Positions 1-41,575 of a DNA stretch of 41,575 bases are shown piece after piece (position 1 is the stretch's first letter; every line of letters begins with the position of its first letter). This stretch comes from a virus: positions 1 through 41,575 of IMG/VR virus record IMGVR_UViG_3300029286_000102; one strand, 5' to 3'. The translations under genes and the position numbers were made by a program. Under the pieces are notes generated by a model that searched no databases, was not told where the DNA came from, and saw nothing but the letters and a program-made list of their open reading frames with translations.

Positions 1-148
1 CGGAGGGTTAAAACTAAATTAAACATTGGAGTAATTACCTGAGAGGGTAATTTTTTTATCATAACGGGGTTATTCATACCTCATTAAAAAAATGAACTGA
101 AACATTTATGACAGAAGAAGAAAAAAAAGCAGCTGAAGCAAACGCTCT
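1..148. repeat. Terminal redundancy, left copy
   Basis: The first 148 bases recur at 41428-41575. Bases 24-148 match exactly; the outer 23 bases differ at positions 3, 9 and 22. The repeat shows the contig closes on itself, giving a unit of about 41,427 bp. It spans a terminator and the first codons of the scaffold-like gene, so it is not a tidy packaging end by itself. Either an assembly overlap of a circularly permuted genome or a short direct terminal repeat would explain it. Confidence 0.95.
33..57 (+). terminator. Intrinsic terminator-like hairpin before the scaffold gene
   Basis: AATTACC (33-39) pairs perfectly with GGTAATT (46-52) around a six-base loop, followed by a run of seven T (51-57). 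It lies 50 bases upstream of the gene at 108, inside its leader. This favours an attenuator role over a plain operon end. The second copy is at 41460-41484. Confidence 0.75.
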
Positions 149-632
149 TGCCACTGCACAAGAGGAAGAGAAGAAAAAGAAAGAAGCCGAAGAAGCGAAA
201 GCTTCAGAAGCTGAGGCAAAAATCACAGCACTTGAAGCTGAGAAGAATGCCATTCTTGAGAGAGAAGCAAATTACAAACTTGCCTATCTTAAAGAGAAAA
301 AGAAAAATGAGGGACTTGACCCTGTTAATGAAACTGAGGAAGAACGTGTCCGCCGTATCACTCGTGAAGAACTTGCTAACGCACGTCTTGGCGAAATTGA
401 TAAGGAAAAGGAGGAGTTGTTCCAAAAGACAATAAAGGAAAACAAGGAACTCAAACTAGCTATTCAAAATAAACCGACCAATCAATCAACAGGTGCAGGT
501 GGTTCAACAGAACAACCTATCGTAGTAAGCACAATCGTTACTCCTGAACAAATCGCTGCTTTCAAGGCACGAGGATGGACAGAAAAGGACATTGAACGCT
601 ACAAACGAAACCTTCAGAAAAATTCTAGGTAA
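108..632 (+). CDS. Probable scaffolding protein
   Basis: The 174-residue product is dominated by a charged Lys/Glu/Ala coiled coil (about residues 1-120). A short polar linker rich in Gln, Thr and Gly follows, then a compact basic C-terminus with many Lys/Arg (about 145-174). This layout is typical of phage head scaffolds: a coiled-coil body with a basic tail that contacts the capsid protein. It lies between the portal group and the major capsid gene, as scaffolds usually do. The start ATG follows an A-rich leader with no Shine-Dalgarno. Assignment rests on composition and position; no catalytic protease motif was seen. Confidence 0.65.
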   Translation: MTEEEKKAAEANALATAQEEEKKKKEAEEAKASEAEAKITALEAEKNAILEREANYKLAYLKEKKKNEGLDPVNETEEERVRRITREELANARLGEIDKEKEELFQKTIKENKELKLAIQNKPTNQSTGAGGSTEQPIVVSTIVTPEQIAAFKARGWTEKDIERYKRNLQKNSR

Positions 633-642
633 TATATTTTGA

Positions 643-668
643 AAAGCTAGGATTATTCACCTAACTTT
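643..668 (+). other. Intergenic hairpin
   Basis: AGCTAGG and CCTAACT form a seven-pair stem with one mismatch around an eight-base loop, between the scaffold-like and decoration-like genes. There is no T-run after it, so mRNA processing or stability is more likely than termination. Confidence 0.35.
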
Positions 669-678
669 ATAAAAATAT

Positions 679-1164
679 ATGTCTATAGGAGATATCGTAA
701 TAAAAGACCAGTCTGTAATGGCTGGCATAGGTGCTCGCAAATACTTAGTTGCGGCTAGTGCCACTCTTATTTATCCTGGTGAGCCTGTCACAAAAGCACT
801 TGGTGCAGCTGTGGTTACTCCGATGGCTACAAATAAGCCTGTGGTTGCTACTGACTTCTTAGCTGGTATTGCAGCTACACAATCCACAAATGACGCTGCT
901 AATGCAGGGGAAGTGTGGGTTTACCCTCTTGTTCCTGGTGTTGTTTACTTAATGAAGCCAAATGTCGCCGCTTCATTTGATACTCAAGCTGAGTATGACG
1001 CATTAGTTGGTGACAGAGTTTTAATTGACCTTACTTCTGGTGATTACACAATATTAGCAACAGATGGTGCAACCTCAGGTTGTGTCATTGAAGCGCTTGA
1101 TGTTGCTAAGTATCCTGGTTTGGTTGCGTTTTCGTTCCGTAATGGAGTTTCATACCTTGCCTAA
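679..1164 (+). CDS. Capsid decoration-like protein
   Basis: The 161-residue product is rich in Ala, Val, Gly and Thr and looks all-beta, with no charged coiled coil and no membrane segment. It resembles the DUF2190-like/decoration proteins that often sit directly upstream of a Mu- or HK97-type major capsid gene; the spacing to the capsid gene here is 47 bases. A role on the capsid surface is inferred from position and composition. The start follows TATAAAAATAT, the A+T-rich pre-start pattern seen throughout this genome. Confidence 0.55.
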   Translation: MSIGDIVIKDQSVMAGIGARKYLVAASATLIYPGEPVTKALGAAVVTPMATNKPVVATDFLAGIAATQSTNDAANAGEVWVYPLVPGVVYLMKPNVAASFDTQAEYDALVGDRVLIDLTSGDYTILATDGATSGCVIEALDVAKYPGLVAFSFRNGVSYLA

Positions 1165-1176
1165 TCGGTGAGGTAT
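1152..1176 (+). other. Hairpin at the end of the decoration-like gene
   Basis: ATACCT (1152-1157) pairs with AGGTAT (1171-1176), with further inner pairs. It overlaps the stop codon region and is followed by TTTGTG, a weak T-run. It may set the ratio of decoration to capsid mRNA. Confidence 0.4.
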
Positions 1177-1211
1177 TTGTGTTATTATTAATCTAATTTT
1201 ATAAAAATTAT

Positions 1212-2147
1212 ATGTTTACAGAAGCTCAAAATTTTAGCATCGTGCAAACTGAATTGGACAAAGTGTTCTTTCAACAGTTTGATTACGATGAGACGTTTCC
1301 TGGTGTAGCTCACGCTACCACTGGCGAGATATTCAAGCCTCAAGACACAACTCACGCTGCTTGGATACAATCTATCAACAAAGGTTCTGGCTTGTTCCCA
1401 GCAATTGGCGAAACAGCAACAGTTCCTCTTTCAACTCCTGCGGTTAGAAACAAACAAACTACTCGTGTCCTTACCTTCGCTCAAGGTATTGATATTTCAA
1501 AGCAGTTGTTTGATGACAATATGCACGGAGTTTGGGCTGAGGATGTTCGTGATTTCGCTCAAAAAGCAAAGGACACTCAGGACTACAATGCTTTCCGTAT
1601 TTTCAGAAATGGATTTACGACTGAATTGACTGCTGATGGTGTTTCTTTCTTCAACGCTGCTCACCCATTAATTGGTGGTGGAACACAATCAAATGTGTTC
1701 ACTGGTGCTGGTTCAGTTTTGACTCCAACTTCTCTTAACACTGCAATGGTCAATCTTCTTGAACAGAAGGACCAATCAGGTGTTATTCGTGGTTCAAGTC
1801 CTGCTGTCTTGCTCGTCCCACCTTCATTGTGGAAGCACGCTCGTGAGATAACAGACTCAGCATTAATTGCTGATGTCGCAACAAACAATGTGAACGTTTA
1901 TCGTTCAGCATTGGGAATTACTGTGTGGACATCCCACTGGTTGGGTGCTGTCGCTGGTGGTTCTGACACTGCTTGGTTCTTACTTGCTAAGCGCCACGGT
2001 GTCACTCGTTTAATCCGTCAAGGACTTGAAACAGCCCTTACTGATTGGAGATATTCTAATAACCTCACATATAGGTATCAAGCAAACTTCCGTGAAGAAG
2101 TGTTTGTTGCTGACTATGCTGGTGCTGTTGGAAACGCAGGAGTTTAA
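1212..2147 (+). CDS. Major capsid protein (HK97-fold, Mu gpT-like)
   Basis: The 311-residue product has the character of the Mu gpT/HK97-like major head subunit family: an N-terminal helix, a region about half-way with FFNAAHPL followed by a Gly-rich loop, and a C-terminal part with LTYRYQANFREEV, resembling the usual closing beta strands. It forms the icosahedral shell. It follows scaffold-like and decoration-like genes and precedes the head-tail adaptor, the canonical order. Codon use here is slightly more G+C rich than in the early genes, as expected for a highly expressed gene. The length fits a capsid protein without an N-terminal delta domain, so scaffold is supplied separately. Confidence 0.85.
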   Translation: MFTEAQNFSIVQTELDKVFFQQFDYDETFPGVAHATTGEIFKPQDTTHAAWIQSINKGSGLFPAIGETATVPLSTPAVRNKQTTRVLTFAQGIDISKQLFDDNMHGVWAEDVRDFAQKAKDTQDYNAFRIFRNGFTTELTADGVSFFNAAHPLIGGGTQSNVFTGAGSVLTPTSLNTAMVNLLEQKDQSGVIRGSSPAVLLVPPSLWKHAREITDSALIADVATNNVNVYRSALGITVWTSHWLGAVAGGSDTAWFLLAKRHGVTRLIRQGLETALTDWRYSNNLTYRYQANFREEVFVADYAGAVGNAGV

Positions 2148-2193
2148 TCATTCGTCCGATTGAACCCTGATTAATAGTTTAAGATTACAAATT

Positions 2194-3171
2194 ATGTTTA
2201 ATAGTCTAAATACCTACTCACTGCCTGGTTTCCAAGCCTTTCTCGGTGCAACACCATTTGCCAATCAAGGAAATGTGTTTTATGTCCGACCAAGACTAGG
2301 TTCAGACGGGCAGGATGGGAGAACCCCTCAGACTGCGTTTAAGACCCTTGCAACTGCATTGTCAAAATGTGTTGCAAACCAAAATGATGTTGTTTATCTT
2401 TTGGCGGAAGGTCAAAGTGCTGCTGATACAACTGACTACCAAGCTGTAGCGTTGGATTGGAACAAAGATAATGTTCATTTAATCGGTATCGGAAGCGATG
2501 CCTTTATAAATCAACGTTCTCGTATCGCTCAGTTATCTTCAGTGAAGACAATTGAGGATTTGTTCACAGTTTCAGCAGATAACTGTGTCATTCAAAACAT
2601 TTCCGTGTTCCAAGGTGTTGCCAGTTCAACTGCAACATCCCCACGTGCAATGGTTGTTTCAGGTCAACATAACCATATCGTCAATTGTTCAATATCAGGA
2701 AATGGTGATACCGCAGGTTCTACGGATACTGCTGGTGCTCGTTCCCTAGCAATAACTGGTGCTGAAAACACCTTTACACATTGTTATATTGGGCTTGATA
2801 CTGTCATTCGTGCAACTCAGGTTGCTGAGGTGACTGTTGGTGATATTGCCCGAACAATATTTGAGGATTGTTTCTTCAATACTTATACATCACTATCTAC
2901 ATTTAAGATGGTTACTTACTCTGCCCCTGATAGATTTGTTCTATTCAAAGGTGGATTAATCAATGCTGTTTTGAATATAACGAGTGCTGTTGCTCCTACA
3001 GGTGCTTTAGCAGCGGCTACTTCTGTCAATGGAACAATCATCTTGGTGAATTGTCCTGTTGTCGGGTTCGCTGATGTTGCAACTGCAGATGACACAAAAA
3101 TCAAAGTGTATGGTTCTGGAAACGGAACTCTCGTTGGTTTGGGTCTTGCTGGAAACGTGGATGTTTCCTAA
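2194..3171 (+). CDS. Parallel beta-helix structural protein beside the capsid gene
   Basis: The 325-residue product opens with a pattern common to pectate-lyase-like folds (YVRPRLGSDGQDGRTPQTAF, about residues 30-49: start of a right-handed beta-helix with a DGRTPQTAFKT-type motif). Repeated short beta turns follow (VIQNISVF, HIVNCSISG, TFTHCYIG, IFEDCFF). Such folds are usual for tailspikes, but this gene lies directly after the major capsid gene and before the adaptor, so it may be a head fibre or head-bound depolymerase. No catalytic residues could be assigned. Confidence 0.6.
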   Translation: MFNSLNTYSLPGFQAFLGATPFANQGNVFYVRPRLGSDGQDGRTPQTAFKTLATALSKCVANQNDVVYLLAEGQSAADTTDYQAVALDWNKDNVHLIGIGSDAFINQRSRIAQLSSVKTIEDLFTVSADNCVIQNISVFQGVASSTATSPRAMVVSGQHNHIVNCSISGNGDTAGSTDTAGARSLAITGAENTFTHCYIGLDTVIRATQVAEVTVGDIARTIFEDCFFNTYTSLSTFKMVTYSAPDRFVLFKGGLINAVLNITSAVAPTGALAAATSVNGTIILVNCPVVGFADVATADDTKIKVYGSGNGTLVGLGLAGNVDVS

Positions 3172-3183
3172 CATTCATTTATC

Positions 3184-3219
3184 CCTTCGCTCTGTCCCTT
3201 TACGGGGACAGCGACGAGG
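3184..3219 (+). other. Strong intergenic hairpin with TTTACGG loop
   Basis: CTGTCCC (3192-3198) pairs perfectly with GGGACAG (3205-3211) and CCT (3184-3186) with AGG (3217-3219). The loop carries TTTACGG, resembling the TTTACGGG seen in promoter leaders at 37705 and 41367. No T-run follows, so it is probably an mRNA stability or processing element between two structural genes. Confidence 0.5.
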
Positions 3220-3252
3220 GGGGAATATTACAAATTTAATTTTATAAATTAT

Positions 3253-3972
3253 ATGCAACCACAAGTAATACCAATAATTCCAAGTGCAAGTCTAGCAATA
3301 GCTACATCTTGGTTGCTGACATCCTCAGGGGTGGCAGTAAATACTCAAACAATACTTATCGCAGGAATAACTTTTACTTCTGTTGATGTTATTGTAACGA
3401 CAGCAGGGAATGTCTTAGTAGATGCAAGTGCATCTGCTTTCTTGGATAACCTTGTTGACCTTATTAATAATCCTACAGTCACAAATACAAAACACGTTGC
3501 TTTGTCTGCTGAAGATGTTGCAAAACTTCAAGCATTAGGAATTACAGCAACAAAAACTTCTGCAACGTTGATGACACTTACTTCAAGTGTTATTAAACCT
3601 GGCAGTTCAAATTCAATTGTTGTTTCTGAGACTGAAACAAACTTTGTTTGGACAACTTCAACTACTTCTGCTGGTTTCGGACCAACATTAGGAAATGGGG
3701 CATCTGTTCAATTTGTTGCTTCAGCGATAACTTCAGGAAATGGAGTTTTCACAGTTGAAGTTTCAAATGACGGTTCAAATTGGGTGGCTTATAATAAGCT
3801 CACCACAAATGTCACCAATACAAACGGACAAACTGATACTCGTGTAGCTTCGGTCACTCTTAGTTCAAATACTTCAGCAGTTGTTTCAATTCCTGAATTA
3901 TTTGCTTTCTACAGAGTTAAATGTGTCGTGTCAGTTGATGGATTATATTCTGCAACTGCATTTATTAGTTAA
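3253..3972 (+). CDS. Beta-rich virion protein, function unknown
   Basis: The 239-residue product is rich in Thr, Ser, Val and Asn and predicted all-beta. The C-terminal half has VEVSNDGSNWVAY, a pattern met in phage Ig-like or surface-exposed structural domains, where it reads as a sample-mean-and-deviation style strand pair. It lies within the head/connector cluster and is probably virion-associated. I do not recognise the family with certainty. The start ATG follows TATAAATTAT. Confidence 0.4.
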   Translation: MQPQVIPIIPSASLAIATSWLLTSSGVAVNTQTILIAGITFTSVDVIVTTAGNVLVDASASAFLDNLVDLINNPTVTNTKHVALSAEDVAKLQALGITATKTSATLMTLTSSVIKPGSSNSIVVSETETNFVWTTSTTSAGFGPTLGNGASVQFVASAITSGNGVFTVEVSNDGSNWVAYNKLTTNVTNTNGQTDTRVASVTLSSNTSAVVSIPELFAFYRVKCVVSVDGLYSATAFIS

Positions 3973-3983
3973 CCTAAAATTAT

Positions 3984-5192
3984 ATGTATAGCGTCTTAGA
4001 CTTAAAAAATGATTTGGAAGGAGTTCTACACGGAACTACAAACAATCAGATACAAAATCTTGATGGTGTTATTAACCGAGCCGCTAGACAATTACTTTTA
4101 GATTTAGACCCACAGGAAACAAAACGAACTGTGGAATTTATCGCTCCAATATTTAATTCAGTTTATGACTATCCAATCGCCTCAGATGTGAAAGGAAATA
4201 AATTGATTGATATATTCCCGCAAGTTCAAAGAATACCGCAAGATATTTGGCTTCAAGCCTATAATCAGGCTTTTGATGTTGCAAAACAAAACATATTATC
4301 AATGCAAAATATGTTCACAATGAATTTTGACTCAGGAATTAAGACAATAAGAATTAATGCCCCTTGGTTGAATAATCCAATCATTGTGAACGAAATTGAG
4401 AGCATTTCTGATAACGGAACTTGGGCTGTTGGTGGAACTGCAACAAATCTTAGTGTAAATAATACAAACTTTGCACAAGGGTCAGGTTCACTACAGTTTG
4501 ATGTTGCTGTCGGCACTGGTTATATTGAAAATTCAGATATGACCGCTGTTGATTTATCAGATGTTGTAAGTCAGTCTTCAATGTTTGTTTGGGTATATGT
4601 TCCAACAGGCACACAATTAACTTCAGTTGAATTACGCTGGGGTTCAGGTGCTGGAGCATATTACGCAAAAACAGTTACTCAAACACAGCAAGGAAATTCC
4701 TTTGTGAATGGTTGGAATTTATGTCAATTTGATTGGGCTACTGCAACAACTGTAGGAGCACCAAATAGTTCAGCGATAAATTATGCTCGTGTTTCTCTTG
4801 CGATGACAGGAAATAATGTCGGTGTTAAAGTGAACGGATTAAATTCAATTTTAGGAACTGTTTTACAGTATTCTTATTATTCAAAATATTTATTCCGCAA
4901 CGCTTCAACAGGTGTATTTCAAGAAACAGTATTAGATGACGCAGATTTAATTAATTTGGACACTGAAAGTTATAACTTATTATTCAATCAGGTTGCATAT
5001 CTTGCTTCACAGCAACAGCAAGGAATGGATGCCCTATCGTATGACGGGTCATTCTTCAAAACTGCTTACGATGAAGGATTAAAGCGTTATAAAGCAATGT
5101 ATAAATCAGAATTGCAAAAACCACAGTCAACTTATTATCAGAAACCTGACCCAGGGTATGGTCGTATTATTGGGCGAGGGTTTAATAATTAA
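3984..5192 (+). CDS. Head-tail adaptor-like protein with inserted beta domain
   Basis: The 402-residue product looks bipartite. Residues 1-130 and about 290-402 are helical and resemble podovirus head-tail adaptors (INRAARQLLLDLDP near the start; a C-terminal Tyr/Lys-rich helix). Residues about 135-280 are a beta-sandwich-like segment (TWAVGGTATNLSV, SGSLQFDV, FVWVYVP, NGWNLCQFDW) resembling a carbohydrate-binding jelly roll. The order after the capsid gene and before the 726-residue nozzle-like protein fits an adaptor. The insertion could display a surface-binding domain at the neck. Family assignment is by position and pattern. Confidence 0.55.
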   Translation: MYSVLDLKNDLEGVLHGTTNNQIQNLDGVINRAARQLLLDLDPQETKRTVEFIAPIFNSVYDYPIASDVKGNKLIDIFPQVQRIPQDIWLQAYNQAFDVAKQNILSMQNMFTMNFDSGIKTIRINAPWLNNPIIVNEIESISDNGTWAVGGTATNLSVNNTNFAQGSGSLQFDVAVGTGYIENSDMTAVDLSDVVSQSSMFVWVYVPTGTQLTSVELRWGSGAGAYYAKTVTQTQQGNSFVNGWNLCQFDWATATTVGAPNSSAINYARVSLAMTGNNVGVKVNGLNSILGTVLQYSYYSKYLFRNASTGVFQETVLDDADLINLDTESYNLLFNQVAYLASQQQQGMDALSYDGSFFKTAYDEGLKRYKAMYKSELQKPQSTYYQKPDPGYGRIIGRGFNN

Positions 5193-5197
5193 AATAT

Positions 5198-5242
5198 ATG
5201 CCAATTATTATTAAAAAACCAACTAATGAGCCAAAGGCTTAA
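5198..5242 (+). CDS. Mini-ORF, 14 residues
   Basis: An ATG with the AAAATAT leader used by the neighbouring genes opens a 14-residue frame reading MPIIIKKPTNEPKA. It sits six bases after the adaptor stop and six bases before the next gene, and fills the gap exactly. It may be a real micropeptide in the neck cluster or a translational coupling device. Confidence 0.35.
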   Translation: MPIIIKKPTNEPKA

Positions 5243-5248
5243 AAATAT

Positions 5249-5506
5249 ATGCCGATGATACTTAAAAAAATTAAGGGTGCTGTTAAAAAAGGTGCAAAAA
5301 ATGTTAAGAAAGCTATTAAAAAAGCTGTTTCTAAACCAAAAAAGGGCAAAATGAAGGAAATGCCAAAGGTTATAGCAAAGAAAACATCAAAACCAGGTGA
5401 CTTGTATAACAAAAATAAGAAACCATTTGTTCCTTATTATGGTGGTTATGGTGGAAAAATGAGTGATGGGTCAGGATGGGGCGGTGAAAAACCTAAAAAA
5501 AAATAG
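5249..5506 (+). CDS. Very basic Lys-rich small protein
   Basis: The 85-residue product is dominated by Lys and Ala repeats in its first half (KKGAKNVKKAIKKAV), reminiscent of histone H1 tails. A Gly/Tyr patch (YYGGYGG) follows and then a Lys-rich end. It would be strongly positively charged and could bind packaged DNA or pass through the neck. It is one of four tiny genes between the adaptor and nozzle genes. No enzymatic motif is visible. Confidence 0.65.
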   Translation: MPMILKKIKGAVKKGAKNVKKAIKKAVSKPKKGKMKEMPKVIAKKTSKPGDLYNKNKKPFVPYYGGYGGKMSDGSGWGGEKPKKK

Positions 5507-5507
5507 T

Positions 5508-5672
5508 ATGAAGAAATTAAACTACAAAATTGGTGCATTAAAGCGTAAACTCAAGGTCAAAGGTGATTTTGAGCCAGGCACTTTGATTTCAAAGGTCAAT
5601 GAAAGCAAAGGATTAGAAAAATTAAAAAATCCACTAACCAAAAAGCAGGTTGCTATAATGGGTTTAGTGTAA
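5508..5672 (+). CDS. Small basic protein, 54 residues
   Basis: The frame is open further upstream, but ATG 5508 follows one base after the previous stop, giving 54 residues. The product is Lys-rich and mostly soluble (starts MKKLNYKIGALKRKLKVKG). The function is unknown; it shares the basic character of its neighbours and probably belongs to the same virion or DNA-binding set. Confidence 0.55.
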   Translation: MKKLNYKIGALKRKLKVKGDFEPGTLISKVNESKGLEKLKNPLTKKQVAIMGLV

Positions 5673-5676
5673 AGTT

Positions 5677-5799
5677 ATGTCAGGAACAAACAAATTAGTT
5701 CAATCAACTCTTGAAAAAGCAGGTGAAGCGTCTTTAACAAAAGGATTGCTCAATGCTAATGAAGAAGCTAAGAAGAAAGATAAAAAGAAAAAGAAATAA
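5677..5799 (+). CDS. Small Lys-tailed protein, 40 residues
   Basis: ATG 5677 opens a 40-residue frame that ends in a Lys-rich tail (AKKKDKKKKK). It fits between neighbours with gaps of four and six bases. The amphipathic first half plus poly-Lys tail suggests a virion-internal or DNA-contacting peptide. The function is unknown. Confidence 0.5.
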   Translation: MSGTNKLVQSTLEKAGEASLTKGLLNANEEAKKKDKKKKK

Positions 5800-5805
5800 A
5801 ATATT

Positions 5806-7986
5806 ATGCCAGAGCCTAAAAAACAAAAAATTTCAACAGTTTCACGAGCAAGGGAATTTTCCCTTGTTTCGGATTATAAGCTCGGCTATCGTAATCACGA
5901 GGACATAACGAACCTTCCACCAGGTGTTTTAATCGTTGGAAGTCAAAATGTGCTGGTTGATGTCGCAAGTAGGGTTGAAATACGTCAAGGATATGCCCTG
6001 GACGGGGCTATAAGTGCCGTGGGGAGCAGTATATTGGCTTCTTATGATTGGACTACCAGAGGCAATGGGGAAAGGCATTTAAGGGCTGGTTTTCTCACAT
6101 CAGCAGGTAATGATGGTAAATTACAATATAGATATGTAAATCCGTCAACGGGAGCAGTAAGTTGGGAAGATTTAATGACAGGACTTTCAAGTGTGTCATT
6201 TAATTTCACTACTTTTTGGGATATAAATGAGTCATTACGTGTCGCTTTATTTGTTGATGGGTCATCAAACATTTATGAATGGAATGGTGGTATAACAGAA
6301 TTGTTATCTGCAACAGTAAACACATTAACGAAAGCAGGTGATACTTGGCTTGACTCAGGTTTTTATAATCAGACACTAGCAACAGTTGGAAGTGCAACAT
6401 CACAATTTGATATTACAAATCCTTCAGGAACAACTTTTAGATATACATTTGACGGAACGGGAACTGACCCAGCAATTACATCAACAACATTCCCAATAGG
6501 GAGTTATGTTTTAATAAGCGGACAAAATTTTAATGCAGGAAATAACGGATTATTTAAAGTGACTGGTGTTGGAGCAAATTATTTTGAAGTCACTAATGCT
6601 TCAGGAGTAGTTGAGTCAAATAAAACAATTGGCACAGGATATATTTATGCTCAATTTAAAAATATAGTTGTTATAAATGGAACAACATACGGATATACAG
6701 GTGGGGTTGATACAAATACACTTACAGGAGTGACACCTGACCCAACAGGCGAAGCAGTTGGTTCAATTGTTCAACAAGGAGTAATTATTACTCCTAATTC
6801 AGCAATGACTTCAATCACTGCTACTTTTGAAAACGGAATTATAGGAACAATGAATAATCAAATATTTTTAGGCTCACTCACAAGTTCAGTAATGTGGCTT
6901 TCAAAGGTAAACGATTATAAAGATTATTCATCATCATCAACAAGGCAAATTGGTGAAGGAGGGTCATTGATTTTAGACCAAAATTTAGTTGCCTTTATTG
7001 TTCAAGGTTCACAAGATGCCCCTACAATGTGGGTATCAGCAGGAAAAGATATTTGGTATCAAATTACTTTCACTGATTTGGTTTCTGTTGTTGGTCCTTC
7101 AGGGCAAACATTAGGTGCAATTCCTATTAAATCAGGACGACAACAAGGTGCTCAATCACAAGCAATGGTTTCAAATATGAAAAACAATGTGATTTGTGTT
7201 TCAAATGAACCAACAATTGACCTTATGGGATTAATGGAAAATTTCTTTACTCAAATTCAAACACAAAATATTTCAGACCCAATTAAATTAGATGTTGATA
7301 TTTATGATTATACAAATGGGTCAATCTTTTATTACAAAAATTTTATTTTCGTTGCTATTCCTGAAGAAGGACTTGTATTGCAATACAATTTAGATACAGG
7401 AGCGTGGCAAGCTCCTCAATCATTACCTATTTCACGATTTTATATTGTTGATGGTGAATTATACGGACATTCATATCAAACATCCGAGTCATATAAATTA
7501 TTTACTGGTTATGCTGATAGAGTATATCCTGGCTTTTCAGGTCATCCTATTCAAGCAATTTGGAAGTTTTCATATCAAAATTACGGAATGCGACACTGGA
7601 GAAAATCAGCAGATTATCTATATGTTGAAGGATATATTAATGAAAATACAACACTCACTGCACAAATAACTTATGAACTTGATGGATGTGCAACTGTAAA
7701 AACATTTGAAATAGATGGGGATGACGCACAGATTGTTTGTCTTGTTCCTTCAACAGGGGGACTTGGTAAAATGCCTTTAGGAAAACAAAAACTTGGTGGT
7801 GGAGCAACAACATCAATTCAAGGATTACCACCAAAAGTCAGAGTTGAAAAATCTTTTAATAATACTGACTTCTTTGAATGTTCAGTTTCATTTGAAGTAT
7901 TCGGAACAGATAACAGGTTTGAATTATTAGCATTCGGTCTTAATGCAAGACCTTCAACACAAGAACCTATTTCCATTAGACAATAA
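5806..7986 (+). CDS. Tail nozzle / stabilisation-like protein
   Basis: The 726-residue product is all-beta and Gly/Ser/Thr-rich. Near the N-terminus NHEDITNLPPGVLIVGSQNV and RVEIRQGY read like the first blades of the beta-propeller tail stabilisation or nozzle proteins of podoviruses (P22 gp10-like, T7 gp12-like). Its length is close to these. It follows the adaptor and precedes the fibres, the usual place. It would form the distal tube of a short tail through which DNA leaves. The call rests on pattern and context. Confidence 0.6.
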   Translation: MPEPKKQKISTVSRAREFSLVSDYKLGYRNHEDITNLPPGVLIVGSQNVLVDVASRVEIRQGYALDGAISAVGSSILASYDWTTRGNGERHLRAGFLTSAGNDGKLQYRYVNPSTGAVSWEDLMTGLSSVSFNFTTFWDINESLRVALFVDGSSNIYEWNGGITELLSATVNTLTKAGDTWLDSGFYNQTLATVGSATSQFDITNPSGTTFRYTFDGTGTDPAITSTTFPIGSYVLISGQNFNAGNNGLFKVTGVGANYFEVTNASGVVESNKTIGTGYIYAQFKNIVVINGTTYGYTGGVDTNTLTGVTPDPTGEAVGSIVQQGVIITPNSAMTSITATFENGIIGTMNNQIFLGSLTSSVMWLSKVNDYKDYSSSSTRQIGEGGSLILDQNLVAFIVQGSQDAPTMWVSAGKDIWYQITFTDLVSVVGPSGQTLGAIPIKSGRQQGAQSQAMVSNMKNNVICVSNEPTIDLMGLMENFFTQIQTQNISDPIKLDVDIYDYTNGSIFYYKNFIFVAIPEEGLVLQYNLDTGAWQAPQSLPISRFYIVDGELYGHSYQTSESYKLFTGYADRVYPGFSGHPIQAIWKFSYQNYGMRHWRKSADYLYVEGYINENTTLTAQITYELDGCATVKTFEIDGDDAQIVCLVPSTGGLGKMPLGKQKLGGGATTSIQGLPPKVRVEKSFNNTDFFECSVSFEVFGTDNRFELLAFGLNARPSTQEPISIRQ

Positions 7987-8010
7987 TTATTATATAATAA
8001 ATTTAACGGG
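7970..8010 (+). promoter_or_regulatory. Probable late promoter for the tail-fibre gene
   Basis: A perfect TATAAT (7993-7998) lies 17 bases from a weak TTTCCA -35. TTTAACGGG follows at 8002-8010, resembling the TTTACGGG in the leaders of the portal gene and the scaffold region. The fibre gene starts at 8019. Confidence 0.5.
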
Positions 8011-8018
8011 TAAAAAAT

Positions 8019-9635
8019 ATGTCAACACTATTCAAATATGTCCAAGCTCAAAATTTCGCTCTCGCTGGTGCTGGTGCAATAGCAGGAGCAAATACAATTA
8101 TTTTAAAATCTTTCAAAGCAATTGACGGAGTGACTGATTTGACAATGACCGACTTTGGAACTTTAGGATTTGCAACAATTGAACCAGGCAACGGAACTCA
8201 AGAAGAACAAATATCATTCACAGGTGTTACTCAAAATGCAAACGGGACTGCAACACTAACAGGAGTATCAACTGTGTTATTTGTAAATCCATATACTGCT
8301 ACAGCAGGACTTGCAAAAACACATCCTGGTTCAGCAACATTTATAATCACAAACACAGCAGGATTTTATGACCAATTCACAGCAAGAAATAATGACGAAA
8401 TAGTCCCTGGTGATTGGACATTCACAGGGCAAGTCACTTTTTCAATCGCTCCTATTTCCCCTATAACAAACCCACTTGCCACTGAAGCAATATTTGGTAT
8501 CGCAAAACTTTCAGTCGCCGCTGATAATGTTTTAGACCCAATTGTTGTTGGAACAAATGATGACAGAGTTCCTGTCGCTTATGCAGTTGATAGTGTCGGT
8601 TCTGACTCTTATGCTATTACTCCTAGTCCAGCAATTACTGCTTATGTTGCAGGTCAAAGAATTACATTTAAAGCAGGAACATCAAACACAGGACCAGCAA
8701 CAATTGCTGTTTCAGGTCTTGCCCCTATCGCTATTGTAAAAAATGTTAGTGACGCTTTAGTCACTGGTGATATTATTGCTAATCAAACTGTTGAACTTCG
8801 TTATGATGGCACAAATATGGTTATGGTAAATTATGCAGGTATTGCTTCAACTTCAGAAAAAGGAGTAAGTGAAAAAGGAACACCAGCTGAAATAAATGCA
8901 GGAACACAAACTGGTGGAACTGGTGCAGAATTATTTATAAATCCATTAGATTTACCTGCGAAACATCTTGTTGGAGCATTATCTTCAACAATGCCGAAAA
9001 CATATTTTAATATACAACTTCCATTTATACTTTGGACTGGTATTTCATCTGGAGCAACAGATACATCTTTTGATAACTGGATAAGAAGTGGAACTGATGT
9101 TGCAGTTACTCCAATGGGTTCATTCATATCAATGATAAATACTGGAGCAGACTCTATTTATATAGATGCTATGAATATTTCAGGAGCAAATCTAGGAATG
9201 GGATGGGATGTTCAAAGAGTTATAGTTATGGATTTTTGGGCTCAATTACCAGCTAGTGGAACTGGGGATATTTTGATGGGATTTGGAGGTGCAAATGCTG
9301 CTGCTTTCACAGAAGTATATACTGGTTCAACCTATAACAGAGCTTTGTTTGCAATGAAAGCTGATGGAGTTATTTATTCTGTTATAAGTAAAGCTGGAAC
9401 TGGTTCATCACAAACAGATATTTCTGCAGGAATAACCAATACAGTGTGGAATAATTTCCGAATTGAGCTTGATTGCACAAATAATGCTATGTTTTATATC
9501 AATGGAGTATTAAAAGCAACAATGTCTGGTGCTAATTTACCAACAGCAAATGCTGATATTTGGTTAGGATTTGGAAGAAGTAATACAGCTTTATTCAAAG
9601 CAAGTGCACCTAATTTGAGTATTGAATTAAATTAA
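8019..9635 (+). CDS. Tail fibre with C-terminal lectin-like domain
   Basis: The 538-residue product starts with an N-terminal anchor-like domain (YVQAQNFALAGAGAIAGA; EPGNGTQEEQISFTG) of a kind I associate with phage fibre proteins that attach to the tail. A central beta region follows, then a C-terminal segment with FRIELDCTNNAMFYINGVL, a LamG/concanavalin-like strand pattern suited to glycan binding. It probably recognises the host surface. The next gene, a beta-helix tailspike, starts two bases after the stop. Confidence 0.65.
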   Translation: MSTLFKYVQAQNFALAGAGAIAGANTIILKSFKAIDGVTDLTMTDFGTLGFATIEPGNGTQEEQISFTGVTQNANGTATLTGVSTVLFVNPYTATAGLAKTHPGSATFIITNTAGFYDQFTARNNDEIVPGDWTFTGQVTFSIAPISPITNPLATEAIFGIAKLSVAADNVLDPIVVGTNDDRVPVAYAVDSVGSDSYAITPSPAITAYVAGQRITFKAGTSNTGPATIAVSGLAPIAIVKNVSDALVTGDIIANQTVELRYDGTNMVMVNYAGIASTSEKGVSEKGTPAEINAGTQTGGTGAELFINPLDLPAKHLVGALSSTMPKTYFNIQLPFILWTGISSGATDTSFDNWIRSGTDVAVTPMGSFISMINTGADSIYIDAMNISGANLGMGWDVQRVIVMDFWAQLPASGTGDILMGFGGANAAAFTEVYTGSTYNRALFAMKADGVIYSVISKAGTGSSQTDISAGITNTVWNNFRIELDCTNNAMFYINGVLKATMSGANLPTANADIWLGFGRSNTALFKASAPNLSIELN

Positions 9636-9637
9636 TT

Positions 9638-10681
9638 ATGACAACATTACTAGAACAACAAGTTATTGAAATCCTTACAATCTACTTGGGGCGTGCTCCA
9701 ACGACTGAGGAAATTCGGCTTGGAACTCTAGCTCCTAATCCTTTAGCTTTTTTGCACAACACAGCAAATGTGGCTGAAAACACACTTTCAATATCACCTA
9801 CAAGTTTAGATACAATTCAAAGTGCAATTGATAAAATAAATACTAATGGCGGTGGTATTGTTTATTTGAACCCAGGGACATATACACCAGGGGGAGATAT
9901 TACAATTCCTTCAAATGTGTATTTAATCGGTCTTGTAAAAAATCTTTGTATTATTGATTTTGGTAATGGCTCATACAGTATAATTTCAGATGGAACTCAG
10001 GATGTCACTTTGCAAGAATTAACAATACAAAATTCATCTGATAGCGGGGTAAAATTAAGCAACAACACTGGATTAATTCTTATAGATAATATTGATGTGC
10101 TTGATTGTGCTATCGGAATACAAGCGACAAGTTGTGGACTTGGAATTAATATAATCGGGGGTGGTTGTGTAGTCACTGGGTGTGGAATTGGATTGAAATT
10201 TGATACTGTTCAAGGTTTTACAATAGACAATTCTTCATTTGGTCTTAATACCACTTATGGAATGCAATTAATTGATACTGACTTTGGAATTATAAGGTCA
10301 ACACTATGTCAGGGAAATGGAAATGACGGAATTATTGGTGACAATGTTGACGCTGTTGTTTTTGAAGCATTGATTTTAATTCAAAATGGTGACTCTGGTA
10401 TTAATTTAACTGGTGGTTCACTAGCTAATAGAATTATTGGTTGCCGAATTTCAGATAACAATGACGGAGTAGTTATTTCAAACACTGCTGGAAATATAAA
10501 TAATCTTATAAATGCAAATAGTATATCTTCAAACATTGCATACGGAGTAGTTATATCAGGAGCAAACGCAACAAACAATCTTATTTCATCAAATACAATT
10601 TTGGCAAACGGGACAGGTGCAGTTGATGACAATGGAACAACAACACTTATTAGGTCTAACATCGGCGTTGCCGACAATTAA
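9638..10681 (+). CDS. Beta-helix tailspike-like protein
   Basis: The 347-residue product has a short N-terminal adaptor with LGRAPTTEEIRLG (a helical repeat seen in phage fibre proteins). TIQSAIDKINTNGGGIVYLNPGTY-like entry to a right-handed parallel beta-helix follows, and then many PbH1-like turns ending in Asn/Gly/Ile ladders. Such proteins often degrade or bind capsule polysaccharide. No catalytic acid pair can be assigned from sequence alone, so depolymerase activity is only possible. Confidence 0.65.
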   Translation: MTTLLEQQVIEILTIYLGRAPTTEEIRLGTLAPNPLAFLHNTANVAENTLSISPTSLDTIQSAIDKINTNGGGIVYLNPGTYTPGGDITIPSNVYLIGLVKNLCIIDFGNGSYSIISDGTQDVTLQELTIQNSSDSGVKLSNNTGLILIDNIDVLDCAIGIQATSCGLGINIIGGGCVVTGCGIGLKFDTVQGFTIDNSSFGLNTTYGMQLIDTDFGIIRSTLCQGNGNDGIIGDNVDAVVFEALILIQNGDSGINLTGGSLANRIIGCRISDNNDGVVISNTAGNINNLINANSISSNIAYGVVISGANATNNLISSNTILANGTGAVDDNGTTTLIRSNIGVADN

Positions 10682-10685
10682 ATTT

Positions 10686-12491
10686 ATGGTTGATATAATA
10701 AATTACAACTCAAACACAGGGAAAAAGCTCAATGCAGGTGAGAGTTTTTTGGATAAAGCAACAGGTCAAACAATGACACAAGGAAACGTTTTTAGTCCAG
10801 CAATCATAACTTCAAAAGCCGCTACAAATGATTTGAATAATATAAAAACAAATGTGACTGAAATTGCTAGTGGTATAACTAATCAAGCAACAAAAAATGC
10901 ACAAACAAAACTTGCTTCTGAACAAAAAGCAATTGCTGACGCAAAAGAAAAAACACTTACTGAACAAAAAGATAAAGAACTTTCAATAAAAGAACAAGCC
11001 CTAACTGCTGGTGAAGACGGAACTACTGAACCAGTCCCAACACAAACAGATGATGAAAAAAGATTAGCACAAGCAGAAGAAAATTATTTTGCAGAAGCTG
11101 AAAATGTAAGGAATACAATTTTAAATATACAAAACGGAACTGTGCCTTTATCTGCTGGTGAACAAGCACAAATTGCAGGACTAGAACAGCAATATAATGC
11201 TTTAATTGATGAACAAAAATTAATTAATAAAGGAGCAACAGGAACTGCGAACATTCGTGGTTATCAAACAGGTTCTGCTCAATATGACCCAACATTCCAA
11301 GTTAAAACAATCGGAGCAATAGTTACTGCTGGTTTTAACAAAGTTGCAGATTTGAATACAAAAATGGCGAGTGCTGTGGCTGAACTTACACAAGGATTTA
11401 AAGATAATAAAATTTCCGCAATCAAAGACGCTTGGACTGTTTACTCTGAAGCAGCGAATGAGAGAAAAGACACACTTGAAAAAACAGTTGAACGAACAAA
11501 TAAATTAATTGATGACGCTAGAAAAGAAAAACTTGCTCTTGAAAAAGAAGAACGAGATTACAATATAAAAGTAGAAGAAAATATTGATAGTATCGCAAGT
11601 GAAGCTTCACAAAATGGTGCTCCCCTTGATGTAATTGCAAAGATTGGTTCTGCTCGTTCAGTAAATGAAGCAATACAACTTGCTGGTGAATACTCACGTG
11701 ACCCATTAGAAGATGCCTACAAAAAAGCACAAATTAGTAAAATCTATCAAGATATTGCAGATGCACAAGCAACAAACTCTGCTATTGGTGACCCTAATGA
11801 AATTATTGCTTATGCTCAACAATACGCTTCAACTGGAACAATTCCAACAGGAATGCCAAAAGGAACATTTGGGGTTATTTCATCAGTTGCAAAAGAACTT
11901 CCAAAACAAGAAGGTGAAGTGCTTGACGCTAAAACAGGAGTTAAATCATCTTCCGTTCCTGCAACAGTTCAAGATGACTTTGCTACATTGTATAATATAA
12001 AGAAATCACTTGAAAAATTAAAGAAACTTGATGAAGAACGTATAGGTGGTGTTGTTTCAGGAACATTAGGAAAAGTATTTGGTTCAGATGACCAAGCAAA
12101 TTACCTAACAGTTCGTAAAGGAATTGTTGATGACATTCAACGTATGCAATCAGGAGCGGCTTTGACTGAAGAAGAACAAGAATTTTATAAAGATTATCTT
12201 CCTGGTAGGTATTCAGAAAGTTTCGGATTTGGTCAGGACTCAAAAAAGAAAATTGAAAACTTTGAAAGTTTAGTAAATGATAAACTTGCAAATAAAGCAA
12301 AGAACTACGGATTGCCTATTTATGGTTTCTCAAAGGTTCAAACCCCAGCAGGTGAAAAGACAGTCGGGGAAACAATTGTAGCACCAAACGGAACTTCAGG
12401 TCGTGTGAACGCTGATGGGAGTATTACTTTATTAACCACAGGTGAGTCATCATCAATTGACTCAACTGGAACAGCAATAACAACGGAATAA
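10686..12491 (+). CDS. Internal virion / ejection-type protein
   Basis: The frame is open upstream inside the tailspike gene, but ATG 10686 after an AATTT leader is the better start, giving 601 residues. The protein is Ala/Gln/Glu/Lys-rich with long coiled coils (about residues 75-330) and a C-terminal beta tail. It resembles the large internal virion or ejection proteins that podoviruses carry after tail genes. It would travel into the host or form a channel during DNA entry. No lytic transglycosylase motif is seen. Confidence 0.5.
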   Translation: MVDIINYNSNTGKKLNAGESFLDKATGQTMTQGNVFSPAIITSKAATNDLNNIKTNVTEIASGITNQATKNAQTKLASEQKAIADAKEKTLTEQKDKELSIKEQALTAGEDGTTEPVPTQTDDEKRLAQAEENYFAEAENVRNTILNIQNGTVPLSAGEQAQIAGLEQQYNALIDEQKLINKGATGTANIRGYQTGSAQYDPTFQVKTIGAIVTAGFNKVADLNTKMASAVAELTQGFKDNKISAIKDAWTVYSEAANERKDTLEKTVERTNKLIDDARKEKLALEKEERDYNIKVEENIDSIASEASQNGAPLDVIAKIGSARSVNEAIQLAGEYSRDPLEDAYKKAQISKIYQDIADAQATNSAIGDPNEIIAYAQQYASTGTIPTGMPKGTFGVISSVAKELPKQEGEVLDAKTGVKSSSVPATVQDDFATLYNIKKSLEKLKKLDEERIGGVVSGTLGKVFGSDDQANYLTVRKGIVDDIQRMQSGAALTEEEQEFYKDYLPGRYSESFGFGQDSKKKIENFESLVNDKLANKAKNYGLPIYGFSKVQTPAGEKTVGETIVAPNGTSGRVNADGSITLLTTGESSSIDSTGTAITTE

Positions 12492-12495
12492 AATT

Positions 12496-13986
12496 ATGGC
12501 AACATATTCATTTGATAAATTTATGAAATTAGGAGGAGCAACCACACCAGACCAAATAAAATCTGTTGGGGTCAACACTACACCACCACCAAAGACGGAA
12601 AGTTTTGGTGCTGATACTTTTAGTGATTTCAAACAAATTGGTTCTGATATTATTAGTGGTTCACAAAAAAGAGCAGATAAAATTCAAGCAATTAAAGGGA
12701 AAATGCAATCAGGTGAAAAAGGTGATATTCCAGCAATTTTAGAAACATCAGGACAATTAGCAGGTGCAGGAGCTGACGCTATAAGTGCAGTTATTAAAGG
12801 TGCATTTAAAATGGTTTTACCCCCACGAGCAGAAGCAAAGACAAAAGAAATTATACAAAAATTCGGAACTAAAGTTGTAGAAACGCCAGCGGTTCAAAGT
12901 ATCGTTAAATGGTATGCTGATTTGCCTGACAGTAAAAAAGATGCAGTTGACGCTTCATTGGGAGCAGTTGACCTTGCAACACAATTTATAGGATTGGGAG
13001 CGGCTAAAAAAGGATTGAATGTTGTAAAAGAAGGAGCTGAAGGAGCATTAGAAACTGGCGGAAAGATTTTAAAAAAAGGTAGTCAATTAGCTGATGACGC
13101 TACAAAATCAACACAACTTGTCATTAAAGATATTATTCCTGGTGCTGATAGGATTGTGAATACAACAGTGAGTAAAGCATTAAATTTAACTCCTGGTGAC
13201 ATTTCAAACATTTCAAAATCAACAGGAAATGAAGTCGGACAATTTATTGCTAAACACAATCTTATTGGTAAGAATTTAGAAGAAACAACAAAACTTGTAG
13301 ATGATTTTTATAAAACAAACTATAATACTGTAAGGGAAGAAATCGCAAAAGTGCCTACCTTATATCACGCAGGAAGTGTCCCAAGATATACTGACGCATT
13401 GAACGCAATTAAAAAAGCAGTCAATGATGTTCCTGGTATGGAAGAAGTAAGTCTTGAAGTTGATAATATACTTTCAAGAGTAAATAAAAATGCGAAAGAT
13501 ATAACCCTCAATGATGTTCAAAGAGTAAAGGAACTTATGGATGACCACTTCTCATTATATAAAGTGACTGGTGATGTAAAAGAAAATGTCGCCAAAGAAG
13601 GACTCGCAAATATGCGAAAAGATTTAAAAGAATTTATTGAACAAGAAGTTAAAAAATCAACAGGAGCAGACATCAAAGATTTGAACAATAAAACAATGAC
13701 ATCAAGGAGTATTAAAGACGCTATTAAAACACGAGCACCAAAAGGTATAACAGCTTCAAATATTTCAATAGGTGATTTTGGAACGTTTGGTGTTGGTTCA
13801 ATGTTCGGTGGTCCTTTAGTAGGAGCAGCTGCTTTGGTAGCAAAAAAGATAATTGAAAGTCCTTCTGCAATGCTTAGATTTGCAAAATGGATTGACTCAA
13901 TTTCAGACGCTAGAAAATTGAAAGTTATTGAAACACTGCAAAAAGGTGAAGTGCCAAAAGAGATAGAAAAGTTTATTGAACCTTAA
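12496..13986 (+). CDS. Second internal virion / ejection-type protein
   Basis: The 496-residue product is largely helical, with amphipathic Ala-rich stretches (about 65-190) and hydrophobic Gly/Ala segments (SMFGGPLVGAAALVAKKI, about residue 440) that could insert in a membrane. It starts four bases after the previous gene, and the pair looks co-translated. Membrane-interacting helical proteins at this position in short-tailed phages are usually ejection proteins. The function is inferred from context only. Confidence 0.5.
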   Translation: MATYSFDKFMKLGGATTPDQIKSVGVNTTPPPKTESFGADTFSDFKQIGSDIISGSQKRADKIQAIKGKMQSGEKGDIPAILETSGQLAGAGADAISAVIKGAFKMVLPPRAEAKTKEIIQKFGTKVVETPAVQSIVKWYADLPDSKKDAVDASLGAVDLATQFIGLGAAKKGLNVVKEGAEGALETGGKILKKGSQLADDATKSTQLVIKDIIPGADRIVNTTVSKALNLTPGDISNISKSTGNEVGQFIAKHNLIGKNLEETTKLVDDFYKTNYNTVREEIAKVPTLYHAGSVPRYTDALNAIKKAVNDVPGMEEVSLEVDNILSRVNKNAKDITLNDVQRVKELMDDHFSLYKVTGDVKENVAKEGLANMRKDLKEFIEQEVKKSTGADIKDLNNKTMTSRSIKDAIKTRAPKGITASNISIGDFGTFGVGSMFGGPLVGAAALVAKKIIESPSAMLRFAKWIDSISDARKLKVIETLQKGEVPKEIEKFIEP

Positions 13987-14087
13987 TCTTCCCGTTTTTC
14001 TGCTAGATAATCTAGTCCACCAATCCATTCAAAGAAGGCGTAAACTAGACCGATTAAGGAAATTGCAAGCCATTTAAGAAATTTCAT
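13983..14087 (-). CDS. Candidate minus-strand membrane micropeptide
   Basis: In the 132-base gap between two + strand genes, the minus strand encodes 34 residues starting MKFLKWLAISLIGLVYAFF: a basic start, one hydrophobic span and a charged end (AEKRED). Its stop overlaps the end of the gene at 12496 by four bases. The profile looks like a real small membrane protein, perhaps lysis- or exclusion-related. No Shine-Dalgarno is needed in this genome, and a TATACT box lies upstream. It could still be chance. Confidence 0.4.
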   Translation of the reverse strand: MKFLKWLAISLIGLVYAFFEWIGGLDYLAEKRED

Positions 14088-14118
14088 AACAATATTAGTA
14101 TAACAAGAATAAATCAAA

Positions 14119-15048
14119 ATGTCAAGTAAATATGAAAAACTAAAAAAAGTGTTTGCAAATGACCCTGAAATGCTGTCTGTTTTAGAGAGTAAAGAAGCTA
14201 GGCAAAAATTGACTACACTTGCTGACAAAATCAATAAAGACAACGCTATTGAAATAGCAATGCTATTGAAAAAGGGCGATGAAGGGAAGCCAGGAAAAGA
14301 CGGAATAACACCCAAAAAAGGTGAAGATTATTTTACTGATGATGAAGTGGAACAAATTGCTAAATACATAAAGCATAAACTTAAAGAAGAAGTCACACCA
14401 ATTAAGGATGTTGATTATCGTGACGGAAAAGACGCTGATGAACAAAAAATAATAAGAGAAGTAAGTAAAATAATCCCAACAGTTGGTGAAATTTTAGCAC
14501 AAATAAAAATCCCTGAAATCCCTCAATTTAATGAACAAATGATGATTGATAGGTTTTTAGAAAAAATACCAAAACCAATCGTTCCTACAATTGAGGAAAT
14601 TGTAAAAGAAATAAAAGAAAAAAGATTAATTGAACTCCGAGATATTAAAGGTGCAAGATTAGACGGACGAATAAACAATAATGACCAACGATGGCACGGG
14701 GGTGGACTTTCAAATATAACAGGATTGATTTCAGCAGGCACAAATATTTCAATCACAGGTTCAGGAACTTCTTCTGACCCCTATGTAATAAACGCTGATG
14801 GTGGGGCTTCAGGTATTACCTCAATTAACGCTGATGGAACAGCGGCTCAAATTTTAGCAGTTGGAACTGCTGGAACTGATTTTGCAATTGTAGATAACGG
14901 AACTGGCACACATACATTTAATCTTCCAACTGCTTCTGCTTTAAATAGAGGTGCATTGTCTTCAGCTGATTGGACAATTTCAATAATAAACAAGATACAA
15001 TTACACCAGCAGCTTTATCAAAAACAGATGACACAAATGTCACTTTGA
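14119..15048 (+). CDS. Tail fibre, N-terminal part (frameshifted)
   Basis: The frame encodes 309 residues. The first 70 are helical, then a short collagen-like patch (GDEGKPGKDGITP), helical coiled segments, and beta repeats from about residue 200. The fibre text reads ALSSADWT near residue 285, and then the frame turns to a random tail (ISIINKIQ...). In phage fibres this motif normally continues as FNNKQDT, which is found in another frame from 14976. So this is the N-terminal portion of one long fibre broken by a one-base frame change near 14975. Confidence 0.7.
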   Translation: MSSKYEKLKKVFANDPEMLSVLESKEARQKLTTLADKINKDNAIEIAMLLKKGDEGKPGKDGITPKKGEDYFTDDEVEQIAKYIKHKLKEEVTPIKDVDYRDGKDADEQKIIREVSKIIPTVGEILAQIKIPEIPQFNEQMMIDRFLEKIPKPIVPTIEEIVKEIKEKRLIELRDIKGARLDGRINNNDQRWHGGGLSNITGLISAGTNISITGSGTSSDPYVINADGGASGITSINADGTAAQILAVGTAGTDFAIVDNGTGTHTFNLPTASALNRGALSSADWTISIINKIQLHQQLYQKQMTQMSL

Positions 15049-17669
15049 CTTTGGGTGGTTCGCCTACAACAGCACTTTTAGCGGCTACTTCTTTGACATT
15101 AGGTTGGTCTGGTCAATTATCACTCGCAAGGGGTGGCACAGGGGCAAATTTGAGTGACCCAGGGGCTAATACAATACTTGCTTGGGATGATACTGACAAT
15201 TCAGTTGGATTTTGGACTTTAGGGTCTGGTCTTTCTTATGACCATTCAACACACACATTAAGCGCTTCAGGCACACCAATTTCTTTTGGAACTGTTGGAC
15301 AAATACCATATACAAACGCTCTAGGAACTGATTTTGATTATTCAGCAGGTATGTCTTATGACGGAACAAATCTTTTGTTGACTGGAAGTTTAGGATTAAC
15401 TGGAAGTAGAGTATTAAAAGGTTGGTTCACTGATTTAGAAATTACAAATATGCCGACAGTCGGTGGAATTTCTTTATCTTCAATCTTTTCCCCAATCGCA
15501 GGTTCAGCAAGTATTGTGACTGTTGGAACAATAACATCAGGAGTATGGAACGGAACGGATGTCGCTTTGAGTGCTGGCGGAACTGGTGCGTCATTGTCTG
15601 ACCCTAATGCTAATAGTTTGTGGGGTTGGGATGACACAGACGGAAGTATCGGCTTTTGGACAATCGGAACAGGCTTATCTTATGACCACGCTACACATAC
15701 CCTTTCAGCAACTGGCGGTGTCCCTACAACAATTACAGTTGCAAATGAAGCAACTGACACTTCTTGTTTTATTTCATTCTTCACAGCGGCTACTGGTGAC
15801 CTTGGTCCGAAAACAAATGCAACATTAACTTACAATTCAAATACAGGATTAATGGGCACACAAAGTTTAGCAATCACTGGGACTGCTGGTGCTGGTTATA
15901 TGACATTGATTGCCCAATCAGCAAATCCAACTTCCCCAGCGGCTGGAACTTTATTATTACACGCTTTCACAACTCAAGGATTTACTCGTTTAGAACAAGA
16001 CAATGAGTCACCAACAAATCTTATTTTAGGTAGAGATAATGTAATCATTGCTCGTAATACTTCTGGTGGAACTATAAATAAAGGAATGCCAGTTTATGTA
16101 ACTGGTTCAACAGGAAATGCCCCAAACATTGCAAAAGCAAGAGCTAATTCAATAACTACAATGCCAGCAGTCGGAGTTGTAATGGATGATATGCTAAACA
16201 CAGCATTTGGACAAGTTATGGTATTAGGTAATTTATCAAGGTTTGACACTTCTGCTTTTTCTACTGGTGACCAAGTATATGTTGACCCAAACACAGCAGG
16301 AGTCTTAACAAATGTAAGACCTTCAGGAACTACAAATATTGTTCAATTAATTGGTAGAGTTTTAGTTAGTGGAATTGGTAATGGTTCTTTACAAGTAGCT
16401 ACTGCACCATTTTTGGGAAATTCAGAAACAGGAACAAACGCAACAACTTGGATAGGAACAAATATTATTTTAGGTGGTTCACTTGGAGCAACAGGCACAC
16501 GAGTATTAAAAGGCTGGTTCACAGACCTTGAAGTAACAAATGCAATCGCTGGTTCAATTACAGGAAATGCAGGAACTGCGTCAGCTGTAGCAGTCGGTGG
16601 AATTACAGGGTTGGGAACAGGTGTTGCAACTGCTTTGGCTGTCAATGTTGGTTCAGCAGGTGCTTTTATCGTAAATGGTGGAGCATTAGGAACACCAGCG
16701 TCAGGAACAGTCACAAATCTTACAGGAACAGCGTCTATAAATATAAATGGAACAGTGGGAGCAACAACCCCAACAACAGGAGTATTTACTATTGCAACAT
16801 TAAATACAGGTCTTATGCCTGACGCTAATGACGGAGCATACCTCGGACAAGCTGGAACTGCTTTCTCTGATTTATTCTTAGCTTCAGGTGGTTTAATAAA
16901 TTGGGACTCTGGCAATGCAACAATTACACATTCAGCTTCATTGCTTACTTCAAATGTTGATATAGCAGTTCCTGATGAAGCATACGGAGCTGGTTGGAAT
17001 GGTTCACTTGAAGTTCCAACAAAGAATGCTGTCTATGATAAAGTTCAAACCCTTGGTGGTCCTCAAACAATAATGAGCACTATATTTGAAACTGCTGCGA
17101 GATTTAATACAAATGCTTCAGGTGGAACAAATACGTTTGGAGCAGACGGAGTTCGTATGACAACAACAAATACTGCTAATAGACGAGCAGGATTAAATGT
17201 ATCAATGTTTTCTGGAGCTACAAGTGGAAATGTATTTGCAGGTAGTCCTTGTTTCTCTGCTTGTTTCCATATTCAATCGCCTGGGACTGCTGGATTTATG
17301 ATGGTTGGTCCTGGGTTAGTTACAACAGCGGCTACTGCTTTACATTTTGGATTTAAGATTGAATTTACTGCTGGACCTACTGCAACCCTTTATGGCTCTC
17401 AAGCAGATGGAACTACTGAAAGTAAAACCGCAGCTCTTACTACTTTAACAAACGAGGATATTGTGGAAGTTTTTGCACAGAAAAATAGCACAACAAGTGT
17501 AGATTATTATTGGCGTAAAAATGGTGGCGCTTGGTCAGCCGCTACAAATTTAGCAACGAATATGCCTGTTAACGCAAATCAATGTTTCTTAAACTGGGTA
17601 GTTACAAATGCAGCGACAGCGACAACAAATACTGTTGACGCTAACAGTTACTCTTATCAATCAAAATAA
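14970..17669 (+). CDS. Tail fibre, C-terminal part (frameshifted)
   Basis: The frame from TTG 14970 encodes 899 residues that continue the fibre of 14119 after a shift; TTG is not a credible independent start. It has two copies of a module with ARGGTGANLSD and GLSYDHSTHTL (about residues 50-100 and 195-250), two copies of a TGSRVLKGWFTDLE-like element, a domain with GMPVYVTG and GQVMVLG in the middle, and a distinct C-terminal beta domain. Joined to its upstream part it would give a fibre of about 1,180 residues. It likely binds the host. Confidence 0.7.
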   Translation: MDNFNNKQDTITPAALSKTDDTNVTLTLGGSPTTALLAATSLTLGWSGQLSLARGGTGANLSDPGANTILAWDDTDNSVGFWTLGSGLSYDHSTHTLSASGTPISFGTVGQIPYTNALGTDFDYSAGMSYDGTNLLLTGSLGLTGSRVLKGWFTDLEITNMPTVGGISLSSIFSPIAGSASIVTVGTITSGVWNGTDVALSAGGTGASLSDPNANSLWGWDDTDGSIGFWTIGTGLSYDHATHTLSATGGVPTTITVANEATDTSCFISFFTAATGDLGPKTNATLTYNSNTGLMGTQSLAITGTAGAGYMTLIAQSANPTSPAAGTLLLHAFTTQGFTRLEQDNESPTNLILGRDNVIIARNTSGGTINKGMPVYVTGSTGNAPNIAKARANSITTMPAVGVVMDDMLNTAFGQVMVLGNLSRFDTSAFSTGDQVYVDPNTAGVLTNVRPSGTTNIVQLIGRVLVSGIGNGSLQVATAPFLGNSETGTNATTWIGTNIILGGSLGATGTRVLKGWFTDLEVTNAIAGSITGNAGTASAVAVGGITGLGTGVATALAVNVGSAGAFIVNGGALGTPASGTVTNLTGTASININGTVGATTPTTGVFTIATLNTGLMPDANDGAYLGQAGTAFSDLFLASGGLINWDSGNATITHSASLLTSNVDIAVPDEAYGAGWNGSLEVPTKNAVYDKVQTLGGPQTIMSTIFETAARFNTNASGGTNTFGADGVRMTTTNTANRRAGLNVSMFSGATSGNVFAGSPCFSACFHIQSPGTAGFMMVGPGLVTTAATALHFGFKIEFTAGPTATLYGSQADGTTESKTAALTTLTNEDIVEVFAQKNSTTSVDYYWRKNGGAWSAATNLATNMPVNANQCFLNWVVTNAATATTNTVDANSYSYQSK

Positions 17670-17670
17670 T

Positions 17671-17940
17671 ATGAATGAAGCAAAAGAAAAAAATGTAATA
17701 CGACAAGTTCTAACCACTGAAGTAAAGTGGGTTCTTGGAGTGATTATGTTCGTCTTTGGTATTGCTGGTCCTTATTATGGAATGCGACAAGACATAGCCC
17801 TCATACAAAAAGACATTGAAATAATTAATGTAAATCATCAAGCACATATTCAAGACATTTTGCAACAACAAAAAGAGCAGTCGGCTCAAATAATTGATTT
17901 GCAAAAACAACTTATTATTTTAGTCTCTAAATACGAATGA
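17671..17940 (+). CDS. Small membrane protein with coiled coil (holin/spanin-like)
   Basis: ATG 17671 starts one base after the fibre stop and gives 89 residues. A short polar head precedes one transmembrane span (VLGVIMFVFGIAGPYYG, about residues 21-37), followed by a Gln-rich coiled coil to the end. This one-span plus coiled-coil layout directly before an endolysin fits an inner-membrane spanin or holin-like partner. The stop overlaps the lysin start by four bases. Confidence 0.55.
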   Translation: MNEAKEKNVIRQVLTTEVKWVLGVIMFVFGIAGPYYGMRQDIALIQKDIEIINVNHQAHIQDILQQQKEQSAQIIDLQKQLIILVSKYE

Positions 17941-18884
17941 TATATAAATTACTTTTAGTTAAAAATAGATACACAAAAACCCTTAATTTTAAAAAGGGGT
18001 TAGAATGGTTTAAAATTAATACCCCTCTTGATGTAATCATTGCTGATGAAATTTCAACAGACTTTGAAGTGACAACTGAAAAGATAAGCAATGCAACATA
18101 CAGCGGAGTAATTTGTGGGGATGACATATATCCTAAACTTCGCACTGTTATTGAAGAAGGAAAATACAATGCAGTTGTATTTGTTTATGGTAATAATTTG
18201 AATGGTATCAGGGTCAACGCGACAAAAGCATTACCTTTATATCCTGGCACTGACCTTGTTCAAATTTGCACTACTTCTGACGGGGGTAAATCATTAAACC
18301 ACGAGATTTTTCATACATTTTTTCATAGATTACAAAGGCAACAAGTGATGATTGAAGACCCAATGGACTCAGTCGTCATTAATGGAGTAGTAAAGCATTA
18401 TTATAATAACGAAAGTATAAATGCAAAACCCTCAAATAGAAGTATTGCAATTGAAAGATTAACGCCTTATTGGGACAAAGTAGAAAAAATATTAATATTA
18501 AATCAAACACCTATGACACTACCAACAACATCACCTTATACACATTTTTCAACCAAAGAAATAGCAAAGTTTCAATTAAAAACTGAACTATGGGAAATTT
18601 TAGATGACAGTAGAGCTTTAGCAGGAACACCTTTTATTCTTACATCAGGATTTAGGACTGTTGAACAAAACGCTGCTGTCGGGGGTAAGGCTAATTCATC
18701 ACATTTACGAGGTTTGGCTGCTGATATATCTTGTGTTGATAATAAGAAGCGAACTGCTATAATTAGAGGTATTCTTGGCTGTGGCAGACCTGTATTCTTA
18801 GAAATAGCCAAGAAACACATTCATATTGACATTGATAGTTCAATCCACGAGTTGGGTCAAACAATCACTGAAAACGATGACTGA
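17937..18884 (+). CDS. Two-domain lysin: HExxH metalloprotease-like plus M15 peptidase
   Basis: The 315-residue product has an N-terminal domain with the zinc motif HEIFH at about residues 122-126, typical of metalloproteases. A C-terminal peptidase M15_3/VanY-like domain follows with SGFRT, SSHLRGLAADI (about 254-264) and HIHID (about 294-298), the expected metal ligands and catalytic core. The M15 part would cleave cell-wall stem peptides at lysis. The HExxH domain may cut another bond or protein. No signal peptide is visible, so release needs the neighbouring membrane proteins. It starts four bases inside the previous gene. Confidence 0.8.
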   Translation: MIYKLLLVKNRYTKTLNFKKGLEWFKINTPLDVIIADEISTDFEVTTEKISNATYSGVICGDDIYPKLRTVIEEGKYNAVVFVYGNNLNGIRVNATKALPLYPGTDLVQICTTSDGGKSLNHEIFHTFFHRLQRQQVMIEDPMDSVVINGVVKHYYNNESINAKPSNRSIAIERLTPYWDKVEKILILNQTPMTLPTTSPYTHFSTKEIAKFQLKTELWEILDDSRALAGTPFILTSGFRTVEQNAAVGGKANSSHLRGLAADISCVDNKKRTAIIRGILGCGRPVFLEIAKKHIHIDIDSSIHELGQTITENDD

Positions 18885-19041
18885 TATAAATGAACAACGA
18901 AATAATCTTGACGCTGTTGGCGACGCAATACGAAGAAACAAACTCAAGAAATCAATCATTTCACAAGCTAAAATTATTGGCTGGCTCATAGTCGTGTTGC
19001 TAGTCGTTAGCTTTATATTATTATATAGTAATTTATTTTAA
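18877..19041 (+). CDS. Small one-span membrane protein
   Basis: ATG 18877 overlaps the lysin stop by eight bases and gives 54 residues. The first 30 are polar; a single hydrophobic segment (IIGWLIVVLLVVSFILLY) closes the protein. It is probably a holin-type or spanin-type lysis protein. The family is not recognised. Confidence 0.55.
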   Translation: MTDINEQRNNLDAVGDAIRRNKLKKSIISQAKIIGWLIVVLLVVSFILLYSNLF

Positions 19042-19043
19042 TT

Positions 19044-19229
19044 ATGCCAGCAATATTTTCAAGTCCCCGTTTTTGGGGCATCGTAGCAATTGGTCTTTTA
19101 CAAGCATTAGTTTTATTTAATATAATTACTTCTGCACAAGGTGAAGGATTAATACAAATCATTCAGGGTATTATAGGTTCTGCTGTTGTAGTTGGTTCAC
19201 TAGACAGAGTTGGTAAAAAGGCAGTATAA
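19044..19229 (+). CDS. Holin-like two-span membrane protein
   Basis: The 61-residue product has two hydrophobic segments (FWGIVAIGLLQALVLFNII and IIQGIIGSAVVVGSL) with a short loop and a charged C-terminus. This suits a class II holin in length and layout. It starts two bases after the previous stop and ends the late operon; an intrinsic terminator follows at 19309-19342. Confidence 0.6.
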   Translation: MPAIFSSPRFWGIVAIGLLQALVLFNIITSAQGEGLIQIIQGIIGSAVVVGSLDRVGKKAV

Positions 19230-19308
19230 TTATTATCTACGACGTTTTGGTTTAATTACTGGGGCTATCGTAAAAATGTGCGAACAAATAGATAATATTT
19301 GGAACTAT

Positions 19309-19342
19309 AAAACACTCTCTTTAAGGGGGTGTTTTATTTTTT
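19309..19342 (+). terminator. Late operon terminator
   Basis: AAAACACTC (19309-19317) pairs with GGGTGTTTT (19327-19335), nine pairs including one GU, followed by ATTTTTT. It closes the structural and lysis operon. Confidence 0.85.
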
Positions 19343-19345
19343 AGC

Positions 19346-19375
19346 TTGACTAAATAAGTATAATTATGTTATAGT
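19346..19375 (+). promoter_or_regulatory. Sigma70-type promoter for a short transcript
   Basis: TTGACT (19346-19351) and TATAGT (19370-19375) are separated by 18 bases. The predicted start is near 19382. The only thing downstream before a strong terminator (19447) is about 90 noncoding bases. Confidence 0.65.
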
Positions 19376-19381
19376 ATGCAC

Positions 19382-19475
19382 GCAGACATAAAAGCTGACT
19401 TGAGCGTTCATAAATCGTAAATAATTAGAACTACAATTGTAATTGAAACCACCTCTTTTAAAGGGGTGGTTTTTG
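19382..19475 (+). ncRNA. Candidate small RNA (about 94 nt)
   Basis: Bounded by a good promoter and a strong terminator with no ORF of note between, the segment would give a free-standing small RNA. It contains TACAATTGTA, a perfect palindrome, before the terminator stem. Its position is at the junction of the late and early modules, opposite the end of a minus-strand gene. The extent is inferred from promoter and terminator spacing. An alternative is a leader read through into the next genes. Confidence 0.5.
19447..19475 (+). terminator. Intrinsic terminator of the small RNA
   Basis: AACCACCTC (19447-19455) pairs with GGGGTGGTT (19463-19471), nine pairs with one GU, followed by TTTT. On the other strand the stem could also stop the minus-strand gene ending at 19482, though the T-run there is short. 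Confidence 0.85.
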
Positions 19476-19481
19476 TTTGGC

Positions 19482-19682
19482 TTAAAGACCAAGAGCATTA
19501 AGGTTTCGTTCAACTGAGTAGTCTTTCAATTCCTTAATAGGAACATTAATCACTTCTTTGTAAGTTGAGTTTGTCATTTCAACAAGTTCAACTTCCATTT
19601 CAGGGCAACCCTGACGAAGGTGGTCAAATACGCAATATCGCATATTCAACTCATACAATTGATTTTTGTGTAGGACTATCAT
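19482..19682 (-). CDS. Small minus-strand protein, function unknown
   Basis: The 66-residue product has ordinary protein-like composition with mixed acidic and basic residues, three Cys/Met-containing strands and no membrane span (KNQLYELNMRYCVFDHLRQG near the start). It fills a gap that has no + strand gene and faces a divergent promoter at 19738. It is one of only two candidate minus-strand genes. It could be an early regulator, but no helix-turn-helix is recognisable. Confidence 0.55.
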   Translation of the reverse strand: MIVLHKNQLYELNMRYCVFDHLRQGCPEMEVELVEMTNSTYKEVINVPIKELKDYSVERNLNALGL

Positions 19683-19737
19683 AGCTTTAATGTGTTTTCT
19701 TTTATTGTATCATTTCTAGTTATACACAGCCAGATAG

Positions 19738-19766
19738 TTGCAATAATCAACAAAAAGGTTTATAAT
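19738..19766 (+). promoter_or_regulatory. Strong early promoter, copy 1
   Basis: TTGCAA (19738-19743), 17 bases, perfect TATAAT (19761-19766). The spacer and upstream bases match the promoter at 26645 (shared CACAGCCAG upstream and TTGCAATAATCAA then AAAAGGTTTAT). A small hairpin (TGCTTT / AAAGCA at 19788-19803) lies in the leader of the exonuclease gene. Confidence 0.85.
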
Positions 19767-19812
19767 TGGCTTATACAAATAATTTTATGCTTTCGGAAAA
19801 GCAACAAACAAT

Positions 19813-20847
19813 ATGAGTAATGTATGGAGTTTAGCAAAAATGTGGAATAAGGCATTGGAACAAACTGATGAACGTGTGATTGAACCAAGAGATAGAATTT
19901 ATGCCAGTGAACTTGGAAGAAGTGATATTGATATTTTTTATAAAATGCAGGGTGAAAAACCAACCAATCCACCGAATGAACGAAGTCAAAGAAAATTTCA
20001 CGCTGGGGATTTATATGAATGGTTTGTTTTTTTAATACTAAAAAAATGTGGTGTGCTTATAGCAAAACAAATTCCTGTTAAATCAAAAATTGATGGGTGT
20101 GTTGAAGTATCAGGACGACTTGATTTTATTGCTGGGGGATTGCCTGACTATGATAAAGGACAAGAGAAAGTTGATGAATTAATCAATGAATTAGAAATGC
20201 CACCATTGTTTCATTTGGTGACAAAAAACTTTATTGAGATTTTGAAAAAAGAATATCCAAATGGTTTAGATGAAAAAGTGCTTGAAATTAAATCAGTTGC
20301 AAATTTTGGTTTTGAGAAAATAGAAAAAACAAACAAAGCACTTGCTGGACACGATTTGCAAAACTTCCATTATTCACACGATTTAAAAATGGAAGGTGCA
20401 TTGTGTTATATCAACCGAGAAGATTTGAGAATGTATGAAATCCCAATATTACCTAATGACCAAAAATTGCTTGAAAGATACACAGAGAAAGTTAAACGTG
20501 TTTCTGGTTATTATCTTGAAAATCAATGTCCTGAACCTGAAAAGATGATTATATTTGATGAAGACACATTTAGGTTCACAAAGAACTTTAATGTTGAGTA
20601 TTCACCATTTTTGAAAAAGATTTATAATATAGACAGACCTGACCAATATGATGAAGAAATAAGCCCAATTATTGGTCGCTGGAACAGAGTTTTAGGACGT
20701 ATCAAATCAGGGAAAGTTTTGACAAAAGATAATGAATTAGCGTTAGCAGAAATGGAAGAGCGAGATTTTGACACAAACAAAATCAAGCAAATTATTACCA
20801 CACAATCTTCAGTAGTCGGTGAAGATGTAAGTGAAAACGAAGAATAA
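19813..20847 (+). CDS. PD-(D/E)XK nuclease (RecB/Cas4-like exonuclease)
   Basis: The 344-residue product has the motifs of a PD-(D/E)XK exonuclease: an N-terminal ASELGRSDI region, HAGDLYEW (63-70), SGRLDFI with the metal-binding Asp104, and LEIKSV with Glu158 and Lys160. It is probably a DNA exonuclease for recombination-dependent replication or host DNA breakdown. It is the first gene after the strong early promoter and shares the region with an SSB-like gene, a frequent pairing. The C-terminal 130 residues are helical and of unknown role. Confidence 0.75.
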   Translation: MSNVWSLAKMWNKALEQTDERVIEPRDRIYASELGRSDIDIFYKMQGEKPTNPPNERSQRKFHAGDLYEWFVFLILKKCGVLIAKQIPVKSKIDGCVEVSGRLDFIAGGLPDYDKGQEKVDELINELEMPPLFHLVTKNFIEILKKEYPNGLDEKVLEIKSVANFGFEKIEKTNKALAGHDLQNFHYSHDLKMEGALCYINREDLRMYEIPILPNDQKLLERYTEKVKRVSGYYLENQCPEPEKMIIFDEDTFRFTKNFNVEYSPFLKKIYNIDRPDQYDEEISPIIGRWNRVLGRIKSGKVLTKDNELALAEMEERDFDTNKIKQIITTQSSVVGEDVSENEE

Positions 20848-20849
20848 AA

Positions 20850-21089
20850 ATGCAAATATTATTAATGTTATTATTTGTTCTTTCATCAGCAATTTTTGGT
20901 TATAGTTTGGCTATGTTTCATAATACCTTGAAATATAAAAAGGTAATGAAAAAGACAAAATTATTGCTTGATAGTGTTTCTCATAAAGATTTGCCTTCAG
21001 ATGAAAATGAGAAATTTGAAGTGTTGTTAGCACAAAAAAGTCATATGGATGAAATAAAAGGTAGGCTTGATGTGATTAGTGAATTGTAG
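20850..21089 (+). CDS. Small membrane-anchored protein
   Basis: The 79-residue product has an N-terminal hydrophobic segment (LLMLLFVLSSAIFGYSLA) followed by a Lys-rich then acidic helical cytosolic part. It begins two bases after the nuclease stop. It might tether a partner to the membrane. The function is unknown. Confidence 0.6.
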   Translation: MQILLMLLFVLSSAIFGYSLAMFHNTLKYKKVMKKTKLLLDSVSHKDLPSDENEKFEVLLAQKSHMDEIKGRLDVISEL

Positions 21090-21098
21090 GATTAGTTC

Positions 21099-21212
21099 TT
21101 TACAAGGGCAATAGATTATAGGGGTGTTTCTTTTTGTTCAATAAACCTGGGGTTTCCTAGTTTAAATGATTGTCGGGACTAAATACCCCTTTATACCTGT
21201 TGCTCTTGTGAA
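21099..21212 (+). ncRNA. Structured RNA before the SSB-like gene
   Basis: The ends pair over 13 positions (21099-21111 with 21200-21212, two GU). Inside, 21120-21129 pairs with 21181-21190 (ten pairs, one GU). Within that, AAACC (21143-21147) pairs with GGTTT (21151-21155). Two nested long helices in 114 bases with no ORF argue for a folded RNA: a cis-acting leader of the SSB-like gene or a free RNA. I recognise no known family. Confidence 0.6.
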
Positions 21213-21253
21213 TTAAAAGTGTCGCATTATTAAAGTAATCAAAGTAAAAAATT

Positions 21254-21880
21254 ATGTTAAACGAAAAAATAGAGGAAGCAAATAAAAGTGAGTTTAGCGG
21301 TGGCAGTTCAGGTTGGTTCAAAATGAAGGAAGGCAATAATCAATTCCGAATTTTAACTGAACCTGAAGTAATGTTTGAAAACTTCGGAAGGGGTATTTGT
21401 TATCACGAATGTGGCTTTGAAGGTAATCCTAAATATCTTGCTCGTATATTAGACCGAGCAGATAACAAGGTTAAACTTTATAAAATTCCTTTCACAATTT
21501 TTGAAACTGTTGCAGGTTTTGAAAAGGATGAAGAACTTGAATTTTCAAGTTTCCCAATGCCTTATGATGTGAAAGTTAAAGCAGTAGGGGCAGGAACAAA
21601 AGAAGTGAAATATACAGTTATGCCTAGTTTGAAAAGAGTGCCGATTGATGAAGCAGTTGAAACTGAATTATCAAAGCAAAAAACAATAAAAGAAGTTATT
21701 GCTTTAATGCAAGAAAAAAACATTGAAAAGCACAAAGCTGATGGTTCTTGGCAAAAAGAACAAACTCGCTTAAAAGAAATGCGTGAAGGTTTGAAAAAAG
21801 ACCTTGAAAATGGTGTAAAGTCAGAAGACACCATTGAATACCCTGAAGAAGAAATTAATGCAGAAGATATACCATTTTAG
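21254..21880 (+). CDS. Single-stranded DNA-binding protein (gp32/gp2.5-type)
   Basis: The 208-residue product starts with a polar stretch, then GWFKMKEGNNQFRIL (about 20-34), the first strands of an OB-fold in phage SSBs. It ends in an acidic tail EEEINAEDIPF, very like the C-terminal partner-binding tip (DIPF/DDIPF) of SSB proteins. A helical Glu/Lys segment lies between. It would coat single-stranded DNA and recruit replication proteins. It lies near the PD-(D/E)XK exonuclease, consistent with recombination-based replication. The structured RNA upstream could autoregulate it. Confidence 0.75.
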   Translation: MLNEKIEEANKSEFSGGSSGWFKMKEGNNQFRILTEPEVMFENFGRGICYHECGFEGNPKYLARILDRADNKVKLYKIPFTIFETVAGFEKDEELEFSSFPMPYDVKVKAVGAGTKEVKYTVMPSLKRVPIDEAVETELSKQKTIKEVIALMQEKNIEKHKADGSWQKEQTRLKEMREGLKKDLENGVKSEDTIEYPEEEINAEDIPF

Positions 21881-21889
21881 TTGTTGTGT

Positions 21890-22162
21890 ATGAGTAAAAA
21901 TTGCAAAAAATTAAAAATAGATATTATGGAAGCAATAGAAATTTTAGGAGAAGGCTATGGTTTTAATGTCAGGCAAATGAATTTCTATCAATTCCGTGTA
22001 AGCAGTGAAGAATTTAATAATATCTTTTTTGATTGGTATCATACAACAGGTTCACTTGTGATGAATAAAGACGGGTATAATTCATCATTGGGAAAAGTTA
22101 AAAGTGCTGAAGCCCTAGCAAATGTAATACACAAAAATCTTTATGAGAGGAAAAATAATTAA
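21890..22162 (+). CDS. Small protein, function unknown
   Basis: ATG 21890 gives 90 residues. The product starts with a basic stretch (MSKNCKKLKID), followed by a mixed alpha/beta body with several aromatics (FNVRQMNFYQFRV, FFDWYHT). No known motif is recognised. It overlaps the next gene by 20 bases, so the two are probably co-translated. Confidence 0.5.
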   Translation: MSKNCKKLKIDIMEAIEILGEGYGFNVRQMNFYQFRVSSEEFNNIFFDWYHTTGSLVMNKDGYNSSLGKVKSAEALANVIHKNLYERKNN

Positions 22163-22469
22163 AATTGACCAGTTAAAATCATCAAGGAACAGCGGACAGG
22201 CGTTCACAAGGGTCTATTTTAAGGTAAAACAGGGGGTAGGCGACTTCATTTGGGCTAAAACGGACATAGTTCCCACTTTTAGGAATTATGCCCGTTGGAA
22301 GCCTTATTTGGTGATTGGAAACATACTGGACGGGTTAAAATTGAAGGGGAATGACACAGTTGACGCTGATAGTGTGCCCATATTTGTTAGAAAATCAGAC
22401 ATTGAGGAGGTTCAAGAAGATAAAGAGCAGTTCTCCACTGCTGAAGAGTTGCAAGGAAAATTATTTTAA
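22143..22469 (+). CDS. Small protein, function unknown, of different base composition
   Basis: The 108-residue product is beta-rich in the first half (GQAFTRVYFKVKQGVGDFIW) and acidic in the last 25 residues. The nucleotide text has more G-runs and G+C than the neighbours, suggesting a recent exchange. It overlaps the upstream gene by 20 bases. A promoter-like pair for a small RNA lies inside its end. Confidence 0.5.
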   Translation: MRGKIIKIDQLKSSRNSGQAFTRVYFKVKQGVGDFIWAKTDIVPTFRNYARWKPYLVIGNILDGLKLKGNDTVDADSVPIFVRKSDIEEVQEDKEQFSTAEELQGKLF

Positions 22470-22478
22470 TGTTAGAAT
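22449..22478 (+). promoter_or_regulatory. Promoter-like pair inside the gene end
   Basis: TTGCAA (22449-22454) and TAGAAT (22473-22478) are 18 bases apart. The predicted start is near 22485, just before a long hairpin and terminator. Confidence 0.45.
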
Positions 22479-22484
22479 AAACAC

Positions 22485-22600
22485 TATGTTCATATCAATA
22501 TCAACAATTGCATATTGCCGAAATTTATGTCAATATATAACTGTTGATATGAACAACAACATAAAAGACCTCATCTGGTAATTCGGAGGAGGTTTTTTAT
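22485..22600 (+). ncRNA. Candidate hairpin small RNA
   Basis: TGTTCATATCAA (from about 22488) pairs with TTGATATGAACA (ending about 22554), a 12-pair stem; the terminator at 22565-22598 follows at once. The ORFs across it are short and not convincing. It could be a small RNA or a 3' stem of the upstream mRNA. Confidence 0.45.
22565..22598 (+). terminator. Intrinsic terminator
   Basis: AAGACCTC (22565-22572) pairs with GAGGTTTT (22589-22596), eight pairs with one GU, ending in a T-run. It closes the SSB operon before a noncoding stretch. Confidence 0.75.
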
Positions 22601-22870
22601 TTGTGTTTGCTAACAAATTTATAGAGAACCTTCCTTTAGGGATACGGAAGCAAAACCATTCCTGTAAAAATAAAATATATTCAGGTATTTATGCGAAAGC
22701 TCGGAAAAACAGTTCCTTTGCCCCACTAAAATGTTAAATCATTTTCCTCTGTCCGAGCCATCTGATAAGTATCGGAGTATATTCAAATCTATAAACAAAT
22801 AATTTTCGTTATCTTATTTCAAATGAAATCAGAAGCAAAAGGGGGGAAGTGTATCTAAATAAACAAAATT
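22600..22870 (+). other. Noncoding stretch with several hairpins
   Basis: About 270 bases without a convincing ORF. It shows CTTCC/GGAAG near 22631-22652, a GC-GAAA-GC tetraloop near 22693, GCTCGGA...CAG pairing with CTG...TCCGAGC (about 22699-22760), CTGAT/ATCGG near 22763 and ATTTC/GAAAT near 22818. The stems look designed compared with the A+T-rich background. Candidates are a leader of the gene at 22871, an RNA element, or a replication origin. No promoter pair is clear. Confidence 0.4.
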
Positions 22871-23167
22871 ATGGAATTTGATATAAAAAACATTGTAGAA
22901 AAATATAAGTTCAACACACCAACAAAAAGAGCCAACGAAAGAGGTGACTTGATTAAAAAATTTGTTGATAGACTAAATCAAGACAGAGTTTCTGCTGGTT
23001 ATAAAGAAATGGGATTTGGAACTTATGTAAAAAAAATGTCAGATGCAGGAATTAAAACATTGCAACAATTATATTTATTTTATGGTAATTGCAATGACTC
23101 AAAGAATTTCTCAAAGTTTTGGTGGTGGTATATTAAACAAAATAAGATTAAAAAAAATGAAAAATAA
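22871..23167 (+). CDS. Small basic protein, function unknown
   Basis: The 98-residue product is helical and basic, with an aromatic patch near the end (FWWWYIKQNKIKK). The ATG follows AACAAAATT. It heads a run of small overlapping genes. A DNA-binding role is possible from charge alone. Confidence 0.55.
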   Translation: MEFDIKNIVEKYKFNTPTKRANERGDLIKKFVDRLNQDRVSAGYKEMGFGTYVKKMSDAGIKTLQQLYLFYGNCNDSKNFSKFWWWYIKQNKIKKNEK

Positions 23168-23360
23168 TGATTATTTTTATTTCGCTGTGAAAGACACAAG
23201 GCAAGAAGCAACAGGGGTGAGTATCAAAAATATTGCAAGATGTTTTGTTGAATTGTTTGATGAAGCAGAGTTGTCTTTATTGGTCAGAGAAATAAGGAAA
23301 CAAAGTATTAATAGTAACGAAGATAAAACAAATGGAAAAAATAAAATTAACATTGCCTGA
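23157..23360 (+). CDS. Small protein, function unknown
   Basis: The frame opens upstream within the previous gene, but ATG 23157 in an A-rich context, overlapping the previous stop by 11 bases, is the more likely start. The product has 67 residues, with an aromatic start (NNDYFYFAVKD) and a helical middle (LFDEAELSLLVREI). No family is recognised. It overlaps the next gene by 29 bases. Confidence 0.45.
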   Translation: MKNNDYFYFAVKDTRQEATGVSIKNIARCFVELFDEAELSLLVREIRKQSINSNEDKTNGKNKINIA

Positions 23361-23634
23361 AGTAAGGGAACTCGCCAAAGAATACAAAGAGGCAGGGGGC
23401 AAGGAGGGTTTTCTTTTGAAACGAAAAGTGATTGAAATACGAAATGGTGAGTGGTTTATTATGCAATATAAAGACCTTGCAGGACAAAATGCAGTTTTTA
23501 ATTACACTTACCAAACAGATATTCCTTACACTTTTTGGAACTCAATTTTAGGTCAGGTGGATTTCTATATAGCATTGTGTGAGAAAAAAGAAAAAGAAAG
23601 ATTATCAAAATTAGCGGAAGAACAAGGATTATGA
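23332..23634 (+). CDS. Small protein, function unknown
   Basis: The 100-residue product has a helical first third (PEVRELAKEYKEAG), then a beta segment with aromatics and a charged C-terminal helix. It overlaps neighbours by 29 and 4 bases, a sign of tight co-translation. No motif is recognised. Confidence 0.5.
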   Translation: MEKIKLTLPEVRELAKEYKEAGGKEGFLLKRKVIEIRNGEWFIMQYKDLAGQNAVFNYTYQTDIPYTFWNSILGQVDFYIALCEKKEKERLSKLAEEQGL

Positions 23635-24110
23635 ATTTTTTAGAAACCGACAATTTAAAATATTGTAATACTGCTTTGTTATTAAGAGAAAGCATTGAAG
23701 ATGATTTTTTGATGTTGGGTGAATATCTGTATAATATAAAAGAGCATAATTTGTTTGAACCTCAATGGTCATCATTTATTGAATTTTGTTTTGAACTCCG
23801 AATGTCCCAAAATAACATCAATAAATTAATGCAAATATACAGGACTTTTATTCTTGAATATGGATTTGAGCGCAAACAAATTACAACCGCTGGCGTTTCT
23901 TTATTATCTGATGTTTTACCAGCAATTGAGAATAAAAAGGATGCAACAAAATGGCTTTCAAAAGCCACATTATTAACTCGTCAGGACTTGCGAAAAGAAC
24001 TGACTGAACACAAAACAGGCATTGAAATGTCAAAATGTAAGCATAAAGATACTTACACAGTTGAAATATGCCGAACTTGTGGTGAACGTAAGCAAATATT
24101 AAATGATTAA
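23631..24110 (+). CDS. DUF3102-like protein with C-terminal zinc ribbon
   Basis: The 159-residue product has a helical body with WSSFIEFCFELRMSQNNINKL (about 46-66), resembling the DUF3102-like phage regulators that read as a helix-turn-helix pattern. A C-terminal CKH plus CRTCG zinc site follows. It may bind DNA as a regulator, but this is inferred. It overlaps both neighbours. Confidence 0.5.
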   Translation: MNFLETDNLKYCNTALLLRESIEDDFLMLGEYLYNIKEHNLFEPQWSSFIEFCFELRMSQNNINKLMQIYRTFILEYGFERKQITTAGVSLLSDVLPAIENKKDATKWLSKATLLTRQDLRKELTEHKTGIEMSKCKHKDTYTVEICRTCGERKQILND

Positions 24111-24279
24111 TACTTGGAAGTGTGAAATTTGTGGTGAAGAAAGACCAGATGAAGATATTAATGTTTTAACTTACCCATTAAAAGATTTACCAGGGGGTGA
24201 GAGGAATTTAAAATATTGTAATGATAATTTTGTTTGCCCTCAAAGAGCTTTTGAAAAATCAAAAACAGGTAAGGTGTGA
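24103..24279 (+). CDS. Small zinc-finger protein
   Basis: ATG 24103 overlaps the previous stop by eight bases and opens a 58-residue frame. CEICG near residue 7 and YCNDNFVCP near residue 39 form a four-Cys zinc site. The stop TGA overlaps the GTG start of the HNH gene by four bases. This fits a regulatory or partner protein for the HNH nuclease. The function is unknown. Confidence 0.6.
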   Translation: MINTWKCEICGEERPDEDINVLTYPLKDLPGGERNLKYCNDNFVCPQRAFEKSKTGKV

Positions 24280-24665
24280 AGAAATATCCATCTTATATAA
24301 AAAATCTTAAAATGGCGGTTTGGATTAGGGATGATTTCAGATGTTTTTATTGTGGTATTCAAATGTTTGATTTGTATCAAAAATGGTTAAGAGGGGAAAT
24401 AAAAAGGAAACAAGCATTGCTTACTGTTGACCATCTTGTGCCTCGTTCTTTGGGTGGGGAATGGCGATTAGATAATCTAGTGACTTGTTGTCGTTTTTGT
24501 AATCTTAAGAAAGGTAGTAGTATTTATGTAAATGAAAGGTTGAAAAAGAAATTAGATTTTTTAGATAATTGGTATAAAAAAAATGAACCTACAAAACCCA
24601 TTTCCACAAAACGTCCGCTTATTGTTTCTATACGTTCATTCTTGTTTTCAATGTGGAAGAAGTGA
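24276..24665 (+). CDS. HNH endonuclease
   Basis: The 129-residue product has the full HNH fold signature: CFYCG, then VDHLVPRSLGG with the catalytic His, Asn in the next helix (DNLV), and CCRFCN. It starts with GTG, overlapping the upstream TGA. It could cut DNA at packaging, in recombination or as a free-standing homing enzyme. The basic C-terminus suggests DNA binding. Being in a nuclease cluster, a replication or packaging role is plausible. Confidence 0.8.
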   Translation: MKKYPSYIKNLKMAVWIRDDFRCFYCGIQMFDLYQKWLRGEIKRKQALLTVDHLVPRSLGGEWRLDNLVTCCRFCNLKKGSSIYVNERLKKKLDFLDNWYKKNEPTKPISTKRPLIVSIRSFLFSMWKK

Positions 24666-24882
24666 TAGAGGTTTAGAGCTACACCATATCGTTGGAAGAA
24701 GTTCAAACTCTGCTTTCAATGCTTGTCCTTTATGTAAAGAATGTCATTCTCACATAGGTCATACACAAGAAGAAGAAAGGAAGTTATTTGAATATACATT
24801 TAATTTTTTATTAAACGAAAAGTTTTTGCCAGATGATGACGATTATCAATTTTTAAGAAACAATAAACATTTAATATTATGA
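24583..24882 (+). CDS. Second HNH-like nuclease
   Basis: The 99-residue product has CFQCG, LELHHIVGR with the His pair, and CPLCKECH, a short HNH/recombination-type nuclease. The ATG overlaps the first HNH gene by 83 bases in another frame. NPFPQNVRLLFLYVHSCF at the start agrees with similar phage genes I recall. The end overlaps the VRR-NUC gene by four bases. Confidence 0.65.
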   Translation: MNLQNPFPQNVRLLFLYVHSCFQCGRSDRGLELHHIVGRSSNSAFNACPLCKECHSHIGHTQEEERKLFEYTFNFLLNEKFLPDDDDYQFLRNNKHLIL

Positions 24883-25208
24883 AAAAAATTTTGGAGAAGG
24901 ACATACAACTTTGTATTTGTGATTATTTTGCTTTAAAGAAGTATTTTTTTTGGCGGCAAAATACAATTCCAGCAGTTGATTATAAAGGTGGAAAAATGAT
25001 ATTTAGACCAATGCCTAAATATTCTTTAAGAGGTGTGCCTGATATAATCCTTATAGACAAAGGGGGGAAAATTATTTTCATAGAAGTTAAAAGACCAGGG
25101 GGAAAGTTAAGTGAAGCACAGATTGAATTTAAAAAGATGTGTGATAAAGTCGGTGCAACATATATGGTTGCTTATTCACTTGACGATATTATCAAAGCTG
25201 GGCTATAA
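24879..25208 (+). CDS. VRR-NUC domain nuclease
   Basis: The 109-residue product has RGVPDIILI (about 50-58) and FIEVKRPGGKLSEAQ (about 67-81), the Asp and Glu-x-Lys of the VRR-NUC type PD-(D/E)XK fold. The length fits a stand-alone VRR-NUC protein, thought to act on branched DNA. With two HNH enzymes and an exonuclease it forms a DNA-processing set. Confidence 0.8.
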   Translation: MKKILEKDIQLCICDYFALKKYFFWRQNTIPAVDYKGGKMIFRPMPKYSLRGVPDIILIDKGGKIIFIEVKRPGGKLSEAQIEFKKMCDKVGATYMVAYSLDDIIKAGL

Positions 25209-25209
25209 T
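25180..25209 (+). promoter_or_regulatory. Promoter inside the VRR-NUC gene end
   Basis: TTGACG (25180-25185), 18 bases, TATAAT (25204-25209). It would drive the HU-like, ParB-like and Mom-like genes; the first starts at 25217. Confidence 0.6.
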
Positions 25210-25216
25210 CAAGCAA

Positions 25217-25474
25217 ATGCCTAATATTAAACAAAAATCAATAATTAAGTTAACTCCTCATCCTACTTTGGTTGAAGAATTACAAAAACAAATAATAAAA
25301 AATGGTGGTCTAAAAATCACTGGTTTTGGTATGTTCAAACTTAAAAGAACAAAGGGGTCTAAAAATGCTTTGAACCCTTACAGTCAGAAAAGACAAAAGT
25401 TCTCGCCTAAAACAAAGGTCAGTTTTAAGCCTGTTAAAAGCTTTAAAGAAAAAATGCAAAAATGGAAACCATAA
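25217..25474 (+). CDS. HU/IHF-like DNA-binding protein (short)
   Basis: The 85-residue product has GFGMFKLKRTKGSKNALNP and VSFKPVKSFKE, resembling the beta-arm region and C-terminus of HU/IHF proteins (GFGTFKV...NP...F.P.K...). The N-terminal helices are shorter than in standard HU. It may bend DNA in packaging or in the action of the DNA-modifying genes. The start lies eight bases after a TATAAT, so the mRNA may be leaderless or nearly so. Confidence 0.55.
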   Translation: MPNIKQKSIIKLTPHPTLVEELQKQIIKNGGLKITGFGMFKLKRTKGSKNALNPYSQKRQKFSPKTKVSFKPVKSFKEKMQKWKP

Positions 25475-25938
25475 ATTGGAAAGCAGAAATAAGAAAATTG
25501 AGTGATTTAAAAAACTGGGAAAAAAATCCAAGAAAAATCACAAAAGAAGCGTTTGATAAATTGAAAGAACGTATTTCAAAGCGTGGCTTTCACGATGTTA
25601 TTAAACTTGATACTGAAAACAATGTGCTATCAGGAAACCAACGAAAAAGGGCTTTGATTGATTTAGGAATTAAAGAAGTGAATGTTTTAGTGCCTGATAG
25701 GGAACTTACAGAAAAAGAGAAAAAAGAAATTGTTCTTGAAAGTAATTTAGATGACGGAGTTTGGGACTTTGATATTTTAGCGAATGAATTTGAGATGGAA
25801 ACATTAAATGAGGTTTCATTTCCTGATATGAGTATGTTTAATGCTGAAGGGGGTGAAGATGAACAAGGAAAATTAGATGAGTTTAAAGAAAAAGAAGAAA
25901 TAACTTGCCCTGAATGTGGTCATACATTCAGACATTAA
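25462..25938 (+). CDS. ParB-like N-terminal domain protein with zinc motif
   Basis: The 158-residue product has NPRKITKEAFDKLKERI, GFHDVIKLD and LSGNQRKRAL, the ParB/Srx nucleotide-handling domain (about 20-100). A helical linker and C-terminal CPECGHTFRH zinc site follow. In phages such genes often neighbour DNA modification genes and may act as CTPase-like or specificity factors. It overlaps the HU-like gene by 13 bases and precedes the Mom-like gene by two bases. Confidence 0.75.
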   Translation: METINWKAEIRKLSDLKNWEKNPRKITKEAFDKLKERISKRGFHDVIKLDTENNVLSGNQRKRALIDLGIKEVNVLVPDRELTEKEKKEIVLESNLDDGVWDFDILANEFEMETLNEVSFPDMSMFNAEGGEDEQGKLDEFKEKEEITCPECGHTFRH

Positions 25939-25940
25939 TT

Positions 25941-26549
25941 ATGGATGTTAAATTAAAACTTGATTGGGCTAATCATAAAGCAACAGTGTTTGCTTGTAAA
26001 AACTGGCATTATTCAAAGTCAGTCCCAGCAGGAAAACTTGTAAAAATAGGAGTTTGGGAAAATGACATCTTTCGGGGTGTCGTTTTGTTTTCAAGGGGAG
26101 CAAATAAATCAATCGGTTCACCTTATAAATTAAATCAATCACAAGTTTGTGAACTCACAAGGGTTGCTTTAAATTCTCATATTACACCAGTCACAAAAAT
26201 CATTTCAATTGCTTTGAAAATGCTTAAAAAGTTTTGCCCTGAATTAAAGTTGGTTGTTTCGTATGCTGATGTTGACCAAGGACACGAGGGGAAAATTTAT
26301 AAAGCAGGAAATTGGATTTATGAAGGATTGTTTAATGCTGGAACAATGGGGGCATTTATATTTAAAGGAAAAAAGACACATCCTAAAACAATTCATTCAA
26401 TGTATGGGACTGGTTCACAACGGATTGAGTTCTTAAAGAAAATTGACCCAAATGTTTCAGTGTTTATCACAAAGGGCAAGCACAAGTTTTTATATGTGCT
26501 AGACGAAGGAATTAGGGAGAGTATAATGAAAGGTATCAAGCGTGTGTAG
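25941..26549 (+). CDS. mom: Mom-like DNA adenine modification protein
   Basis: ATG 25941 gives 202 residues. ACKNWHYSKSVP (about 18-29), GVVLFSRGA (about 45-53), CELTRVAL (about 69-76) and SYADVDQGHEGKIYKAGNW (about 113-131) match what I recall of the GNAT-fold Mom family of phage Mu, which turns adenine into N6-carbamoylmethyladenine. If so, the protein hides phage DNA from restriction. Upstream ParB-like and HU-like genes may help. The stop overlaps a tRNA-like gene. The assignment is from memory of the family, so a profile search is the test. Confidence 0.65.
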   Translation: MDVKLKLDWANHKATVFACKNWHYSKSVPAGKLVKIGVWENDIFRGVVLFSRGANKSIGSPYKLNQSQVCELTRVALNSHITPVTKIISIALKMLKKFCPELKLVVSYADVDQGHEGKIYKAGNWIYEGLFNAGTMGAFIFKGKKTHPKTIHSMYGTGSQRIEFLKKIDPNVSVFITKGKHKFLYVLDEGIRESIMKGIKRV

Positions 26550-26610
26550 TTTAGTGGTAAAACGCCTTTATTCCATAAAGGTATCGGGGGTTCAAATCCT
26601 ACCCACACGC
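26540..26610 (+). tRNA. tRNA-Gly(UCC)-like gene with T-stem bulge
   Basis: A cloverleaf can be drawn: acceptor GCGTGTG (26540-26546) with CACACGC (26604-26610), D-arm 26549-26563, anticodon stem CCTTT/AAAGG with loop ATTCCAT and anticodon TCC, and T-loop TTCAAAT (26591-26597). The T-stem needs a bulged A (26601). CCA is not encoded and the discriminator is A. It overlaps the end of the Mom-like gene by ten bases. It reads as a functional or degenerate tRNA-Gly, or a former attachment site. Confidence 0.7.
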
Positions 26611-26644
26611 ACAATTTTAAGCCAGTTTGTCCACAGCCAGCTGG

Positions 26645-26673
26645 TTGCAATAATCAAGTAAAAGGTTTATTAT
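26645..26673 (+). promoter_or_regulatory. Strong early promoter, copy 2
   Basis: TTGCAA (26645-26650), 17 bases, TATTAT (26668-26673). The -35 and spacer nearly repeat copy 1 at 19738 (CACAGCCAG upstream, TTGCAATAATCAA, AAAGGTTTAT). It drives a second early operon starting at 26784. CCAGCTGG (a perfect palindrome) overlaps the -35. Confidence 0.8.
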
Positions 26674-26675
26674 AT

Positions 26676-26771
26676 ACACAAGGTCGGTATTATAAATTTA
26701 ACCCTTGTGTCCTTCAACTTTTCGTTCTATATATTCTCACAAGGGGTATAACAGAACGGAAAGTTAAAGGA
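26676..26771 (+). promoter_or_regulatory. Structured leader with a long hairpin and repeated CACAAGG
   Basis: 26710-26728 pairs with 26753-26771 over 19 positions (one GU, one mismatch). ACACAAGG (26676-26683), CCTTGTGT (26703-26710) and CACAAGGG (26738-26745) are copies of one short word in alternating orientation, so the middle copy can pair with either flank. It could be a mutually exclusive RNA switch or an operator. The predicted transcript start is near 26680. Confidence 0.55.
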
Positions 26772-26783
26772 ACAACTAAAACA

Positions 26784-26969
26784 ATGAGTAAAAATCAATA
26801 TGCAACATTCTGCAAAGGAGACCCATTTTCAATCAAAATGGTTGGGTCAAATGAATTTGTAAAAGAAAAAATTGATACTTTGGTTTTAGATTTTGAAGAA
26901 CCGAAGTTCGGCTATTGTGGTGAACTTTGGGATGAAGATGAATGTTTTGAACCTTGTGAAGCTTACTAA
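26784..26969 (+). CDS. Small acidic protein, function unknown
   Basis: The 61-residue product has a basic/hydrophobic start and a strongly acidic end with DEDECFEPCEAY. Two Cys sit in an acidic patch, as in several other small genes of this region. It is the first gene after the strong promoter and structured leader, so probably highly expressed soon after infection. Acidic small early proteins are often inhibitors of host proteins or DNA mimics; this is inference. Confidence 0.55.
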   Translation: MSKNQYATFCKGDPFSIKMVGSNEFVKEKIDTLVLDFEEPKFGYCGELWDEDECFEPCEAY

Positions 26970-26975
26970 TTATTA

Positions 26976-27152
26976 ATGCCAATTGGCGAATTAAATATGA
27001 AAAATGAAATCTTAAAAATCTTATTGAAACCAGTTGGTGAACGCTCTATATTGGAGTTGTTGTCTATTATCAATTTCTATCAAACTTGCACACCGCAAGA
27101 GTTCAAGTATGCTTGGGGATTGGAATTTAAGTTACGAAATGAAAACAAATAA
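26976..27152 (+). CDS. Small protein, function unknown
   Basis: ATG 26976 gives 58 residues; an inner ATG (26997) gives 51. The product is helical (VGERSILELLSIINFYQ) with aromatics. It overlaps the next gene by 14 bases. No family is recognised. Confidence 0.5.
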   Translation: MPIGELNMKNEILKILLKPVGERSILELLSIINFYQTCTPQEFKYAWGLEFKLRNENK

Positions 27153-27366
27153 TCATCAATCGTTTTGGATTTGGTATAAATTATTTTGGATTTTGTTTAT
27201 CTCTATTGTGTTTATAATTGCAGTCATAATTCCTACTGACAATGATAAAAATTTAAAAAAGATTGATGACTGTATAGATGTCGCAAATGAAGTAGGGATT
27301 GACCCAAATGACAGTCAAAGGTCGGAATTTATCAAAAATTGCTATGAAACAAATGAAGAAGAATAA
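27139..27366 (+). CDS. Small one-span membrane protein
   Basis: ATG 27139 gives 75 residues. A single hydrophobic span (FWILFISIVFIIAVII) follows 13 polar residues, and then an acidic, soluble tail. It may be an early inner-membrane protein. It overlaps both neighbours by 14 bases, suggesting translational coupling. Confidence 0.55.
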   Translation: MKTNNHQSFWIWYKLFWILFISIVFIIAVIIPTDNDKNLKKIDDCIDVANEVGIDPNDSQRSEFIKNCYETNEEE

Positions 27367-27547
27367 AATATGTTCAATTTGTTTTAAGGAATATGAAGGA
27401 TACGGAAACAATGCTAGTCCTATCAATTCAGGAAGATGCTGTGATAGTTGTGATGGGATGATTGTGATGTATGCACGAATTAATTGTGCAAGACTCTTAA
27501 TTCAAAAATCTAATGAAAAAAGAAGAACTAAAAATAAAGATAGATAA
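27353..27547 (+). CDS. Small zinc-binding protein
   Basis: ATG 27353 gives 64 residues; the frame is open upstream inside the previous gene. CSICF and CCDSC form a four-Cys zinc site around YGNNASPINSGRCC, a pattern of small phage zinc proteins I have met. The C-terminus is Arg/Lys-rich. It overlaps the next gene by 35 bases. Confidence 0.55.
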   Translation: MKKNKICSICFKEYEGYGNNASPINSGRCCDSCDGMIVMYARINCARLLIQKSNEKRRTKNKDR

Positions 27548-28187
27548 TTGTTTTAAAAATTCTGAACAAATATTGATTGATATAGGTGAATTAATACCAA
27601 TGCTTGATATTGAATTTACTGATGATAAAGATGAAAAATCAACTGTTGCAGTTGTATTGGCTACAGGTGAAAGTAAACAAGTTCGGGATACGTTCATTAG
27701 AGGTCTTGGTTTAACTTTTGGTTTAATAAAACAAACGGGAAAAATCAAAGAAGTAAGATGTGTTGCAATGATGTCAGAGGGTTGGTTTTCATCTTTACCA
27801 AAAGGTTCAGATATTTCAAAAGCCCCATTACCTTCACAAGACCCAAATAGACGTGAAATGCTTATTGCTACTGGTTTGACTGCTGACGGAATTTGTTTAA
27901 TGAGAGCAAAAGAAATGTTTAGTGTTGAAGTAAAAGGAAAAAGACATTTTACTTTGAATGATTTACCTGAAATGAATAAAGGATTTGATGACGGAAAAGC
28001 AGAGTCAAATGTTTTAAATAACTTTTTTGATGGCTATAAAAAACCAGCAGAAAAATCACAAGAACTTGAAATGTTTAAAAATGTGTTTGCTAGTTTTTCA
28101 CTTGATGAAATACTAGAAAAATCAATTAAAGTATTAACCCAACGAGTCGGTGGGCTTAATAGCGAATTTATTAATTATAAAAAATAA
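27513..28187 (+). CDS. Protein of unknown function before the MoxR-like ATPase
   Basis: The 224-residue product is alpha/beta, with a centre reading VVLATGESKQVRDTFIRGLG and an acidic helical N-terminus. It shares a one-base overlap with the MoxR-like ATPase, so it probably belongs to the same complex. I do not recognise the family. It might be a client or regulator of the ATPase; this is inferred from adjacency alone. Confidence 0.5.
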   Translation: MKKEELKIKIDNCFKNSEQILIDIGELIPMLDIEFTDDKDEKSTVAVVLATGESKQVRDTFIRGLGLTFGLIKQTGKIKEVRCVAMMSEGWFSSLPKGSDISKAPLPSQDPNRREMLIATGLTADGICLMRAKEMFSVEVKGKRHFTLNDLPEMNKGFDDGKAESNVLNNFFDGYKKPAEKSQELEMFKNVFASFSLDEILEKSIKVLTQRVGGLNSEFINYKK

Positions 28188-29110
28188 TGATGTTAGAAAA
28201 GAAAATTGAGTGGTTTAAGGTTTCAAAAAGAATTTCATTACCTAAAAATAGGGAAATAGTTGACCCTAATTTTATACCGAAGGAAATTGTTTTTGAAGAT
28301 AATAAAAAGGTTATGGAACAAGTGTCAGTTGCAATAAGTTATAAAATGCCTGTGTTATTGATTGGGGAAACAGGCACGGGAAAAACATCCCTTGTCAGAC
28401 ATCTAGCGTTTTCAACTCAAAATGCCTTTGTGCGTGTTAACCATAACGGGGGAACTACGATTGAAGATATTGTTGGGCGTTGGATTATTAACTCAAACAA
28501 TCAAACTGAATGGGTTGACGGAATATTGATTGAAGCAATGAAAAAGGGTTATTGGTTTTTGGCGGATGAAATAAACGCTGCTGGAGCTGAAATCAACTTC
28601 GTTTATCACTCCTTATTGGATGATGACGGACGTGTGATACTTGCTGAAAAGGGCAATGAAGTGGTAATACCACATCCTAATTTTAGGTTTTTCGGTGCAA
28701 TGAACCCACCAACTGAATATGCAGGAACAAAGGACTTGAATAAAGCTTTGATGTCCCGATTTATGGTGGCTCGTGTTGATTTCCCACCACCAAAAGTAGA
28801 ACAAAAGATTTTGGTCACTCGTTCAAAAATTACAGATGATGTTGCTGAACGAATGGTTAGATTTGCAGGTGAAGTAAGAACAATGCACGCCAATGAACAA
28901 ATACACTTCGTGTTATCAACTCGTGATTTATTGATGTGGGCTACAATGTTCAGAGTTTATAAAAAGTATTTAGTCAGTGCTGAAATGACTGTGTTAAATA
29001 AAATCGGACAAGATGATTTTGACGCAATTAAAGATATAATGGCGCTTCACTTCAAAACACAAGATAGCAATACGAAAACAGAAAGTGAAGAGGAAGAACC
29101 ATCTTTTTAA
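28187..29110 (+). CDS. MoxR/CbbQ-type AAA+ ATPase
   Basis: The 307-residue product has a Walker A GETGTGKT (60-67), Walker B YWFLADEIN (122-130), sensor-1-like GAMNPP and an Arg-finger-like SRFMVARVDF. This layout fits MoxR/CbbQ/NorQ AAA+ ATPases, which remodel partner proteins together with a VWA protein. A VWA gene follows two genes later. In phages such pairs resemble CobS/CobT-like modules of uncertain function. It overlaps the previous stop by one base. Confidence 0.85.
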   Translation: MMLEKKIEWFKVSKRISLPKNREIVDPNFIPKEIVFEDNKKVMEQVSVAISYKMPVLLIGETGTGKTSLVRHLAFSTQNAFVRVNHNGGTTIEDIVGRWIINSNNQTEWVDGILIEAMKKGYWFLADEINAAGAEINFVYHSLLDDDGRVILAEKGNEVVIPHPNFRFFGAMNPPTEYAGTKDLNKALMSRFMVARVDFPPPKVEQKILVTRSKITDDVAERMVRFAGEVRTMHANEQIHFVLSTRDLLMWATMFRVYKKYLVSAEMTVLNKIGQDDFDAIKDIMALHFKTQDSNTKTESEEEEPSF

Positions 29111-29114
29111 TTTT

Positions 29115-29309
29115 ATGACTATCAAAGAACTTATAGAACAATTAAATAAGTTTGGTGAAGATGAAGAAGTTTGTATTTCAGGAGACCCCGAAGGCAATGA
29201 CATAAGGACACTTTCTTATGTCAGCCTTGAAGGGCTTGGAATATATGAAGACCCTGACAAAGATATACAAAAGGTCGTAATTTATCCAACAGATGAAATT
29301 TTAAATTAA
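29115..29309 (+). CDS. Small acidic protein between ATPase and VWA gene
   Basis: ATG 29115 in an A+T-rich context gives 64 residues; the open frame begins upstream in the ATPase gene. The product is acidic, starts MTIKELIEQLNKFGEDEEV, and resembles small phage proteins with the pattern of a QLxxFxxDxxV start. Its place within the MoxR-VWA pair suggests it is co-expressed and may modulate the complex. Confidence 0.55.
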   Translation: MTIKELIEQLNKFGEDEEVCISGDPEGNDIRTLSYVSLEGLGIYEDPDKDIQKVVIYPTDEILN

Positions 29310-31333
29310 TGAGTAAAAGAACAAAAAAAAGATGGTTTAGTGATTGGGGTGGTTCAAACAACTTGTATAGTAAAACAATTGCTCAACACACAAAAAAATT
29401 AACTGAACAAAGATTATTTGATGAAGACGGATTTGAAATTTTACCTGAAGATGATTACAGTTATTCTTCTTATCACTGGGACTTAGACCAAAAATTGATT
29501 GGTGCTCCTGAAGCAAAAGACAAAAAGGAACGCTATGAAATAACAAAAACTGAATACGGCAATCAATACAGCACATATCAAAAAACAGGATATTGGGGTG
29601 GGTATTACAGACAACCACAATTAACTTATAAATATGTTCAACAGATGGCGAATACTTTATCTGCACAGCATAATATAAAAGTTGTGATTGGTAATAACTG
29701 GAATGTTGATTTATTACATAAAACACTCACATATAATCCTGCTTCATTGATTTACGGAACTAAAGCAGAATTACTTGCTACTTTAATGCACGAAATTGGA
29801 AAACTCCGATACGTGACTCATTCATCTTTATTAAGAAATAAATACATAATGATGTATGAACAACCAGCAAAAGAAGTTTTATCTGTGTATGAAGATTTGA
29901 GAACTGACTATTTAATGTTGAAGGCGTATGAAAGTGCTTCTGAAATATATGAGTCAGTAATCCCAACAGTTGAAAAACAAGTGAAAGGTTATGTTGATTA
30001 CGGAAAATCATTTAGACAACTTGTTGAACAAATACCTAAAAATGTTTATCAACAAATAATTTCAAATCACACTGACTCAATGTCAGACCACAATGTTCAT
30101 CCTGATGACCCACAATTGAAAGAACAACTATTAAAAACATTTGGAACAAGTGAATTAGATAAAGTAGAAGCTGGGCTAAAAGAAATTCAAAATAAAGCCA
30201 TAACAACTGGAAGTATTTATGAATACTGCGGTGAAATGTTGTCAGTGATGTATGACCTTGATGAACAAGGACATCAGAAGTTTGATAACATTAAAGAAAA
30301 GGTTGAAAAGACAATTGATACAATTGAACCTTCAAAAAAATTAAATGAGTCACAAGAATTATCTGATTATCTTGATAGCACAACATATCCAATTATTGAG
30401 GATTTATTGAAAGACGCTAAGAAACAAAATGACGCTATACAACAAGCATTTCCACAAATGCCTGAACAAATAATGAAACAGATAATGCAAGGCATTAATA
30501 ACAATCTTGGACGAGGTGGTCAAAAAGGTGTAAATGTTGACCAAGACGAGAATATGAACACTCGTAATTCAGGGCAAACAACATCCACAGTTCCACCTGA
30601 ATGGCAGGATGGTGACTATAAAACGCTCAAGGACAGTGTTTCTATGGAAATTAAGCAATTGGTCAATCGGCTCACATTTCTACGCAGGGAGGAGCTTACA
30701 GTGCGATATGAGGGCGACCAGAAGCGAGGCAAGCTTCATTCAAAGAAACTTTACAAGGTTTCACACGGGTCAAGACGATTATTTAAGAGAAAACTTGAAA
30801 ATACGGACACAATTAGGTCATTTGCCTTTTCAGTCCTTTTGGATGTATCAGGCTCAATGTCAGGGGCAAGAATTACACATTGCACACGAGCATTAATAAT
30901 TTTGGCTGAAGTGTTTAAGAAAATGGATATACCTTTTGAATTGATTACATTTTCCGATGGTGCAAAGACAATCAAACCTTTTGCAAAAGAAATTGACAAA
31001 AATATGGAAAAATCAATTGGTGGATTAGTTAAGTATTCAGGTGGTGGAACTAACCTTGATAGGGGTCTGGATGAGTCAAAAATACACTCACAAGCCGAGA
31101 AAAACAAAGTTGTGATAGTTCTTACGGATGGGGGTGTTGGTGATATGAAATGGTTTGACCGAACATACTTTATTCCTTGGTTAAAAAAGGGTATAAAATC
31201 TGTTGTTTTCGGTGTAGAATGTGAAAGTGAAATGAAAAATCTATGTATGGGTAATAGCCGATTGCTTGATAATGCTTCACAATTACCTGTTGAGTTTAGT
31301 AATTTATTGAAATCATTAATTAAAAGAAAATAA
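29309..31333 (+). CDS. VWA-domain protein, MoxR partner, with degenerate HExxH
   Basis: The 674-residue product has a C-terminal VWA domain with MIDAS residues DVSGSMSG (about 512-519), a Thr in SGGGTNLDRGL and an Asp in VLTDGGVGD. In the N-terminal half, HEIGKLRYVTH (161-171) looks like a zinc metallopeptidase motif whose second His is Lys. YEDLRTDYL follows about 40 residues later, as in CobT-like/DUF2201 proteins. It would bind metal through MIDAS and deliver substrates to the AAA+ partner. Its start overlaps the previous stop by one base. Confidence 0.8.
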   Translation: MSKRTKKRWFSDWGGSNNLYSKTIAQHTKKLTEQRLFDEDGFEILPEDDYSYSSYHWDLDQKLIGAPEAKDKKERYEITKTEYGNQYSTYQKTGYWGGYYRQPQLTYKYVQQMANTLSAQHNIKVVIGNNWNVDLLHKTLTYNPASLIYGTKAELLATLMHEIGKLRYVTHSSLLRNKYIMMYEQPAKEVLSVYEDLRTDYLMLKAYESASEIYESVIPTVEKQVKGYVDYGKSFRQLVEQIPKNVYQQIISNHTDSMSDHNVHPDDPQLKEQLLKTFGTSELDKVEAGLKEIQNKAITTGSIYEYCGEMLSVMYDLDEQGHQKFDNIKEKVEKTIDTIEPSKKLNESQELSDYLDSTTYPIIEDLLKDAKKQNDAIQQAFPQMPEQIMKQIMQGINNNLGRGGQKGVNVDQDENMNTRNSGQTTSTVPPEWQDGDYKTLKDSVSMEIKQLVNRLTFLRREELTVRYEGDQKRGKLHSKKLYKVSHGSRRLFKRKLENTDTIRSFAFSVLLDVSGSMSGARITHCTRALIILAEVFKKMDIPFELITFSDGAKTIKPFAKEIDKNMEKSIGGLVKYSGGGTNLDRGLDESKIHSQAEKNKVVIVLTDGGVGDMKWFDRTYFIPWLKKGIKSVVFGVECESEMKNLCMGNSRLLDNASQLPVEFSNLLKSLIKRK

Positions 31334-31334
31334 T

Positions 31335-31859
31335 ATGACACCAGACGAAGAAAACATAAGAATAAAATCAATCAACATTCCTTCACCAAGAAGTATGGGG
31401 AAAAATACTCAGAAGAAATTTTATGATTTAATGAAGGAAATGAGAAACTTCACTGGTGCTCCTGCACAAGGTCAATCTTTTAATAGAATGAATTACGAAG
31501 AATACAAATATAAAGAACGTGACCCACTTATTTTGTTTTATGGTTTCAATGGAATGTTGGCACAAAAATATTCTGTTATTAGAGATATGACAGCTGATGA
31601 AATAACTGTGCGTATGCAGATTGCTGGTGATAAAGTTCCTTATTCAATTAAAGAAGGTGTCCCTTTTGGGATTGTTATAAATCAAATGAAAGACACACCA
31701 AACGCTTTAAGTGAAATATCTTTTGATGACGCTATGAACATTATTAGAATAGGCATTGAGAAACTTAAGGTTGAAGAGTTTATAGATGCCGATGAAGATG
31801 AGTTTGATGATAATTGTGTGGAAGCCTGTAAACCAGGATTACACGCCTGTGGAAAATGA
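31335..31859 (+). CDS. Protein of unknown function with C-terminal Cys cluster
   Basis: The 174-residue product is alpha/beta with a helical acidic end and a short cluster DDNCVEACKPGLHACGK. An almost identical C-x3-C-x4-H-x-C cluster occurs in the protein at 32146. This may be a small metal-binding or partner-recognition tag. It starts one base after the VWA stop, so it is likely in that operon. Confidence 0.5.
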   Translation: MTPDEENIRIKSINIPSPRSMGKNTQKKFYDLMKEMRNFTGAPAQGQSFNRMNYEEYKYKERDPLILFYGFNGMLAQKYSVIRDMTADEITVRMQIAGDKVPYSIKEGVPFGIVINQMKDTPNALSEISFDDAMNIIRIGIEKLKVEEFIDADEDEFDDNCVEACKPGLHACGK

Positions 31860-32149
31860 AAGAAATAATTGATATTGGTGATAGTGTAATTTGTGATATT
31901 TGTGGTGAAGATTATACAAATAGCACATTGTCAGGGGGTTGGTTGTTTGGTTCAAGTGCTTATTGTCCTTTATGTGCAACACCTGAAGCACTTGAAAAGA
32001 TAAGGGGTTATAACGAAGAGAAATATTTGAAGTCATTTTGTCCTATACATTTAAGTTTCAAAGATTGGGTTTTAGAATTAAGGGGTGGAAATAATCAAAT
32101 TATTACTTTAACAGGTCAGGATTTTGATGACTGGCTTAAAAAACGATGA
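31856..32149 (+). CDS. Zinc-ribbon protein
   Basis: The 97-residue product has CDICG and CPLCA (about residues 13-17 and 37-41) plus FCPIHLSFKDWV. It resembles a common small phage zinc protein with the GGWLFGSSAYCPLC pattern. It overlaps both neighbours by four bases. Function unknown; a nucleic-acid or regulatory role is plausible. Confidence 0.6.
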   Translation: MKEIIDIGDSVICDICGEDYTNSTLSGGWLFGSSAYCPLCATPEALEKIRGYNEEKYLKSFCPIHLSFKDWVLELRGGNNQIITLTGQDFDDWLKKR

Positions 32150-32478
32150 TTGACGTTGAATGGGAAGAACCAATTGAAGATGAAATGGATGATAACTGTG
32201 TTTTAGGTTGTATTCCTGGTGACCATAAATGCGACAAACACAAAATTGCTGAAATTAAACTTATTCAAATTGGTAGAGGTAAAGTGAATGAAACTTTTAC
32301 TTTAGCATTGAATGGAAGGACAGAAGAACAACTTGCTGAAATTGCTTTAGAAAAATGTAAAAAATATCTTGCAAGTAATGATGTTGAACTTGAACCTGAT
32401 GAAGTCAAAGGAAGTGGATTTTGGAAATTAAGGGTCGGTATGGGTTATCACGTTGGTGATGTTGAAATAAAATTATGA
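32146..32478 (+). CDS. Protein with N-terminal Cys cluster
   Basis: The 110-residue product opens with an acidic stretch (DVEWEEPIEDEMDDN) and the cluster DDNCVLGCIPGDHKCDK, shared with 31335. An alpha/beta body with AEIALEKCKKYLASND follows. It overlaps neighbours by four bases. The shared cluster suggests a common partner or metal. Confidence 0.5.
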   Translation: MIDVEWEEPIEDEMDDNCVLGCIPGDHKCDKHKIAEIKLIQIGRGKVNETFTLALNGRTEEQLAEIALEKCKKYLASNDVELEPDEVKGSGFWKLRVGMGYHVGDVEIKL

Positions 32479-32810
32479 AAAACATAGAAGAAAAAAGAGA
32501 AAAATTGCACGACTTTTTAAGGAAAATGCCTTTTCCTACTGCTTCAATGAAAGAAATTGCTGATGATAAAGAAGCGACGATGTGTGTTTCAAGGGTTGAA
32601 GATTATGACCCTGAAGACAATGATGTTTGGAAACTTGATGTGAACAAATCTTTTCCTCGTGGGGGATTGAACTGTTTTAATTGTCAGTCCCCTTGTGTAA
32701 TGAGTAATGGTTTATATGAAGCGTTTAAAGCAAATACAAATAGTCCAAAAGTAATTTGCAACAGATGTGTTATTGAAGAAATGAAAAAACAATGCGAAGT
32801 CTTGAAATAA
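32475..32810 (+). CDS. Zinc-binding protein, function unknown
   Basis: The 111-residue product has CFNCQSPC and CNRC in its second half, giving a zinc site, and a helical charged N-terminus. It overlaps the next gene by 19 bases. The family is not recognised. Confidence 0.5.
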   Translation: MKNIEEKREKLHDFLRKMPFPTASMKEIADDKEATMCVSRVEDYDPEDNDVWKLDVNKSFPRGGLNCFNCQSPCVMSNGLYEAFKANTNSPKVICNRCVIEEMKKQCEVLK

Positions 32811-33238
32811 TAACTGAAAAGGTTTTGATACACGGGAAAAAATACATTCCTGCAATTACTCCTAGTGAATTACAGCGAGGAAGAATTGGTGATTGTTTTG
32901 ATTGGACACTTGTTCAGGCATTAATGAACTATCCAAAATATAAGTATGTTGAAGGAATTGCAAAAAGACCAACAACTAATGATTTTGTCTTACACGCTTG
33001 GTTGACTGATGGTGTTCACGCATTTGATTTAACTTGGGGTATGTATTTTGGTAAATCAAAAGAAGAAGCAGAAAAAGCAGGTAGAGTTTTGCCTTTACCT
33101 ATTGATTATATTGGTATTGAAATGGATGCAAAAGATGTTGCTGAATTTTATCGTGCAACACAATATAAAAGTGTTTTGCATAATGGTTGGCGAGATGAAC
33201 AAAGGTCGGAAAAATTATTAGGATTTAACTTTAAATAA
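32792..33238 (+). CDS. Transglutaminase-like (papain-fold) protein
   Basis: The 148-residue product has GDCFDW (Cys35), LHAWL (His68) and AFDLTW (Asp79), a spaced Cys-His-Asp triad that matches the transglutaminase-like fold core (C...H-A-W...D-x-T-W). It may be a cysteine protease or an amide-bond-forming enzyme acting on host proteins. The length is short for the family, so it could be minimal. It lies among the small early genes. No signal peptide is visible. Confidence 0.5.
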   Translation: MRSLEIITEKVLIHGKKYIPAITPSELQRGRIGDCFDWTLVQALMNYPKYKYVEGIAKRPTTNDFVLHAWLTDGVHAFDLTWGMYFGKSKEEAEKAGRVLPLPIDYIGIEMDAKDVAEFYRATQYKSVLHNGWRDEQRSEKLLGFNFK

Positions 33239-33239
33239 A

Positions 33240-33557
33240 ATGATTAAATGGTATATACTTGAAAAAGGAAAAATAAAACTTTGTAAGGATATGATGAAAA
33301 TTGAGAATTTTCTTAGAAGTAAAGAAAAGATAATCAAACAAACTCATATTGGTAAAGTTATGGTTTCTACTGTATTTCTATCATTAGACCATAGTTTTAA
33401 TCTTACAAAAAAATCAAAACCTATATTGTTTGAAACAATGATTTTTGGTTCAAAAAGGATTGCTTTAAAGGATTATCAAGTCAGGTATTCTTCATTAAAA
33501 GACGCCAAGAATGGTCATCTTGACGCTGTTAAATTTGCTAAACATATATTAAAGTAA
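33240..33557 (+). CDS. Conserved-looking small phage protein
   Basis: The 105-residue product has VSTVFLSLDHSF, PILFETMIFG and YQVRYSSLKDAKNGH, a set of patches I associate with a widespread small phage protein of unknown role. The helical basic start precedes the beta part. It is the last gene before the third promoter copy. Confidence 0.55.
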   Translation: MIKWYILEKGKIKLCKDMMKIENFLRSKEKIIKQTHIGKVMVSTVFLSLDHSFNLTKKSKPILFETMIFGSKRIALKDYQVRYSSLKDAKNGHLDAVKFAKHILK

Positions 33558-33564
33558 TTAATAG

Positions 33565-33593
33565 TTGTAATAATGAACAAATAAGTTTATAAT
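33565..33593 (+). promoter_or_regulatory. Strong early promoter, copy 3
   Basis: TTGTAA (33565-33570), 17 bases, TATAAT (33588-33593). The spacer TAATGAACAAATAAGTT is close to copies at 19738 and 26645. The predicted start is near 33600. Confidence 0.75.
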
Positions 33594-33614
33594 TATATGG
33601 GAATAGAAATTATA

Positions 33615-33776
33615 ATGGAAGGTGTGTTAAAGGTAGTGAAGAATGGTGAAGTGTTTGCTATCGTGCATAACGATATGAAAAAAAGGTCTCAAATTATTTA
33701 CTCCTGTAAAGAAATGGGAGCAGAAGATATTAAAAATTTATTCATAATGATGTCTGAAACAAAAAATGACAAATAA
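33615..33776 (+). CDS. Small protein after promoter copy 3
   Basis: An open frame begins at ATG 33597, but that codon is only four bases after the -10 box and likely upstream of the transcript start. ATG 33615 fits better, giving 53 residues. The product starts MEGVLKVVKNGEVFAIVHND and is a mixed beta/alpha peptide of unknown function. It overlaps the next frame by 11 bases. Confidence 0.5.
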   Translation: MEGVLKVVKNGEVFAIVHNDMKKRSQIIYSCKEMGAEDIKNLFIMMSETKNDK

Positions 33777-33825
33777 AATATTTAGAGTGTTTGAAATATT
33801 GTGTGTTATAAGTTGAGTTGCAGGA

Positions 33826-34107
33826 ATGTTTGTTGTGGGAACTTTGAAAGGTGCTTTTTGGGCACTACCAGCTGGTTTTGGTATAGGAATAATAATATCA
33901 AGTTGGTTTGATAGTAGAAAAAAGAGAAAAGGTGAATTAATGGGTGTATTAGATAGTAGAACTGCTTCACCTGAAATGAGAAAAGCGATGGACGGATTGG
34001 TTCAAGCATTAAAAGAAGAGGGCAAACTTCCTGAAGGTATGAGTTTTGAAGATAAAAAGTGCGATGACCCACATTGTAAGGCTTGTCATCCTGAGTCAGC
34101 ATATTAA
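33826..34107 (+). CDS. Membrane protein, possibly truncated by an in-frame TGA
   Basis: ATG 33826 gives 93 residues: one hydrophobic span (WALPAGFGIGIIISSWF) and an acidic Cys-containing tail ending KKCDDPHCKACHPESAY. The same frame is open upstream from ATG 33766, interrupted by TGA at 33814-33816. If TGA were read through, the product would gain a first span (ILCVIS-x-VAGMFVVGTL). Elsewhere TGA ends genes, so a recent mutation or leaky stop is likely. Confidence 0.5.
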   Translation: MFVVGTLKGAFWALPAGFGIGIIISSWFDSRKKRKGELMGVLDSRTASPEMRKAMDGLVQALKEEGKLPEGMSFEDKKCDDPHCKACHPESAY

Positions 34108-34109
34108 TT

Positions 34110-34376
34110 ATGAAAAAAGAAACAAAAACTGAATGGTGTCCAACTTGTGGTGCTGATTTACCACCAAATCATCCATTAAAGAATAAGAAACAAGTTAAAG
34201 GTTGTGTTGTTTGGGGGCTTGTTTTTAAAGGTGATGAAAATGACACAGACCCAATTCATTTTTATAATGGTGTTTGTGTATATCCAAGTAGAAGGATGGC
34301 TTTAGAAGATATTAATAATTGGGGTGGCAAAAAATCAGTTAAGGTTGTTAAATTTTGTATTACTTCACTAAAATAA
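34110..34376 (+). CDS. Small zinc-ribbon protein
   Basis: The 88-residue product has CPTCGADLP near the N-terminus and further Cys (GCVVWG, GVCVY, FCIT). A PNHPL turn follows. It starts two bases after the previous stop. Function unknown. Confidence 0.5.
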   Translation: MKKETKTEWCPTCGADLPPNHPLKNKKQVKGCVVWGLVFKGDENDTDPIHFYNGVCVYPSRRMALEDINNWGGKKSVKVVKFCITSLK

Positions 34377-34380
34377 AATT

Positions 34381-34860
34381 ATGAATGAAGAAAAAACGCT
34401 GGCGGTTGAAGAGTTTTTGAAGGAAAGTAATGCAATTGAGGGTGTTTATGATGATGAGTCACTAGAATTTTCTTTAAAAGCTTGGGGGTATTTACTAGAA
34501 CAAAAAGAAATTACAATACCTGTGATAATGGGATTACATAGAATATTAATGCACAATCAAGAAATTCCATTGAAATACAAAGGACATTTAAGACAAATTC
34601 CTGTATATATTGGTGGACACGAAGCAATGAGTCATAAATTAATACCTACACGATTATCAACTCTTGCAATGAATATGTGGTTACATCCAAAGAATTGGAA
34701 AGAACATCACATTGAATTTGAGAAAATACATCCTTTTATTGATGGGAATGGGCGAACTGGGCGAATGTTGATGAATTGGGAAAGATTAAAGGTCGGATTG
34801 CCTTTGTTGATAATACACGAGGGCAATGAACAGTTTGATTATTATAAATGGTTCAAATAA
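34381..34860 (+). CDS. fic: Fic-family protein with N-terminal inhibitory motif
   Basis: The 159-residue product has the canonical Fic loop HPFIDGNGRTGR (117-128), which transfers AMP or another nucleotide group from ATP to a target protein. SNAIEG (16-21) matches the (S/T)xxxE(G/N) autoinhibitory motif located N-terminal to the Fic core. It could modify host or phage proteins early in infection. Only the inhibitory motif and core are visible; the target is unknown. Confidence 0.8.
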   Translation: MNEEKTLAVEEFLKESNAIEGVYDDESLEFSLKAWGYLLEQKEITIPVIMGLHRILMHNQEIPLKYKGHLRQIPVYIGGHEAMSHKLIPTRLSTLAMNMWLHPKNWKEHHIEFEKIHPFIDGNGRTGRMLMNWERLKVGLPLLIIHEGNEQFDYYKWFK

Positions 34861-34861
34861 A

Positions 34862-35302
34862 ATGAAAGTATTATTTTTAGACATTGACGGAGTTTGCAAT
34901 TGTGCAACTACTTCACAAAGACATCGTGGATTTATTGGTATTGACCCTTATATGGCTTTTATGATTGGTCAAATAACACTTGAAGTTCCCGATTTAAAAG
35001 TTGTGCTTTCATCATCTTGGCGACATAGTAAGGATGGGCTTGATGAAGTTCGCAGTCAGGTTGTTGATTTCATTGATATTACTCCAACAGGAATGTATAT
35101 TGATGGTGAACAAACATTAAGGGGTAGAGAAATACAAGAATGGCTTAATAAACATCCTGATGTTGAAAAATATGCAATATTGGATGATGATAGTGATATC
35201 TTATCAGAACAATTACCTAATTTCTTTAAAACATCTTGGCAAACAGGAATAACAGAAGAAATAAAACAAAATGTCATTAAACACTTCAAAAAAGAAAATT
35301 AA
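34862..35302 (+). CDS. HAD-like phosphatase or nucleotidase
   Basis: ATG 34862 gives 146 residues. FLDIDGVC near the start (DxDG), LSSSWRH (motif II-like) and YAILDDDSD near the end form the HAD core. It is of a compact, cap-less type common in phages. Possible roles are nucleotide or polynucleotide phosphatase. It begins one base after the Fic stop, so the pair may be functionally linked. It overlaps the next gene by 32 bases. Confidence 0.65.
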   Translation: MKVLFLDIDGVCNCATTSQRHRGFIGIDPYMAFMIGQITLEVPDLKVVLSSSWRHSKDGLDEVRSQVVDFIDITPTGMYIDGEQTLRGREIQEWLNKHPDVEKYAILDDDSDILSEQLPNFFKTSWQTGITEEIKQNVIKHFKKEN

Positions 35303-35459
35303 TCTGTGGAACATTCCCCGAAGTGATACAAGGGAACGCTGTGCTGAATGTTTGAAGGTATTTAAAAGCACAGATATGATTATTAAAAGCAAGAAGTTTG
35401 CAGGACATCGTTTCAACAAGGTTCATTTGGGTTGCGTTAAAAAAGAGGGGGTAGTATAA
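35271..35459 (+). CDS. Small Cys-containing protein
   Basis: The 62-residue product has RCAECLKVFKS and a later VHLGC, giving three Cys plus His for a zinc site. The product is basic. It ends at TAA 35457-35459, inside the promoter pair 35432-35460. Confidence 0.5.
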   Translation: MSLNTSKKKINLWNIPRSDTRERCAECLKVFKSTDMIIKSKKFAGHRFNKVHLGCVKKEGVV

Positions 35460-35460
35460 T
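35432..35460 (+). promoter_or_regulatory. Promoter before the terminase region
   Basis: TTGCGT (35432-35437), 17 bases, TATAAT (35455-35460). It overlaps the end of the small gene at 35271 and would drive the 35498 gene and then the terminase genes. Confidence 0.65.
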
Positions 35461-35497
35461 TATTAAATTATTAATTAGCTAAAAGCTTTATAAAAAA

Positions 35498-35899
35498 ATG
35501 ACAAAAACATTTAAAGAATTACAAGAGGTTGATGTTATGGTTGGTGGTTTATATCAAAAAAATCCTGACCTTAAACAATCAAAGTTTGGTTATGCTTACA
35601 AGAGATTTTCAGATAAGAATTATGTTCCTATTGCTAAAGATTTTAATGAGGAATTAGGAGCATTACGTGTTCAATTTGCTCTTGAAGACAAAACAACAGG
35701 GGAAGTTTTAATTGATAGAATGAACCCTCGTGGCTTTAAGTATACAAAGCAAGGTTTGACTGAATTAATGGCTGAAGAAAAGAAACTTGCTGAAAAATAC
35801 GATGCGATGGATGTTGAAATCAATCCTTTCCTTTCAAAGATGATACCTGAAGGGCTTGAAGATGACCAAATGGAAATGTTATCAGGATTAGTCCTCTAA
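35498..35899 (+). CDS. Protein of unknown function before the terminase genes
   Basis: The 133-residue product is helical and acidic with two beta stretches (VQFALEDKTTGEVLIDRM). I do not recognise a family. It begins 38 bases after a TATAAT box. Being the first gene of the late operon, it may relate to packaging or control. Confidence 0.5.
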   Translation: MTKTFKELQEVDVMVGGLYQKNPDLKQSKFGYAYKRFSDKNYVPIAKDFNEELGALRVQFALEDKTTGEVLIDRMNPRGFKYTKQGLTELMAEEKKLAEKYDAMDVEINPFLSKMIPEGLEDDQMEMLSGLVL

Positions 35900-35903
35900 T
35901 TTT

Positions 35904-36020
35904 ATGCTTAGATTAATAGCCATTGCGTTTATATTATTTGAAAAGTCCGTGATGGCTGTTTTGACGCTATTATTATCATTTGGATTATCTATTTTGAATA
36001 AAGAATTAAGCAAATACTAA
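35904..36020 (+). CDS. Small membrane peptide, 38 residues
   Basis: ATG 35904 with a TTTT leader opens a 38-residue frame with two hydrophobic parts (LRLIAIAFILF, MAVLTLLLSFGLSIL) and a basic end. It starts four bases after the previous stop and ends four bases before the terminase small subunit. Function unknown. Confidence 0.5.
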   Translation: MLRLIAIAFILFEKSVMAVLTLLLSFGLSILNKELSKY

Positions 36021-36024
36021 TGAT

Positions 36025-36423
36025 ATGAAGAAAAATGATGACAAACCATTAAATAATGGTGAAATAAAGGGAGAACGTAATGAAAAAGGACAAATAACTC
36101 CTGGTATGGTTCTTAATCCTAACGGAAAACCAAAAGGCACAAAGCATTTTGCTACATTGATTGGTGAAATGATTAAAAGGAAAATCAGTATGAAAGTTGA
36201 TGGGAAAGTAGTTGAAATGACTGTTGATGAAGCAATGGTGCAGGCAATGATAAGACAAGTCATTAAAGGTGATACAAAAGCATTTCAAGCATTAACAGAT
36301 AGACACGAAGGTAAACCTCATCAAACAATTGATATGGAAGTGTCTGAACCACCAATACCAATAATGCCATTAAAAAATAAAACGGGGAAAAAGCGTGTTC
36401 AGTCAGACGACAGCAACAACTAA
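36025..36423 (+). CDS. Terminase small subunit-like protein (DUF5681-type)
   Basis: The 132-residue product has NPNGKPKGTKHF (about 31-42), the NGxPKGxxN-type signature of DUF5681-like small terminases, then a helical body with TVDEAMVQAMIRQVIKGD. It would recognise phage DNA for packaging and stimulate the large subunit, which overlaps its end by 29 bases. The first 30 residues are Lys/Asn-rich and probably flexible. Confidence 0.65.
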   Translation: MKKNDDKPLNNGEIKGERNEKGQITPGMVLNPNGKPKGTKHFATLIGEMIKRKISMKVDGKVVEMTVDEAMVQAMIRQVIKGDTKAFQALTDRHEGKPHQTIDMEVSEPPIPIMPLKNKTGKKRVQSDDSNN

Positions 36424-37687
36424 AATTGAAGAAATGTCCCAACGTATCCGAATAGTCCAAGGAGGGACATCGGCTTCTAAAACGATTTCAATTCTCATAT
36501 ATTTAATTGCAATGGCTCAGACGGATGAAGTGCCTACACTCACTTCTGTTGTGTCTGAGTCATTTCCTCATTTAAGGAGAGGATGTATCAGGGATTTCCT
36601 GAATATAATGCAATATCATAAATACTTCAAAGATGCACAATGGAACAAATCAGAAAGCACATATACATTTGAAACAGGGTCAAAGATAGAGTTTTTCTCT
36701 GCTGACCAAGCTCCTAAACTCCGAGGGGGACGACGTGATAGATTATTTTTGAATGAAGCAAACAATATAAATCTTGAAGCATTTAACGAACTTGAGGTGA
36801 GAACCAAAGAGTTCATTTTTATAGACTATAACCCAACAACTGAGTTTTGGGTTTACAGTGATGTCTGTGGTTGTGGGATGGAAGGTTGTCACGGCAAAAG
36901 AACTGATACAGAACACATCATACTTACTTATTTAGATAATGAGGCATTAGACCAAGCAATCGTTGATAGTATTGAACAGCGACGTATGAACAAAGCTTGG
37001 TTTCAGGTGTATGGTTTGGGATTATTGGGTGAAGTTGAAACAAGGATATATAAAGGCTGGCAAATAATTGATGAAGTTCCTTTTGAAGCCCGATTAGAAA
37101 GGTTTGCTATTGACTTTGGTTATACAAATGACCCAACTGCAATCGTGGCTATTTATTATTACAATGGGGGCTATATTGTTGATGAAATTGCTTATCAGAA
37201 CGGATTGGTCAATAAACAAATTGCTGACATCATAAAAGCACAACCAAAACGTGTGATGGCGATTGCTGACAGTGCTGAACCTAAAAGCATTGATGAATTA
37301 CGATTAGAAGGAATTACTGTGTTGCCTTCAAAGAAAGGACCAGGAAGTATTTTGCAGGGTATTCAATTTGTTCAAGGGCAACAAATATCAGTCACAAAAA
37401 ATTCAATCAACATAATTAAGGAATACCGAAACTACGTGTGGATTACTGACAAAGATGGTAAGATAATAAATGAGCCTGACCATTTGTTTTCACATTCAAT
37501 GGATGCTATAAGATATGGCTTCGGTTCAATGAACAATCCTCAAAAACTTACAGCATTCACACATTACCCAAATTCAAATATGCCACGCAATAACATTGAC
37601 CCATTTCAAAAGATACCAACTGCTGACTTACCACCTGAATTAAAAGAGGAAAAAAAATTTGCATATACACACATACCTAAGCTATAA
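36395..37687 (+). CDS. terL: Terminase large subunit (PBSX-like)
   Basis: GTG 36395 gives 430 residues; ATG 36434 is a later alternative. Walker A-like GGTSASKT (23-30), Walker B RLFLNEANN (about 115-123) and nuclease motif FAIDFGYTNDPTA (about 232-244, with the metal-binding Asp) match PBSX/Terminase_3-type enzymes. It pumps DNA into the head and cuts concatemers. The extra N-terminal residues agree with homologues I recall (ATTKIEEMSQRIRIV). The overlap with terS is usual. Confidence 0.9.
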   Translation: MFSQTTATTKIEEMSQRIRIVQGGTSASKTISILIYLIAMAQTDEVPTLTSVVSESFPHLRRGCIRDFLNIMQYHKYFKDAQWNKSESTYTFETGSKIEFFSADQAPKLRGGRRDRLFLNEANNINLEAFNELEVRTKEFIFIDYNPTTEFWVYSDVCGCGMEGCHGKRTDTEHIILTYLDNEALDQAIVDSIEQRRMNKAWFQVYGLGLLGEVETRIYKGWQIIDEVPFEARLERFAIDFGYTNDPTAIVAIYYYNGGYIVDEIAYQNGLVNKQIADIIKAQPKRVMAIADSAEPKSIDELRLEGITVLPSKKGPGSILQGIQFVQGQQISVTKNSINIIKEYRNYVWITDKDGKIINEPDHLFSHSMDAIRYGFGSMNNPQKLTAFTHYPNSNMPRNNIDPFQKIPTADLPPELKEEKKFAYTHIPKL

Positions 37688-37688
37688 T
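37659..37688 (+). promoter_or_regulatory. Late promoter for the portal gene
   Basis: TTGCAT (37659-37664), 18 bases, TATAAT (37683-37688). TTTACGGG follows at 37705-37712 and then GCAAAACCTATG at the start. The leader resembles that at 39755. Confidence 0.7.
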
Positions 37689-37720
37689 AATTAATAGAAA
37701 AATATTTACGGGCAAAACCT

Positions 37721-39751
37721 ATGAGCATAGTTACAAAAAGTGAAAGTGAAAAAAAGGTTGAAGCAGTTTTAATGCGAACCAATGTTGATAAAAAGGGACT
37801 CATCACTGATGAGGTTGCTCCGTATATTGAAACAGACCAACAATTATTAATATCACAAATGATATTAAAGCATTTCGTTTTGGGCACAGTAAATATGTAT
37901 ACTCCTCGTGTTGAGTTCAATGACTTGTCATTAATCAATCGTGACCAATATGACCAAATGTCATTTAATACCTATCAACCAAACAATGGTGAAGCATGGG
38001 AAGGCAATCCTCAATCTGCTTGGCGTTCACGTGCAATCAGACCTATTGTTCGTAATAAATGTATTTCAATAGCGGCTCACGCAACTGCACGATTAATCTT
38101 CCCTAAAATATTTGCATATAATAATCAATCAGATGAACAACAAGAAGCGGCTACAGTGATGGAAGATTTAATGGAATGGTCAGGCGATGTTAGTAATTAC
38201 CCTTTCGTTGCATTAATGCGTGTCATTACAGCAATGTCATCACCTGCTTCAATTGGGTTCACTGAATACGGGGAAGTATATCGCACAGTTAAAACTGAAA
38301 AGAATGTTGACGGAACTTGGACAGAAAAAAGAATACGTGATGAAGCCTATCCTTGTTTTATGGATGAGGTTGTCCCCGTATCACAATTATATATTGAAAA
38401 CTTTTATGAACCTGATATACAAAAACAAGGTTGGGTGATATGGCGTAAAGTTTATGCCTATTCAGATGCACAGGCAAAATATAACGGTGTGTATGACAAT
38501 TTCCAATTCATCCGTCCTGGTGTTCAAACAATTTATGATGACGCAAACAGACAATTTTATTATGTGTATGACCCAAATATGCGTTCAGAAGATGTTGAGG
38601 AAGTTATTTATTGGAACAAAAATCTTGACCTGAAAATCATAATGGTGAACGGAGTAATGTTGACCGATTGGAATAATCCAAATCCTCGTCAGGACAAATT
38701 ATATCCTTTTGACAAGTTTGGTTATGAACCAATCAATAATAGATTTTTCTATTACAAATCATTGGCGTTTAAATTACAGCACGACGCTGATATTGTGAAT
38801 ACTTTATACCAGATGATTATTGATGGAACTTATTTGTCTATATTCAAACCTATGGTAAATGTCGGTGGTGAAATCATTGCTTCTGATGTTATTGTTCCTG
38901 GTGCAGTTACAACATTGTCATCACCTGACGCTGACCTTAAAGCAATCAATGTTGGGTCAGATATTAGACAGGGAATGGAAACATTAAGTGCTGTTGAGAA
39001 ATCAATTAATGAGTCATCACAAGAACCTTTGCAATCAGGTATAAAAGACACAGGTTCACAAACAGCATACGAAATAAGTAAACTTGAACAAAATGCAAAC
39101 ACAGTGCTTGGGTTATTCTTGCAGATGATTGCTAAACACGTTAAGGATTTTGGAAAGTTGCGTGTCAGTGATATTGTGCAGTATTTGACCTTACCTGATG
39201 TTTCAAACATTACAGGCGACGCTGACCTTACATATAAAACATTCTTCTTAAAGGGAATGGAAAAATCAGGTGGTAAAAACAAAAAGATTGAATTTACAAT
39301 GAATGTTCCTGAAGAAATGTCTGAAGATGAATATATGGAAGCGTCATATAAGTTGAAAGAAGAAGAAGAAAGCAAAAATATGACAATATCAAAAGCAAAC
39401 CCTAAAATGTTCAGGGAATTGCAATATATGGTCACAGTTCATCCTGATGTATTAAACCCTCGTTCAGAAGACCTTGAAAGGGCTTGGGCAGTTGAAGACT
39501 TTGATAGAATGATTGCACATCCTGAAGTATTTGACGGAAAAGAAGCAGGCAAGTTATTGCTTGGTGCAAACCTTACAACTAAAAAGGATGTTGATAGATA
39601 CCTAACAAAAGAACCCCCAATGGGTGCAGAACAACCAATTGACCCTGCTACAGGTATGCCTAATGCTGGGAACTCACCGCTTAATGCTATGATGAAGAAA
39701 TCACCGTTATCCACAGGAAATAAAAATACACTTGCTAGTTTGGTCGGCTAG
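37721..39751 (+). CDS. Portal protein
   Basis: The 676-residue product has the size and composition of podovirus-type portals. It has a helical N-terminal stem region, IRPIVRNKCISIAAHATARLI (about 105-125) near the start of the wing, a long mixed body, and a C-terminal helical acidic part ending in a flexible Pro/Gly-rich tail. It follows terL and heads the head gene group. It forms the dodecameric DNA entry ring. The call rests on length, order and pattern. Confidence 0.75.
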   Translation: MSIVTKSESEKKVEAVLMRTNVDKKGLITDEVAPYIETDQQLLISQMILKHFVLGTVNMYTPRVEFNDLSLINRDQYDQMSFNTYQPNNGEAWEGNPQSAWRSRAIRPIVRNKCISIAAHATARLIFPKIFAYNNQSDEQQEAATVMEDLMEWSGDVSNYPFVALMRVITAMSSPASIGFTEYGEVYRTVKTEKNVDGTWTEKRIRDEAYPCFMDEVVPVSQLYIENFYEPDIQKQGWVIWRKVYAYSDAQAKYNGVYDNFQFIRPGVQTIYDDANRQFYYVYDPNMRSEDVEEVIYWNKNLDLKIIMVNGVMLTDWNNPNPRQDKLYPFDKFGYEPINNRFFYYKSLAFKLQHDADIVNTLYQMIIDGTYLSIFKPMVNVGGEIIASDVIVPGAVTTLSSPDADLKAINVGSDIRQGMETLSAVEKSINESSQEPLQSGIKDTGSQTAYEISKLEQNANTVLGLFLQMIAKHVKDFGKLRVSDIVQYLTLPDVSNITGDADLTYKTFFLKGMEKSGGKNKKIEFTMNVPEEMSEDEYMEASYKLKEEEESKNMTISKANPKMFRELQYMVTVHPDVLNPRSEDLERAWAVEDFDRMIAHPEVFDGKEAGKLLLGANLTTKKDVDRYLTKEPPMGAEQPIDPATGMPNAGNSPLNAMMKKSPLSTGNKNTLASLVG

Positions 39752-39760
39752 CTGTATAAT
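39732..39760 (+). promoter_or_regulatory. Promoter at the end of the portal gene
   Basis: TTGCTA (39732-39737), 17 bases, TATAAT (39755-39760). The next gene starts at 39790 after AAGCAAAACCTATATG, a leader shared with the portal promoter. Confidence 0.7.
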
Positions 39761-39789
39761 TAAATCATTAATAATTAAGCAAAACCTAT

Positions 39790-40194
39790 ATGTTATTATA
39801 TTCAAGATGGTGTGCATTAACTCTCCCTACACGAAATAAACTTGCTGAAATTTTCGGCATTGAAAAGAAAGGTGCAACTGAAGTTGCTTCCAATGTTGTA
39901 AAACACGATGGCTATTTAGTTGAAGACATTGAACAAGCAATGACTGTTGAAGCAATGCAGAAATATCTAAGTGCAGGAAACACTGATATATCTGAATTGT
40001 GGAATATGACAATTGATAAAATTGAAGGACGTGAAGTTGAAGGATTAACTTCATTACCTGAGAAAACTATGGCTGTATTGCCTGAAGAAGAAGCAAAGCA
40101 ATTCAAAAAGGAATACAAAGCACGAACAATTAAAACAAAAGTCGTAAAACCTAAAACCCCAAAAACAAATGCAAAAACAAAAACCAAGAAGTAA
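39790..40194 (+). CDS. Small head-region protein, function unknown
   Basis: The 134-residue product has a helical core (QAMTVEAMQKYL) and a Lys/Thr-rich C-terminal tail. It lies between portal and scaffold genes, which suggests a packaging or capsid accessory role. It overlaps the next gene by 26 bases. Confidence 0.5.
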   Translation: MLLYSRWCALTLPTRNKLAEIFGIEKKGATEVASNVVKHDGYLVEDIEQAMTVEAMQKYLSAGNTDISELWNMTIDKIEGREVEGLTSLPEKTMAVLPEEEAKQFKKEYKARTIKTKVVKPKTPKTNAKTKTKK

Positions 40195-40585
40195 AGAAGA
40201 AATATTAGAAGGTATGAAAAAAGTGCAGGAAGCAAAGCGATTGCGTGCTTTCGTAAAAGAAAAATTTTACCCTGCACTTATTTCTGCGACAACATCAATT
40301 GAAGATGCAAAGTTCCTACTCGGTGGCTTCTCAAATATGATGATGGAGTCATTCTTAGCGAAGATGAAGGAAACAAAATTTATTGAATTGAAACTGCACG
40401 AGAAGTTAGACAAAGCAAATCCTAATTACAAACAATTTGTTGAATTACTTGCTTTATTCTCAGATGAAACAATCTTCTCATCCCGTGAACTTGTTGAAGG
40501 AATGAAAAATGAAGTGCAAATGTTTATTGATAATGAAATGAAAGAAAGAAAATTGGAAACATTAAAAACTAATTTCTTAGATTAA
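40169..40585 (+). CDS. Helical head-region protein
   Basis: The 138-residue product is almost all helical and rich in Lys, Glu and Met (MKETKFIELKLHEKL). It may be a scaffold-like or portal accessory protein. It starts inside the previous gene and shares one base with the next gene's ATG. Confidence 0.5.
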   Translation: MQKQKPRSKEEILEGMKKVQEAKRLRAFVKEKFYPALISATTSIEDAKFLLGGFSNMMMESFLAKMKETKFIELKLHEKLDKANPNYKQFVELLALFSDETIFSSRELVEGMKNEVQMFIDNEMKERKLETLKTNFLD

Positions 40586-40821
40586 TGAATACAAACATTT
40601 TAAAAAAGTGCATAGATGAATTGAAAAAAGAAAAACCTGAAATACAATATGTTTTAGGTATGCTTGAAACTTTATATGAAATGCAACCACAAACCGCCAG
40701 CGTTTCAATAACTCCAACTCCTAAAAAAGAACCAAATAACAACATTGATGAAGCCGCTATGCTTGACGCTAAAGCGAAAGCGGCTCTTGATATTATAAAG
40801 GACACAGCACTACCAGAATGA
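40585..40821 (+). CDS. Small helical head-region protein
   Basis: The 78-residue product is helical with a Pro/Lys-rich middle (SITPTPKKEP) and an Ala-rich end (DAKAKAALDII). Its position between portal and scaffold suggests a structural or assembly role. Function unknown. Confidence 0.5.
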   Translation: MNTNILKKCIDELKKEKPEIQYVLGMLETLYEMQPQTASVSITPTPKKEPNNNIDEAAMLDAKAKAALDIIKDTALPE

Positions 40822-41300
40822 TAAAACAATTCATATTAAACTTAAAATTCGTAAAGGACAAAATTGCTGAAGCAGAAAAGCAAGGTGGTATTAAATCATT
40901 TCCATTGGCTCAAAAGGATGTCCTTGAAACAATGAATGATGATATTGACAAGAAAGCAGAAGAATTGTCCAAGAAGAAATTAAATGATTTACTTTCAGTT
41001 GTTGATTTAAGGAAAATTGTCACGTTAGATAAAGCAAGAGGTATTGTTTATATTGGTGGAATGAAAGCAGATGACGCACGACTTGCGAATTTAAAATCAG
41101 AAGCAGAATTTATTTTAGAGTCAGATTTATGGGATTTAATATCTGAAACACCAAAGGAACTTGCACAGCGTTCAATGTTTGTTTCAGGTGAAACACTTGC
41201 AGATATGGCGAAAGGAAAATCAATGCTTCATACTTTGTCAGTGCAGAAAAACATCATTGATACTTTCAAGGGATATGTTGGTAAAACACCAAACCCTTAA
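40818..41300 (+). CDS. Head-region protein, function unknown
   Basis: The 160-residue product is helical at both ends with a beta-rich centre (RKIVTLDKARGIVYIGGM). It overlaps the previous stop by four bases and precedes the scaffold leader region. It may be an accessory head protein. The family is not recognised. Confidence 0.5.
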   Translation: MIKQFILNLKFVKDKIAEAEKQGGIKSFPLAQKDVLETMNDDIDKKAEELSKKKLNDLLSVVDLRKIVTLDKARGIVYIGGMKADDARLANLKSEAEFILESDLWDLISETPKELAQRSMFVSGETLADMAKGKSMLHTLSVQKNIIDTFKGYVGKTPNP

Positions 41301-41318
41301 AAGTTTTCAACAGGACTA

Positions 41319-41345
41319 TTGCTTTACAAAAAAAAGTAGTATAAT
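41319..41345 (+). promoter_or_regulatory. Weak late promoter before the scaffold leader
   Basis: A perfect TATAAT (41340-41345) has only a weak -35 (TTGCTT at 41319-41324, spacer 15). TTTACGGG follows at 41367-41374, as in the portal leader. Confidence 0.45.
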
Positions 41346-41351
41346 AAAAAT

Positions 41352-41393
41352 ATGTATATTAAAAACTTTACGGGAAATTGGTCACTTGGATAA
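41352..41393 (+). CDS. Candidate leader peptide (13 residues)
   Basis: ATG 41352 opens a 13-residue frame reading MYIKNFTGNWSLG whose stop overlaps the first bases of the hairpin at 41391. A short peptide between a promoter and alternative RNA folds is the arrangement of an attenuator. Without a ribosome-binding signal this is inference. Confidence 0.35.
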   Translation: MYIKNFTGNWSLG

Positions 41394-41464
41394 TTATTCA
41401 AATGTCTAATTTGGTATAACCTTCTCCCGTAGGGTGAAAACTAAATTAGACATTGGAGTAATTA
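41391..41464 (+). promoter_or_regulatory. Long leader hairpin overlapping the terminator stem
   Basis: AATGTCTAATTT (41401-41412) pairs perfectly with AAATTAGACATT (41443-41454). The stem extends outward (41391-41400 with 41455-41464) with one GU and one mismatch, so the full stem covers 22 positions. Its right arm takes up 41460-41464, the first bases of the terminator stem (41460-41466). The two folds therefore compete: full hairpin against terminator. Confidence 0.6.
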
Positions 41465-41575
41465 CCTGAGAGGGTAATTTTTTTATCATAACGGGGTTAT
41501 TCATACCTCATTAAAAAAATGAACTGAAACATTTATGACAGAAGAAGAAAAAAAAGCAGCTGAAGCAAACGCTCT
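41428..41575. repeat. Terminal redundancy, right copy
   Basis: This repeats bases 1-148 with three differences in the outer 23 bases. It includes the terminator and, from 41535, the first codons of the scaffold-like gene. The right copy keeps the perfect hairpin arm (AAATTAGACATT); the left copy has one change. Confidence 0.95.
41460..41484 (+). terminator. Terminator-like hairpin (second copy)
   Basis: AATTACC (41460-41466) pairs with GGTAATT (41473-41479) and is followed by a T-run. It is the same element as 33-57, seen again because of the contig overlap. It lies in the leader of the scaffold-like gene. Confidence 0.75.

Follow-up and report, generated by a model that had tools for sequence, protein, structure and literature searches.

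The sequence analyzed here, referred to as the window, is a whole IMG/VR virus record of 41.6 kb (41,575 nt) and belongs to a tailed phage. The nearest named relatives of its terminase large subunit (36395..37687, plus strand) are those of Flavobacterium phages, at 42% identity. The capsid gene (1212..2147, plus strand), which is 91% identical in a 7-kb relative (L070), served as the query for relatives. A 676–amino acid open reading frame (ORF) at 37721-39751 is the probable portal gene, with a weak Head-tail_con match, and two small HNH ORFs and one VRR-NUC ORF lie at 24276-25208. Downstream of these, an ORF with a ParB-N domain and no methyltransferase domain (25462..25938, plus strand) directly precedes mom (25914..26549, plus strand), which encodes a Mom-family DNA modification enzyme of the GNAT fold; the same upstream neighbor is present at many mom loci. 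The end of mom is overlapped by a tRNA-Gly(TCC) gene (26540..26612, plus strand), so that the mom stop codon TAG (26547-26549) forms positions 8 to 10 of the tRNA. No phage methyltransferase that might protect other sites was found among the 46 window proteins covered by the Pfam scan.

The assignment of mom relies on PF25680 (E value of 1.3e-36; 126.6 bits compared to a curated cutoff of 27.1), on PHROG 1384, and on the predicted fold. The structure model (pLDDT 86.7) matches phage Mu Mom (8BV8) over 174 residues with a Z score of 18.7 and a root mean square deviation of 3.1. In the structure search, Mu Mom came first and was followed by ordinary GNAT acetyltransferases, the next matches having Z scores of 13. 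No tRNA-dependent transferase stood out among the structural matches listed, which we do not count against the donor model proposed below. In one alignment, the position of the catalytic Ser124 of Mu Mom corresponds to a conserved Ser/Thr, which is Thr in the window. For the mom gene of L020, stop-codon recoding was considered and ruled out, as it stops at the natural C terminus. Judged from its family, the enzyme would constitute a second anti-restriction layer, which the preliminary description of this DNA overlooked.

That description had reported, from reading by eye, the near-complete absence of several restriction words. Exact counts over the whole record (1..41575) agree: GATC, GTAC, TCGA, GAATC, and GATTC are each present 0 times, and the sole CATG of the genome lies at 37995..37998, within the probable portal ORF. 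Also correct was the view that avoidance concerns GAWTC (GAATC and GATTC) and not GANTC as a whole, since GACTC and GAGTC are found 18 times each. To obtain expected numbers, 51 genes (36.5 kb of coding sequence) were subjected to 200 synonymous shuffles in which the proteins and the genome codon usage were kept; first-order Markov expectations were also computed, on both strands. By the synonymous shuffle, the coding part should contain 104.8 GATC (z of −14.3), 87.0 GTAC (z of −11.4), 78.1 TCGA (z of −11.3), 63.8 CATG (z of −10.0), and 64.0 GAWTC sites (z of −10.4). The expectation is 64 to 105 sites per named word. The avoidance is real and stronger than initially stated. In contrast, GASTC (35 observed versus 26.5 expected) and GTSAC (50 versus 35.5) are not avoided.

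The shuffle also revealed words missed in the preliminary description. CCGG (19.4 expected), GGCC (16.6 expected), and GGNNCC (28.8 expected) are absent, and CGCG occurs once (13.6 expected), while GTWAC (16 observed versus 52 expected), GAGAC (3 versus 26), and GCATC (21 versus 58) are depleted. GAATTC (0 versus 11.6) and ATGCAT (0 versus 10.3) are missing as well. AGCT, CTAG, TGCA, ACGT, and GCGC had been listed as present, which is true, yet AGCT (67 versus 160), ACGT (43 versus 80), and GCGC (6 versus 21) are depleted and CTAG is mildly low; only TGCA is normal. Of the words with more than 15 expected sites, GATC, GTAC, TCGA, CATG, GAWTC, CCGG, GGCC, and GGNNCC have an observed/expected ratio below 0.1. 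Codon choice follows the missing words, as had been claimed for Asp before C (GAC in 76 of 76 cases) and Glu before TC (GAG in 15 of 15), and His before G is CAC in all 38 cases. Overall, the avoidance exceeds codon and composition bias (z of −4 to −14 by synonymous shuffle).

Relatives of the window were collected from IMG/VR with the capsid query; the same capsid search found none in GTDB genomes. L070 resembles the window in lacking GATC, TCGA, CATG, CCGG, GGCC, and GGNNCC and in being nearly devoid of GTAC; it also lacks GCGC, GGNCC, CTSAG, GCSGC, GGATG, GCATC, CCATC, and GAGAC. With respect to GANTC, it is the mirror image of the window: GASTC is avoided (0 observed versus 11 expected), and GAWTC is kept (23 versus 14). 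Among other records, G009 avoids GATC, GTAC, CATG, and mostly TCGA; G011 and G013 avoid GATC, CCGG, and GTSAC; and G010, G014, and G016 avoid almost no words. Nearly the avoided set of the window, including the W-only GANTC pattern, recurs in G018, a 14.8-kb fragment from another lineage in which no mom was found, while G019, which carries mom, avoids GAWTC as well as GASTC. Since avoided sets differ between relatives, avoidance as a clade-wide trait was ruled out. None of the 15 capsid relatives searched, some of which are fragmentary records, carries mom. Therefore, Mom may be recent and site elimination older, and mom was probably acquired.

Many Type II words have zero counts, near-identical words survive, and avoided sets differ between close relatives; the best explanation of the purge, and the only one we found to fit, is therefore selection against sites by Type II restriction systems of hosts. 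Known Type II enzymes recognize the avoided words, whereas the sister words GASTC, GTSAC, and TGCA are at or above expectation, and the patchwork of Type II word sets among relatives points to restriction by different hosts and not to a property of the phage family. As the phage repeatedly passed through hosts whose Type II restriction-modification systems covered about ten specificities, every cuttable site would have been selected against and the words eventually lost, for the most part by synonymous substitutions within genes. The long exposure to restriction proposed in the preliminary description is plausible, as L070 still has seven eliminated words in common with the window even though the two disagree at 198 of 344 fourfold sites (58%). 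The other part of that proposal, a single host with several systems, does not follow, because an identical trace would remain if the phage had passed through a series of hosts, each with one or two systems. In about one-tenth of viral genomes, sites were found to be eliminated completely or nearly so, and such elimination essentially concerns only orthodox Type II systems (Rusinov et al. 2018, PMC6286503). The phenomenon is thus a widespread and known phage strategy, of which the window is an extreme case with an unusual number of specificities. A point against this reading is the large number of specificities, about ten, if they are to be attributed to one host.

Three other accounts of the missing words were weighed. 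Counts could be lowered independently of restriction by biases in codon or dinucleotide usage or by a general selection against palindromes, which phages indeed underuse on average. However, a null that preserves proteins and codons expects 17 to 105 sites where 0 are seen, the palindromes TGCA, AATT, TTAA, and CAATTG are near expectation, and the words are retained in close relatives whose proteins are similar. The shuffle and the comparison with relatives refute such bias as a full explanation, and we regard it as hardly credible. That the phage avoids sites of a self-encoded nuclease degrading host DNA is also highly improbable: the two HNH ORFs and the VRR-NUC ORF provide candidates, but they are short and of common phage types, and such a nuclease would account neither for about ten unrelated specificities nor for the different sets in relatives. 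The third account is that Mom itself shaped the set. If the host cut GANTC (HinfI type) and Mom protected GASTC on both strands, the unprotectable GAWTC would be lost. The motif of phage Mu Mom is SASNY, and we compared observed/expected ratios in Mom-protectable and unprotectable contexts defined by it. GANTC fits: both strands of GASTC contain the motif and neither strand of GAWTC does, with ratios of 1.35 and 0.00, respectively. Moreover, the adenines of GATC, GTAC, and CATG are never in the motif; CCGG, GGCC, and CGCG contain no adenine; and the mom-less relatives G011 and G013 tend to avoid GASTC and GTSAC instead. GTNAC and CTNAG fit only superficially, and AGCT, TCGA, and GAGAC do not. 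TCGA is absent even where one strand is protectable (0 observed versus 19.9 expected), GAGAC is depleted (0.11) though always protectable on one strand, and AGCT is independent of the motif (0.34/0.47/0.40). GTSAC sites without the Mom motif are not depleted (about 18 observed versus 10 expected), G019 avoids both forms of GANTC despite its mom, and G018 has the W-only pattern with no mom found. Most tests thus do not support Mom as the cause of the GAWTC/GASTC split, leaving it a weak and unlikely rival. The split is more simply explained by two enzyme specificities: GAWTC is the specificity of TfiI, and GAGTC is that of PleI.

The tRNA-Gly(TCC) at the end of mom is the only tRNA called by ARAGORN in the window at default thresholds. 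It scores 51.4 bits with Rfam RF00005 (threshold, 29) and 68.6 bits with R1, a covariance model of mom-adjacent RNAs described below. The bacterial glycine identity set consists of U73, G1-C72, C2-G71, G3-C70, C35, and C36 (PMC9976931). The window tRNA has all these elements except for the discriminator base, which is A73 and not the bacterial glycine determinant U73. It keeps the D-loop GG, the T-loop TTC, and U33, and thus does not show the losses that define a non-proteinogenic tRNA. Judged by these features, the window's own tRNA-Gly could serve translation.

To place this arrangement in a wider context, 240 mom loci, taken from both viral contigs and GTDB genomes, were reduced to 127 clusters below 80% identity. 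A tRNA-Gly–like gene, detected by relaxed ARAGORN or by R1, is located at the 3′ end of mom in 96 of these 127 non-redundant loci. ARAGORN carries no information on mom. With default settings, 16 of 127 loci had a tRNA call on the mom strand no more than 150 nt from the end of the gene, and all 13 with a normal anticodon were Gly; the remaining 1.01 Mb contained 11 tRNAs of mixed type. With relaxed settings, 42 loci had a tRNA, and 31 of 34 assigned anticodons were glycine. R1 was built from 22 mom-adjacent RNAs; 98% of its cells are paired, 16 of 21 pairs have two-sided changes, and its covariation is 0.667 compared to 0.163 in shuffles. It matched at the mom end in 90 clusters. In 48 control sources, besides three named mom-carrying phages, it gave three weak matches, at least one of which is an ordinary tRNA. 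In a model-free test, a 7-bp arm closing an NCC hairpin was present after mom in 95 of 127 loci; three control regions gave 14, 5, and 7, and the reverse strand gave 35. The tRNA arm also reads as a helix on the reverse strand. When G1, C2, and U73 were required in addition, the numbers became 89 after mom, 10, 1, and 0 in the other regions, and 11 on the reverse strand. Most mom-adjacent RNAs fall under the Rfam tRNA threshold (2 of 11 sources matched). In named genomes, an annotated tRNA-Gly adjoins mom in Salinibacter phage B2_17 and, on the other strand, in Microbacterium phage Appa, and an unannotated one overlaps the mom stop in Arthrobacter phage Shade. No tRNA adjoins the mom genes of phage Mu, phiEf11, and several prophages.

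Conservation within these RNAs is uneven. In the 90 R1 matches at mom genes, G1-C72 and C2-G71 are present in 90, G3-C70 in 89, U73 in 87, and C35-C36 in about all; these figures lean toward the R1 consensus, as 22 such RNAs formed the training set of the model. In the ARAGORN-called set alone, 38 of the 42 RNAs have GCG and 39 have U73. On the other hand, U33 is kept in only 27 of 88 mom-adjacent RNAs; of 90 such RNAs, 21 keep the T-loop TTC and 69 have lost it, and 38 are shorter than 70 nt with a collapsed D-arm. Because translation features are lost while the glycine identity set (PMC9976931) is kept, mom-adjacent RNAs appear poor for translation and fit for glycylation. Such retention of charging determinants with loss of translation determinants is the pattern expected of a dedicated glycine donor.

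The nucleoside made by Mu Mom is purin-6-yl glycinamide according to the title of Swinton et al. 1983 (via PMC3874153). As this product is an adenine-glycinamide, glycyl-tRNA is probably the donor, and both gene neighborhood and conservation point in the same direction. In one review, the Mom donor is assumed to be an acyl-CoA, for example, glycyl-CoA (PMC7824862). We found no paper linking Mom with tRNA in the open-access literature searched, in which the identity of the Mom donor appears unsettled, though a subscription paper or preprint may exist. Alternatively, a tRNA-Gly next to mom could have nothing to do with Mom and either supplement translation or be the remnant of an insertion site. 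The normal appearance of the window copy favors this possibility, as does the fact that phages often carry tRNAs. It is nevertheless improbable, given that almost only glycine tRNAs occur at the mom 3′ end across 127 loci and that U33, TTC, and length are mostly lost in RNAs whose G1-C72, C2-G71, G3-C70, and C35-C36 are near invariant. We consider it fairly likely that Mom takes glycine from glycyl-tRNA and that most phages and prophages with this mom family carry a dedicated tRNA-Gly–like RNA, overlapping or just after mom, that would be charged by host GlyRS and mostly kept out of translation. Mu and several prophages with no adjacent tRNA would have to use host tRNA-Gly.

In the window, Mom would modify adenines of phage DNA, and the tRNA-Gly overlapping its stop codon would most likely supply Gly-tRNA as the glycine donor. 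Taken as a whole, a two-layer evasion of Type II restriction, in which the site purge is joined by Mom fed with Gly-tRNA from the adjoining tRNA-Gly, seems to us quite likely. The purge illustrates the extent of synonymous rewriting that the genome of a small phage can undergo under restriction, and the mirror-image avoided sets of relatives are a natural record of the enzymes that their hosts carry. The purge is of a known kind; the mom–tRNA-Gly cassette is the more surprising result and matters more. If the proposal is true, it would mean that this DNA hypermodification depends on tRNA and has an RNA family of its own, and it would answer the question of the donor of the Mu Mom modification. 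An aminoacyl-tRNA as a substrate for DNA modification is a concrete and cheaply testable alternative.

The window Mom shares family (PF25680), fold (Z score of 18.7 with 8BV8), and anti-restriction DNA modification, the last by family, with phage Mu Mom. It differs in sequence (18 to 21% identity), in having a ParB ORF upstream where Mu has com, and in the tRNA-Gly overlapping the gene end, which Mu lacks. A non-proteinogenic tRNA-Gly of staphylococci serves Fem enzymes for cell-wall glycine. Like the mom-adjacent RNAs, it has kept glycine charging, has lost translation features, and serves an aminoacyl-tRNA–dependent transferase, as is proposed for Mom. In contrast to it, mom RNAs are encoded in phages beside a DNA-modifying GNAT enzyme and are often 64 to 67 nt long, with a bulged A in the T-stem. 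The site avoidance described by Rusinov et al. 2018 (PMC6286503) likewise consists of the elimination of orthodox Type II words to observed/expected ratios below 0.1; here, about ten specificities are lost in one 41.6-kb genome that also carries a DNA-modification gene. In the same study, there was hardly any site avoidance in phages that have a DNA-modifying hydroxymethylase (PMC6286503). Last, GNAT toxins of the TacT type (PMC9976931, PMC9241777) have a GNAT fold acting on Gly-tRNA, as proposed for Mom, but TacT acetylates the glycine on the tRNA, whereas Mom would transfer the glycine to a DNA adenine.

The DNA-modification gene mom is overlapped or closely trailed by a tRNA-Gly or tRNA-Gly-like gene in 96 of the 127 non-redundant mom loci. 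In the window, the tRNA-Gly overlapping mom lies at 26540-26612 (+); mom-adjacent genes that overlap or just follow mom in other sequences include those at L184 1685-1757, L171 1180-1252, L015 3426-3499, and L216 4603-4674. Shortened versions of 64 to 67 nt (L010 3680-3744, L004 10615-10681, L009 4760-4826, L137 6597-6662, and L300 3561-3626) consist of an acceptor arm, an NCC hairpin, and a T-arm with a bulged A, with the D-arm being just a short stretch. ARAGORN made no call for these, and the three tested against the Rfam tRNA threshold (L010, L009, and L300) did not reach it. Among variant loci, L002 (1304-2597) has a tandem mom pair followed by a single tRNA-Gly-like gene, and in L234 the short mom-adjacent RNA is present in two identical copies.

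In the closest capsid relative of the window, L070, ~15 specificities have no sites in 7 kb (1-6990). L070 avoids GASTC and keeps GAWTC, a mirror image of the window; its G+C content is 45% versus 35% in the window, even though the capsids are 91% identical. GACGC/GCGTC is over-represented in the window (38 observed versus 25 by codon shuffle); by the Markov model, GACGC is enriched 3-fold there and 2.8-fold in G018, a fragment from another lineage.

This small phage also encodes a MoxR-type AAA adenosine triphosphatase (CbbQ-like) followed by a 674-amino acid VWA-domain protein (28187-31333, +), which together resemble a chaperone pair, and an RNA repair-type HAD_SAK_2 phosphatase overlapped by a Fic-domain protein (PF02661; 34381-35302, +).

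Among named phages, the mom stop codon of Arthrobacter phage Shade (Marthavirus) is overlapped by a tRNA-Gly(TCC)-like gene (L332 1795-1865) that the annotation lacks, and in Microbacterium phage Appa (L333 1851-1925) an annotated tRNA-Gly(ccc) lies next to mom on the opposite strand.
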